NCBI GenBank assembly: GCA_006384855.1
Contig: VCJN01000028.1
Location: forward strand, 62,001 to 126,000
Direction: 5' to 3'
DNA from: Tetraselmis striata
Taxonomy: Eukaryota; Chlorophyta; Chlorodendrophyceae; Chlorodendrales; Chlorodendraceae
Length of the DNA: 64,000 bases
The notes beneath the pieces are model-generated. The model was given only the letters and a program-made list of their open reading frames with translations. It was not told where the DNA came from and ran no database searches. Below are positions 1 to 64,000 of the stretch, piece after piece. Within the stretch, counting starts at the first letter, position 1; each line of letters begins with the position of its first letter. A program made the translations under genes and the position numbers.

Positions 1-377
1 GCCTCAGTATGACTGTGAGTAGTCATGTGAGCAAGGCGTGCGGCAGTGTGCGGACGGTGTGTTCATGGGCTGCGCTGTGTCTCTTCGGGGTACGGCAAAC
101 GCAATGGGTTTCCCCAGTGGTTGACTCTGTCGTTATATACCAGTAGCAGTATCGGAAAGTTGTTGTGAATCCGCCCTCGGATATCATAACAGACATGCTC
201 CGTATGCTGCCAGCTTTAGTACAGGCAAGCATGCACATCGGCCGTTATCCTGCTCGACATCCTCAAGATCGATATTTGGGTGAATTCGAAACAGTACTCT
301 GTAGTTTATTTTTAGGAGTGTAGCTGTCGGGGGGCCTGCTGCAACTAATGCAGAGCAGCCGTGGCCAGCTCCCCGCA
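1..377. other. 3' flank of the cyclophilin gene, no gene seen
   Basis: Sequence downstream of the cyclophilin stop codon. Short open frames exist on both strands but none shows a motif, biased composition or splice pattern that supports a gene. It probably contains the 3' UTR of the minus-strand gene. No poly(A) signal could be assigned with confidence. Confidence 0.4.
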
Positions 378-1625
378 TCAGCCAGGCAGGCAGCGCTTGC
401 GGGCCTCCTGCAGCTGGTGGCTCTGCGAGTCGAAGCGCTCCGTCATATCTGCCAGCTGCTCCTCGCACGTGGCGCCGCCCCCTGAGGCGCGCCACCGAGC
501 GGCGGCAGTCAGCCGGATGCGGCGTAGCAGCATGCGTTGGCTGCATGGCATGCGGCGGCAGGGAAAGCCTCCCCACCTGCGTGGAGCAGGGACGAGGCGG
601 AGTAGACGTAGGTGGAGAATATTGTAATCCTCTCCTTTGGCATCACAAAGATGCCGTCCCGCGTGGTCTCCACACTCTCCATCTTGTCCAGCACCTCCAA
701 CCCTTTGGTCACTTGCCTGCGTCCGCGGGGTGCGGGATTACGATCGGATTACGGTGCGCCTGCCGCTGCCCGGGGAGGGTGGACCCATCACAGGGGGACG
801 TAGGATAGGCAGGTCACGCTGAATCGGGAGTTTGGGGGGCTGGTGGTGCTCACCCAAAGATGGCGTACTGCATGTCCAGGTGCGGCGCGTCCCCCAGCAG
901 CAGCGAGAAGGAGGAGCGCCCGCTGTGCGGGTCGTCAAAGCGGCCCAGCGACATGACGCCCTTGGTGTGCTTCACCTCCGGGCTCACCTCCAGTGGCACC
1001 GTCTTGTCCGCCTCCAGCTGCGCACCGGCCCATATTAACCCCCTCAGCGGCCACACGATCGCTGCGACCACGAACTTGCGACAGGCGGATGTGACGGTGC
1101 TGCATGCAACGCCGATTACGGAAGCACATCGTAGCAGTCGCCAGGCGCACCTTCTGCATTGGTGTCAGCGGCACCAGGCGAGCGTGGGCCACCTCCCCAA
1201 TCTGTGCCACAAAGCCCTTGTCCACCCTGCGCCGCAACATCAGGAGCAGCAGCAGTAACAGCATGATTAGCTTGGCGCTATGCAGTCAACGCACGGACAG
1301 CCCTGCCGAGGCGGAGCTCGCGTCGGCGGGCGCACCGGAAGAAGTGGTTGCTATTGTAGGCCCCCAGCTGCGCGAGCTTTAGGATATGCTTCACCGTGAC
1401 TGGCGCCACGTCCGGGTAGAAGGCCATCTCGATGTTGCCGAAAGACGTGGAGAAGACGAGGCGCTCGTCAGAGAGGGGCGGCGTGGCACGAACTGGTTGC
1501 AAAGAGCCGGCCGCAGCGGCCAGCAGCAGCAGCGCCAGTAGGGGCGCGGAGCGCAACGGCGACACGCGGCCGCTCGGCCCCCTGGCACACTTGGCGGAGT
1601 GCGTCGCCAGATAGCAGGTGGCCAT
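378..1625 (-). CDS. Cyclophilin-type peptidyl-prolyl isomerase, secretory (CYP23-like)
   Basis: Five exons: 1625-1336, 1226-1151, 1017-854, 716-577 and 481-378. Phases match at every join and all introns are GT-AG, giving 257 aa. Residues about 28-45 are a hydrophobic signal peptide or anchor (LLALLLLAAAAGS) after a long basic N-terminus. The cyclophilin fold follows: FSTSFGNIEMAFYPDVAP, then HFFRVDKGFVAQIG, VKHTKGVMSLGRFDDP, SSFSLLLGDAPHLD and YAIFGQVTKG. This is the divergent pattern of plant CYP23, so prolyl isomerase activity in the secretory pathway is an inference from the family. The C-terminal exon gives CEEQLADMTERFDSQ and ends RKRCLPG, resembling the Cys-containing coiled tail of plant CYP23. 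An upstream in-frame ATG at 1682 would add 19 residues; 1625 is chosen because it leaves a more normal signal-peptide n-region. Confidence 0.85.
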
Positions 1626-1682
1626 GGTGGCTCGCCTCGGCAGTGAGCGCCCGTATCCGCGACGCGCGGTTCGTGGCGGCAC

Positions 1683-2036
1683 GACACACCAATGTCCACA
1701 ATTGAACCGTCGGCGTCACAGTGATAAACCAGGCCACGCAATTTACTCAACCGCCTGAGGATCGACTAGCGACTTCAAGTCCTACCTTCCCATCTGCCGC
1801 CCTCTGCCTCGTGCTTGGCGAAGCGGTAGATCCACGAGCAACGGGCGGTACCGTTGCGACGACGGGCGGGGTCAGCAGTTGCTAATCATCCAAGGGTCAG
1901 GAGGTTGCTAATCATCCAAGTTGCCAATCATCCTAACAGCCAAGCCGCATCAGACAAAGCGACAGCGACTACCCTGTAATTTAGTTAGATGGGGTACGTA
2001 CACGACCATATCGATATATCTGGTACGCATATTATA
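1683..2036. other. Intergenic, short direct repeats
   Basis: No gene seen. Three copies of a 14-17 bp word (GTTGCTAATCATCCAAG and variants) begin at 1878, 1904 and 1920. The right half becomes AT-richer and abuts the retrotransposon. The 5' UTR and promoter of the cyclophilin gene should lie in the left part. Confidence 0.4.
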
Positions 2037-2062
2037 TTTCAAAGTTGAGTCTGGTTTTGCCA
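2037..2062 (-). repeat. Split direct repeat B2 (3' end of the element)
   Basis: 26 bp identical to 2341-2366. The flanks diverge immediately on both sides. It marks the 3' terminus of the minus-strand element. Confidence 0.8.
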
Positions 2063-2155
2063 AAAAGGTCGCGCAGGCTATTTTACACGGTCAAGAGCCG
2101 AAATTGGCAGGATGGTTTAGCAAAAGCGTGGAGGGAAAACGGAGTCAGGGGGGGC

Positions 2156-2340
2156 GCTGCGTGGAACGCAGCGAAAACTGGAAGATGGCAGGCTCAGCTG
2201 TTTTGGCTGCTTTTATGTCTACTCGTGCTGCACCCAACAAGGGCGCAACAACAGTTACTAGTTCCCGTACCACTGAGCAGCACTTGTAGCTAAAAAGCGG
2301 TTAGGTCAAAGATGGAAACCCCATAAACTAGTTTAGATCA
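2156..2340 (-). repeat. Split direct repeat A2
   Basis: Second 185-bp copy of the A repeat, directly abutting B1 at 2340/2341. Together with A1 it would let the complete element be restored through a circular intermediate, as proposed for PAT-like elements. Confidence 0.9.
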
Positions 2341-2366
2341 TTTCAAAGTTGAGTCTGGTTTTGCCA
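2341..2366 (-). repeat. Split direct repeat B1
   Basis: 26 bp starting (plus reading) TTTCAAAGTTGAGTCTGG, identical to 2037-2062. It lies between the recombinase ORF and A2. Confidence 0.8.
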
Positions 2367-2419
2367 GTCTTGAGCGAACGGAGAGAGCGGTGGATTGACG
2401 GAGAAGGGGTAGCGCCAAG

Positions 2420-3925
2420 TCATGAAGGAGGCACTGGGAAGGCCACCGCTGCGGAGTCCTGTTGGACTTGGAAGTGGCGGAGGGGGGCGATGTGTCCAAA
2501 GAAGAACCACGCGACAGGAGAAGGAAGAACGTTGGGGTCGATGTAGTCCAGAACGACATCAGAGTTAGTGGCCCAACCGCCTTGGTAGCGGATGTGGGAC
2601 AGCGGCGCTCCGATGGCGTTTGCTGCAGAGGCTGCGCCCTTGCGTAGACGGTGTGAAGTCCAGGAAGTGCCAGCAGGAGGGGCAGCGTTGACTAGGTTGA
2701 CTGCTGTAGACAACCAGTCTGACATCGTAGCCGCAGTCCAAGGTTTTGACTGCTCAGCCACATTGACAGCCCAGAAGTTGGAGGCAGCCAAGCCAACAGT
2801 AACCAGGGGGACAGACTGTACGTTGTCGATGAAGTGGTGCAAGAGACGTGCCACTCGAGGGTGCTCGGACACTGGAAGGAGAAGTACGCGTAGGTCGTCG
2901 GGTCCCCGTCGGCCAGCGCGACCCTTCTCGCGGTAGATCTGCAAGGTGATGTTGTAGGTGTCGACATGCACATCTTGCACTCGACAGGAGACGCCAATAA
3001 GGCCCCTGGCAAAGAACAGGAAGTTGACGACCGAGGCCAAGAGGGCTCGGTAGTCGAGGTGGGACTCTGGGTAAGGAGCAGACACAATTAGCTCGGCCTT
3101 TGAGACGAAGCGGTAAGCTACATCCGCAGGCAGAGGGACACGCAAAGGGGCAGCGTCCAGTCGGCGCTGACGCAACATTAACCCACGCCTTGCTGAAGTG
3201 AGGTGTAGGCTGTCCTTGGCGATCGGGACGAGGTTGTGCAGCTCGAAGAAAGTGTTGATGGCAGACAGGTAGGGTTGCAGCGATTTAGCTGCGATGTGCC
3301 CTCGCTCCCCGATCTAGGCAACGTACCGAACAACAGTAGCAGTAGTCGCTTCCAGCGGGCTGATGTTCTCGGAGTCGTGGCAGAACTCAGCGAACTGAGA
3401 CAACCTGCCGGCGTAGCTCTTGAGGGTCTGAGCGCTGAGGGAGCTGGAGAGCATGTCGAGCGTCCGCTGGCCTAGCTCGTCTGAGCCGAGCGCGTCATGC
3501 AGTCGAGATCGCAGTGACGCAGCCCATGGAGCGATAGCTGCGGGCTCGTCAATTACGTAAGTGCGTCGTTTTACTGACAGAGTTCCACCGGCACGGCTAC
3601 TGTTCGCAAAGTACTCGGCAGCAACGGTTAGGTTCCCGGCGGTTGGCCGGTAGTTGCTGGACGGGTTTGCAGTAGCTCCAGTACGGGTTTGCGGGGCTAG
3701 GTTCAGGTAAGAGGGCCGCCCCGCGCGCCCTTCGCGCTCGTAGCGCCTGTCCCGTGCGTAACGTACACGCGCGAAACTTGGTCGTTGCGAACCGGTTGTA
3801 ACACGTAGTGTAACAACCGACGAACGCGGAGATGAGGTTGTAAGAAAGGCGGATGGTTGAGCCGCCATGTGCAGGCGTGCGGATGGTTGAGCCGCACTCG
3901 GCTGTAGCTGTAAGAAGCGCCGCAC
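2420..3925 (-). pseudogene. Tyrosine recombinase of the DIRS-type element, one in-frame stop
   Basis: One reading frame from 3925 to 2420, broken only by TAG at 3314-3312, just after VRYVA and before IGERGHIAAKS. The N-terminal half (to about 3315) carries the SAM-like core-binding domain, with motif TLKSYAGRLSQFAEFC. The second half has LQPYLSAINTFFEL, a box-I-like arginine in FFARGLIG, a basic REKGR strand, the HxxR box in SHRLRKGAAS, then GGW and the presumed catalytic tyrosine in LDYIDP. In the related copy at 37.7 kb the aligned position follows RYVA with tryptophan, so TGG to TAG is the likely change. The element may therefore depend on another copy, unless the stop is read through. Role: integration of the circular cDNA into chromosomal DNA. 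Confidence 0.85.
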
Positions 3926-4083
3926 CGAGGAAGGTCTAAATGAAGTCTGTAAGGTGGGGGGGGGTCAGGTCCTGACACAGGGCGCTCATCCCGCCGTTGA
4001 GCTGCAAGGGTGCGTCTTGCGGCGGTCACCGAAAGGTGACCTCGCAAGGCTCCTGCAGCTCCGACGAGCGGCGCCCCACGCCG

Positions 4084-4959
4084 TCACTCGTGCTCACCTT
4101 CGCGGCCACGTCCACGTCCGCCGCCACGTCCTCGCCCACGCCCGCGTCCTGCAGCTGCAGCCGCTACTCGAGAAGTAGCGGTCGCCTTGGCGCTGCTGGC
4201 AACGTTCGCCTCGAAGACACGACGCTCGTAGTCCCTCATGAGGTCCCCAAAAATCGCAGAACCCAGATGCTCCGAAGCAGGCTGAAAATGCTGAGCTCGC
4301 AGCACGTCCAGAACACCTTGGTCACCGTGCACACGCTTGATCTCATTCAGCCTCCGCAGGAAGGCTAGACGAAAACGAAACGCCTTGTCGATGGCCTCGG
4401 CGTGATTCCGAGCTCTCGCGAGGTAGGGGGTGAAGTCCTGGTTAGTGGCGGGGACGTAAGGTAGCAGCTCGTCGAGCGCCACGAAAAGGGCGGCCATGTG
4501 GGCCCCGAAACACGACATCCACAAGTACTCCTCCTGGGCCGGCAGACGCCGGTCATCCTGCTTGAGGTACTCGTTCGTTAGGTCGGTGCTCAAAGGGAAA
4601 AGTCCAGGCACTCGGCTGACCGGTCGAACGGCCTCGTAACCAGACTCTGCTCTCTGCAGTAGCTCTGGCACCGCGAGGTAATCATCCTCGGCACTCACGG
4701 ATTTTGCTCCGACACGGCCGCTCTGGGCTAGCTCTAGCAAGTCGGGGCGGTCTGCGGCTCCCCCGCTGCATGTCGGCTGTCCCGCGAAGCGCTGCCCTGA
4801 GCCGGAGTCATGTGCCCCTTCTCCATCAACAACGCGATCACGAGCCGTCAATTGTGCCACAGCTGTAGCCAGCTCTCGCAGTAATGAAGACTGGGCCCTC
4901 ATATCTGCGTTCAGCGACTCCAACGTCGGCTCAGCGACGGGTTCTTCTCCATCTGGCAT
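4084..4959 (-). CDS. Gag-like protein of the DIRS-type element
   Basis: Intact ORF of 291 aa from ATG 4959; an upstream in-frame ATG at 4992 would add 11 residues. It opens with an acidic N-terminus (MPDGEEPVAEPTLESLNADM), then a helical region likely to oligomerise (about residues 15-40). A conserved-looking middle follows, with LSTDLTNEYLKQDDRRLPAQ and YLWMSCFGAHMAALFVAL. It ends in an Arg/Gly-rich tail (GRGRGRGRGGGRGRG) expected to bind nucleic acid. No zinc knuckle is seen. It is called Gag from its place ahead of the recombinase and its RG tail; the decayed element at 34.6 kb has a comparable ORF in the same position. Confidence 0.7.
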   Translation of the reverse strand: MPDGEEPVAEPTLESLNADMRAQSSLLRELATAVAQLTARDRVVDGEGAHDSGSGQRFAGQPTCSGGAADRPDLLELAQSGRVGAKSVSAEDDYLAVPELLQRAESGYEAVRPVSRVPGLFPLSTDLTNEYLKQDDRRLPAQEEYLWMSCFGAHMAALFVALDELLPYVPATNQDFTPYLARARNHAEAIDKAFRFRLAFLRRLNEIKRVHGDQGVLDVLRAQHFQPASEHLGSAIFGDLMRDYERRVFEANVASSAKATATSRVAAAAAGRGRGRGRGGGRGRGREGEHE

Positions 4960-5073
4960 GGTAACGCACGGACGTACGGACGAGAATATCACACTCGGGT
5001 GGCGAGCCGGGTGTGGTCTTGAACAACCTGGGGTGACCTTGCTCGCAACGGGTTACGAGACAGTTTTTACATC

Positions 5074-5258
5074 GCTGCGTGGAACGCAGCGAAAACTGGA
5101 AGATGGCTGGCTCAGCTGTTTTGGCTGCTTTTATGTCTACTCGTGCTGCACCCAACAAGGGCGCAACAACAGTTACTAGTTCCCGTACCACTGAGCAGCA
5201 CTTGTAGCTAAAAAGCGGTTAGGTCAAGGATGGAAACCCCATAAACTAGTTTAGATCA
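5074..5258 (-). repeat. Split direct repeat A1 (5' end of the DIRS-type element)
   Basis: 185 bp repeated at 2156-2340 with about two substitutions. It begins (plus reading) GCTGCGTGGAACGCAGCG, itself a short palindrome, and ends GTTTAGATCA. It marks the 5' end of the element on the minus strand. Confidence 0.9.
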
Positions 5259-6127
5259 TATCGATATGGCGCGCGACATGGCATCCCATGGAATGAATCA
5301 TTGCCCGTTGCGGGCTACACATCACTATAAGGATTAGTAATTGCAAGAAGCAAGCCTAAAAGCACATATGTGATAATAATAATGTTAAAGCTACCAGCAG
5401 CAGCATGTGCTGTACAGGGTATCTCCGTATCTATCGACGCAGAACTAACAAAAAATAATCGTCGCTATTCCGCGACTATACCTACATCAGCGACAACATC
5501 AGCGGAGTGTGCAGAGACGGGCGTATACGCTACCAGTAGCGCGGGTATTTTGATGGCAGTGTTTTATTAGACGGTGATCCAACAGTGTTGGAAATTCCGT
5601 CACTGGCCTTCAACTAGTCTCGCAGAATGCTTCGGCAATTTGCTTGACTAAAACGGAGCGTCGCCTACCCAGGGCTTTCCGTATCCCCAGGGGATAACTG
5701 GATTGCTGCCCAAACGGCCGTCGTAGAGACGCTGCAAGGGTTTCACTGGTGCCAGTCCTGTCCCGGGGGCGAAAAACAAAACCAGTAGCGCGTGACCCGT
5801 CGCCGTGACCCGTAAACCCGTCATCCATCCCGCCTTATGCGGGATGCGGGCCGCTTTTCGGCGGCTTGCTGTGTTGATTTTCTAATTCTGGGGAACTGCC
5901 CTTTCTGTAATTCACACCAGTAGCGCGTGGAGTACGCGATGGACAGGCCGGTGCAGGACGATACTCACGAACCGAGCCCGCGAACCGAGCGCGCCTTCAC
6001 ATAGCATGCGCAGACGAATCCCATCAACATCACGCATCGAGTTGCGCACCTCAACCCCCCCCCCCCCCCCCCCCCCCCCCCGCCCTCCCAAACCACCAGC
6101 ACCCGCGGCCGCGGCCGTCGGCACATA
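5259..6127. other. Intergenic with dispersed repeats and 5' region of the antiporter gene
   Basis: No gene seen. It contains a minus-oriented copy of repeat family R1 (5539-5790) and a GGGATGCGGGCCGC repeat (about 5835-5890) shared with 25.05 and 45.45 kb. A run of about 23 C at 6058-6080 lies some 48 nt upstream of the antiporter ATG, so it falls in the presumed 5' UTR or core promoter. Confidence 0.5.
5539..5790 (-). repeat. Dispersed repeat family R1, copy 1
   Basis: About 230-250 bp, reverse-complement match to copies at 17830-18085, 30735-30965 and 59366-59610. Shared blocks include GGACAGGACTGG, TCTCTACGACGGCCGTTTAG and GGTGATCCAACAG. No ORF, poly(A) tail, box A/B or clear terminal repeat was seen, so the class (SINE, MITE or other) is not established. 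Confidence 0.75.
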
Positions 6128-8746
6128 ATGACATCCTCCGCGCCGGGCGGCGGCGGGCTGGGCGATTTCGTGTTCCACGCCCTGCGCTCCGGCGCCGCAC
6201 TGCCGCTCGCGGCCGTTGCTGGCGGGCTGGCCCAGCGGGCGCTGCTGCCGCGCATCACCGGCTACCTGCTCACGGGGCTGTTGGTGGGCCCCTACGCGCT
6301 AGGAATCGTGAGCGAGGAGGCCGTGAAGGCGCTCTGGCCGGTGGACTACCTCTGCCTAAGCGTTATCGCGGTCGCGGCGGGCAGCGAGCTGCAGTCCAGC
6401 GAGTTGCACCGGACGCGCGCGCAGGTGGGTGGTGCCATCTGGCGGTGCCCCCACAGGCCAGGCGGAGCCTCCCACGTATTCATTCTAACATAAAATGTTT
6501 GTTTTGCCTACCACGCCTACGCTTCCATACCTTATGGGCTCTCCCGTGGGGCAGCGCGCGTCCTCGATACAGCTGGATTGAAGCGAAGCGACCACTGGGC
6601 TATGTTGACTGCGCCTGGTGGGGTTTAAGCTACACTGCGAGAATGGCGAGGGGTAGCGCCACTGCTGCACCGCCCCCGCCCCCACCCCCCCCCCCCGCCG
6701 ACCCCCGACCCCCCCCCTCCCTGAGCAACCCCCCCCCCCCCATCCCCCCCCCCCCCCTCTCCGCCCTTTTCCCCACCCCCTCCCTGGCAGGTGATCTACA
6801 TCTGCGGCAGCATCTGCCTGGCTACCTACCTGCTGGTCTACCTCACGCTGCTCGCGGCGGCGCCGCTCCTCAGCGGGATGGCGGACTTCAGCTCGCTGCA
6901 GCTGCACGCCTTCTGCTCCCTCGCCGGCTGCCTCATGATGGCTCGCAGCCCCGCGTCCGCCATCGCGGTGCTCAAGGTGCGGCAGCGGCCTGTATCTCCC
7001 CGGCCAAATGCCTGGGTTGCTGGGCCGGATGGGCGCTGAGCCAGCGCCTCCATTCACTGCGCAGGAGACCGAGGCGCGCGGGCCCTTTACCAGCCTGGTC
7101 ATGGCGGTGGTGGTGGTCAAGGACGTGGTGGTCATCGCCGCGTTCGCGCTCAGCATGGAGGTGGCACGAGCGGTGTTCAGCAAGGCAAGCCCCCCCCCCC
7201 CCCCCCCCCAGCCCCAGTATATATACCCAGTACTACGATGCAGTACAAAGGGCATATATACTGTGTGTACATACAATGCAACAAATCATGAATACTCGTA
7301 CACCTCACCTCACCTCACCTCACCCCCTGCCGAATGCCATGAATGGCGGAATCGTAGCACCCCACAGAAAGGTGCCTCTTGAACTCCCTCCTCCAGCCTG
7401 GCCTCAAGTTGCACAGTGTGGCCCACCTCGCGGCTCTGACGGAGGCTGGCGCCCGCCCCCCCGACAGGACCCCGAGGCGGCGCTCACGCTAGCGGGGCTG
7501 CTGGAGCCGGTGCTTAGCCTGCTGGCCAGCCTGGCGATGGGCACCGCCGGCGCCGCGGTGGTGGGGCTGCTGCTGCGGCCCAAGCACGGCCTGCTGCCGG
7601 CGTACCTGCGCCCCGGCCTGGCCCGCAAGCTGCAGGCGGGCGTCATCCTGGGCCTCGTGGTCCTCATGTTTGGCACCGCGGACCTGCTGCAGGTGAGCGG
7701 GGCACCCAGGGCACCCAGGGGCACCCAGCACTGGGTGCCCCGCTCACCTGCAGCAGGTCCATCCAGCTCATCCGACCGCCATGTGTTTTAGAGCCCGGAG
7801 CCCACATCCATTTGCACTGTGCTGCCAAATCCGGGCGAGGCGGTTCGTGGAGTGGGCAGACGACCAGGGCAGGACGGACTCCCTCAATGAAGACACCGTA
7901 TTGAGCAAACTAATCGGATACGCGAATGCTCAGGGCTCTTAGCGCCCCGCCGCCGTTTATACCAGAGCCGCCATTTACGCCCAGACTAAAGGACATAACC
8001 CCTCCGTCGCACGAACGGATTCTGCTCTTCTGTGGCGATGGATTCAGGTGTCGCCTACCCGTGGGTGCGTTTGATTGTACCATCGCCGGTTGTTACGTTA
8101 ATGCCAGCCCCTGGCACTGCATTAAAGCAATGTGATTTTTTGACCCGCCAACGACAAACTCAATGTGCCGCCGTGAGCGAAACAATACCCCCCCCCCACC
8201 CACCCCCCTTCCCCTGGGCAGCAAAATCATACATGAAAACATAAGACTCTACAAGTATAAAGTCACACCGCATGAGTGTCTGACGTCCAGCGCCCCGCCC
8301 TGTGCTGGGGCAGTGCGAGCCGCTGCTGGCGTGCGTGGTGGTGGGCCTCATCGCGACCAACCGGCGCCACGGGAGCGCCGACGCCGAGAAGGAGGAGCTG
8401 CACCGCCTGCTGGGCGCCGTGATGCCCGTGACCAACGTGCCCTTCTTCATGCTGGCGGGCGCCAGCCTGCGGCTCAACGCGCTGGCCGGCACCCTGTGGC
8501 TGGGCGGCCTCGTGTACGGCGTGCGGCTGGGCGCCATCTGGGCTGGCTGCGCGTGGGGCGCCTGGATGGCGGGCTGTCCGGCGGAGCACCGCAAGCAGTT
8601 CTGGAAGAGCATGGTCACGCAGGCGGGGGTGGCCATGGGGCTCGCTAAGACCTGCGCGGTCCGCTTCCCAGGTAAGCCCCCCCCCCCCCCCCCCCCCTCC
8701 CACCCACCCACCCCCTCTTGCGACCGACCTTGATAAGTTGAAAATG

Positions 8747-8801
<55 letters not shown>

Positions 8802-11371
8802 CGGAGATACGAAAAGTTACCGAAATACAGACATGCTGTCGACTGGCCCTACGGATCTGCAGTCACTTCGGTAATAGTTTGTTTTCGAGGTTCCGCTGGA
8901 CACCCTGATGGGTGACGACGGCAGATTCGGTCTGCGCGCATCGGCGCGGGTGATGGCGGGCACCCGGGACTGTGGCTCTTGGGTGTGAAGCCGCGGGGGG
9001 AAACACGGGCACGAGTAGTGGCGCAGCAGCGATGGGATGCGTACGAGATCCCCCGAGTGGGCCGGAGGCCCGCGAGGAAAGTCGTGGTCAACGGGCGAAA
9101 TAATCAGCGCCATAATATATCTGCATTGGTTTCGCTACCGGTAGCTTTCCCAACTGCGTTTTTTCACCCTGGCCGGAGGCCCACCAGGTGCGTCTCGTTA
9201 ATATTAAATGATAACAGTACTGAATATGTATAGATGATCGAAGGGATTGTAGTATTAGGCCTTGTAATTTATGGCATTTACTTTCAGCTTTGACAGCTTC
9301 AAATCGAGCTGTCGTCTGTCACGTATCGCGTGATACAGAGACGGCGTATGCTCTTGTGTTCAACGCCAGCTCTCGCGCAGATGTGTAGCTGCATCTGCGT
9401 TGGTACGGCACTCGCACATCAGTACAGGTGCGGGCGGCGCAGTAAGAACGTGTGCACTTGAGACTATTGGGGTCCATCTGATGGCACCTCTTTCTTACTA
9501 ATGTCGGAATTACTTCGCCTAAAATGATACATGGAAACAGGTGGCTACTTTCCTGCCGGGGAATTTCTTCGCACCCCGTCGGCGCCCTTGGCTTCAAATC
9601 CATCTGTACTACTCTGTTGCATGATATCCAACATGCCGAGACTGCATCAGTAACGTTGCGGTCGATGGAGCAATACCATTCCACTTGTACTGCCGGTACT
9701 CCGGCGGGTAGGAAAGGATTGTGGAAAGTAATAATTAGAGCATGGTCCTACCTCTGTTACCACGGGTAGATATATAATGCACATTTAAGTGGCACCTCTT
9801 ACACCTATTGAATTGGAATTCCTCTTCGCATCCATGACATTATCTCTCCCCTCGCCTATCCTTACCCCCCCCCCCCCCCCCCCCGCCCCTTTAAGTGGCA
9901 CCTCTTACACTTATTGATTGGAATTCTTCTATATCCATAATATAATCTCTCCCTCACCTGCCCTTACCCCCCGCCCCCCACCCCCTGCGCACGCAACCAT
10001 TGCGTTTGGCGCATGTTGATCTGCCATGCCTCCCCCTCTGACACCTGGGCCCCCGTGGCGCCGCTGCTGCCAGGCTGGGGGGACACCTTTGTGACGCTCA
10101 TGGCGGGCGTCATCATCCTCAACCTGCTGAGTGGGCCGCCGATGTTCAAGGCGGCGCTCGTCGCCACGGGGGAGGCGCGCAACATGCCCGGCGCGCTGCT
10201 CATGAGCTCCAAAGAGGCGGACGAGTACGAGCAGGTGGGCCACGGCGGCGCTGTGCATATGGGGGTCAACGGCTGCCTGCGGTGACGAGACCGGTCCGCC
10301 AGGGCACCACAACTGCGCTCCTGCGTCAACATCCCGCGTCCTTATTCACAGTGATCGTGCTTCACGGGTACACAAGTGCGTTTTTACAAGTACATACGTG
10401 TCGGTGCAAGTGTGTGTTTGGGCGATTAGCTGCCGATGCACCGATAAGAAAGACTTGTTTGGACTAAGAGTGCTGGGGTGGGTTACTGCAGCCTCCCAGA
10501 TTTCGTTTTATGTTTGTGATGGTATTGCCTACGGATGAAACCGAAAGAGACAACTTTCTTGTGCGGCGGTGTCTTGTTTGCGGGTCGGTACCTGTTTCTG
10601 GAACAGCTCTGTTTCTCATGGAATGTCTTGCACCGGCAGCAATTCATTGGAAATCGTGCAATAAATATACGAGTTATATATTTCCGGTATAAATTAATTA
10701 TCGCATAATATATATATATATATATACGCGTATTATATGATACACGTGCGTATATATATACATCCGCCATACATATGTGTAAATATACATACGTATATTT
10801 GCCTTTACTTTTGCCCTATTTGCCTTTACTTTTGAATGACAGGAGCTTCAACGTTCTATTGCTGTGGCCGCGGCGCCGCCTGCATATATGCTGCACTGCC
10901 ATGCCATAATGAGACCGCTTTAAGGCACTCGTCTTCAGTCCTGACACACCGATGCGGGCACCTTAACCAACCCTCAATATTGGGGTTTGCGTGCCACCTC
11001 TCGGACCATTCTCAGCCATTCTCTGATACAGCTTTGTGTACGTGTCGCATCTAGATTCTGGTCTGGGATCAGGCAGAGCGGGTTCACATTTGCGCTGCCC
11101 GTACTCTTGTTGCCATGCCGGCCTCCGCGCAGAAGATTTATTATCACCTCTGACACTCGTCTTTCATAAATCCCATATCCTCGCACTCTGCTAAGCCCCC
11201 CTCCCCCCCCCCCCCCCCGGGGCTTACTTGTCTGGTTGTCTGAGGCTTTCAATGCGCTGCCGCCAGCAGGAGGACAAGAAGGAGTGGCGCGAGCCCAGCC
11301 CACGGGAACACCACCACGACCGCGCGGAGAAGGGCGCCGGCAAGCCCAAGCGCAGCGTGCCGCAGACATGA
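6128..11371 (+). CDS. CPA2-type cation/proton antiporter (Kef/NHX-like membrane domain)
   Basis: Seven exons: 6128-6424, 6791-6976, 7065-7184, 7468-7692, 8314-8671, 10074-10234 and 11270-11371. Phases agree throughout, giving 482 aa. The protein is mostly membrane segments: RITGYLLTGLLVGPYALG early (the typical CPA2 'G.L.G' entry helix), SPASAIAVLKE with VVVVKDVVVIAAFAL in the middle (ion-path region of monovalent cation:proton antiporters), then GVILGLVVLMFG, NVPFFMLAGASLRL and TFVTLMAGVIILNLL. It ends in a charged tail (DKKEWREPSPREHHHDRAEK) and has no TrkA-N domain. Likely role: exchange of K+ or Na+ for protons across an organelle or plasma membrane; ion and membrane are not decidable. 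Intron 3 uses a GC donor (AAG|GCAAGC). Introns 3 and 5 carry poly-C just after the donor. Start: first ATG of exon 1, before a Gly-rich leader. Confidence 0.85.
7681..7759 (+). repeat. Perfect 29-bp inverted repeat spanning the intron-4 5' splice site
   Basis: Bases 7681-7709 (last 12 nt of exon 4 plus the donor and first intron bases) are exactly reverse-complemented at 7731-7759, with a 21-nt loop. In pre-mRNA this would form a very stable hairpin burying the donor at 7693. It looks like a local inverted duplication. Confidence 0.95.
8747..8798 (+). repeat. (GT)n microsatellite in antiporter intron 5
   Basis: About 26 uninterrupted GT dinucleotides, about 75 nt downstream of the exon-5 donor and just after a poly-C run (8677-8697). 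Confidence 0.98.
9784..9985 (+). repeat. Imperfect 106-bp tandem duplication in antiporter intron 5
   Basis: Two units starting at 9784 and 9890 share TTTAAGTGGCACCTCTTACA, the following TTGGAATTC and a TCTCTCCC block, each ending in a C-rich run. The second unit ends about 90 nt before the exon-6 acceptor, so it may supply the polypyrimidine context. Confidence 0.85.
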
Positions 11372-11790
11372 GCTGGCTGCGGGGCCATTAGGGTAGGTTG
11401 CGTTTAGCAAGCAGTGGGGGACGCGGGCTCGCCGTCATGAGGAGGCTGGCTAGAGGATGGAAGCACCACAAGTACAGATTTGAAAATATGGATTGTCGCA
11501 AGTTAGGCCGCATTTAGTGTGTGGACGTCTTACTGCCCGGGCCGGCGGCACCGCGCGGAAGGCGGCAGGCTGAGGGCGCCCTAAACCCTAAAACCTAGGG
11601 ACGAACCGGCGCCCAGCTTGGGATCTCTATCTGGCGGTGCTTGGGCGCCATCACGCCACTTGACGAGGTTCGTCGGTCATCGACCAAGACTACGAGTGAG
11701 CGCAGCGCCCACAGCGAGCAGGAGGGTTACTGATGCTACTCGAGAGGAAGCGCGGTATCTGGTCAGCCCGGCCTGGGCACAGCAAAGTCT
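11372..11790. other. Spacer between convergent antiporter and gamma-tubulin genes
   Basis: 419 bp between two stop codons facing each other; both 3' UTRs must lie here and may overlap. Around 11578-11598 there are two CCCTAAA-type telomere-like words followed by a variant. No further gene is seen. Confidence 0.6.
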
Positions 11791-14700
11791 CTAACCGCGC
11801 GCTTTCTCGATGTAGTCGGGCGACTCGCAAGCCTCGTACTCCGAAGTCAGCTGCTGCACCACCTCGCGCGCGTCGTCGAATTCGTCCTGCTGGAAGTTGC
11901 CGGCGCCGTCGCGGAACATCTCGTGCTGCGCGTAGTTCTCCACAAACGCCTGGTATATGCCGTGCACAGCTCAGTGCTGCAGCGCCGCGTTCGCATCAAG
12001 CACACGGGATCGGATGTGCCGAGAACGTGCCCATGCTGGTCTTGCGCACTCGACGAATGGTTGGGGGGGGGGGGGGGGGGGGGGGGCAATCGAAGCTGTT
12101 CTCGCGAAGTTATATGTCGGTATGTCGGTATTTATTCGAGGGCTGCGGAACGATGGGTATCGCTTGGCGTGTGCTTGTCAGAGCTGTGTACCTATTGCAT
12201 CGCGGAACTAAATAATCGAGGCACGTTAATCTATTTGTAATTCACACGAGTACAGGTTCGTATACGTACAGCCGCATGTCTTCATACGATGGACACGGGA
12301 TCCAGGAGGATAAATAAATTCATCCTTCCGAATTTGTTTTTTAATCTTCCAAATAATTCGTACGGGAAAGTGTTTCCCGGTGCACAACACAATCAGCCAG
12401 ATGCCAACAGCCAAGCATACTGGATTCAAGCATACCTTTCAGCAATCGAAGCTGTTCTCGCGAAGTTATATGCCGGTATGTCGGTATTTATTCGAGGGCT
12501 GCGGAACGATGGGTATCGCTTGGCGTGTGCTTGTCAGAGCTGTGTACCGATTGCATCGCACAACTAAATAATCGAGGCACGTTAATCTATTTGTAATTCA
12601 CACGATTCAGGTTCGTATACGTACAGCCGCATGTCTTCATCAGCAATAACGATGGACACGGGATCCAGGAGGATAAATAAATTCATCCTTCCGAATTTGT
12701 TTTTTAATCTTCCAAATAATTCGTACGGGAAAGTGTTTCCCGGTGCACAACACAATCAGCCAGATGCCAACAGCCAAGCATACTGGATTCAAGCATACCT
12801 TTCTGCGGATGAGCTTGTCGAACTGGGAGAGGCAGCGGTTGAAGAGGTGCCGTATGGAGGTGTGGTTGGCCAGCATGAGGCCGGTCACCTTGTGCGCCGT
12901 CTGCACGTAGGGCGACTTCTTGGAGAGCGCAACCTGGCGGAGAGAGCATCCCCGGGGGCCAGTCAGCAGCTGAAGGCACAGCGACGAGTGCCCTTTCCAT
13001 GCTGTTGGGGCCGACGCGGTTCTCGCGCTACGATCAGTCCCATCACCGGCGGGGCGGGTACCGAGACGCAAACTGTAGCCAGGGTAACACTGTACGTACA
13101 CACTATATTATTAGACAACGTGCTATTTGGCGGACTTTGCGGGGCACCAAAACAAAGAGTGGGTTTGCGACTTTGCATGGGCGATCCTTTGCTATCTACA
13201 GCGTGCCGTGTCTTCCTTCTCATGTTTTTCGACAGCTGTATTTGTTCAGTCTTGCGACGAGGGCGGCGGGGGGCTCGAAACCTAAATCGCTCGTCAACCC
13301 TACTAAGGGCATCTACAGTACAATAGTACACAGATAACAATAGGGGGGCCATGACTACAGTACCATATTTACATGAGTTAGCAGCAGAAGGCAATATCGG
13401 AAATCACCAAGGAAAAAAGAGGACAATCAGAAAGGTCCATGACTACCGTATTCAAACACAAACGCTCTGCGGACAGATACCGTTTTTGACCACCTGACGG
13501 AGAGGGAAAAAATGTTTAAGCGGATAAATAAGTTAGAATACATCAAGAATACGGAACGAATATTCCGACGCAAAGGTGCAAAACAATTCATTATTGTTGG
13601 ACGCCGCGAACCGTATTAATTGTACGGTACATTCTGGAGGGGCTGGAGGGGGTCACCTGGATGCTGGCGGGGCCCCACTCGATGAAGTTCGCCAGCTTGC
13701 GCTCGCGGATGCGCTGCAAGGACTTGTGCACCTGCGTGGGGTCCACCTCGCCCTGCGCGCGGCCCGCAAGTCAGACAGCCGGCAGGCGTGGCGCAGGAGC
13801 GGAGCACACAGCGCCCATGTGGGGCGGCCAGGCGGGGTTGTGAAAGGGGCGCGGCCCGGGGGGGCTCACCTGGATGATGTTGAGGATGGAGATGTACTTG
13901 GCGCGGCTGGCTTCCTTGGCGCGAGCGTGAGCCGACACCTGGCCACCGTAGTATCCCAGGCCTCAGCTCCCATCCCGCAGCCCCGTGCCGGCAGGGCGCG
14001 GCCACGGTCGATGGCTACAACGGCGGTGGCAAGTAGGCACATGCCTGTCGCTATGCGGGACCGTACTCGCAAATCTAGACATGTACTGGATGGCCACCCT
14101 TCAAACTCGGAAGGAGCGGAGCAGTCAGGGTTGCCCTCCCCCGGTTACCCCGGCTGCCGCCTCAGGTATTGCCCACACTGTCCCATTTCGATTGACTAGC
14201 GCGTCGGTGGCAAAAAAAAATGAACCGCGGGGCCTGACCGTCTTTAATGTGCCACCCTTCCAGGGTTGTTCTATTTCTATTCCGGTCCGCTATTCTACTC
14301 GTGTATGCCTATTAATGCTGACGGAATTTCATCGCTGTGGATTGCCGAGACGCGGTATTTAGGATTACGAGTGTGATCATTCATGTCTACACTGCTTGAT
14401 TACAAGCACGGCGTTACATCTGTAATATTCCTTGCCAAACTCGCTCTGTATAAATAATCCATACCAGCATGTATGCGTTGTTTACGCGTTACTTTATACC
14501 GGTGCCAGTTAAGATTACGGCGATATGATAAGGATATTACTCATACCTAAAAACGCGCAGAAATCGTTAGCGGAATATCATCTTCGTGCACCGGTCCGCA
14601 TTCCTGTATTGCTACCTATTTTCAAGCAATGAACGTACACTTCTCCTGGATAAATGGGCGATACGCACTCAAACGTCCTCAGTGCTTTCCGACATCAATC

Positions 14701-17212
14701 TCTAATATGATTAAGATGTATCTGTCAGACTTTTTCAGACAACTCCAAATCCTCAACACATTTTCGAATCTACTTCTATTGTATTCTCGCCATTCCATTT
14801 CTAATTGCCGGACTTCCATCCCAATAAACTGGTTGGGTTGCCATGCAGTGGCATCATCACCCAAATTCCTCTCACTTTCTTTGAATGCCCATAGCAAAAA
14901 ATGCCAGAGGATGTGATGATAGACAGGCCGTCAGTGTCCGGGTGGCGACGCGGTAATGACAACACTGCGAATAAGAACCTGCCCTGGCTGCCAGAGTCAA
15001 ATGTGGGTGACACTACAGCGGAACTATAGCGCATGTTCTTATACTAGGTTGCGTGCAAGCCCACTTCGAGGCTTACAGTACGGGCAGCTATAGGTGGGTC
15101 GGCACCCGTAGTGACTCCGTGTGGACGAGGGTACAAGCCAGCAGCAGAAGGGGGGATCAGAGACAAGGAGGGGGGGGGGGGGGGGGGGCACCATGATGTT
15201 CTTGGTCTGCAGCAGGCGGCGCATGACGTCCAGCACGCTGGTCTTCCGGATGGTGTGGTCTGCCTTCTCGCGGTCCAGCGTGAGCGGCGTGTAGCCGGTC
15301 ATCAGGAAATGGCACCTCGGCGTGGGCACCAGGCTGGCCACCAGCCCCACGAGGTCGTTGTTCATGTAGCCTGGTGCACGAGACCCTCACAGCCCGTCAG
15401 AACTCGGCCGGAAATCAGCCGAGGGGGAGTGGCGGGGCGTGGTGTTGGGGGAGATACTTGAGACGTACAACTCGCCATTTATTTGGGAGACAGCCTCTTG
15501 ACGGAAAAAGCGCTTCTTTCCTAACAAATTAACAGAGATCATTTGCGAGATACTGACTCGCTGCCCCTGGGAGGGAGATAAAAGGAAGCGTTTTGTCTGT
15601 TGGGCCTATCCTGCCCCATCGTGCCCGAGTTGCTCGCCCACACATGCACCTAGTACTTTCATGCAGTACGGGAAGATGTGGCTTTTATCTAAAAATCTAC
15701 CAAGCTATGATATGGCCGATATCAATCCGGGGTTTCATCCCTCCAACATGAATTTCCCCAGGAGTGGACACCCCGCCCTCGCAGTATATGTGCCCTGGGA
15801 GGGGGCGCACCGGGGTAGCGCAGGGTGGTGGTGGAGGCGGCCATGACGGTGGAGACGAGCGAGTTGGTCTGCGCAAAGGTGGGAGTCTCCAGGTGCAGCC
15901 GCTCCACGGCGATGCGGTTCAGCGCGGTGTTGTCCAGCACCACCACCGCGTCCGCGTTGAGCGTCAGCCGCTTGAGCGTCAGCAGGCTGTTGTACGGCTG
16001 CACCACCACGTCGCTCATCTCGTTCTGGTTGGGGAACACGCTGCCGTCGAGGCGGAGGAGCAGGGCACGGGGCCTCAGTCCCACTAGGCGCAGCAGTAGG
16101 AAGATACCGACACGATTGCCAAACACTGCCCCCCCACCCCCCCTCTTTTTGGTCTAGCAGCGCCATTCCGCTATGCGCACCTGTACGTCTGGATCAGCTT
16201 CTTGCCGTAGCGGTCGTTCAGCGCCTCCAGCATGTAGGAGCCCATGCCCGAGCCGGTGCCGCCCGCGATGGAGTGGCAAAGCACAAAGCCCTCCAGGCTG
16301 TCGCTACCCTCCGCCTCGCGGTCTGAACCCGGGCACGGAAACAAAGGGGTGAGTAGGGGGAAGAGTTGGTTGGCCCGCGCTCTCAGCACCCCCCTCCCGC
16401 CTTCCCCCCACATCCCGCTCTTGCCGTTTGCGGACTGCTGCGGCAGCACGCGCACCGATCATGTCGAGCAGATCCTCCTGCACGGACTCCGCCTGCGTGA
16501 AGCCACTGGCCCAGTTGTTGCCCGCGCCACCGCCGTGCTCGGCAATAAAGATGTTCTCGTGGTTGAACAGATTGCGGATGTCGCTATTCTGGATGGTGTT
16601 GATGACGCTGCGAGGCAGGCCGCAGGCTCAGCGCGTGGAAGTCTAGCTCCCCCACCCACTATCCACAACATCCTCTTCCTATATCATGTGCCACGCGAAT
16701 TGGACCAATGCCCCCCCCCCCCCCCCCTTTCTTCCCCTGAGCTCGCTCACCGAGGCTCTAGGTCCAGCAGCAGCGCGCGCGGGATGTAATGATCATCGTC
16801 GGCCTGGTAGAAGAACACATCCTTGCGGTCGCCTCCCTGGGAGAGCAGAGCACCGCGGAGGCTCAGAGAGAGCTCAGTCGTCGGCGTGGTGGGCAGTGAT
16901 CTACACTGCTGGAGTGACTGTGTTTGGCCAGCCGCGGGGCTGTGTGGGGGTGTGGCTGCTAAGTTGCTGGCCAAGGGCGTAAACAAGCTGAGGCGGGCGT
17001 CCATGCGGTCGAGATGGAAAGGAAAGGAGGGCGGGAGGTGGTGGTGGTTGAAGAAGGGGGGGGGGGGTAACCTGCGTGGCGAAGTCCTCCAGCATACCAT
17101 CCTTGCTGATGCCATGCTCCTGGCACAGCTGTGTGGGGGTGCGCAGCGGCGAAAACCGCGCCGGTTCAGGCCGGGCGTCAGTCGCTGCTGCGGTAGGGCT
17201 GGGCAGAGGAAG

Positions 17213-17243
<31 letters not shown>

Positions 17244-17342
17244 GGGGGGGGCGGGCAGGCCGCTGCCCACCTTTTTCCAAAACTCCGACCCAATCTGGTT
17301 GCCGCACTGCCCAACCTGCAGGGTGATGATCTCGCGCGGCAT
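11791..17342 (-). CDS. TUBG1: Gamma-tubulin (microtubule nucleation)
   Basis: Eleven exons: 17342-17271, 17128-17072, 16836-16751, 16607-16456, 16322-16181, 16040-15811, 15370-15192, 13938-13870, 13752-13657, 12933-12799 and 11949-11791. All joins keep phase, giving 458 aa, close to the usual 450-475. It starts [18 protein letters not shown]. The tubulin GTP-binding loop is [10 protein letters not shown]. Gamma-specific stretches include [80 protein letters not shown] and the tail [20 protein letters not shown]. It acts in gamma-tubulin ring complexes at basal bodies and spindle poles, binding alpha/beta-tubulin. Introns 1, 2 and 7 have sense poly-C right after the donor. Intron 10 holds a duplicated segment that repeats its own 5' splice site. 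Confidence 0.97.
12087..12803 (-). repeat. TUBG1: Tandem duplication (period 356 bp) inside gamma-tubulin intron 10
   Basis: Two nearly identical units, 12087-12440 and 12443-12803. The second (gene-proximal) unit contains the true exon-10 donor at 12799/12798. The first contains a copy of the same AAAGGTATGC context at about 12436, giving a pseudo-donor. A few SNPs and small indels separate the units. Confidence 0.95.
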
Positions 17343-18552
17343 CGCGGGCTTCTTCCGGGACCGCACGCCACTCGGCCTGTTACTAGGCGCCAAATCTCGA
17401 ATCAGTAGCTGGTGCTAGGGAGAGCGGGTAGGTGGGTTGCAGCAGCGGCGGCTGTGGCCACGCCCTGCCACACCGGCCAAGCCGGAGGCTGTTGAGTTGA
17501 TTTTTGAATTATTTCTGTCTTCCGCTGACTGCTACCGGTACTATTTTCAAACGCTGTCTGTGCCTTTGACCCCACTCGGACGATGCAAGCTCACTCTTGG
17601 ACGGGTTGCGCTGCGGCAGCAGACGGCGCTCACCCGGCGGCGGGATATTACAGGTGCAGGCGTCTTGGCTGATATCACAGGTTCCAGAGGTGGTGGAGTC
17701 AGCAGCACTCCGTAACATTCAGCACTACCCGTGTTATTCCCAGCTCTGCTAGCAAGCGGTCGCTGTACTGATTAGCGATATATAGTCGCTATGGTCGCCA
17801 ATATCGTCGTCATCGTCTCCATGTCTTTTCGTCTCCGGGACAGGACTGGCAACAGTGACACCCTTGCAGCATAATCTACCACGACGGCCGTTTACCCGTA
17901 TGTAGGTGTCCAATTAAGGGAATCCCCGGGTAGACGACCCTCGTGGAGAGTCATTAAGCAAATTATTGCCAAATAACCATTCTGAAGGGCTATATCACTG
18001 CGTTTGCTCGCCACATCCGCGAAAGAATTCTGAAGGACTAATTTAAAGGCCGGTGCTGACGGAATTTCCAACATTATTGGATCGGGTGAAGTGATAGGGT
18101 ACCTGGTAGAGTACCGGTAGCAGTCCGCAGCGGTACAGGGTAGTCATATAGTCGCTATATGACGCGTCGTCCCACCAGTGAGCTTTTTGGTTACTACCCT
18201 TGCAACTACCCTTGCGGGATGCGGCGGCGAGACGGTGCGAGATGGGACGAACACCGCCGGCAAGTACTGCTAATATCCTGCTATTATCATATCCCCCCCC
18301 CCCCCCCCTGATTTTAGCCATCGCAGGTTTAGCTCGTAGTACAGGACATCAACTCTGGCTGGCCTAAGGCTTTGTGGATTTCGCGACAGGGTAGGTGTAG
18401 CTCCGCCAGTGCTCGCAGCTCAGGGCCGCGACAGGGCCACTCTGTGTAATCTCTTTAACAGCCTGGGCTGTAGGTGTGATTCGGAAAGGGGTGGGCACGC
18501 GCGCGCCGGGGGGGTGGCGGGGGGGGGGGGGGGGGGGGGGTCACAGTCCGCC
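17343..18552. other. Divergent intergenic region between gamma-tubulin and phosphatidyltransferase genes
   Basis: Both start codons face outwards, so both promoters should lie here. The region contains repeat R1 copy 2 (17830-18085), a C run at 18295-18309 and a long G-rich run at 18509-18540 ending 12 nt before the downstream ATG. No other gene is seen. Confidence 0.5.
17830..18085 (+). repeat. Dispersed repeat family R1, copy 2 (diverged)
   Basis: Shares CCGGGACAGGACTGG at the left, ACGACGGCCGTTTA inside and TGACGGAATTTCCAAC at the right with the other R1 copies. It has extra inserted sequence in the middle. Confidence 0.65.
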
Positions 18553-19671
18553 ATGACCCGACACACTCTCCGCATCCTGCTCAACGGCCCGAACAGCGTG
18601 GGCGCCTTCCGGCTATCTCTGCTTTTCGCCGCGGCAGTGCTTGGGACGGCGCGTGCAGAGATCGTGCTATGGCTCTTCATCGGAAACTTCGCGCTGGACT
18701 TTCTTGATGGTCTGCTTGCTCGTTTGCTCAACCAGGTGCGCGGCCCAATGGCGCCACTGGCCTGCACGTATTCTTCCCCGCCGACTGTTCCGTTAATTTT
18801 GCTCCGCGGATGTATCACCATTTCTCTATGTATTTAATCGCAGGCTTCCCTGACCTGGCATGTGCGTGCCGCGCCCGGGGGGTGTCTTGCACCTCTTCAG
18901 GCCACTACTTTCGGCGCCTTCCTGGATGTACTCATCGACAACCTGTCCCGTGGTCTGCTCTGGAGCTGGGGCGCTATGTCCCCGTGGCCATGTTTCATGC
19001 CACTGCTCGAAATGATTGCCTTTGTGTGTACGCACAAGGTGCGGCCCAACCTGGCTATCCCCCCCTGACCGCTTCTCACACAGAACCTGCCCGCTCCAGG
19101 ATATGGCAAGAATTTGTCCCATCCCTTCCCTGGCCTTCGTCCCCTCGATATGCCCCCAGTATTGATAGTTGCTGAACAGAAACCAGCTCTTATCACAATC
19201 ACATCTCTTGTCACGGTCAGGTCGGTGGCAAAGAGTGGAAAACGACCTACTTATCGGAGGCTCCCTGGTGGGTCAAGGTAAGAGGCACGACACGGGCATG
19301 ACATCATGCTTCATTAGCGTAGTGGGCACTGACGACGTATTTTTTTAATGACCATTTATGTGCTGATACTTTAGCCATCTTTGTTGTATTTGTGTTTTCA
19401 GGCAACTCTGAGCAACGGCTTCCGCAATCCTGTGGGCATCTTCTCTATAATTGGGCTGATGGGATGCCCAATGTGGGTATGGGCACATCGCTGGCTGCCT
19501 GGCACAGTATACACACATTGGCTGATTGGAGCAGTAGTGGTGCCAGGGAGATGTTGGACAGCAGCGGTTGAAAGCTGGATAGTGATCGGTCACATTAAGG
19601 CCCTTTTGGCGGCCGATGCCTTGACAGCCAGGCAAAATCATACTTTTTCCGGCAATTTGAGTAGAGAATAA
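18553..19671 (+). CDS. CDP-alcohol phosphatidyltransferase (possibly phosphatidylinositol synthase)
   Basis: Four exons: 18553-18735, 18901-19038, 19221-19277 and 19402-19671. All are phase 0, giving 215 aa. Splicing exon 1 to exon 2 creates the exact family signature D-x2-DG-x2-AR-x8-G-x3-D-x3-D (DFLDGLLARLLNQ joined to ATTFGAFLDVLID), which independently confirms the join. The aspartates bind metal and the CDP-alcohol in this integral membrane enzyme class, which displaces CMP to make phospholipids. The size (about 215 aa) and several hydrophobic segments fit phosphatidylinositol synthase, but the acceptor alcohol cannot be read from the sequence. An uninterrupted G-rich tract ends 12 nt before the ATG. 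Confidence 0.85.
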
Positions 19672-20267
19672 CCTTGACATACTAGTGTACATCCTTAACC
19701 ATTGCATTTTGTACCTGGATAGATCACACTGCGCAGCGGTGCCTCGGTACACTGTGCTCTCACACAATTACCTGTACTATGATCTGTGCATTCGCAATAT
19801 GTGCGCTCCCCCCTGAGGGATACTGACAAGCGTCAACCGGGGCTACCTCACATGCGTCTGGAGAAAAGATTTGGGTGCATGTGTCTGAGGGTCAAAGAAT
19901 CCGAACAGGGTCTCTCTTCTCTTATTGTTATTGCACATTATCTGAGCACACTCATAGATAGCTACACATGCCAATACGCGATGTGCGTTTGTAGTAGTAT
20001 ACAGGGCAGGCTGTCAGCTTATTTGTGGGGGGCACGCTACCCAAACGCGTGCAAGCATAGCGACAAACGTTTACATGGTGACATAAATGGTGTCCCACAG
20101 CAATCAAATCAAATCAAATAATTAACACTGCGGACAAAACGCAGGATTGCCCTTTCATGACTATTCACTGCCAGCAGGTGTAACCGGCAAACAAAGGAGG
20201 GCTAGCAACGACACTCATATAACTAGCCAGCTCGAGCCTAAGGGCTGAGGAAATGCATGGGGCCATG
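19672..20267. other. Gene-free spacer
   Basis: Intergenic between two facing 3' ends. Moderate GC, several short open frames on both strands, no motif or repeat recognised. Confidence 0.4.
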
Positions 20268-20953
20268 CTATGCGCTGTTGCCAAGCAGAGCAAGATTCGC
20301 AAAAAGTAGACGCTTCATCCTGGATGCGATGCCAACACCTTGTTCGCGGCGTGGGCCATGCTCCATCGTCACTTGCCTACGCCGAGGGCCTTGCCCAGTA
20401 CGGGAGGATGCGTTCCCAGTGTTCGATGGTGGACTCCCTGACAGAACTCTCTCATCTTCGGCAGATATTTCGAGACGTGCGCCAAGCGCTGGCAGAGCTG
20501 CACATGTCTTATGCACCATCGCCATCTGGATGAGAGCCTCGTAGGCTGCCAACCCCTGCAGCGAGATTGTTGATGCCTTTCCTGCTGTAGACATGAAACA
20601 TAGCATCACATAGTAAGATCATTTTGTCGATCATTAGGCACATAGCCAGCTATATCACTGGTACAAAAGCTGCGGCGCTGGCACTTGTGTTGCACTCCTG
20701 CCAGTATCACATGCACGATATCATACATTGCATTTCGGTCCCGCAAAATTCTAAGAACTTATGATGTCTACTGGGCTGTGTGTATACCTGTGGGGTCAGG
20801 CAGTGTACAACCAAAAGACATGTCGAAGTCAGCGTCATCGTCCAGCTCGCAGAACGACCTGAGCGTGCTCTTGAACTGCTCCAGCCCCTCCTTGCCGGAC
20901 TTTGGCTCGATGTAGTAGTCAACGCCCCGCACGCATACCCTCAAAATCGGCTT
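20268..20953 (-). CDS. Unrecognised two-exon 3' gene fragment
   Basis: Exon A runs from about 20953 to 20788 and reads PKPILRVCVRGVDYYIEPKS, then GLEQFKSTLRSFCELDDDAD and FDMSFGCTLPDPTG. It joins in phase to exon B (20581-20268), which continues STISLQGLAAYEALIQMAMV and ends at a TGA after NLALLGNSA. The donor is GTATAC. The acceptor is a CAGCAG pair, so two in-frame products differing by one residue are possible. The first part looks like a compact alpha/beta domain; I do not recognise the family. The upstream exons and start codon were not found, and an exon beginning near 20953 is assumed. Confidence 0.5.
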
Positions 20954-21994
20954 CGGATTGTTTGGAAGGCTGGATCCCGGAAAGAGCGCACCTTTCCAGC
21001 AAGGTAGAGATGCGCTGCAAAAGCGGCACTGGGTTTCCTCGCTGCAAATTCCAGGGATATAGTGGGGTTAGTCCTCAGTTTCTGACTGTGTTTTCCAGTT
21101 GGCCTTCAATCAAGGTTGAAACTATAATGGGTGCATGTAAGGTTACATATGAGATTCAGTGATCAACGATGGTCGTGTACATAATGCTTTGGCATGATGA
21201 TGCAAATTTAAAGTCCTCGCCGTCCATCAGGTTATTAGTCATATCATGAAGGGATTGTTTCTTTTATATATATACAAATTCAATATTTTATGCACAGTAG
21301 CGGAGAGTCGATGAATCACAATTTATATATATAATAACGCTATTCATTTTTAATCCATTCCCTGTATGCCCGTATTACTGAATGCCGCCATCCCACAATT
21401 ATCCCCACAAGATGGCGACGCGCAGAGGGGCGTTACCTATTCGGGTAGCGTACTTGTAGGTACTATAGGACCAACACATACCGGAAATATGGGTACTTGG
21501 TACGGAAAATTCCTCATTTCGAGTACTGGTGGTCGCTGGATTTAGGATTACGAGTGAACGACTGCTGGAGAGCAGCATCAGTCAAGCAGCGCTACAGAAA
21601 AGATAGGAGTGCCGGAAATACGTCACGACCTGTAGCTATACCAGTAAAAGTTCAGGTAAAGTGAAGTTCGCCATTCGCCCCGACGGGTCGTGTGACGAAG
21701 CCGCCCCAGCACCTACTGGTACTTTATCTCGTGCGCTAATTTGAGTCAGTGGCATAGCTACTAGATCCTTGCCTAATTCCAACCCCGAAGGCATCAACCG
21801 GGTGAAGCCGGGACACGGGCCCGGACGATATCACCCTGAAATGACAGAGCCGGGAATCGATCTGGGGACCTCCCGAGTACCAGTAGGAGATCACGGCCGC
21901 ACTACAGGTACCGAGCGGGAAAACGCGAGGCCTGTAATCGCTACCAGTACTTTTGTATTTTCTCATTTTTGAGGAATTACTCCTGGACAAGTAC
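20954..21994. other. Gene-poor region, possible 5' exons of the minus-strand gene
   Basis: The left part may hold missing upstream exons of the unrecognised gene. From 21250 it is AT-rich with simple repeats. The word GGATTTAGGATTACGAGTG near 21540 recurs near 14350. No gene is supported. Confidence 0.35.
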
Positions 21995-22066
21995 ATCCCT
22001 TGTCCGCTCGGTAGAGCGGTCGTCTCGTATGCGAGAGCCGGGTTCGATTCCTGGCGTTGTATTATC
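21995..22066 (+). tRNA. tRNA-like sequence (tRNA relic or SINE head), not a sound tRNA
   Basis: Internal promoter-like boxes are present: an A-box-like GCTCGGTAGAGCGG at about 22005-22019 and a perfect B box GGTTCGATTCC at 22041-22051, inside a paired T arm. An anticodon-like loop CTCGTAT would read CGT (Thr). The D loop is too short and the acceptor stem does not pair, so this is a degenerate tRNA or tRNA-derived SINE. Repeat R3 starts about 70 bp downstream, which would suit a SINE body. Confidence 0.45.
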
Positions 22067-22134
22067 GGCAATATCGGCCCGGCGTGTCCCGGGTTTACTC
22101 GGTTGATGCATTAGCCCTTCGGGGTTGGGGATAT

Positions 22135-22215
22135 ATTACATGAGCAAGCAGCAGAAGGCGATATCGGAAATCATCAAAAAAAAGGGCAATCAGAAAGGTC
22201 CTCTACAACGACTGC
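22135..22215 (+). repeat. Dispersed repeat family R3, copy 2
   Basis: Shares GCAGCAGAAGGCGATATCGG and the following CAATCAGAAAGGTCC block with 13366-13440 (plus), 24308-24385 (minus) and, more weakly, 45187-45245 (plus). About 75 bp is conserved. Confidence 0.75.
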
Positions 22216-22926
22216 GGGGTGGAAGCAGTAACATGAGAAAACGTGGAGTGGGCACGAGCACACGCATCAGACTTGGCCATCTGCACACCGGCAGAGAGAA
22301 TGCCGCCCAGGGTACCATGCACGCAAGCCGAGACCCGCTGCAACAGCCCTTCGGGATTCGAATGAGGCAATGGTCTACTGGCTATGCCAGACCTACGACT
22401 GCAATTGCTTGGCGCACGAGGTCAAGTGCTGGGGCGGCTTCGGCCGATGTCCCGGGGCGAACTTTACTTTACTTTTACTCCTGGAGTCCTGGCAGCGGCC
22501 AGTAATAACAGGATTGATATTGGTATATATGTTAATATATTATATTATCATTATTATTATGTAAGTAATTATGCGCCGTCGATTCCAGCACTTCAAATAA
22601 CGGGTTTATTACGGGTTTATGATACTACCGGTTTTATGATGTGAGGGTTTGAGGAAAACCCTATACCCTAAACTGCCTAAAACCCGTTGCTACCGGTACA
22701 GGTGGCGACTACTCGAAACGCGGGCGCGCTTCGCTGGGCACATGCTGGTACCACTTTAACGCCGGGGAGGGATCTGTAGAAACGTCTCGGCGGCTGTACA
22801 GCACGAACCGACGCGCCAGCCACCTAGACCGCGCGAGTCTGAATAAATTGCGCGCGGGACAGGAAAGTCGGGATGTGCTTCGGAGCACGCATGCATGCAA
22901 GCTGCGACAGCAGCTGCGCCGGGCCA

Positions 22927-23163
22927 TCAATCAGCGAGGAAAGTAACACACCTGGTCCCAACCTGGGTGAGCTGCCACTTGGCCAAACACAGCGGATGCA
23001 CCGCGCGCTCAGGGCAGTCGCACCGGACGGCGGTTGCGTCACACTCGCCGAAACATATCCAGCAAGTCGTGTCGGGTTCCGCCCCGCCTGCGACTGGCTT
23101 TGTTTCGAAGCAACTGACGGGCTGCAGTTCTCCTTCGCATTTCTCGTGGGATAGATGCGACAT
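22927..23163 (-). CDS. RING-CH (MARCH-type) zinc-finger exon
   Basis: The frame from ATG 23163 gives 78 codons, with TTCWICFGECDATAVRCDCP followed by ERAVHPLCLAKWQLTQVGT. That is the C-x2-C ... C-x-C ... H-x2-C ... W pattern of RINGv domains, typical of E3 ubiquitin ligases and frequent in green algae. The last Cys pair is missing. A GT donor follows GTR at about 22950 (GTGTGTTACT), so the rest of the finger should lie in a downstream exon that I could not identify. The gene is therefore partial here; a broken relic is equally possible. Confidence 0.6.
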   Translation of the reverse strand: MSHLSHEKCEGELQPVSCFETKPVAGGAEPDTTCWICFGECDATAVRCDCPERAVHPLCLAKWQLTQVGTRCVTFLAD

Positions 23164-23345
23164 GTCGGAGTGTCTAAGACGTGAATAATGAGTAACTGGC
23201 GTAGGCCTGGACGCCTTCCCCTGTGCGTGGAGCTGTTGCCTTGCTGTTGACTCCGGGCGGCAGAGGCTTCAGAGGAAGCACCGCGCGGAAGTTCATCCAC
23301 GCGCAGAACGGTCGCAAAGAGAATTGTGGCGTTGGGGATATGCAC

Positions 23346-25957
23346 GACTGCATGTATGGCAGTCGGCTGTAAATAAGGGAAGGGGTCCCTGCAACACGAC
23401 CGCAGTGCTGGAATGCGACGCGGCGAGATTGTTGCTGCGGCTATGTGCTGCGGCTGTGGCTAAGACGCGGCCGAAATAAGGATTGACGATGCTGCGGACG
23501 ATTGCTCGTCATTTTGAACTTGTACGTACTGGTACGGCCGGCCCGGAAAAGCCCATAGCTAATATCAGGGGTAATATTAAAGGGGACTCGGCGCGGAAAT
23601 TAGGGTGAAGAATTAGGGTGAGCAATAGCCGCTTCTGGATGCGCCACGTTGCGCATCGGTCTAGTCAATGGTGTGATGATCTTTTTGGTGTAATCCCCGC
23701 GAATTGTTACATCGTCATCGGTCTTTATTATTTTTTTAATCCAGTAGCGACTACCGCCAGCGATCGCTACCACATACCGCTCGCTACCACATACTACCAC
23801 ACTGGTCGCTAGCGGTAGTCGGCACAGTGGTGATGGCGGCATCACCACCACAAAGTCTCACCCTCCCGGATATCTACGCTGATGCGACCACTTGGCTGGC
23901 TCCATCACCGCCCCGCACCTGTCAGACCGCGTCCAAACAGAGGACGTCGACGATCTATTGTGGCGGTTATAACGTTGTCGATGCCGACTGCAGTGGTTAA
24001 GTCGGTCGGAGTTGCAATAAGCGAAATACGCCGCCTCTGGATGCCTTGACGAATGATTATCCCGGTGACTGCTACTGATGATCGTCTATATCACCGCATA
24101 GAAAGACGATCGCCTGGATTTCGGGTGAGGATGTGGTGAAAGGAGTTGGCTTATTGTAGTTATATTGCATCGGACCACCTACGCAAAAGCTATATGCGCA
24201 ATACCCAAGTTTATTAGTTGTAGTTTATTAGTTATGTAGTACATAGCTTTTGTCTAGTTATATTATAGTTATATCATAGTTATTGTAATAGCAGTTATAG
24301 TAGAGTCGCTGTAGAGGACTTTTCTGATTGTCCTTTATTGGTGATTTCCTGATATCGCCTTCTGCTGCTGGCTCATGTAAGTATAGAGTAATAGTTATAG
24401 TTATAGCGAAAGTCATAGTTGCAGTTGTAGTTATAGCTATAGTTGTAGCATTGATATGGATATATTTACTTATTGTACAGTTATATATTTTGTATAGTTA
24501 GAGTTATGGGATAGTTATAGTATAGTTATGGTTAGTTATATACGCACTTACCGAGTATTTTAGTATTTTGGTATTTTTGGCCGAAAAATACCTAAATACT
24601 CATAATACCCCGTGATGGAATGGGCGGCACAGTATTTTAGTATCTTGCTGGCGGATTTGAGTAACCCGCCCGCCCGCCCGACCCGGCGCGACTACTCGCT
24701 GTTCCGTTGGTCGGCTCCCATTACACCTCGAGTAGCCGCGGCCGCCTTCATGCTATCACAGCGACTGGTCCCTCGTGTTGCTTGCCACGATGTCCCTCTT
24801 CGCCGCCCGCACTTTTGCTGAGACGAGTACAACGTTCCTCGTCGCGGCCCGTGTTGCTAAAAGTGTATTTGGCCATTCCTGCGGGGGGCTGGCCAAAGTT
24901 TTAGTTCGTATATATATACAAGGACTGATGTATGAGAGTATAAAACAAATATCATATCATATGTCGTACTAAGCGGCGCTTCGCGCCGGGGATTTGTGGA
25001 GGTGCCCCTACCTCTTGGGTTGAGCGTGGTGCGGCCGTGCGGGATGCGGGCCGCTTTTAGCCGGCTTGTCGTGTTGATCTTGTAATACTGTTGTTTCCGG
25101 GTAATAATGCTTTTAGCGTTAGATTTGTTAGTAATTTATTTTTCAAAAGAGACGTATTATTTTGTAAAACAGATTAAATCTGCAAGCCGCGTAAAAGCGG
25201 GCCGCTGACTACTGGTGTGCATTACAAAAAGGCCGGTACCCAACCCACCGCTAAAAGTTGTATTACCCAAAAAAAAAAAAAAAAAAAGCACTACAAGATC
25301 AGCAATACAGTACAAGCCGCCTACAGGCGGCCCGCATCCCGCACGAGGGCCCCTACCTAGAAAAAGTGGGTATTTGGGGGTGGTGTATGCGGGGGGCGCC
25401 TACGGCGTTGACGGGAGGGGGGGGGGCACGGAAGGACAGTCGACGCCTCTGCGCCTCGACGGACCGTTATAGTAGTAGAGTGCTGGCAGAGTGGGCGAGT
25501 GCCGACTGCCCAGTGAGCGAGCGAGTGGGCGGCGGGGAAACACAATACAGGTTGTGCCTGATTTTGGTGATGTGCCGATACACATGGCATATCCCTTCGC
25601 GCGCCTCGAGCACCCGCTGCCTACTGGCAGTCTAACTACTAGGGAGTAGGGATTGGCAGCACTCGGCAGTATAAGACTTGATCATCACAATTAATCTTGT
25701 ACTGCCCGTAGTCGGCCGCCCGGTTCACTGGTTCACTGCCATGGGGGATTAAAATAACCCCACATAGCGGGTAGCTGCTGCCGGGACGAGTATATCTTGA
25801 CACGCCTCTGGCATTGGAATAAATTTGAAGAAGTGATGAACTTTCGCTTGAATATCACCAGCATCCCGGAAATTTTATGTTTCTGAAACGCTAGTACCGT
25901 CCCATCACATCAATCTTGCGGTGTATTTTGAACTGCTAGAGGGGCGCATGGGGGGCT
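23346..25957. other. AT-rich, repeat-bearing region without genes
   Basis: From 24180 to 24560 it is dominated by degenerate AGTTATAGTTATAG simple sequence. A minus copy of R3 is at 24308-24385. A GGGATGCGGGCCGC repeat lies at about 25040-25090 and an inverted partner GCGGCCCGCATCCC at about 25325-25340. A 20-nt A run is at 25268. Short frames between 24612 and 25635 show no family motif. Confidence 0.5.
24308..24385 (-). repeat. Dispersed repeat family R3, copy 3
   Basis: Reverse-complement match to 22135-22215, including the paired TGAG..CAGCAGCAGAAGGCGATATC block and GGACAATCAGAAAAGTCC. Confidence 0.75.
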
Positions 25958-26110
25958 ATTGCGCGGGTGTCAATGGCTTAAAAAGCCCCCCTTCAGTGCG
26001 GCGCAGACCCGCACAATAGTGAGATTTCACATTCGGACCCAACGGGACGCGCTAACATCTGCTTCAGGGGGGCTTTTTCCGTTATGCACACCCGCGGAGA
26101 CCCGCGCAAT
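25958..26110. repeat. Fold-back (imperfect inverted repeat) element
   Basis: The ends ATTGCGCGGGT (25958-25968) and ACCCGCGCAAT (26100-26110) are exact inverse partners. Inside, AAAAAGCCCCCCTTCAG (about 25980-25996) pairs with the CTTCAGGGGGGCTTTTT block near 26062-26079. About 150 bp in all, a MITE-like or structural element with no ORF. Confidence 0.7.
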
Positions 26111-26381
26111 TGCCGTACTTTCCGCTGTATAAAAGCCCCCGTTGCGTGCAGTTAGGCGGTGCTGACGGAGCGCGGCGCGAGGGACGCAGGGACTGGCGTG
26201 CATCGCGCGCCCCGGCAGATGCCGACGGGACTTCTAATTGTTGCTGCCTCAATGGACACCCCATTTCCGTAGGGAAAAATACGTTATTTTGACCGAAAAT
26301 AAAAAAAATTCGGGGGGGGGAGGGGGGGGGGGGGGGGGCCTGGATGCCCCCCCCCCCCAGATCCCCCCCCCCCTTCGTCGT

Positions 26382-26448
26382 GGCCGGGCCTTCGGCCCGG
26401 CGTTGGGGGGGGGCGCCCCCCGCGCACTGCGCGGGGGGCGCCCCCCCC
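26382..26448. repeat. Two very stable G/C hairpins
   Basis: GGCCGGGCC-TTC-GGCCCGGC at about 26382-26402 is a compact stem. It is followed by a near-perfect palindrome of 20-nt arms (GGGCGCCCCCCGCGCA and its complement) around a single C at about 26406-26448. They sit directly at the 3' side of the minus-strand RPB2-like fragment. Confidence 0.85.
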
Positions 26449-26454
26449 ACTTTA

Positions 26455-26742
26455 TCAAGGTAGGCGCATTTCCCGGAGCATCTTGGCGAAGTTTTGTCTG
26501 AACAGGCATGTCAGGAGCGCCCCGGGGGCGTCGATCCTTTTGTTGAGGTACGAGTCTCGGTCGTCCATGTCCAGAAGGACGAGGCCGCGCAGGTCGGGCC
26601 GGTCGTCAGGTCTACGGGGCGCGCACGGCGCGAATCGCCACGCCCGCCGCATGTACCGGCACCGGACGCCGGACGCCGTCGTTCGACCGTCGCCCGTCCG
26701 TCGACGGACGCCGGGCCCCGGGTCGGCGGACTGCCCCCGCAC
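26455..26742 (-). pseudogene. Fragment resembling RNA polymerase subunit RPB2, giant-virus-like
   Basis: The minus-strand frame ends LVLLDMDDRDSYLNKRID, then APGALLTCLFRQNFAKMLRE, then stop near 26457. D-R-D-S-Y-x-N-K-R-x-D-x-P-G-x-L-L-x-x-L-F-R is the conserved block of the second-largest RNA polymerase subunit. From memory, the DDRDSY-NKR form is closer to nucleocytoplasmic large DNA virus enzymes than to cellular Pol II (which has KDHYGNKR). Only this block is recognisable; the upstream half of the frame is low-complexity Arg-rich. It is probably a relic of an inserted viral fragment in a decayed region. A nuclear Pol I or III relic is the alternative. Confidence 0.5.
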
Positions 26743-26939
26743 CGCGGCGACCCCTTTTTACAGCACCATACTTGGACTACCGTATAGGTAAGGAATAGTC
26801 GCTGAATAGTCTCGCTTGCTGATTCAGCAGTAAAAACGCGCTGCGGTACCGCGTTATTTTGGCGTTTTAGACGAATATATGACGTGCCTGGGCTAGAATA
26901 CACGCGCATCCATTCAGAATCTTACCGTACACGTACCAG

Positions 26940-27180
26940 TACCGTGAAATCAAACGAGCGAAAACCGAACGTATGACGGTTCATACGCGAAGCGCGTATG
27001 TGACAGGACGGACGGAGGACATTCGCGATTTTTGCAGTATGTTTCCGGTATAATTCACGATAGATCCGTCTTAGTCGCAGGATTTTTACGGACTGTGGTA
27101 GGAGTGCCTAGAAATCAAACGAGCACAGATCGAACGTATGACGGTTCATTCACGAAGACGCAGCACACGAGGACGGAGGA
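26940..27180. repeat. Two direct copies of an 18-70 bp block, period about 166 bp
   Basis: GAAATCAAACGAGC followed by GAACGTATGACGGTTCAT occurs at about 26946 and 27112, each followed by GGACGGAGGAC words. No coding potential seen. Confidence 0.7.
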
Positions 27181-27544
27181 CGGAGGACGGACGCCTAAAA
27201 ATCCGTGATAAAACCGTATTGTAACCGGTATCGATTCTCTCGTATTCCAGGCGATTTCGGACGCGGCTCTCCTTTTCCTCCGCTCAACCCAAGAGGTAGG
27301 GGAATATAGGTTTCGTATTGTATCGCTGTACAACCCAAAAAGCTCGCGATTGGTCGATTCGAGATGGTAAATCCTAATAACCGTAGGTTCACGAGTATCT
27401 CGAGGGACTCGGCGACATGGTGGTAGGTGTGTTTCAGCCTTAACCGCGTCGTGTTGTGGGCAGGCGATATTACCATGGCGGCATTATAAGAGTCATATTT
27501 TTCATAGTAGTGTATCATTTTACTTGGCGGCCCGGTTGGTCGGC

Positions 27545-27708
27545 GGGCTGGGATGCTGCGCGAGCCGGGCCCTTTCGCGCTCGGGCTTGGCGGCCTTGGC
27601 GGTCGGGGCGGGCTGGGATGCTGCGCGAGCCGGGCCCTTTCGCGCTCGGGCTTGGCGGCCTTGGCGGTCGGGGCGGGCTGGGATGCTGCACGAGCCGGGC
27701 CCTTTCGA
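27545..27708 (+). repeat. 65-bp minisatellite, 2.5 units
   Basis: Units start at 27545, 27610 and 27675 with GGGCTGGGATGCTGC. The first two are virtually identical and the third has one substitution and is cut short. The repeat makes matching open frames on both strands that are not genes. Confidence 0.95.
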
Positions 27709-27799
27709 GTACATCGTCCCATAATTACTACGGGATAATTACATGTACTTTGCATGGTGCCATCAAAAATGATTCTGAATAAGAGGTTACATCGCCCGG

Positions 27800-27955
27800 A
27801 CGCACATGCAGCACAGATTTCGTTTATAAATCGTTACATTACCGGATATATATCGACAAAAATCCACGTCGGGCACAGACAGGCAGATGCAGCAGAGATT
27901 TCGTCAATGATTCGTTATAATAACGCAAATATATCGACTGAAATCCACGCGGATC
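27800..27955 (+). repeat. Diverged tandem pair, period about 81 bp
   Basis: Two units beginning GCAGCACAGATTTCG (27808) and GCAGCAGAGATTTCG (27889), both ending in AAATCCACG. Non-coding. Confidence 0.65.
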
Positions 27956-27959
27956 GACC

Positions 27960-29998
27960 GGGTGCATTTCAGGTTTGAGCGATTTCATTTTCAGTACTTA
28001 AACCACGGCGCCCCATATAAATACCGGGCGGTAACCCGCCGCCCATTCAGTGTGCGGCTGACCGCACACCCGACTGGTATGCCCCGTGTGGCCTGGCAGA
28101 GCCACGCGGTGCGGCCGGCCGCGCGACGCAATACCCGTATACCCCGGAAACCACCCGAATAGGATATATAGCTCTCGGTCCCCGTTACCCGGCGATGCTG
28201 GTGATGGCGGGTGGTTGGCGCGGCGCCGCCCGCAGAGCCGCCATTTGTCGCCAGATCCACCAGGTCACCGCACCCAACACAGACTAACACGCATGAGTAT
28301 GGACGGCGACGCCACGCACCCAAGCCGTCCCCGCCGGCCCGCAGGAATGCCAACCTGCGGCTAGCGGCCGCGGGCGAGATGGGGGGGGGGGGGGGGGGGG
28401 GCGGGGCTCCGGCGATGGAGGTGGCGCGGGTGCGTCGGCGGAGGAGGGGGCGGCCGCGTTGGAGGAAGGGGAAAATCGCAGCCGCATAAAGAGCGGCCAA
28501 ATACGACTGTCAAAATCTCCCGGGAAACCCACGGCTGGATCAACGCACATGCGATAAAGTCAGGAGATGCCACGGACCAACAAGAGGTGGTGGAGAAAGC
28601 CATAGCCAGATACCAGGAGTGACGTGTTGGAGTCAGGGAGATGAGGCAGGTGCATGTTACAGACGGCGTAGGGGTTGTTGACCGCCCAGGGGGCCGAGAC
28701 GTGTCGTGGATGGCATGTTCTGGATGTTCCGTCCCTGCCCGGATCGCCGCCGGCCAAGCTCCACATGTCTCACGCAACATCTCCCCGACTGCTAACTAGC
28801 GCCCTGGGGTGCTGGCGAGGCCCCTCCGGGCCTCGCTTACCCCTCCGGACACCGGGCGGTAGCAGATGGAGGCATTGACGGAACAGTCTCAAGGGGAAGC
28901 AGAGAAATGACTGAATCCGGGGCTAGGACTGGCATGAAATCGCTTGAATGCGTAATTAATCCGGGCATGTTTCATGGTTTGTTTTGACCGTCCGGAAGGC
29001 GGGTGTGGTCCTGGTATTTATTTGCAGCGCCGTGGTTTAACGTGTAGTTGATCGCACCGGGGACCAATTTCGGCCACTCAACAGAAAGGGATAAATTGAA
29101 ATTGAAATTGATTACAACGTGCTAGTCTGCTGCTCTCCACCGCCCAGACTGAGTTGCACTTTGGACCTGCCATCTCGTCTGACCATAGTAGGGAACACAT
29201 AGTCGCTATAGCGTAATTACAGCTCGGGCTTCCGGCCATCCTCTTTCGTTTCCAAGCCCCGCCTCCTTCCATCACGTGATCAGTAGATGTGTTACTTTCG
29301 GATAACTACGGGTAGTCGCCAGTACGAGCAACTACCGCTAATTGGCAGTGCATGGATTACGAATGCAGTACTCGCCCCACCCCCGAAAATGTTTTCATGT
29401 ACATTGGCAATGCACCGGCACCGCGCAATCTTCGGTCGTCGCGTGTCTTGGCTCCACCTACCGCCATCGCTGAAATATCCCGCAAGTCGCGGCGTTGATC
29501 GCCCCACCACGCCTGCTGTGGCGGTCCGCCGGCCTCGGCCGCGGTCCGCCGATGCTACCTCCATCTCGCCCGCCTGAGCTCTTGCGGCAGGATCCTCAAG
29601 GGGGTCTGGAGGGGGAAAGGCGGGCACCAACCCCCCCCCCCCCCTCCCCCCGTGTCGTCTCTCCGTGGTCGGCAGGTCGGTCCTGCTCGCCCGCGTGTCG
29701 CTCGCCTCCGCAACGTGCCTCGTCGCTGTAGCCGCCCGTCAGGGTCAGACCGAGCTAACCGCCAGCGGACTCCTCCCGCTGCATGGCTAGCTGCGACTCC
29801 CTCAGGGCACTCCGGCTCCTGTCTCCTGCCCCTGAGTCGCTGCCATGCCCGCCGGCCTCTCCGCCCACGAACGCCCGCCCCGCCTTTAAGTGCCGGGCTC
29901 CTGTCTCCTCGCGCTCGCCGCCCTCGCCCATTCTCACGGGACGGCTGAGGGTTTCCCGGGTGTTCCGAACGGGTCGGCCGCAAGGCGCCGCCGAACAC
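27960..29998. other. GC-rich region without a supported gene
   Basis: Contains a G tract at 28381-28400 and a C tract at 29631-29643. Long open frames on both strands around 28000-28800 and 29500-30000 follow GC skew and homopolymers and show no domain, splice pattern or family motif. Confidence 0.4.
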
Positions 29999-30525
29999 TC
30001 CGCTGTACTAGGCCGGGATTCGAGTGATTCACAGGTGGAACACATACGGGTGGGGGGTACGCCAGATCTTCTGCATGTCGGTCGCGGGTCGTACCGAGGT
30101 ACGAGAACACGATTTTATTTCGAACAGCCCTCGCGAGTAGGCTGCCCCCGGCCGAGTCGTAATGACCCCCCTCCCCACCCGCTGGCGGATCTCGGAGAGG
30201 CCGACGCAAGACCGAGGTCGTACATGAATTATTTGTAGCAGCCCCCCGTACAAGGCTGCTGCCCGGCGGCGCAGCATGCGCTACCAGGATTACGAGTATT
30301 ATTTAAAAAGCCCCCCGCAGGGCTCCCCGGTCGTCGCATGATCGAAGGACCCGCCACAACCGGCCACCCCGCTCAGCCCCCTGCCGCACCCAACCGGGTA
30401 CGGGTCTTAGGCAGGGGTTACCAGCGCCCACCACGTGGAGGTGGGGGTGGTGCGGCCGGGCATACCGCACCCAAGAGCCTCCGCTCCTGGTGGGCCGCTG
30501 CCTGGCGGCGGGCGCTAGAGAAAGG
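29999..30525 (+). repeat. Dispersed repeat family R2, copy 1
   Basis: More than 500 bp aligned with 39154-39720. Shared blocks include GATTCACAGGTGGAAC, GTACCGAGGTACGAGAACAC, GATTTTATTTCGA, GGCGGATCTCGGAGA, CGGTCGTCGCATGATC and CGTGGAGGTGGGGGTGGT. The unit has no convincing ORF. GTACCGAGGTAC is a palindrome within it. Its class is unknown. Confidence 0.85.
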
Positions 30526-30577
30526 GATAAGGGAAATACTGAACTATTCGTTTGTATTACTTGCGTAATAAGTGGCC

Positions 30578-30640
30578 TCGAGGAGGCAGCTTTTGATAGC
30601 CGCGCTCCATCGAAAGCCCGGAGGGTCCGTGGATGACCCA
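30578..30640 (+). repeat. Dispersed repeat family R5, copy 1
   Basis: GGCAGCTTTTGATAGCCGCG block of about 60 bp, ending in TCCGTGGATG. It is also present at 45869-45925 and 46218-46280, with a short internal hairpin (CTTTTGATAGC / ATCAAAAG in the best copy). Confidence 0.7.
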
Positions 30641-30734
30641 TTGCGACGATAATGTACATGTGTTTATAAATCCGTAGTCCTTGTGTCATTGTGGGAATAT
30701 CTCCTCAAAAGATACGAAGGAGAGTTGTTTCGCC

Positions 30735-30965
30735 CCCATGATAGGACTGGCAGTGAAACTAATCCTTGCAGCGTCTCTACGACGGTCGTTTAGGCAGCAA
30801 TCCAGTTACGGAAAGCCTTGAGTAAGCGACGCTCCGTTATATTCATCAAGGAAATTGCCGAAGCATTCTGCAAGACTAATTAGAGGCCAGTGACGGAATT
30901 TCCAGCAATGTTGGATCACCGTCTAAAACATGGCCATGAAAATACCCGGCCCTGACCACGAAAGG
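30735..30965 (+). repeat. Dispersed repeat family R1, copy 3
   Basis: Matches 59366-59610 over most of its length: the TCTCTACGACGG-TCGTTTAGGCAG block, AATTGCCGAAGCATTCTGCA and GTTGGATCACCGTCTAAAAC. It abuts the 3' end of the LINE fragment. Confidence 0.8.
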
Positions 30966-30974
30966 TCCGCCCTA

Positions 30975-32870
30975 CCCGTTTGGGCGTCGGCCCATTCGAG
31001 TAATGAGAGTTGGGGCAAGCCCCAGCCCCCGGAGCAAAACATTTCGGGAGTGCGATATACATGTGCAACAACAAAGGCAATGTGAGGGAGAGCCCGACGC
31101 CATAGCGCTGGAAACTTTTCCCATTCCCAGTAAAATCCAGGGCGCCGTGAAGTGAGGAGAGACCCCGCCCAATAAAGGCAGTTGAGTTCTTAGGTGTTGA
31201 CGCAATAACCTGATTACTAATAAAATCCTTGAACTCCGGAACTGACAACTCAAAATTATGACGGTGATTACCCCCCCCCCCTCCCCCCCGCCCCCACGGG
31301 CACTTCACCAACATATGTTCGATAGTCTCAAATTCACCTCCGCCACATGCAGGGCAGTGTTCAAGGAACCGCTCAGGCATGGCATGAATCCGAGCCAATC
31401 GGCGGGCAGTGGGAAATCCTCGGGTGCGTAATTGTATCTTAATGTGCAGCCCGGCCACAACTCCCGCGGGGACACCCACACCGTACTGTGGCAACGGATT
31501 TAACGCATAAGACGCATGGACATATATACCCCAGGTTTTAGTGCGTGTTAACGAGGCCGACGATTCGTAACGCACCCACACTGATCCCTTTACTAGTTTA
31601 GCGGCATCGCGCGCGGCTAGTGACCTCCACGCAAGTGGAAGGTGCGCCCCCTCAGCTAGCCCTACGTTCGCCCTAGCTAGTCGATATATCCACCGCATAG
31701 TCCCCGACTTCCACGTGTTAGGGCGCGCCCGACTTGGCTGATCTACTAAATGAGTTATACATGTATTGAAGTCGGATGCTTTGAGGAACGCCCGAGCCCG
31801 TGCCGCAGCGGCCGTAGCCTCTATATATGGGCGCAATATCCAATTCCCGCCTCATCGGTGCAGTGGCCACCCCAGGGGAGTTTTTTACCCATCCCAATGA
31901 CGGCACCGCAAAGCACTGATTGAGTAGTACGGTTTGTAGTTTCTTTGCGCCGCTAGTTCTATTCATGCCCCATACTTCACACCCGTAATTTAAAACCGGT
32001 TGTACACCCGCTTTAAAGTAGACAGGCACGCGCACATTATAATACGAATTATGTCCCGTCCACCGACTAATACCGAATCGAGCGCGCGCCTCAATATGGC
32101 GCGTTTACCCTTCTTAACCCGGTCGTGTACTATGTGTTGCATACCTAAATCCAACTTAATGACCGTACCCAAATATCTATATTCATTTACAACCGGTACC
32201 CGTTCCCCCCCAAGCTGCCATCGGGCAGCTTGTTCGCGTAACGCGGTCTCGTCGGAATATCGGCCTAATGCCATCACCCCACACTTACGCACCCCAAACC
32301 CCCATAAAATGGTCTTCCGCCCATTGCGAGAAGTGGGCGAACAGCAGCATAGCATGCAGGTTATCGAACGAGTCTGTGATACCAATAGCGTCGTCCGCGT
32401 ATGTATAACTGACATGGCACCCCTAGTGGTTGCCTTGCCGCGAATGTGTCGGTGCACCCTCGTACATCACACCCTAGATGTTCCACCCCATCGAATATAT
32501 CGTTAATTAATATGTTAAGTAGGATGGGGGAAGCGGGCGGGGCATCCCTGTCGGAGGCCACGCTCTATGGGTATGGGGTCTGATAGTGTTCCCGGGGCCA
32601 CCTTGTCTTGACCCGTAAAACACTATCCATGTATAAAGTTTTAATGAAGGTAAGCATATGAACCGTGACTCCTATGGCTTGCAAGCAATTGTAGTTTTAG
32701 GAATAAAACCTCGTGAGGTACGGTGTCATATGCCTTCCTAAAGTCAACAAAACCCGCGTACGTGGGTAGACTTGCCGCTTGGCGAAGGAGAATATTTCGG
32801 TGGAGAAGCACATGGTACGCGACGAGGAGTACGGATGACGTGGACCCTAATCCTTAAATCACCGTAATTC
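30975..32870 (-). mobile_element. 5'-truncated, broken LINE (non-LTR retrotransposon) with RT and zinc knuckle
   Basis: Read on the minus strand from 32870. The RT core starts with LPTYAGFVDFRKAYDTVPHE (about 32790-32720), followed after frame breaks by ERGLRQGCPA / ASPILLNILINDIFDG (about 32570-32480). The active-site YADD with ITDSFDNLHAMLL follows at about 32401-32350. The thumb-like EYRYLGTVIKLDLG and VHDRVKKGKRAI come next. Near the C-terminus, CPACGGGEFETIEHMLVKCP (about 31365-31305) is the zinc knuckle found after many LINE RTs. The chain is split across at least three frames, so it is dead. A C-rich run at 31270-31297 interrupts the C-terminal ORF. No endonuclease domain or poly(A) tail was found. 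Confidence 0.85.
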
Positions 32871-34589
32871 TTACCCGTATTTTTTCCGCGAATCCCCTCC
32901 AGTATTAAGCAGCAACTGATTAATTGATAGATGTAATCCTTATATTATATCGCCACGCCGCGCAACGTGATGACCCAGGCGATTTGAAATTTGAAATTTC
33001 GTACAACTTTGTCATGCTCAGTCTTCCATCTTGAACATGCCGCCAGTTGTCCTACGGCCGGGCCTCAGGAACCCGCATAATAGGGTCCACGACCAATTTG
33101 GGTCCATAGCGTGAGGCCCTCTAGATGGCTAGACGCTAGGTCCCTTATCCCCCCGTCTAATCAATGGTACTACTATAGCTGTATTGCTAATCTACCATCA
33201 ATGCCCCCCCCCCTCCCCCACCCACCCACCCAATGTTGCAATAGGAGACATATAACAAACGGTTTTGTCAGCCGTTGTCTAGCTCGGATTGGCTTAGCAT
33301 GGCGAAATTGTCTGGTGGCTCGTTGCCTCATCTAGTCTTGCCGCGAGGCCAGGGCGGTTGTCCGACCTGACGGCCGTCCCCAAACGCCGTCCTCTCGGTC
33401 GCCGCGCGAGAGGCGGGAGCTGCTGCCTCTGCAACCATCTTTTCAGATGCTCTCCGCCTCTCGTTGGCTGCCGGCCCAGTAGAGAGCTCCATCTGGCAGG
33501 TGTAGAGCTCAGCATAGTGGTGGAACATATGTTCCTGCACCTCTGCCACCTGCGACATCAGCTGAGTCATGAGATGCCCGCCTTATGGTTCGTAGCCTTG
33601 CCAAGCGTCGGATTGACCGATTGCTCTCTGCGAGCCGGCATGGTCATCCATTGACATTGAAGCCAAACCAGTGACGGACTAGGTTCGGACAGTGGTGAGC
33701 ACCACTCGTCGCGACAGTGCATACGGCGGGTTGAGAAAGGCTGGGTATGGAGACCCACCACCTCCCGGCTCTGAAGCCTAAGAGATGGCTCTGAGCTCTC
33801 CCTTTTCCGAGTCCTCCACTCAGGTGTGGGGTACTGCACGGATACTAGGGGTTGACCCAACTGTCAAAGATGTTATCCGACTGACTTGCACTCCCGCCGA
33901 GGGCACGGCTCTCGCCCGCAACGCTCCGGTATTTGTGTTATTGTGCACCGCTCGCGAGTGACGCTCTGTAACGCTTCGAAACCTGTGCCCCGCCGCTCCG
34001 GTACCTGTGTGATGATGACAGCCACGTGCAGCTAGCCCAGGATGTAAACACTGACGAGACGACGCGGACGGAGATTCGGTGGTGACTCAAGTGGTTGAGT
34101 CGGGGGGGGGGGGGGGGGGGGGGGGCTTGCAACGAATTAGTCGCGCCTCAAAGCCGAGTGGTTTGCCGAGTCGCGTTCAACCGCAGGCGCGCTACGCGCA
34201 GAAAAAACGCTGACTTGTCACCGTGTCCTAAGTGATCGAGGACTGCCTCCCCCTCGCTGTGACGTGAGGGCGACCATGACATGTAGAGCGCGGAATTTGA
34301 CGTCGGCTCTTGTGTGTGCGTGAGTGCAGAGGAGGGTGAGGCGATGAGTTGCTCGAAATAAATAAGTGATTGCGAGCACTGAGGCTCTCCGCGATATGCG
34401 TGTCCCCGGTTCCGAGCTCCCCTATTGCGTGCTCTCACCTCCGAGCTCAAAGCTCAGGCGCGCGCAGCGCTCTAATGAGGCTCACATGCGCGATGAGAGC
34501 ATATCCGGAATAGCTACTATATCCAAGCGATCTAATCAATGGTCCTACTATAGCTGCATTGCTAATCTGCCATCAGCAACCCGACCCGA
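32871..34589. other. Region between LINE and DIRS elements
   Basis: Two direct copies of a 52-bp block containing CTACTATAGCTG-ATTGCTAATCT lie at 33156-33207 and 34529-34580. A G tract is at 34102-34125. A minus-strand frame (33654-33316) reads MTQLMSQVAEVQEHMFHHYA and could be a coiled-coil Gag fragment, but its origin is not established. No cellular gene is seen. Confidence 0.45.
33316..33654 (-). pseudogene. Unassigned ORF, possible Gag N-terminal relic
   Basis: About 112 codons on the minus strand. The middle is helical and coiled-coil-like (MTQLMSQVAEVQEHMFHHYA, then ELYTCQMEL) and the end is Ala/Arg-rich. Placed between two retroelement remains it could be a Gag relic like that at 4.1-5.0 kb, but no direct similarity was demonstrated. 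Confidence 0.25.
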
Positions 34590-35539
34590 CGCCCCTTGCG
34601 CACCCCCACCCGCGGCCAATTTCATCGACACCGAGCTGTGGGGGGCCACATCCCCCCACCCGGACAGGAGCTACCCCCTAAGCACCTCCAAGAGCCGCAG
34701 GTGTACGCGCTCACCGGCGATGACGACACGCCGAACCGGCATCTAGCCGCCCGGAAGCATGCCGCCACGCTCGACGAATACCGCTTCTTTGCGTGCCTTG
34801 CAATTTACGCCTCTTGCGCTAACACGGCACGGGATTCAGCTATGGCGGCGCTCCAAGCGCCACGGCGGCCGCGCCCGCAACCTTGGGTGAGAACCGTCGC
34901 ACCTACGCCGCGATCGAGGAGGCCTCCCGTGTCCGGGTATCCTACATCCGACACACCAAGGGCGGAGGGGATCGAGACGTCGGAAACGGACCGATCTTCG
35001 CAAACCTCGCCTACGACCGCTTCCTCAAGCCCAACTGCCCAAGGCCCCCGCCGTCGCCTCCTGCGACAACGACACGCTACACCAAGCTTTCATCGACAAG
35101 AAGCTCGAGGTCTCTCTCATGGCGAGCGCCAAGGCCGCAGCCGGAGCAGCTTTCGCCAAGGTCACGCCCGACAAGCTCGACCCCAAACTCATACCCAACA
35201 CCCCACGAAGCCCAAGAAGCCCTCGATGACCGCGCCGGTGCAATGATGGTGTAATCCGCCGCCAAGACTCTTGCGACCCCGCTACTCTCTGCATGCGGCA
35301 CAACGTGCGTTGGTGGGCGTCCGAGTGGGCCGGCATCGGTGCGAGCGAGCATATTTTGGGATGAATCCACCATGGAGTCCGTATCCCCTTCATCAACTAC
35401 AAACGACCCCCGCCCTTCAACCATGGCGTCTCGATGCAAGACGCGTCGCCGGACCAACTAAGCTTCATGGCCGGCGAGCTACCACGTTTCCTAAAGGCCG
35501 GCGCGGTAGTGGGCGCTCACGACGGTGGGTCTCGCGGTT

Positions 35540-36850
35540 CTTCCTCGTTCCTAAGCCCGGCACCAACAAGTGGCGCCTTATCATCGACTTACGTCACCTC
35601 AACCGCTAATGCAACAAGCGCAAGTTGATCCACGAGACACTCAAGCATATCTAGAATCTAACCCGCGAGGGCGAATTGATGGTATCCTTCGACCTAGCGG
35701 ATGGCTACTGCACCCTCGGCATCAACGAGGAGGACCGAGGCTTCTTCAGCACGGTGGACTCCCACGGCACGCTTTACTAGCTCGCGGGCGTGCCCATGGA
35801 TTGGCGCTGAAACAACTACTATTTCTGCAACTTCACCGATTTTTCCGTCCGACACTTACGCGCGCCAGCGGAGCTGCCCGCACCGTCCGACCCCAATGGT
35901 CCCTCACCGGCGCGCCCTACTCTGTCCAAGCGGCCCACACGCCGCTACCTCCGCAATGCGCGCTGGAAGGGGGCGCGGTTGCTGCCCTACATGGACGACT
36001 CCTATTCTTCGCGGAGTCGGAGCGAGAGGCGCTCGCGCTATGCGGCCGCGTGGCGGCGCTGCTCGTTCAACTGGGCATGAGCCAGAGCAAGGAGAAGGGC
36101 AGCTGATAGCCGGTCCGCCATGTGTGCGAACATGTGGGCCGCCCTCACGATCGACACAGTCCGCGGCGAGCTACTCCGCGCACCAGCTGCGCAGTTGGCG
36201 GTGCTCTCCCGACTGGCATCGGGCATGCCAAAGCGAGCCGCGGCCGACCGCCGATGGCTACCCGCCCACCAGCGCTCGGCACTCTAGCTGGCAAGGCGCG
36301 CAATACCTCTACCTCGCGATCCCCGCTGCTCAACTCTACTTGCGCGAGCTGCACTCCGTGCTGGCTACCCGGGAGGGCTGGGGTGGGCGGGTGAAGATGA
36401 CTTGCCCATTGCGGTGCGACCTTCGCGGGTGGGTCGACGTCCCGACGGCCAAGAACGGCCGCTCGGTCTTCTTGCCTGCGGGCCACGCGTGGAGTCCGCG
36501 TACCCGCATTGCGACATCAGTGGTTATGGCTTGGGCGCAGTGATGCTCAGCAACCACAACGATGCGCGGGGGTTTTGGCAACAACCGGATGTGCAAAAGC
36601 ACAACACCTTGAACTAGTTGAAGGCGGCTCGCCTCGCCGTCCTCTCCTTCTTGCCGCTCCTTCGCGGCCACCAAGTTCTCCTGCACGAGAACAAACATGT
36701 TGTAGTGGCAGTCCTCAGCCACTACACCTCCCGCTCGCCCGCCATGATGGACGACCTGGGCAAGCTCTATGAGGTGTTGGACAACAATGACATCGGCATA
36801 TATGCGCGTTGTATTCGGTCCGTTGCGAACGTTTAGGCCAATCGACTTTC
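35540..36850 (+). pseudogene. DIRS RT and RNase H remains
   Basis: The three frames must be combined to follow the RT: DLRHLNR is followed by a stop, FDLADGYCTLGINEEDRGFF by a stop inside HGTLY, then YMDD in one frame and LLFFAESEREALALCGRVAA in another. The RNase H region shows DISGYGLGAVM, where D is the expected first catalytic acid, and RSPAMMDDLGKLYEVLDNND. The enzyme copied element RNA to cDNA in living relatives. Confidence 0.85.
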
Positions 36851-37639
36851 CCGAGAGACGGACAGGGACGACTAGCGACTCAACCCCAGGGTTTTCGCTT
36901 ACATGGAGGGCCTATGGGGGCAGCACACGGTGGACCGCTTTGCCACGATCTCCAACTCTCAGCTCCCACGTTTCGACGCGCGGTGGCGGGATCCGCGGTG
37001 TGAAGCGGTGGACAGTCTGCACTTACCGGATGCGGACTGGCGGCGAGAAGCGGACTATTGGTGCAACTTGCCGTTAAGCATGCATGCTGCCCGACCTCAT
37101 ACGCATACTGTGTTAGAGCGGGGTGGCAGCGACCGTTGTCGCCCCGCATGGGCCGGCGGGCAAATATTGGTACCGACTAATGTTCGAGCTTGCAAACGAG
37201 GTAATCGTATACCCGTCCGAGCGGGGTCTTTTCTTGCCCGGCAAGCCCGGGGCGTACGAGGCCTTACAGCCGCCACGCGCGAGCGTGGCGACATTCTGGG
37301 TATCTTACCGTCATGGTTGTACCGGGTCCGATTAGTGCTTAATCTCGCCACGTCAGCCATGGCCAACCCCATGCGCGCAACATCCGTGCAGAGCGCGCGA
37401 GTGACTACTCGTGCGTCGCCCGCCCGGTCCCGCGGCGGGTACAACTGTCCTGCGAGTACCAAGGGTGGCGAGCGGCGCGCACGGGCGGTGCAATATCGGT
37501 TGTTGGAGCCCGCGGAACGCGCCCCGTGGGCGAAGTGTATGTCCGCGCCCGTGCGCGCCCTTGTGCTGGGCACTCACGACCTTGGCACGCAAGTACTTTA
37601 CCTACTCGTTGGCTTCTTAGAGCCTAATTACAAAGACTT

Positions 37640-38690
37640 AATACGACATCCACGGCGCCGGTGTCCGGCGGTATCTCGAGTTTTGCGACGAGCATGGACT
37701 CGAGCCCCTCCGGGCCACCACGGTCGACATGCTACGCTACGTCGCGTGGATCGGCCGATCGGGCACCATTGTTGTGGGCAATCTACATCAGTAAATGTCG
37801 GCGATCAACAAGTTCTTCAACGGTTCTCTGGTTGAACCGGTCGCGCTGGGCCCCTTACTATCGGAGGCAACGGCGTGGGCTGGGCATGCATCAATAGCCG
37901 ATCGAGGAGCCGGAGCTGCGAGTCCCAATGCCCGCGCCGATTATGCGAGACCTCATGGAGTGCGCGGTCAATCTTCATCCGACGATGGTGTGGCATCCCG
38001 CGCACACTGTGAAGCTGTACCACCGTTTCCGCGGATTACTGCAAGTGTGCACAAATTACGTGTATTTCTGCCGGGCGGAGACCGGCATCTAGTGCAAGTC
38101 TGATGACCTAACCATGCCTGACCGCGCTGATTTAAACATTATCCTATTCGTACGCAAGAGCAAGGGCGACCAACGTACGGGGATGGCCGCCAAGCCATTT
38201 TTACAGCTCACGATCGAGTATCATCCGGAGTTGTCGGATCTGCTTGAGTACGCATGACGCCTTCCATGTCGCGCTGAAGCACATCGAGAAGAAACTGTGC
38301 TACGTAGTGCATCCACTTGCGGTCGAAATACAACCGTGACTTCTTTCACATCGGCGTACCGGAGAAGTTTTGGGCGATCTCACCGGCTAAGCCGGCGCAC
38401 ACATGGACATTTGGTGCGTTGTGCCGGTGGTTATACCAGTTGCGTACGCGAGCATCGGCGCGAGCCCGGAGCCACTTTCCAAGTGGACATCGCACAGCCT
38501 GCGGAGCGGCGTTGCATCAGCGGCATCTTGCATCGGCGCCCCCCTCATTACGACACGCTTGATGGGCAATTGGTCGAATAATAGTGAGGTAGTCCCGAGC
38601 AGGTACATCGATCCCACCATGATGCCCACACCCGCGGTGTGGTACTTCTTTTTTTGGATGGTCTATGTCCGCCCACCCGCCTGAGGCTGT
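37640..38690 (+). pseudogene. DIRS tyrosine recombinase remains
   Basis: The N-terminal part reads GVRRYLEFCDEHGLEPLRAT and MLRYVAWIGRSG, then a TAA before MSAINKFFNGSLVEPVALGP. The catalytic part reads WTSHSLRSGVASAASCIGAP (HxxR box near 38490), GNW, and the tyrosine in RYIDP (38604-38606). These align with the element at 2.4-3.9 kb (VRYVA-IGERG, LSAINTFFE, SHRLRKGAASAANAIGAP, DYIDP), showing both belong to one broad lineage. The frame is broken several times. Confidence 0.85.
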
Positions 38691-39153
38691 GCCGGCTTTG
38701 CAGCCGTATTTCCCTGGCAAAATATATGATGAATCCGTCGGTAAATGCTTATATATTGAAATTATTGGGGTTTGGCAGCCCTAGTATTGTTGAGGTCATG
38801 GGGTATTACCGACGTTACATGACGACGCACCACGTGCTGCACCGACTGCTATTTCCATATAGCGGCCCCCTCCGGCTAGACAGCCACCTTCGCCTGCCTT
38901 TGCGCTCGCCATCTGAGGCTCGCGCAGCCCACCCGCCCGCCCTGTTTTGCGCTGATTAGCTAGCACCCATCACTTGGGCGCTTTTGTGCCCTTTAGCCAA
39001 ATATGTAAGCAAGCTGTAATCTTTGGCAGAACCTGACGCATCCGTCGCGGTAAATAGTCGCCATACATACAGGGTACCGGTACCAGTACTTACCGACTGT
39101 ATATGTACCCGCCCGGCGGGTACAGGCATTTAGTGGCGCATGCGGCACGATCT

Positions 39154-39720
39154 GCCGGGGATTCAAGTGATTCACAGGTGGAACTAACACGTACGCGGGG
39201 GGGGGGGGGGGGGGGGGGGTAACGCCAGATCTTGTGCAGGTCGGTGACGCGGGTCGTACCGAGGTACGAGAACACGATTTTATTTCGAGAAGCCCTCGCG
39301 AGTAGGCCGCCCCCGCGTCCGAGTTGCCCACCACCTCGAGGTTTTATTATTATGGTTTTTAACCCTGAAAACGAAAACCTTAACGATCCCACCCGTAGGC
39401 GGATCTCGGAGAATAAGCCCACGCAAGGCCGAGGTCGCACATGAATTATTTTTAATCAGCCCCCCGTACGTACTAGCTGCTGCCCGGCGACGCCTGCAAG
39501 CTCCACCGGGACTACGAGTATTAGGGTTGAACAACCCCCCGCGCTGCTCCTCGGTCGTCGCATGATCCGAGGATCACCCGCTCCGCCCTCCGCCGCACCC
39601 AGGCACGGTTCTTAGGGGTTACCAGCGCCCACGTGGAGGTGGGGGTGGTGGCGCCAGGCCTGCCGCACCTAGGATCCCGTGCTCCTGGTGGGGCGCAACC
39701 CGGCCGCGGGCGCTTGGGGC
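39154..39720 (+). repeat. Dispersed repeat family R2, copy 2
   Basis: Direct-orientation partner of 29999-30525. It is interrupted by a G tract (39198-39220) and an extra AT-rich insert (about 39340-39390) absent from copy 1. Confidence 0.85.
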
Positions 39721-39910
39721 GAACCTGAGTGGCTCTACCGCCACCCTAGGACCATACCCGGGGATGCACCCATCCTCTTGTTTCTCGTGTTTTGACCGGT
39801 GCGGTCGATGGGATGGCAGTGTTAAAGGCTTTCCCAGAAACCTCCGGTCAACGGCTACTCGGCGAATACCGACCCGCCCCGTCGCCCCGATCCCGCCCAA
39901 TGACCCGCCC

Positions 39911-40671
39911 CAAGCGGTCCACCACCTCGTACATATCGGGCAGGCAATACACCTCCAAAGGCAAGGGGAAGGGGTGTCAGGCACATTCAGTCACCAAATG
40001 CCCACAACAGCGCAGTGCATCGTTGGTTCTGTGGGTGGGTGGGGCATTGGGAGGAGGACGAGAGGGAGCGGGGGTGATGTCGATCATCTTGCCGTCGTCG
40101 AGCTTCATGAAGATGTGATGCATGGCTTCCAAGGCATGCGTGGCGGCATATCATGCGTCTTGGATCCGCGCTCCTGAAGGAAGGCATGAGCAGGGCGGCG
40201 GCTCGGTTAGGGCTCGCTTGAGGTTATGGTTTCGCAGGAGCGTTTGGCATGTCCCAGCCGGGCTGGCCTTCTTGGACATGCACGTAGCGATGCCGATGTT
40301 TCCCACCGCTACTGCAATGGTGTCACCTCACATCAATTTCATGCTGCGTGCATGTGCTGACTGACGACAAGGGCATGATTTGAAAAGGGGGGGGGGGCGT
40401 TCGTGGCGCGCACGCACCTAGAAGTACTTGCCGCATACAAGGCATCATGCGTAAACGTTGACGGGGCCTTGGCTGACGGAGCAGCACTTTTTGAAGTCGA
40501 AGTCCATGTTCTGACACGAGATGGTGTCCAGGTAGGGGCAGTCTGCGCCCTTATACGCACCGCCGGCCCGCCGCAGAGCCGCACCACCGGGCGCTCCTCC
40601 TCCTCCTCCCCATCATCCGCCTCGGCCGCCGCCGCGCAGTTGGGGCCACCCCCTTCGGTGCTGGCCATGAC
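39911..40671 (-). pseudogene. Truncated intron-bearing copy of the USP39 gene 5' region
   Basis: Matches 58388-59150 of the intact gene in the same orientation: part of exon 3, intron 2, exon 2, intron 1 including its shortened poly-C tract, and most of exon 1. It is a DNA-level segmental copy, not a retrocopy, because introns are kept. It lacks the first 20 or so codons and everything after mid-exon 3. Frameshifts (for example two extra bases in the GTGCGTATAAGG stretch) and a stop before CLVCGKYF show that it is dead. The edges are abrupt: 39911 on the left and about 40671 on the right. Confidence 0.92.
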
Positions 40672-41295
40672 GTGCACCTAACCCATCTACGGGAGTAGTT
40701 AGGGCTACGTGTAGCGTCAATGGGCCGGGCGGGCCTACACTTACGTGCGCGAGTGATGGGTTATATTACATGATGGGTAGCATTTGTGCGAATGGGGTAG
40801 TGAGGGATGGCCGAGAGGGGGACGCGCGGACGCTAGGGGATGCATGCTCATGGCGTCCCATCTGGCGGACAAAGGCTCCACGGCCTGCTTAGACCCATAC
40901 ATGCTTGGGGCACCATTATTCTGTTTTTCGAGTTTCGCCCCCTTGACTCGACGAGACGTCTTTGCATGAGGCCATCCCGCCGAGGTGGTATGAGATGGTG
41001 GATCGTGATGGAGCTGCTTGGCAGCCCACCAACATCCGCCAGATGTCTCGCCGACCGGGAGGCGGTCGACGCTGGTCCAGAGGGCACCGTGCGCCGGCTC
41101 TTCGCGCCGACAAACAATGTCCTACACGGACAACCGTTCGACTGATTCGAGGGGGACGCTCTTCACGCCTCGCGACACAAGAACCCCCCATGCCGCCGGC
41201 CTGTGGCTCGCCGGTAAAGAAGGCCGGCATTTCCGGGCAGGAGCGATTCACGAGCCGGTGGGACCTGCGGTTTCAACGCGCTACTCCGCGCCACA
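40672..41295. other. Spacer between the USP39 copy and the satellite
   Basis: No gene or repeat recognised. Long frames on both strands run into the satellite and are a by-product of high GC. Confidence 0.4.
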
Positions 41296-41299
41296 CGTG

Positions 41300-43612
41300 A
41301 GTGCCCCTTGCAGCCCCAAGAACACGGCTGGTCGGCGCCAACCGGCCACCACTGTATTCCGGCCCCCGGCACCCGCGCGGGTTGGCGCCATCATGCTGCC
41401 CTTGCGCCATGTGCCTCCCGGTTGCCTCCGCGGCCTAAGGACCGCCGCTGTACCTCGTGGTTCAATGGCCTTTGCAGCCCCGGACACGCAATTGGTCGAC
41501 GCCATCCGGCCGCCGGCACTACACCCTGTGCCCCGGCCGTTTCCGCGGCATGCACGCGGACCTGGTCGGCACCAACTGGCCGTCACTGTACCATATGCCG
41601 CGGTCTTTTCCGCGGCCCGGTCATGCAGCTTGTCGACGCGGTCAAGCCGTCCCTGCACCATGCGCCCCGGTCGCCTCCGCGGCCTGCGCACGCAAATGGT
41701 CGGCGCCAGCGGACCGTCATTGCACCATATGCCGCGGTCTTTTCCGCGGCCCGGTCACGCAGCTTGTCGGCGCCGTCAAGCCGTCCCTGCACCATGCGCC
41801 CCGGTCGCCTCCGCGGCATGCGCACGCAAATGGTCGGCGCCAGCGGACCGTCATTGCACCATGTACCCCAGTCGCTTCCGCAGCCGGCGCATGCAGCTGG
41901 TCGGCGCCAACGGGCCGCCATTGCATCATGTCGCCTCCGAGGCCCGGGCACGCAGATGATCGGCGCCCACGGGCCGCCGCGGCACGCTATGCCTCGGTTG
42001 CTGTCGCAATAACCTCGGGGACGCAGTTGTTCGGCGCCATCATGCCGCCACCGCACCCTGCGCCTCGGTCATTTCTGCAGCGTCACTGCACCATGTGCCC
42101 TGGTCGCCTCCGCGGCCCAAGCACGCAGATGGTTGGCGACGTCAGGCCATCCGCTGCACCAGGGGCCCTGGTTGCTTCCGCGACCTGTGCACGCGGATAG
42201 GTTGCGCCAACGGGCCACCACTGCACCATGAGCCTCGGTCGCTTCCGCGGCCCGCGTGCGCAGCTACGCGGCGTCAACATACCGTCACTGCACCCTATGC
42301 CCTGGTCGCCTCCGCGGCCCAAGCACGCAACTGATCGGCGCCGTCGGGCAATCGCATGCACCCCCGTGCCCCGGTCGCCTCCGCGACATGCGCACGAAGT
42401 TGGTCGGCGCCAACGGGCCGCCACTGCACCTTGCGCCTCGGTCATTTCCCGACCCGCGCACGCAGCTGGTCGCTCGGCATCAACGGGCCGTCACTGAACC
42501 ACGTGCCTTGGTCGCGTCCGAGGCCCAGGCACGCAGCCGGTGGGCGCCACGGTGCCGCCACTGCATCCTATGCCATGATCGCTTCCGCGGCCCAAGCACG
42601 CAGCTGGTCGGTGTCGTCGGGCCATCCCCTGCACCTTGATGGGCCCCGGTCGCCTCCGCGACCTGCGCACGCAGCTTGTCGGTGCCAACGGGCCGCCACT
42701 ACAACCTGTGCCCCGGTCGCCTCCGCGCCCCGCGCACGCAGTTGGTCGGCGCCCAACTCGCCGCCTCTGCACAACAGGCATCGGTTGCTTTCGCAGCGCA
42801 AGACACGCACCTTGGCGGCACCAATGGGCCGCTGTTGCACGCTGTGATTTAATTTCTATCGCAACCTTGGGCACGCAGTTGGCCAACGCCATCATGCCGC
42901 CCCTGCGCCATGAACCGCAGTCGCCTCCGCGGCCTACGAACGCAGCGGGTCGGAGTCAACGGGCCGTCATTGCACCCTGCGCCTCGGTCGCTTCCGCGGC
43001 ATGCGTACGCAGCTGGTCGGCGCAAACGGGCCGTCACTGCACGTTGTGCCTCACTTGCTATCGCAACCTCGGGCACGCAGTTTGTCAGCGCCATAATGCC
43101 GCCCCTGCGCCATGTACCCAAGCCGCCTCCGCGGCCTACGTTCGCAGCGGGTCGGAGTCAACGGGCCGTCATTGCATCATGTTTCCCGGTCGCCTCCGCG
43201 GCCCGGGAACGCAACTGATCGGCGCCAACGGGCCGCCGCTGCACGCTGTGCCTCATTTGCTTTTGACCGTCATTGCACCCTGCGCCTCGGTCGCTTCCGC
43301 GGCCTGCGCACGCAGCTGGTCGGCGCAAACGGGCCGTCATTGCACCCTGTGCCATGGTCGCTTCCGCGGCCCATGCACGCAGCTCGTCGGCGCCGTCAAA
43401 CCGTCCATGCACCATTTGCCACGGTCGCCTCCTCAGATTGGACACGCGGCTGGCCGACCCCATCATGCCGCCACCGCATCCTGCGCCCCAGCTGTCTACA
43501 CGGCATGGGCACGTAGCAGATCGGCGCCAACGGTCCGCCGCCGCACAACGTACCCATGCTGCTTTCTCACCCCCCCGGACACTCGGTTGGTCGACGCCAT
43601 CAAGCCGTCGCT
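41300..43612 (+). repeat. 67-bp satellite array, about 34 degenerate units
   Basis: Well-registered units start at 41598, 41665, 41732, 41799 and 41866, each exactly 67 bp apart. Core words are CGGTCGCCTCCGCGGCC, CGCACGCAGCTGGTCGGCGCC and CGGGCCG..ACTGCACCATG. Between 41598 and 41865 two unit types alternate, giving a 134-bp higher-order repeat. Because 67 is not a multiple of 3 and stops are rare, long open frames (up to 393 codons) run through the array in several frames on both strands; these are not taken as genes. The array ends against a 30-nt C tract at 43647. Confidence 0.95.
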
Positions 43613-43644
43613 GCGTGGAGCTATCCACAGACTACATCGTCTAT

Positions 43645-43677
<33 letters not shown>

Positions 43678-44564
43678 CCCACCCTTCGCGCGCCCCGCCG
43701 TGCAACGGTAGCCACCCGTTTTTCTCGTGGGGGGTCGCTGCTCTCCCACCCGGCCGGCACCCTGCGGCCGGCGCCCAAGACATGTTGGCAATGTGCCTGC
43801 GCCCCACCCTTCCTTGAAATATTTACTACCAGTGGTTGGGGTTCCCTTTCCCTCGTCGTCTACTTAGCATGCGCGGTCACAAATACGGTGCTATGTCCGG
43901 TGCTAGTATGCCGTACCGCCCGAGGGGCTGCATCGACCCGCAGCGCCTCGAGGAGCTGCATCATCGTACTCCCGTACGGCAACTCTCCATATGCGGTTCC
44001 AAGCGCATCCATCCCGAGTGGCGCTGCCCCCGGATGCTGCTGCCTCGTCGTGTGTTAAAAAGTACCAGGGGGCTTGTCTGTCCCCACCTTTCTTTGTCGC
44101 GGCGCGCCCACCATGGGGTCTCACCGCGACAGCCATAGCCACCCTCCCCGCCTCCCTTCGTTTCGGCAACTTCACGGGTCTGCCTCTTAGACACTGTGGC
44201 CCCTCTAAAAGCCTTGTAATTGTGCCAAATCATCTTTTCGGCAATGTCCTTGAAATTCCGCCCATGTTACCATTTAGGGCCATGTTGCGGACTGACAGTA
44301 ACATGCTTGCGACAAACACAGACTACGGGTACCTGCTGAAATCCGCCAACAGCCTTCTGCAAGGGGCGATACGCAGTGTAGGCGAAAATTCATTCATACA
44401 TTCCGTCGCCGTAGTCCCCTACGCTCGGCTGCTCAAGCCGGTTTTCAACATCCTCAGCCTTCACGAGCCGATAACTAGTACCAAGGCGACGACGATACAG
44501 CCACCGCGCTCGGATAGCGGTAGGCGGGTTGGTTCGGGGCGGGTTCCTCGGGAGGTGTGTTGGC
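43613..44564. other. Upstream region of the EF-hand gene
   Basis: A 30-nt poly-C run (43647-43676) opens the region. An open frame at 43991-44650 has no recognisable motif and overlaps the proposed first exon in another frame. The promoter of the next gene should be here, but no element can be named. Confidence 0.4.
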
Positions 44565-47500
44565 ATGAGTCTCCCACACTTTTTGCAGCCAAGTGGGCAA
44601 TCTGGCAGGGCCGCTGCAGCTGCGAAGGATGTGGGCTGCACCGACGTTAGTTCTCGAAGGTCCTCGGAGACTGGACTCGCTACGGGTGCTCATGCTGCAC
44701 GGGGCAAGGGGCGGCGCAGCGCTGAAGTCCCCGCCACACGCGAGTTTCAGCGGATGGGTAAAAAGGATGATGTGTGCAAGTTTTTGCAGACACAGGACGA
44801 CGGCAAGGTACGAGTGTGGGTATTGCCCCCCCCCCCCCCCCCCCCCCCCCCCCGCGGTGTGCAACTACAAGCTACCGCGTGGTCGCCTGGAGCTGATAGC
44901 ATCCAGAAGTTTGGGCCATGTCTGCTTCATTTCATCCCGCGAAGCCGGCCCCGCCCGGCCAGACGGCGCGTCGCCCGGCGGGAGGGCTACTCGTACCGTA
45001 CTGGTACCGCCTGTACTCCGCCGGTTTTTTTCGCCCCCGGGACAAGAGGACTACCAATCCTTACTACCCTAGAGGGTACTGGTGTGAATTTCGAAAGGGC
45101 CATCCATACTCACGAATCCACCCACCTACCGCTAAGAGCAGCAGTACCAAAAGATCCTTACCGGCAATCCAGCGCAAGGTACTTGTATTTACATGAGCCA
45201 GCTGCTCAAGGCGAACAGGAAACCACCCGAAAAGGCAATTACTTCTATACAGGTGGTCGCTACTGCTGGCAACTAGCTAGTAAAACCCTTGCAGCGTCCC
45301 TGTGGCGATGGCCTTTAATCATTATTAGCCGGCAGCTACGCAGCGCTAATTTGTCGTGTGTACCTGCTGTCGCTAATTTAGCATTCTACCAGTATTCTAC
45401 CCTCGAACACACTGACTCTGATCCGTACGCGCATCACTCATCCATCCCGCCTCATGCGGGATGCGGGCCGCATCGGGCCGCGGGAGGCGCGGATTGCTGT
45501 TGATCTTTTCTTCTTTACATCAGGGCTTTAATAATTGATAAATGCGCACTACAAACATAACTAACAGCAACTATGAAAGGTTGCCAGGAAAAGAGAGACG
45601 TAAGCCTGAAACCATAAGTCTTCATCTGTTAGTACCAATTTTAGTGGTATAGGTGAATTTGCTACTGCCCGTTTTGTAATTCACACCAGTATTGGTACCA
45701 GGTAGCGACTACGAGTACTTGCAACAAGCATCAACCCCGCCATCCATATGCGCTGCGCTGGCGCGGCGCGGCTATAGCGACTACCGGTATCCCCACACGA
45801 GTTGGAAGCGTGAAAAATAAGTACCCCGTACGAGTACCCCGCTTTTACGCGGCTTGTGGCGAACAAGGAGGTAGCTTTTGATAGCCGCGCTATATCAAAA
45901 GCGCGGATGAGGATCTGTGGATGCCACACGGCGGCGAGTACGTGTAGTCGCTACAGACTAGCGACGGTATCATAGAAAAAATTAAATCATGACACGAATA
46001 TCCACATTCCATCGTCCGCCCCGCCTCAAACGCACGCTCTGCTGCTAGTTTGCCACGGTAAGATATGACACCGTTTGTTATTGGTCACATAGTGGTATTC
46101 GTGATATCACACTTATAATTGGTCAGATCATATCGTCATATATAGTGCGTGACATCCGCGAATCTACCCACACCGGGTATCGATCCGGGTGGACTGTGCG
46201 CTTTAATACTGGAAGGAGGTGACTTCTCTTGGACACTAGCCGCGCTCTGTCAAAAGCGCGGAGGATCCGTGGGTGTCAGTACCTTGTTAAAAAAATTATG
46301 AATATCGTACAGAAACTAAAGCGGCATCCGGGCGCTAGCATCGTCATAGCTATCAGAGCGCTTTACACTGAACTATATTTGAAATACCAAGATCACGACG
46401 ACACGTGCAACTAGCGGGGGCCCGCCGGCTGTTGCGCAGTACGGTCATTTCTCATACCCATGCACGATATGGTGACGTATCTCGACACCGGATGGCAAGG
46501 TAAGATGGTACGGTACCGGTCCGAGCCGCCAGTGACGATGATAAGAGACCTGCTGCCCCGGGCATGGATCGAAACACCGACTTATGACCCATGGTCACTC
46601 GCTCTACCAATGAGCGCCCCAGTCAGCTTTCGTTCCCGGCCAGGACTGACAGGTCCGACCCACCATCCATGGAACTTTAGAAAACAAGATGTTTTTTTTT
46701 TGTAGTGAACCTTTGTACATGATACAATGCAGAACAGTCCGGGTAAGCTTCAGACATGTGCGAGTACATACCGAAATCGACACGGATATCCGCACCGAAG
46801 GAAAGGGTCCGAAACACCCTTTAGAGGCAACCAAATTAGACGCACGTACTCATGTACGTTGCTGTGGTGTAAATATTATGTGTTAAGGCCGCGCCCCATA
46901 ACCTTTATTTTGACTACTTTTACTTTAGACCCTTATTTAACAATAATTCGTTCTCAGCCGACATGTTTCGCATTTTGGCTGCATGAAGCAGCCTAGGTGA
47001 GACTTATCATATAGAAGTATCCTTGTGCACTTGCTGTTAAGCACATATGAGACAGGTAATGAGTGTCATTTAGCACTACTAGTCCCCCAGCACAATGGGT
47101 GAACTATATCGAGCATGATGTCACCGTTGGCATGCAGTCATGGTTTGGCGCGCCTTCCGTTGCTGACTCGCTCTACGTGTGTGTATCCACTGGCAGCATC
47201 GCCACAAACCTGCCGAGCGGCATAGCACGGGCAGCATTCAGGTGTCTCCCAACAAGGGTGCCGGCCAAGCAGCGCCCTCCGCCATGGCCCGGCAGCGCCA
47301 GAAGCGCGTGCAGAATATGGCTACTACCTCGGCCTCGTCCATACCACAGCTGCCTCAAATTGGAAGCAATCAAGCAACGAGCCAACTCGCGCAAAAATCA
47401 CGCAAACTCAAGCCGGTGGGTGTCTTATGCTGCCCCCCCCCCCCCCCTGGTCACTGCATTCCCCGGGCTGTACCGAAGAACACAAGTACTTTGATGCGCA

Positions 47501-50500
47501 TCTAAAGTCAGATTGTGTTTTTGATTGCGCAGTGAAACTGTTTAGCATGCTAACACCGTAATACGTAATTGGGTTTGCGGGTCGCCTACATTCAAAATCT
47601 CGTACTCGTGGTGAATTCGAATACAATTTGAGACCGATATTGTTTTCTTTCTCTTGAGGGGGTAAAAAACAAAAACTCTATAGCAGTTACAAAGTGTGGT
47701 TGCAGTACTCTGCATACGGAGGCGCTTGTTGAGCCTTCGCCCGCCAAGCCACTCACTGTGCCAAGTGAACACCGGCGCTCCTCCCCCAGGAAGGACAGCT
47801 CACCATAGTGGGGAATATTGTGAAGGTGGGGGACAGTCACACACCCATTCCTGTCGCGGACATCAAGCGCTTGAAGCAGAAGTTTGACGGCCTGGACACG
47901 AAGCAATGTGAGGACTGAACCCGTTGTGCGCTATTGAGCGCCTGCATGTCTGCGCTGCGCCACGATTGCCAGCCTCCAACACGAGGTGCTGCCGCTCGCG
48001 GCTGTGTTTCCTGTCTCTATTTGCATGTGTTGAGTGGCGGTGCGCGCCGTTGTTATGCCATTTCTCAGGCGGAGAGATCAGTTGGGATCGGTTGGATGCT
48101 CTCAAGGGGGTGCGGCGGCATCCCCCCCCCCCCCCCCCCCCCCCGCCCCACCCCCCCACGCCTCCCCCCCCCCCTCCCCCCCCCCCCCCCCCCGGCCTCT
48201 TCCCCCTTGTTTCCGTGCTGTTGCGGTTTTGCTTATCCTGCGGGGTGTACGGAGGACGTATGTGGGGTTTTGTAGTGTGTAACATGACAAACAGAATACA
48301 TCCCACAATCTAGCAATGGTACACATACTAACTACTCAAATACTAAAAAAACTAACACCAAGATACTACAACAAGACACTTAACTAAAAGACAACTACTG
48401 CCAGTCAACATGAAACATTTTAGTGGCCCCTTGATGCATAGCAATTAAAACAACCAAAACCTTGCAAAACACAGTTGTGCAGTCAGATAACATAACAATG
48501 AAATTCCAGAACGATATCCAGACGAACATGTTATGGTTTACAATATTTACGGAATCGTAATTTATTCAAAGAGTATGTATAAACTGTACAAAATACAATA
48601 GAACGACACACAATCAAACCACACCGCACCCCTAAATATTAAAATATCCCAATCAAGGCAGAATGCTGAGTTGGGCCAGGGGCGATCGGCCGGGGAGAGG
48701 GGGCGACCCGGCGGTGCACAGGAGCTGACTGCCCGTGGTGGTGCGCTGGCGTAGGGGGCTGGCTTTCCGGGCGCCTGGTCGCAGAAGCTCCTGGAAAGCA
48801 AGCGGCTGCAGAAATTCAAGCGGCGGGGCAGCGTCTTCTCCCGCATAGACCAGCGGTTGTTCAACTTCAAGGTGCGCCCCTACCCCCACCTGATGGGTCT
48901 GCTACGTGTTGCTGTTTTATGGTCTATTGACACTCCAACTTGTGGAGGAAGAACATTCCACATTAATCTGAAACTATACCATACAAACACAAACGGTCTG
49001 CGCATGATTAACGATTTCGCGCGTGCGAAGACGAAATAATTAAAACAAAGAATAAAATAAAGTCAAAATAAGGCACGAATACAGCCGACATGAATTAGGT
49101 CAAACTGATTCATTAGTTTTTGGCCCTGCCGACCGTATTTAATAATTCTACGGTAATATAGAATATGATATATAGCACGGAATTTCCGAGTCAGCGATGC
49201 AAACCCGATCCTGACTTAATCGCTACTATGCGACCGATCATTTTTACGAGCCCAATTAAGTGTGTAGTCCCGCGTAGGTGTCAAAAACTTAAAATGGCGG
49301 GGCCTACCCTGGCCGTGTTTCGCCACCCTTATAGCGTTTTCAAAATACCTGCTGTAAATTAGCGGATATTCTGCTCGTGGTAGTATTCATAATAATATAT
49401 TGCTGAATTTTCAACGTAACGAACTACTACGTATAAGTAAGCTGACTGTATACGTGTACCAGTACGCTTTTATGTCGCGTTAAACCCTAAACCGTAGTAT
49501 GCGTCCCGGCAGTCCAGTACCAGTACGAGTACTGCTGTACTCGTACTAGTGAGGCGGAGCAGTATATAGCGAGTATAGCATATTTTAAATAGTATGCTAC
49601 TGGTACCGATCGGGCCGTATGGGTATTATACCGTTTTCCGGTACCCGTACGTTGTGTGTGAATTACAAACGGACAGTAAAATATACCAGCAATTTACATG
49701 TAATTTACCGGGAAGTTTCTAGTGATACCAGTACTTGGAGGGGCTGCGACGACACAATACGGAAATGTGCAATATAGTCGCTAATAAAGTAATAATACGA
49801 AATAGAAATAGTTGACGCAATTTTATCCTCTAGTGCGTCGGTCCGCATTCCTGGAAAGCTATCTAGTTTAAAAAAACAATATATATGTAGACTTTTTCTG
49901 GAAAATGGGCAATAGTACACCATCAAAGAACTACTTGGTGCTTTCCGAAATCGATTCGCAATACGATTATACGACTAAAATATACCTGTCAGATTTCTTT
50001 CAAGAAAATGGCAAAACATTTTCCTCTTCCATATCCATTTCTAACTGCCGCCCTTATTGCATCGTAATGGACTTGAGAGTTTAAAGTACTCACGGGCTTG
50101 CGGGATGTGCACCTGACTGCGGCACCATTGCGGCCGACGCTGCCTTGGGGACCGCCGGGGGCTCAGCAGAGGCTGCGCTGCTTCCACCGCAGGATGTGCT
50201 CCGGTTGGTCTATGCCGACGTCGCCGAGGCGGACATCCTTCTTCTGGATGACCTGGCAAAGAACCTGATTGGTATTAAAACTGTGAGCCCGGAGCCTCGG
50301 CCCGCCTGCATCCCGCAAAGCCTGTCACGTATGAGCTCGGCCGCAACTCGCCGAGCGTACGGCTGCGCATGAGCGAGTGGGCATGGCAGCTCTTCCTCCG
50401 TCACTCCTCCCTGAACCCAGGCAGCCGCTGTGCCCCCATCGCCGTTCCGCAGAAAGTGACCAATTACCCAAAGGCGCGCCGCGAGGCTGCGTACAAAGTG

Positions 50501-51229
50501 TACCTCAGGACGTGCCTGGACGGGCGCGCGGCGTACCTGGGCGACCTGGAGGACCTGCTCTTCACCCGCTTCCCGGATTTTCCGCAGTACCAGGCCCTGA
50601 AGATGCTGAACGACGCCACGCTAAACAGGCTCTACGAGGACGAGCCCATCGGCATGGAGGTGCGCAGGAAATCATGCCGACTGGGCTCTCATGCCTCCCA
50701 GAATACGTGCTGTCGGGTGGGAAGCAACCCTGGCTACCCTGGCGCTACCACGAGGGACATGCGCCCTCGTCGTTAGACAGTCAAGCCACAGTCACAACCA
50801 TGTCTCAGTTGCACTCCCCTGATGTAATTAAAACTCCCCTGTTATGGGTCGCTGGCAGCTAATTCAACTGCTGGGGCTGGGGAGAGGAGGGGTAATAGCC
50901 CGCTAATTCCCAAGTGTGGTTCCCAAGTACTGACTGGCGACTTGCAGGAGACTGGATATCCCTACCGTGAGTTTTGAGCTCTAAACGTGTGCCATTTTAT
51001 ACTCAGACTCACCGACATTTGGGAAACTCGCCGCATTTCGCGTAGTTTTGGGGGCTGTTGTTAAGCTAACCCCTAAGACCCCCTGACGAATCAAATTGGG
51101 ATAATGTTGAGTTGCAAGTAGTCCTGCAGCCTGACCTGAAAATGTCAATGCTGTCCCCTCCAGGAGTTTTGCGTTTGGTATATGACGCTAGAGGACCAGG
51201 AGTCTGGCAAAGCTGCGCCGGGAGGCAAA
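44565..51229 (+). CDS. Protein with degenerate EF-hands, multi-exon (3' end not settled)
   Basis: Proposed exons, all phase-compatible: 44565-44807 (first, weakest), 47242-47415, 47790-47907, 48069-48109, 48785-48871, 50193-50282, 50453-50659 and 51164-51229; more may follow. Exon joins build EF-hand-like pairs. One is VADIKRLKQKFDGLDTKQCG joined to EISWDRLDALKG, with a loop resembling D-x-x-x-x-G-x-I-S but lacking acidic ligands. Next come RIDQRLFNFK joined to DVLRLVYADVAEAD, and finally LNRLYEDEPIGME joined to EFCVWYMTLED, the last matching the 'I-x-x-EEF' exit helix of EF-hands. Most calcium ligands are absent, so structural rather than calcium-sensing use is likely. A coding start at ATG 47284 is an alternative, which would make the 44.6-kb exon separate. 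Three introns have sense poly-C just after the donor. Confidence 0.55.
45187..45245 (+). repeat. Repeat family R3, copy 4 (weak)
   Basis: TTACATGAGCCAGC followed by AAGGCGAACAGGAAACCACC, a diverged version of the R3 core, within the first large intron of the EF-hand gene. Just upstream, at about 45025, lies the CGCCCCCGGGACA start of a partial R1 copy. Confidence 0.45.
45869..45925 (+). repeat. Dispersed repeat family R5, copy 2
   Basis: AGCTTTTGATAGCCGCGC block, then ATCAAAAGCGCGG and CTGTGGATGCC. The two halves form a short hairpin. Confidence 0.7.
46218..46280 (+). repeat. Dispersed repeat family R5, copy 3
   Basis: TAGCCGCGCTCTGTCAAAAG then CGCGGAGGATCCGTGGGTG, diverged at its left end. 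It lies 350 bp after copy 2. Confidence 0.65.
46545..46625 (-). tRNA. tRNA-like sequence (relic or SINE head)
   Basis: The minus strand has a good A-box-like GCGCTCATTGGTAGAGCGAG (about 46620-46601) and a weaker B-box-like GTGTTTCGATCCATG (about 46576-46562). Arm pairing is poor in the anticodon and acceptor stems, so function as a tRNA is unlikely. It sits in an intron of the EF-hand gene. Confidence 0.4.
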
Positions 51230-53414
51230 GTGAAGTAAGCGCGCCCCTCCCAATCCGCACGCGAGCACAACTCCTCGGCGCGCACGCGCGCTAACCTTCC
51301 GAGGCTGCCCCCCCTCCTGTTTTCACCGCAGGCAACACAAGAACCCAAATGCGGTCTTCGGGTCATACTTGCATGGGCGATGAGGACAATTGCGGTTGTT
51401 ATCCCGCGCAACATCGCGCTCGCTGCGTGCGGCTGGGATGCTGCTGTATTGGAGCAACACAACCAAAACCAGAATCGCCGACTGAATGCATAGCATGCAT
51501 CCAGGTTTGTATGACAGAGAAGAGTGCCTACAGCCACCATTACTAAGTACCACTACATGTAATCTCTGCCACCCTTATCCGCCAGGCAGCATGCTCTACA
51601 TGTAGCATGGTGTTGCACATTGCATACATCGGGAACGCCCCCACGGCAGGCGCATGCCTTCCAAGGCCCTCGTCTCCGGCCTTTTCTCGGTGATGATGAG
51701 TCCCTCATGCCCTCCCAGCGATAGCAGCGTTCTTGTGCTCAAACCTGTATCGGTATAGTTTGGACTATGAAATCCATTATCCTGAGCAAGTGCAATCAGG
51801 ATCCAAAGCAATCCGGCATCTTGCCATCACTCCAAACACCAGCCGCCGGCATCCCAGCAGCGCTCTGCAACGGATGCGGGATTGGCACAGGGGACTCCAT
51901 GCCATCTTGCAACAAGGTTAGGCACGTCAAGCTTGACCAACCGACAAAAAACGCGACGGTGCCATTGCAATAACCTCGTCGGCCGTCTATCACGCTGTGG
52001 CACTGTCAACCCCTCAGTGTCGCTCGCATCGTTGCAGCATCAATGTGTGCAGTGCTGGTAGGCTTATGCGCTCCGTGTCCATGGTACATTCAGCCAGTGC
52101 TGTCGTAATCGGAACAATTGTGGTACACCATTGCATTTCCGCATCGTGCATGATGCGGGCGCCGGACTGGCAATTGGAAAGTCACCACCACGACAGTGTA
52201 TGCTACCTTTTACACTATTACCCCAAATTCATCACGTAATCACCACGAATGTCACAGCAGCAAGAAAGCGGCCCCACAAATCTCGTTTTAGATACACTTT
52301 CTTACTGCCGCGCAGGCACCCGTATTTACCCTGCTGATATCACAGCAGAATGTGCTGAATTATCTTTAAAAAGTCCCTGCTGCGTCTTGCGTATTGCCGG
52401 GGGGCGGGGAGTCAAAAACGATAATATACCGTAACCCAAAGCGTGGTTCCGGCAACAAGCTGAAAATAAAATACAAATAATACGTACAACAGCGGCTGAT
52501 GACCACCCAACTACGTAGCCAGACAATAGGGAAACCGGCTTGGACATCCCACTAGATTCTCCCCGGTTTGCCCTCACGTTCCTTGTGGCGGCTCAGCATG
52601 CATAAGTTGGTAGCTGATCGATCCAGGTCTACTGCTGGCGGCCATTGGGTGTCAGCCATGCAGTCCAAACTATCCGGCAAATTATCCGGGTGCTACTATG
52701 GGTCAAACCACTGCCGGTCATGTTGCAATTCATCGGCAGAATCCCACGCAACACACTGCCCTAGTTGCACCACAGTGTATCACTAGACAGGAAGAACCGT
52801 CGATCAATTTCACTCCAGAGTGGCCCGCGGGGCCCACAGGGACCGCACTTCTCGCTACCTCTGCCGCTGTAGGAAACTGAAATTGAATCACGACATGCTG
52901 CCCCCCCCCCCCCCCCCCCTCCCCACCGCCGGCGCGCTTGGGGCGGATTGTTTTCAGGGCCCGACACTGGCTACACTTGGTGACCAACTCTCTGCTGGCT
53001 GTCGGCCGATACCTCGATGTCCGTCCCCTCCACCTCCCAAAACAACTCCCTAACCATAGTTTTTGGGGGTTTGTGTGTTTGGGGGGGGGGGGGGGGGGGG
53101 GGGGTAATGGAAGGGGGGGGGCTCGCACAAAATCAGTATGTAATGTAGCGCAGAAAGCAGACACGCATGCCACCGTCGACTCATTTACACGGAGGGCCAC
53201 CGCCTCAATGATGGCGGGGATTGGACACAGAGAGGCAGGCATGCGGGTGATGACGTGGTGCCAATCGTGTAATAGCACAGGCTACCGCACGCGCTACCAA
53301 GTTCCAACAGACCTCACACCTCTCGGGTGAGGGACCGACCGCTTCGGCTCGATGGTGACGTCGGGCGTCTGCCCGTTGCCTCCTGGCGGCACCAGCCGCA
53401 CCCCGGCGCCGGTG
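51230..53414. other. Region after the last supported EF-hand exon, no firm gene
   Basis: A possible continuation exon starts at 51332 after TTTTCACCGCAG (frame ATQEPKCGLRVILAWAMRT...), but it has no domain support. A C tract (52901-52919) and a G tract (53081-53104) flank an otherwise featureless stretch. The 3' UTR of USP39 lies at the right edge. Confidence 0.35.
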
Positions 53415-56400
53415 TCACTTTTGCAGCTCGTACACCTGCACCGGGGCAGCATGGCGCGGTGAGTGGCGATCTCGTCCATGGGAGACATATGGCATATGCG
53501 CCGAGGGAGCGGCGGCCGCGCGCCCACCTGCAGGTACGTCTCCGACAGTGCCACCATCTGCGGCAGGACCTCCACCAGGCTCAGGTCCTGCACCTCGTAC
53601 CTGCGTAACCGGGTACACACGGCAGAGCTAGCGTCAGATGACCACAATTAATTGAAACACGGCAGTACACCGGAGACACTGCTTAGACAACAACAACAGC
53701 AACAACCGTACTTGCAGTATCATAGCGCATCACTATGCCTCACTCAACATACCTCAGACACATGCAGGTAACGTGCAAACATGCCGTCATCAAATGTCGG
53801 CTCGCGAAGCGCTCACGGAAGTCAAACGATATATACATTATAGAGGGAGTTTTCATGTATGCTAAATATGTCAGGTACAGTAGTAATCCAAACTTTAGCC
53901 ACCTCACCCTCTCTTCTAGATTTGTAACTATGATGAGGGTGTCTGTTGTAAAGTCTTGTAAAGAGCCGTTACAAGGTGGGGAGGGTGTGTGTGTGTATAC
54001 AGGGGGGGGGGGGGGGGGCGGGCGCACCAGAGGTCGTCCGCGGCGCGGTGGATGTGGCATCGGTACACGCCCTCCCCAGCCTTGCCGTCATGGCACACGT
54101 TTGCGATGAGGTTGTACTTGGAGGGCGGCGGCGCGCCGCCCGGCTGGGTTGGCGGGATGGGCACCGACTCGCGCACCTCCCAGTTCTTGACCGGAAAGTT
54201 GACGATGGTGGGGTTCTTCTCGATGAAGAAGTTGTTCTTCGAGAAGCGCTGCAAGGGGGAGGAGGAGGAGGGGGGGGGGGGGGGGGGGATCACCACACCG
54301 TAAAAACAATGGCAGGAACCCAACGCACACTGTTTGCCCGAAGAACGAGTTTCTGTCCATTTGTGACATGGCATGGGATGTGTCGCAATCAGTAGCCAAA
54401 GTTGGAGACTAATTTACATATGAAGGCCAGAGTTAAGTTCATCATGGAGTGTTATTTTCTGAAGAGACAACATACGTTGTCAAAGTATTCAGAGCAGTCT
54501 TGCATTCGCTCTTTTATGATGCTGTCCAAAAGGACATTCTGCCGAAAGCGCGTGTTGTCAGCGGGGGTGCACCTTCATGTGGAGCACCAAGTACGGCGGC
54601 AGGCGGAGCACGGAGAAGCGGCGGCGCCCCATCTTGACGGTGTCCTCCACTGTGGCGCCGTCGTACTTGTGCATGATGACCGCGAGCGGCACCTGCGGGA
54701 TGGCGTTGCGCTCCATGTTGTCCTGGAACAGCGGCGTCGCGGGCAGGTCCAGCCCCAGCAGTAGGAACGGCACCTGCAAGGGCGCATGCCGCCGCTCAGC
54801 AGGCGTTGCCATACCCCAAGCCCTGACCCAAAGCCCTCGTTACACCACCGTCCCTTTCACACGATTCTGGATGACGTAACAGTGATGGTTAAGGGATTCA
54901 TTGGTGTAGGGTTACATGATTTAGGGTTTCATAGCTCCAGAGCGGAGACCTCTGGGGTTTGCGACCCATGTCAAATAACCTAACTATAACCTAATCATGG
55001 GGAAAAGTGGGCGGACACACAGATGTATCCTGAAATCTCGGAAATCCTCGCAATTTTAGGTATTTCTTAAAACCCAGCCGTGTTTGGAACGTTGGCAAGG
55101 TTCCCCAAAAGGGTTTCTAAACCAGGGTTTTATCAGGATTAACCGGGGCTTTTGATTTCATCAGCAGTTAATGCAACCAAGACATTCCGTCCGCAACAAT
55201 CATCACACGCGACCGCGATGTTCACGTCAACATTGGCATGGACTTCCAAGCGAGGCACTCCACATTTTAGTGCGCGCCGATTTTGCTGAACATATAGCTA
55301 CCCTCTTTGTCACCCAGAAACTACCACGGCTGTCTGATTAGGGTACTAAGAGCACTGCAGCGAATAAGACCTTGCCCTACCGTACCAGAGGTCAAATGCC
55401 GACGAAACTATCGTTGCACTGTAGCTAATGGTCCTATGGCTTGCATGCGGGCCCAATGTGAGGCTTGTAATGCGGGTTATCACAGGTGCGCCGGTACCCG
55501 TGTTGTTGAACCTTTTGATCAATCCTGTGGTACTATGTGGTCACTCAAACCCTTAGATACCCTAGGGTTATTGTCGAGGACGGTAGATGCCAGTAATACT
55601 CGTACAGACATCGGCGGGGATCAGTGCCGGAATAATGCCAGCGGGCGGCACACAAGCATGTCGACGTCTGCTAGCGCATGTATACTTGTTTGGAGAAGTA
55701 ACACGGTATCCCTAGCAAACACTAACCCTAACAGCCATCTGTATCAAACCATGCCCCTGCTCGTTCCACAACTATTCCGCCACTATGCGTCCACTGTCGG
55801 AGCAGGTCAAGCGGCCTCGCTGATCCCACGTCTAGGGGTTCAGGCTGCTCCACAGAACGAGCACGCGCACAGACCTTGCGAGTGGCAGCCCCCCCCCCCC
55901 CCCCCCCCCCCCCCGGGGATGCGGCTTGATCTGATCTGATCCGATTTTCATCGCATCCAATCCCGGGTCTAATGATCGATGCGTCTGATACAGCGCCTCC
56001 AACAGAGCAACACCATGATATGACCTCGATGCGCCCGATGCACCCAATCATGACATTCGGTCGATTCTTTATGCGAGTGGAACGTTTGTGGTTCCCCCCT
56101 GGCCGCCGCCGCACCTCCTCCACCACGTCCTCCGCCGCGGCCTTGGCCTTCCCGGTGCCGGCCTCCGTCGTGACCCGCAGCTTGCCCTGGAAGCACTTGG
56201 TGATGATAGAGGGTTTTTTCCGCTTGCCGCCGGTGAGGTCCAGGTGCAGCGCGTTGAGCAGCCAGCTGCTGAAGTCGATGGGGTCCGACTGAGAGAGGGG
56301 GCGCGTGCGATGACTGGTTGGATCGCTTTGACCAAAAACAACTGCCAACCCATTCACTTCTTCGCCAACTGCATGAGAAACCTTTTTAAAACAGAACGCC

Positions 56401-58205
56401 AATATTTGTCTTTAACGTGGTACAAATCCTCAAGCTACACTACACTTTAGATGGGTGTTGAAGGATATGAAATAAACACAACAAAATCAATCTTGTTTAC
56501 TTAGCTTCATTTTGAACTGTATTCCATGATTGTCATAAATGAGACGCGCACGTAAGCAACAGCTGGACCCGATTTATACACGCAAGTAAGCCACGCAAGC
56601 AAATCGGCAGAACTGCTAGCCACACTATTTACCATCGAGCATTCATTTATCAATTCCCGGGGGCCGGGGAAGGGCGGGAGGGGGGGGGGGGGGGGGGAGC
56701 ACCTGCGCCTCGATCAGGAAGCGCTTCTGGCTGGCTCGGATGACCTGCTGCATGAACTCATGCGGGCTGACCTGTGGGGGGGGAGTCAGGCAAGTGCACC
56801 GGGCGCCGTTTACAGGTGGGTCACTGTGCGGCACGGGTTTGTCCGGTGTGTTTGCCTCACGATACGAATGGGCATAAGGGGAGGTTGTGACCACCCTTGG
56901 GGCTACAGCCAGGTACCCAATTGGGACCCAGTGATGCCCTTTAGCTACCCCAAGTCCGCCGAGCTGGACGAGTTTAGCCATACTTTGCTGTGACTACCGT
57001 AGACTGAACATCGTTCCGGGGGCCTAAAACAAATCTGCGTCGCTAATTCCCTGTGGTATTTGTGGTTAATCCTTGCTTGTGTCACCGGTTAATTGCGGTT
57101 CTCCCTCTAAAGGGGCGGGGGAGGGGACAAATATCTGCTGTCAGACTGTTTCTGTGTGACGTTACGCACGCCGATACCTCTATCGCAACCCATAATCTAG
57201 TCATGGATTCAGGATGTCATGCTACGTAGCCCATCGGAGCAGCAGCTCTAGGCCCTTGCCTGTATTTGTCTATCAATCTCCGATCTGTGTCGGATTGGGC
57301 GGGTTGTTATTCGCAGTGTTCTCAGTACCGCGGCGGAGCCCGCGGCTACAGGGCGGCTGGCACCGGCAATCTACTGCATTGGGTTGAGATGGGATGGGAC
57401 AAGGCGCGACGGCAACGGGGTTCAGGTGGTAAAGGGCTGTAGCTGAAGCCGCCGAATGGCTCGCGATGACGGGATTGGGGTGCGAAACGAATGTCTCCCC
57501 AGCACGACTGCAAGGTTGATGGGTCGGCGTGATGGACACGTTGTGTTCTCATCAGAATGAAGGCAGATGGGCACAGCTATTCATTCATCTTGCTGTGTAT
57601 TTGGGACGCTGTTTTGATATAGAAAAAATAACAGTAGTTGTTGTTTTCTGTTGTATTGGAGCGCCTTCGATTTGTATTTGTGTACTCCGCATTGGCATTG
57701 CGAGAAGGGGGGGGGGGGGGGGGGGAGGGGGGTAGGCAGACCTGGCCCTTGAAGGCACGCGGGTTCCAGATCTTGCGGATCAGCTCCCCGAACGCCTTCA
57801 CCAGCCTGCTGCTGCAGTCCTGGTAGTTGCTCGCCATCAGGAAAAAGTCGCGCACGCGGGGCACGCGCGCCAGCATCTGCCCCCCACCCCCATCACAAAC
57901 ACACAGACCATCGCCGTCAGCACATGCCTTGTGTGCACAAAGCACGCCACCAGCACGTGAGGGTGCTGATCAAGGAGGCTGCATGGTGGCGGCCTCAGGC
58001 TGCGGGCCGGCTACCTGGATGACCACATTGGCGTAGTCGTTTTGTTTCATGTTGTTCAGCCCCACCAGCCCTGGCATGTAGTCGTGCCCGTCCACAGCCC
58101 TCGCCCACTGCGGGCAGGCAGGGGGAGTCGATCAAGCAGTGAGCACCAGGCACCAGGGGGGTCGCCGGGGGAGGGGGGTGGGGGGGCAATCGGATGGTGG
58201 TGGTG

Positions 58206-58236
<31 letters not shown>

Positions 58237-59207
58237 GGGAACTCTGTGTTGACGGGCCAAGGGGGGTCGGAGGTTTGGGAAAGGGAGAAGAGGGTGAGGG
58301 GGCAGCACCTTGTGGTCCTTCTCCAGGGTGGCCAGCTCCTGGGGCGTGAGCACCGGGTTGAGCACGTGGCGGATGTCGCCAAACGTGCGGTCCACCACCT
58401 CGTACATATCGGGCAGGCAGTACACCTCCAGAGGCAGGGGGGAGGGGGGTGTCAGGCACAGGAAGTCACCTGATGCCCACAGCCGCGCAGTGCACTGTTG
58501 GTTATGCTGCGTGGGTGGGGCATTGGGAGGAGGAGAGGGAGCGGGGGTGATGCCGATCACCTTGCCATCGTCGAGCTTCATGAAGATGTGATGCCTGGCC
58601 TCCAGGGCATGCGTGTACGCGTGCGTCTTGGGCCCGCGCCCCTGAAGGAAGGCAGGAGCGGGGCGGCTCGGTTAGGGCTCGCCCTGGTTTCGCAGGAGCG
58701 TTTGGCACATCCCAGCCGGGCTGGCCTCCTACGACATGGATGTTGCGATGCCGCTGTTTCCCACCGCTACTGCTATGGTGTCAGCTCACAACAATTTCCC
58801 GGCAGCTGCTGCTGTGTGCAGATGCTGACGAGAAGGGCATGATTTCAAGGGGGGGGGGGGGGGCGTTCGTGGCGCGCACGCACTTGGAAGTACTTGCCGC
58901 AGACAAGGCAGGCGTAAACGTTGACGGGGCTAAGGCTGACGGAGCAGCACTTCTCGAAGTCGAAGTCCAGGTTCTGGCGCGAGATGGTGTCCAGGTAGGG
59001 GCAGTCTGCGCCCTTACGCACCGCCGGCCCGCCGCAGCGCCGCACCACCGGGCGCTCCTCCTCCTCCTCCTCCTCCTCCCCCTCCCCATCAACCGCCGTC
59101 GCGGGCGGCGCCGCCGCGCCGTTGGGGCCACCCCCCTCGGTGCTGGCCGCCGCCGCAGCCTCCTCCTCTGGCAACTTCTCCTCTGCTTCCTCCCTCGGAC
59201 GCTTCAT
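53415..59207 (-). CDS. USP39: USP39/Sad1, U4/U6.U5 tri-snRNP-associated inactive ubiquitin hydrolase
   Basis: Eleven exons: 59207-58884, 58641-58561, 58425-58309, 58107-58015, 57876-57742, 56771-56703, 56288-56115, 54773-54573, 54248-54028, 53600-53528 and 53435-53415. Every phase fits, giving 502 aa. After an acidic, disordered start (poly-Glu), a ZnF-UBP domain (about residues 68-150) reads CPYLDTISRQNLDFDFEKCC, YACLVCGKYFQGRG, THAYTHALEARHH and YCLPDMYEVVD. The USP-fold domain starts GLVGLNNMKQNDYANVVIQ, where the catalytic Cys of active USPs is Asp. Later blocks are FRQ-free SSWLLNALHLDL, YLVLHMKRFSKNNFF and YNLIANVCHDG, then LPQMVALSETYLQ near the end. The known family role is assembly of the tri-snRNP for pre-mRNA splicing in the nucleus. 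Six introns contain sense poly-C tracts. Confidence 0.96.
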
Positions 59208-59945
59208 TGCAGATCACTGAGCCCAAGCGCTGAGAGACAGGGTGGTTGTTGTGGTCGTAGATGTGGTCGTTGCTGGGTGTGGATGTCTTGGCATCCTGTA
59301 CCGAATGCTGCTGACGGCGGAACTCCTTAGGGCGCCTGTCGCATCGCAGTCGCACCATCATTTTTGTTTTTCCCGCCCCCGGGACAGGACTGGCGCCAGT
59401 GGAACCCTTGCAGAGTCTCTACGACGGCCGTTTAGGCAGAAATCCAGCTACGGAAAGCCCGGGGTAGGCGACGCTGCGTTTATATAGTCATAATGAAGCA
59501 AATTGCCGAAGCATTCTGCAAGACTAATTAAAGGCCAGCGACGGAATTTTCAACCCTGTTGGATCACCGTTCTAAAACACTGCCATCAAAATACCCGGCG
59601 CTGACCACGGCACATACCCGGCACCATCTTATCGACCGCCCAGTCGCTATATACTGGTATACAGTAGCGTCCCTTTATATGTTAGTTGGTTTAGAAATAG
59701 GATGCACGGAAAGTACTGGGGAAGGACGAAACAGACCACATATTATAAGCAGCAGAACTCGTCACTCATTCGCGATCATTCGGATGTAGTGATGCAGATT
59801 GGCCGACACGCTGTATCCTTATCACAGCCACTGGCCTCCGCCGTGCGGCACAACCCTCAGGTGTTCAAGACACCCCAACAGCCGCCGCACCCCTTCCCCT
59901 TCCACGACGCCAGCCAACGCCCCCTTCCCGAAGAGACACGCAGTC
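59208..59945. other. Head-to-head promoter region of USP39 and the complex I subunit gene
   Basis: 738 bp between two diverging start codons. Nearly a third is a copy of repeat R1 (59366-59610), so part of the shared upstream region derives from a dispersed repeat. No TATA or other element can be assigned securely. Confidence 0.5.
59366..59610 (+). repeat. Dispersed repeat family R1, copy 4 (best preserved)
   Basis: About 245 bp from TTTTTCCCGCCCCCGGGACA to the ACTGCCATCAAAATACCCGG block. It is used here as the reference for the family. No ORF and no evident terminal inverted repeats. Confidence 0.85.
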
Positions 59946-60113
59946 ATGTCCTTCCAGTGGGATAAGTACCAGGAGTGGCGGCGGCACCCGCTGATCTCGC
60001 GCAGCAACAACTACAAGCACGCGCTGCCGGGTCTTGGCCTTGGGTTTGGCGCGTTCCTGGTGTACGTCGCCTACGACCAGGCCACCGCACCCAAGGGCGG
60101 CTCCCACCACTAG
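59946..60113 (+). CDS. Small complex I subunit, NDUFB3/B12-like
   Basis: Single-exon ORF of 55 aa starting MSFQWDKYQEWRRHPLISRS and continuing NNYKHALPGLGLGFGAFLVY, VAYDQATAPKGGSHH. A short hydrophilic W-x-x-H-P start, one transmembrane segment (about residues 27-42) and a short polar tail match the B12 (NDUFB3) accessory subunit of mitochondrial NADH:ubiquinone oxidoreductase in algae, by memory of the family. It would be anchored in the inner membrane arm and has no cleavable presequence. Only 75 bp separate its stop from the next ATG on the same strand. Another single-pass mitochondrial protein cannot be excluded. Confidence 0.6.
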   Translation: MSFQWDKYQEWRRHPLISRSNNYKHALPGLGLGFGAFLVYVAYDQATAPKGGSHH

Positions 60114-60188
60114 GCCGCCACCCCCGGGTGTCATTCTTTAGCGGCAGGCGCGTGCGGGGGGAGAGCAGCGGGGCGGGGCGAGCCCAAG

Positions 60189-63077
60189 ATGCGCGCCGAC
60201 GGCTCTGGTGGGGCGGGCGGGGAGGGCGCTGTGGTAGTACGAGTACCTGTAGTTAAGCCGGCTTCATCGGCGGCGAGCGGCGGTGGCGACAGTGATTCCG
60301 ACCACGACAACGAGGTCCGCGCGGCGGAACCACGGACGGCCGCCGCCGGCGTGACCGAACGCAAGCGCGGCGCATCAGAGGAGGCGGTGCCTATGTCGGC
60401 TGGCAAGTCGGCGCGCCTAGTGCCGGACGCCGTTTGGCCTCGGCTAGTGTGGGCCGGCACCGGGCAGGTGGAGGCCGCGCATCTGGAGGACTCCACCGGC
60501 GCGCTCCTCGCGGGCGACGCGCCCGGCCTGCGGGCCCGCCTGCGGGAGGACGGCTACCTCTTCCTCCGTGGCGTGCTAGACCGGGACCGCGTGCTGGAGG
60601 TGCCTAGCCTGGCTCACCTGTAAACCTTTCATCCGTTCCCCATCCTCTGCCGCCCTGTTTCGCCGCCCAGCCCCCATCCCGAGCGCACACACTCCGCCCG
60701 GAATGGTATAGGGCTTACGGGTTTTCATTACACGGAGCGAGGAAATAGGGCACTCTGCCAGCCCTGCGAACCACCAGCGAATCGTTTACCCCTGCCAACT
60801 CCCGAGGCCTCACCCCACGTCCCTCTGTCGCACAGGCTCGAAGCCACGTGCTGCACGCCCTGCATGACTTCAAGCCGCAAATCTTTCTAGAGGGGACCCC
60901 CAACGCTGCGGTGGGCACCGCGCCCTTGCCTCCCTCGCAACCCCCCTACCTGCCTGCTTGCAATGCGCCCTCCTCCTACACCTCGCTAGGCTTCGACCTC
61001 CGGGGTGCGCCGGTAGTCGCCACCGCGGCACTCTCGTCCTTATTAACAGGTCAGCCGCGTTGTCGAGAGTCATGCCACGTGCTTGGATGGCCTTGATGCC
61101 TTCATGCAGTAACAGCTGTCAAAACACGGCATGGGCGTTTCTGTTTTGTCTCATGAATGTCGTTGATCTTTCTGAAGGCGGTGATGCATGGAGGTACCAA
61201 AAACGTATCGGTGACATCTTCATGTACAAATCGTCATGTGTGGCAGGATTTGGTCCAAGCGCATCGTGCGTTCATTTGACTTCACGTTTGATGTCCGAGC
61301 GACAACTTCACATAGGTGGTAATATGCGCTCCCTGGACGCTCTACCTGTAGCAACAGCAGACGCCAGAGCGTGCAGTTATCTAGTGAAAGCAATGCGATT
61401 GACACGATTATAAGGATTTTAATGACTCGTCACATAGAGCAGCTATGGAGGGAAATGTTATCGCAGCCGTGATGCGCAGATATCGCTACTAGCCGAGAAT
61501 GCCCTTATTTAGATCCACGCGAGCTACTTTCCCAGTCCCTGCGAACGCGATGGGCGTCTGAAGTGTGTGTGATCATGAGAGCAACCTCAGCGCGCTTGCC
61601 TGAAGGTGTGTGCCGACCTGACAGGCTCAAGCTGCGCCGGGCGCTGCGGCCGTGGGTCTACTGGGGAGGCAGGACATCGCCCGGGCAGAGCCGGTCAGGC
61701 GAGTCCTTGAGGCAGACGCCTTGTTCCGGCTCATGCAGAGCATGCTGGAGGTGACCCCCCTCCCACTCCCCTAGAGGCACACACACCATAGTCCATGCTA
61801 TATCTTTCACTGTCACATCCTCTGGCGCATCAGACGCGATATGCCACCATTCCTAGGGAACTCAGTCTCCATGGCGACCCTGACCCTCCCTGGACTCAGT
61901 CTCCATGCCGACCCTGACCCTCCCTGTGTGCCGCCCCCCCCACAGAGCGACGACATCGTGACTACCGGCTTCAAGTGGCTGCGTGCCGTCGCGCCCTCAG
62001 AGTTCACCGGCGTGCACACCGACCGCGTGTTTCTTGGACGTGGCTCTGGTCAGCTGATCACGGCTTGGCTGCCTCTGGGAGACTGCCCGACCGACCAGGT
62101 ACGCCGCAAATCCTGCCCTCAACTCGCCGACCCTCTGGCCACGCATGCGCTTTCTTCCTCGGAGGACGTCCCTCCCTGACCTTGCCCTCCGAGCCGAAGA
62201 CACCCGAGTCCGCCGCCACATTGGGGTCTGGCTTTGACTTCAGGACGCTTGCATGGCCGGTGGCGGCAGGGCACGATGATGGTGATCCCGCGCAGCCACA
62301 CGCTGCCCGAGCTGACAAGTATCCGAGACTCCTACGGCCAGTCAGAGGTGTGGCCCGCGTGCCTGCCTTATTGCACAGTATGGGCTGGGGTGTGCCTGCT
62401 TGGTTTGCATGTTCGAGCCGCCCGCCGTCCTAACCACTGGAGCACGCCATCCACTCGCGCCTCGGGTGAGCCCCCAGGTGGGCAAGGACGGCACCCGCAG
62501 TGGCTGGCTGACAGACAATGGTCGGGACGTGGAGGCCTGGCTGAGAGAAGGGGCGGCCACTGGTGCGGCCTCACTCGCATCCTCGCCAAAGGTGCGCCAG
62601 GATTGCCCTCCTCATGGCCACTTCACTGATGATGGTCCCTAGACGAGCATCCATGCGTATAGCCCCCGGCGGGAGTGCAAGGGCACGTAGAGAGTCTGCG
62701 GACAGGATGATGTTGGATGGAGAGGATTCCCATTGAAGCGTGTGTTGTCCAACTTGGTACAAACGCCTATCAACCTGCCAACCAGATATGGTTGATAGGC
62801 AGGTTTTCTTTCAGGGTTGGTGTGCGCTAGGGTGTTATGCCTGACGCTGCGATTGGCCCCCTTTTTACCCCTCTGACAGTGGCACACTGCGGACTTCAAG
62901 GCAGGAGACATTATTCTGCTCCGCCTGGACACACTCCACATGTCCGCTGCCAACCGCAGCGGCCGACTACGCATTTCGTGCGACACACGCTGGCTGCCGG
63001 TGGACGAGCCCCGCGACCCGCGCCTGGCGGTATGGAATGCTCAGAGGGAGGGAGGGGATGGAGGACGCCCGAGATAG
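60189..63077 (+). CDS. Phytanoyl-CoA dioxygenase (PhyH) family protein
   Basis: Seven exons, all phase 0: 60189-60599, 60836-60910, 61625-61750, 61946-62098, 62270-62347, 62478-62591 and 62880-63077, giving 384 aa. A low-complexity acidic leader (about residues 1-75) precedes LREDGYLFLRGVLDRDRVLE, the usual start of PhyH domains. The Fe(II) HxD motif is in EFTGVHTDRVFLGRGSGQL. The strand TAWLPLGDC, then GTMMVIPRSHTLPEL, follows. The distal iron His is in DTLHMSAANRSG, and the 2-oxoglutarate-binding Arg is likely in RLRISCDTRWLP. The protein should hydroxylate an unknown substrate using oxygen and 2-oxoglutarate. Exon 2 is ended at 60910 because that gives an in-phase join into AQAAPGAAAVGLLGRQDIAR; a longer exon 2 to 61049 gives the wrong phase. 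Confidence 0.88.
61861..61928 (+). repeat. 35-bp tandem duplication just before PhyH exon 4
   Basis: CTCAGTCTCCATGGCGACCC and its near-copy 35 bp later, each ending CTGACCCTCCCTG. It lies 20-85 nt upstream of the exon-4 acceptor and so enlarges the polypyrimidine/branch region. Confidence 0.8.
62765..62800 (+). repeat. Short hairpin in PhyH intron 6
   Basis: GCCTATCAACC and GGTTGATAGGC are exact inverse partners with a 13-nt loop, about 80 nt before the exon-7 acceptor. Confidence 0.75.
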
Positions 63078-64000
63078 CTATGCACCCTGGGCCAGCCAAA
63101 GCGGTCTGCAGCGATGTGTGGAATGGGCAGAATCCCAATCAAGTAGAGAAACAGAAACAGCGGTGATTGCAGCAGCAAGTGCTGACAGGGATCGGGGAGG
63201 GCGCCGCAGCATGCCGACTGTGACTCCGATACGGTGACTGTTTGTGAGGCCAGTTATTATGTCTCCTGTGAATCCGGAATGAACGCCTAAACTTGCTTTT
63301 TTGTAATTGCCTCGGAAAAGTTTCTGTGCGGCCGACCGCTCCGGGTGTAATTGCCATCCTGTTGTGCCCGCTGCCCCATTTATTTCAGCAACAGTAAACC
63401 AGGCACAAGCACGCGTATGTGCGCGATATTGCACTCCGCCTGCCACCAGCGAAAATAGAGAATGCGTGCCAACACGCCTATTAGAAGACCCCTTATAAAT
63501 CTAACGCGATAAGCCACAAATTGGGCTTGCATGCAACCTAAAAGAACATTGACTATACTTTCGTCTACATATGTCATCCTCTGACAGGGAGGGCAGGTTC
63601 TTATCGCAGTGTTATTATTACCGCGCCGGCACCCGTAGGCCACCTGCCCGCTTTACCAAAGTAGTCTGATGACAGGTGTGTGCTGGGTCCTCTGCGCAGT
63701 GTTGGGCCTGGCGATGCCGCGCACGACATGCGCAATAGGCACGCACGTAGAAGGCTCTGATAGGCCGCCAGTTGAAGGCGGGTATGGGCCCAGGGGCGAG
63801 GTGTACTCTACTCCATCTCCCCAGCCCCTTTACCCCGGGCTCTGATCGCGGGCCAAGGGCATGCATGTGAAATGCGGGTCGCGTGTTGGTGCATGCAGCG
63901 CTTTGTGCCTACCTCGAGGGGCCAACCTTGCTTAGACGTTTTAAGATGGGGGGGGGGGGGGGGGGGGGGGGGGTCAGTCTTCGGGGCATGTGGCTTCGAG
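63078..64000. other. Downstream region, no gene seen
   Basis: Contains the PhyH 3' UTR and then unassigned sequence. A run of about 25 G at 63948-63973 lies close to the window edge. Short open frames carry no motif. Confidence 0.4.

Follow-up and report, generated by a model that had tools for sequence, protein, structure and literature searches.

Sense-strand poly-C runs beside 5′ splice sites in Tetraselmis striata: a possible C-type form of the donor-downstream pyrimidine tract

The window discussed here is the whole 64,000-nucleotide stretch of Tetraselmis striata DNA that was analysed (contig VCJN01000028.1, positions 62,001 to 126,000), and it holds genes for gamma-tubulin, USP39, and an antiporter along with a putative EF-hand gene, each with long runs of C on the sense strand shortly after some of its 5′ splice sites (donors). 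The identities and junctions of gamma-tubulin and USP39 (tri-snRNP protein 2) are backed by PDB alignment, and the antiporter is identified by a Pfam Na_H_Exchanger match, with its junctions set by reading frame and GT/AG only. The EF-hand identity proposed in a preliminary description of this DNA gained no backing from Pfam (no match at E 0.05), and the donors of that gene at 44808, 47416, and 48110 therefore rest on inspection. Our curated set comprises 21 donors (seven from gamma-tubulin, eight from USP39, five from the antiporter, and the one at 44808), with USP39 intron 7 omitted because its donor is unclear. A sense C run of at least 10 starting no more than 30 nt from the donor is present at 10 of the 21 and a sense G run at one; dropping 44808 leaves nine C and one G among 20 donors.

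The antiporter, on the plus strand, carries such runs in intron 3 (donor GCAAG, C20 from +6; 7185..7209) and intron 5 (GTAAG, C21 from +6; 8672..8697). Gamma-tubulin is on the minus strand, and its runs follow the donors of introns 1 (GTGGG, C25 from +20; 17227..17270), 2 (GTTAC, C12 from +5; 17056..17071), and 7 (GTGC, C19 from +4; 15170..15191), with intron 3 as the exception in having a sense G17 from +24 after its donor GTGAG (16711..16750). Four introns of USP39, also on the minus strand, belong to the set: 1 (GTGCG, C15 from +21; 58849..58883), 5 (GTCTG, C19 from +17; 57707..57741), 6 (GTGCT, C18 from +6; 56680..56702), and 9 (GTGCG, C17 from +10; 54002..54027). Elsewhere in USP39, intron 3 (donor GTGCT; 58220..58308) has a sense C20 from +70, and a run at 54270-54288 precedes an acceptor by about 21 nt. 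On the plus strand, the putative EF-hand gene contributes the probable donor GTACG with C28 from +19 (44808..44853), and two possible donors belong to its putative gene model, GTGGG with C15 from +18 (47416..47447) and GTGCG with C23 from +13 plus C runs of 11 and 18 (48110..48193). The USP39 exon 1/intron 1 junction recurs as a partial second copy (40387..40417, minus strand) with a C11 run 20 nt past the copied donor, against C15 in the gene itself. The preliminary description had placed its runs correctly to within a base or so, and the two irregular cases that it singled out, the sense G in gamma-tubulin intron 3 and the USP39 run about 70 nt into intron 3, are as it described them.

Donor-side poly-C extends beyond the window. 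Outside donors were anchored on kinesin and CCT exons, with exon ends placed by homology, not RNA, and were included where a fetched match ended before the domain end; this rule took 84 from 164 kinesin matches and 24 from 44 CCT matches, the rest being domain-end, unlisted, or not fetched. Among these 108 donors, 21 have a sense C run within 30 nt and two a sense G run (binomial p 6.6e-5), against a chance expectation of 0.87 donors with a C run (p 6e-23), and the first base of each of the 21 runs falls between +4 and +20 of the intron. Roughly a fifth of introns open with a long C run a few bases past the donor. Removing one doubtful and one near-duplicate donor leaves 19 C and two G among 106. 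An earlier anchored set of 107 donors, with 22 C and two G, included the domain-end exon C2134:18640, which carries a run; the set of 108 omits it and takes in C1922:204198 and C1492:117242, both run-less. Other domain-end exons were likewise excluded, among them C2399:132467 with a C run at +9, as were C134:9062 and C1502:2483 because each shares its exon with the next match, and ten haplotype-like copies, counted apart, gave two C and no G. In the 107 set, run introns were not clustered by gene (four same-gene pairs versus 3.3 by permutation, P 0.39). A codon-based exon finder applied to random stretches showed a weaker bias than the anchored donors, with seven C and two G among 58 predicted donors and four C and two G among 28 under a stricter filter; this finder is crude, misplaces some exon ends, and served as a side check only.

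After the 21 of 108 donors with C runs in the first 30 nt, only three follow in each of the next three 30-nt bins, and 31 to 200 nt into the intron there are 10 C and seven G runs (near-versus-far Fisher p 0.02), a near parity that assigns the bias to the donor. An effect of transcription in general ought to extend along the intron, and the counts beyond 30 nt, small as they are, speak against it; nor does any finding demand the i-motif, G-quadruplex, or R-loop reading that the preliminary description had offered. That description had also named an absence of enrichment or sense bias at donors genome-wide as evidence against its proposal. Counts over the whole genome show both features: C12 stands within about 20 nt after the donor word AGGTGCG in 1042 places and G12 in 321 (reversed-word controls, 171 C and 156 G). 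The bias is weak at AGGTRAG (571 C, 486 G; controls 115 and 237) and AGGT (15311 C, 13634 G; controls 7180 and 13242). AGGTRAG is a poor donor proxy because just four of 107 anchored donors have it, and counts of this kind depend partly on context: GARTGGA, a control word, stands ahead of C12 942 times.

Introns without a run are also C-rich beside the donor. Across 80 run-less donors, the C fraction falls from 0.446 at +7..16 through 0.385 (17..26), 0.343 (27..36), and 0.307 (37..46) to 0.291 (47..60), T is not raised near the donor, and C minus G is 0.124 near the donor versus −0.003 far from it (78 paired introns, p 1.9e-6). The word CCC occurs 181 times near the donor and 63 times far from it. 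Pyrimidine tracts of at least 10, by a definition that is our own and not that of PMC2766253, lie within +4..+60 at 38 of 108 donors and within +101..+157 at nine of 106; 37 of the 38 donor-side tracts are C-dominant, one is mixed, and none is T-dominant. The introns carry a C-specific sense-strand zone from about +7 to +36 beside the 5′ splice site. Selection against G runs, GT decoys, and other harmful words near the donor could leave C as a remainder that no factor reads, and the GGG counts (33 near, 97 far), the lower A and T near the donor, and a GT observed/expected ratio of 0.83 near and 0.89 far all fit. However, the GT deficit is small, C climbs from about 0.28 to 0.45 while G drops just from about 0.29 to 0.25, and avoidance alone would let A and T rise, so we regard this explanation as quite improbable. 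C is raised upstream of 48 anchored acceptors too (0.38 at −14..−4 and 0.37 at −24..−14), so donors are not alone in being C-rich, and the C-richness may come partly from a GC-rich genome. Long C runs were absent within 30 nt upstream of these 48 acceptors.

The runs themselves are bimodal in length. If each of the 108 intron starts is scored by its longest C run, 42 fall at 0-3, 35 at 4-5, six at 6-7, one at 8-9, four at 10-14, and 20 at 15 or more, and the long state of C and G runs spans 12 to about 30 throughout the sample. Near-identical copies on different contigs, which are probably haplotypes, differ in run length or presence at the same position (31/28, 19/21, and 18/26, and C4TC6 versus a pure C25), with C1546/C2482 and C476/C1576 among the pairs whose introns differ in the run, so the role of the donor-side tract can be tested by allele-specific splicing. 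Homopolymers are prone to error, and a sequencing or assembly artefact such as the poly-G calls of two-colour chemistry had to be considered. We rejected it as very improbable on the strength of these copies, which keep the run in the same place across contigs at different lengths; the runs also track the sense strand at donors and hold one intron position. Insertion of introner-like elements bringing a 5′ C tract would likewise put runs at one intron end. When 107 intron starts (200 nt, C/G runs masked) were each compared with all the others, 15 of 5671 pairs matched, two of them from the near-copy pair C1576/C476, one a 22-nt intron-start match between run-less introns, and 12 deeper in; with no shared sequence family among these starts, we rejected insertion and give it hardly any credence.

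Mutation alone is an unlikely explanation, in which poly-C and poly-G grow at seeds and pile up where tolerated, sense C prevails in transcribed DNA because of the harm done by G-rich RNA or by G on the non-template strand, and splicing plays no part. Runs of C or G of at least 12 are indeed common throughout the sample (75 in 157 kb), most window runs of at least 10 (32 of 43) lie more than 30 nt from any curated donor, and the bimodal lengths, the differing copies, and the lack of a link between run presence and donor strength all accord with it. Genes of C. elegans show the same sense bias, 84 to 47, and the authors of that study argue against a gene-specific function (PMC2211496). Yet the worm's intron tracts are unbiased in location, whereas those here start at +4 to +20 and give 10 C to seven G at 31-200 nt, and run expansion leaves unexplained why the C zone occupies the same place in run-less introns. 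What stands of the transcription-linked expansion suggested in the preliminary description is the expansion, seen in the bimodal lengths and differing copies; the strand and position of the runs, however, implicate the donor.

We favor, with about even confidence, the reading that the runs belong to a C-type counterpart of the donor-downstream pyrimidine tract known from many eukaryotes, extended by a general instability of poly-C, and we infer a function in splicing. The C zone at about +7..+36 matches that tract in place and in share of introns. A short seed in the C-rich zone would tend to grow into a pure run, a direction from seed to run that the model supposes, and expansion of such seeds would account for the roughly one-fifth of introns that begin with sense poly-C. 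The zone itself would be retained because a C-rich-RNA-binding protein helps U1 snRNP hold the donor, and pure runs would be tolerated or mildly useful extremes with no separate signal. The binder might be a three-KH PCBP/hnRNP K-like protein or a TIA/RBP45-like protein with a C-binding RRM. The genome encodes a candidate multi-KH protein, in line with the preliminary description's suggestion to look for PCBP-like proteins, with three KH_1 matches at each of two loci (C1064:10582-11365, within 0.8 kb, and C4:62600-64869), and C-rich RNA is bound by TIA-1 RRM3 and TIAR (PMC4284772). The splicing-signal reading of the preliminary description draws support from place and strand, namely the first 30 nt or so and the C zone of run-less introns, and not from compensation of weak donors, which we rejected because the U1 match is equal in 15 donors with a first run beyond +7 and 87 run-less donors (p 0.80). 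Opening of the donor through RNA folding is unsupported over 106 donors (accessibility 0.328 for actual sequences, 0.331 for far segments, and 0.353 after a C-G swap); in 22 run donors, accessibility rose from 0.323 to 0.387 after a C-to-G swap (p 0.03). Pairing with an altered U1 was rejected after two U1 snRNA genes were found, both with the usual 5′ end. A stronger proposal, which we think unlikely and offer as speculation, is that this lineage rebuilt the donor-side helper signal from C, so that most introns have a C-reading factor docked next to U1, and poly-C of 15-30 nt immediately after the donor is tolerated as the strongest form of the signal. If so, variation in run length between haplotypes would tune splicing.

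The closest known system is the tract bound by TIA-1/TIAR, yeast Nam8, and plant RBP45/UBP1 (PMC2766253, PMC9813592), which is alike in strand and in place, the first 20-40 nt or so. According to PMC2766253, such tracts occur in about 20-40% of introns, a share that takes in our 38 of 108, and center mostly at +15 to +25; our comparable values are run starts, not centers, at +4 to +20 and a C zone at about +7..+36. There are also differences. The known tract is U-rich and bound by TIA RRM2, whereas none of our 38 is T-dominant; it is commoner at weak donors in most metazoans, whereas the U1 match here is equal (p 0.80); its binder is a U1C-linked protein that assists U1, a part that a C-binding protein would play here; and the tracts here extend to pure homopolymers of 10-31. 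A C-rich enhancer near the 5′ splice site of chicken beta-tropomyosin is bound by hnRNP K (cited in PMC2481429), a likeness that extends to the multi-KH candidates here, although the enhancers described there are short motifs in single introns, and the C-richness here runs through the entire intron sample, includes long runs, and has a putative binder. Intron repeats of plants and green algae are concentrated near the ends of introns, most strongly in Chlamydomonas and Volvox, where GT/AC is the main motif and both ends are enriched, in contrast to C runs that favor the donor; C and CT are among the leading motifs of monocot and bryophyte introns (PMC3887541). Daphnia intron repeats share the sense-strand bias but are T-rich on the sense strand (PMC3152781). 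Donor-side poly-C is not reported in the available parts of PMC3887541 or PMC3152781, and our search, mainly of open-access literature, found no prior report. Finally, Caenorhabditis has poly-G/poly-C tracts, maintained by DOG-1, that are likewise long, pure, in noncoding DNA, and sense C-favored in genes (PMC2211496). As described there, they have no preferred intron place and number 396 of at least 18 in a genome of about 100 Mb, whereas tracts here gather at the donor and number 44 in 157 kb, which is far above chance and a density of homopolymeric C well above the nematode case. T. striata offers a natural system that combines strong patterning with high mutability in the sequence beside the 5′ splice site.

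The preliminary description placed sense-strand poly-C tracts just past 5′ splice sites in genes of the window, and its run and donor coordinates agree with the run listing, a view of the sequence context and translated exon ends. Exon ends of the gamma-tubulin, USP39 and antiporter genes were taken from translations, with gene identities backed by PDB and Pfam matches. The named genes have a GC3 of 0.93 over 1178 codons, in eukaryotic DNA from a genome of 224.1 Mb in 2903 contigs. A sense C run (10 or more nt) starts within 30 nt of 10 of the 21 curated donors and a sense G run at 1 of the 21; 32 of the 43 C/G runs in the window fall outside 30 nt of any curated donor. Other repeats were noted along the way. 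A sense C19 (54270-54288, minus strand) sits about 21 nt upstream of a USP39 exon acceptor, at the place of the pyrimidine tract, and a sense C27 (6055-6081) precedes the antiporter start codon by 46 nt. A perfect TG repeat (8748-8798) follows the C21 run of antiporter intron 5 by about 50 nt, and a C run followed by a CA repeat was also seen by eye in gamma-tubulin intron 1, USP39 introns 3 and 9, and three introns outside the window (L058, L070 and L088). There is also a big minisatellite region with periods of 67 bp and related lengths (41512-43432), a tandem repeat of 2.6 copies of a 65-bp unit at 99% match (27542-27707), and a G run and a C run opposed to each other, a potential hairpin as judged from sequence only (26322-26448).

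Beyond the window, donors were anchored in two families, kinesin motors (PF00225, 164 matches) and CCT chaperonins (PF00118, 44 matches). Exon ends were picked by match coordinates, donors were assigned with a fixed rule based on reading frame, the end of the exon and the opening bases of the intron, and one inclusion rule gave the final set of 108 (84 kinesin and 24 CCT). Here too the sense C bias holds: runs starting within 30 nt number 21 for C and 2 for G (binomial p 6.6e-5). The chance rate, taken from random positions in 17 genome stretches (157 kb), is 0.0080, or 0.87 donors of 108, against the 21 observed (p 6e-23). One of the 21 (L067) may be a stop codon instead of a donor, and another (L052) is a near-copy of L041, also among the 21; without L067 and L052 the count is C 19 and G 2 of 106. 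All 21 C runs start between +4 and +20. The bias is seen within the first 30 nt; farther in, C and G runs are at 3 and 2 donors for 31-60 nt, 3 and 0 for 61-90, 3 and 3 for 91-120, 1 and 1 for 121-150, and 2 and 1 for 151-200; pooled over 31-200 nt, these small counts (C 10, G 7) differ from 21 and 2 with a Fisher p of 0.02. None of 48 anchored acceptors has a C or G run ending within 30 nt upstream, and 91-150 nt upstream of acceptors there are 6 C runs and 1 G run (n = 46). Introns with runs show no clustering in particular genes (first set of 107 donors, P 0.39), and comparison of intron starts revealed no common sequence family. C-run frequency does vary between genes predicted by a crude exon finder in random stretches: in L012, a C run lies within 56 nt of each of the 7 predicted donors; in L011, none of the 11 is followed by a C run within 30 nt, and a G run is present at two. 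Sense G runs within 30 nt occur at 3 of 129 donors, window included (L027, L028, whose donor call is uncertain, and window position 16750), starting at +14 to +24. Separately, GTRAG follows 10 of 41 exons without a terminal AG and 4 of 67 with one (p 0.008, 108 donors), a trade-off across the donor as U1 pairing would predict.

Word counts extend the sense C excess genome-wide. The commonest donor start in the anchored sample, GTGCG, is contained in AGGTGCG. In the roughly 20 nt after this word, C12 occurs 1042 times and G12 321 times; its reversal, scored on the mirrored side, gives C 171 and G 156. The shorter AGGT gives C 15311 (reversed control 7180) and G 13634 (13242), and gaps of at most 9 nt account for 48 C and 27 G among the first 100 places listed for each. 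AGGTRAG gives C 571 (control 115) and G 486 (control 237), with 87 exon-side C runs; it occurs at 4 of 107 anchored donors (first set) and is therefore a poor proxy for donors. Context effects are present in such counts, and the control word GARTGGA precedes C12 942 times.

The donor-side runs represent the extreme case of a C-rich zone that these introns generally share. Among 80 anchored donors with no C/G run in the first 60 nt, the C fraction is 0.446 at +7 to +16, falls to 0.385, 0.343 and 0.307 in successive ten-nt bins and reaches 0.291 at +47 to +60, with G at 0.240-0.277 and T at 0.174-0.237. C minus G is 0.124 at +7 to +46 versus -0.003 at +121 to +190 (78 paired introns, p 1.9e-6), and near versus far triplets number 181 and 63 for CCC, 33 and 97 for GGG, and 36 and 38 for TTT. 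A pyrimidine tract of 10 or more nt occurs at +4 to +60 in 38 of 108 introns (37 C-dominant, 1 mixed, 0 T-dominant) and at +101 to +157 in 9 of 106. C is likewise 0.45 at +7 to +26 of 10 run-less window donors and 0.389 in 18 run-less exon-finder donors. C is raised at acceptors too, to 0.38 and 0.37 in the two nearest upstream bins, again with no rise in T, so both pyrimidine zones are C-type.

How such a zone would give rise to long runs is suggested by run lengths. In the 157-kb sample, C/G runs of 8, 9, 10 and 11 nt number 8, 4, 6 and 3 and those of 12 or more number 75, and there are 5 A/T runs of 8 or more, of lengths 8-10. The longest donor C run is bimodal (0-3 nt in 42 introns, 4-5 in 35, 6-7 in 6, 8-9 in 1, 10-14 in 4, and 15 or more in 20). 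Near-identical copies, interpreted as either haplotypes or recent duplicates, have runs of unequal length (31 vs 28, 19 vs 21, 18 vs 26), and two CCT intron copies carry C4TC6 and C25 about 60 nt in. The run in USP39 intron 1 is C15 in the gene versus C11, at the same place past the donor, in a partial, diverged copy of the exon 1/intron 1 junction (about 40321-40559, minus strand). This pattern fits a threshold length above which C tracts would grow fast. Near-identical contig pairs (C134/C2472, C1332/C1583, C476/C1576, C845/C861, C332/C2788, C424/C2634, C964/C12 and C1546/C2482; four of the eight aligned) suggest that both haplotypes are present in the assembly, and such pairs could serve allele-specific tests.

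The C zone and its runs could act as a C version of the pyrimidine tract downstream of the 5′ splice site, with a C-reading protein as a candidate reader. Such proteins exist in principle, given multi-KH genes at loci on C1064 and C4 and the C-rich motif bound by the third RRM of TIA-1 (PMC4284772). Counting against a C-reading factor at the zone, runs show no association with donor strength (p 0.80, comparing 15 donors whose first run starts past +7 with 87 that have none). RNA folding indicates no gain in donor accessibility, and among the 22 run donors of the first set, exchanging C for G left the donor more open (p 0.03). Pairing with an altered U1 is not supported, both U1 snRNA copies found having the usual 5′ end. 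A C-type donor tract with poly-C expansion is our best explanation, at about even confidence, slightly lowered by the C enrichment that acceptors show as well.

Searches of an open-access library showed no earlier report of donor-side poly-C. In the portions available of the following sources, C. elegans has 396 G/C tracts of 18 or more nt in a genome of about 100 Mb, where sense C is favoured by 84 to 47 and no place within introns is preferred (PMC2211496); the 157-kb sample holds 44 such tracts, and those of T. striata, unlike the worm's, have a narrow place at donors. Green algal intron repeats concentrate at intron ends, chiefly as GT/AC, and in monocot and bryophyte introns the leading motifs are C and CT (PMC3887541); T-rich intron repeats of Daphnia prefer the sense strand (PMC3152781). 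Almost all of 22 eukaryotes have a pyrimidine tract downstream of the 5′ splice site, mostly centred at +15 to +25, present in about 20-40% of introns and tied to TIA proteins and U1C (PMC2766253), and the Nam8/RBP45 proteins of yeast and plants recognise U-rich sequence there (PMC9813592). As far as these portions describe them, the T. striata tract is alike in place and intron share but consists of C where the TIA/Nam8 type has U. Since U-richness and a link to weak donors were both tested and neither was found, we would file the donor C tract outside the TIA/U type, yet as akin to the donor-side pyrimidine tract.
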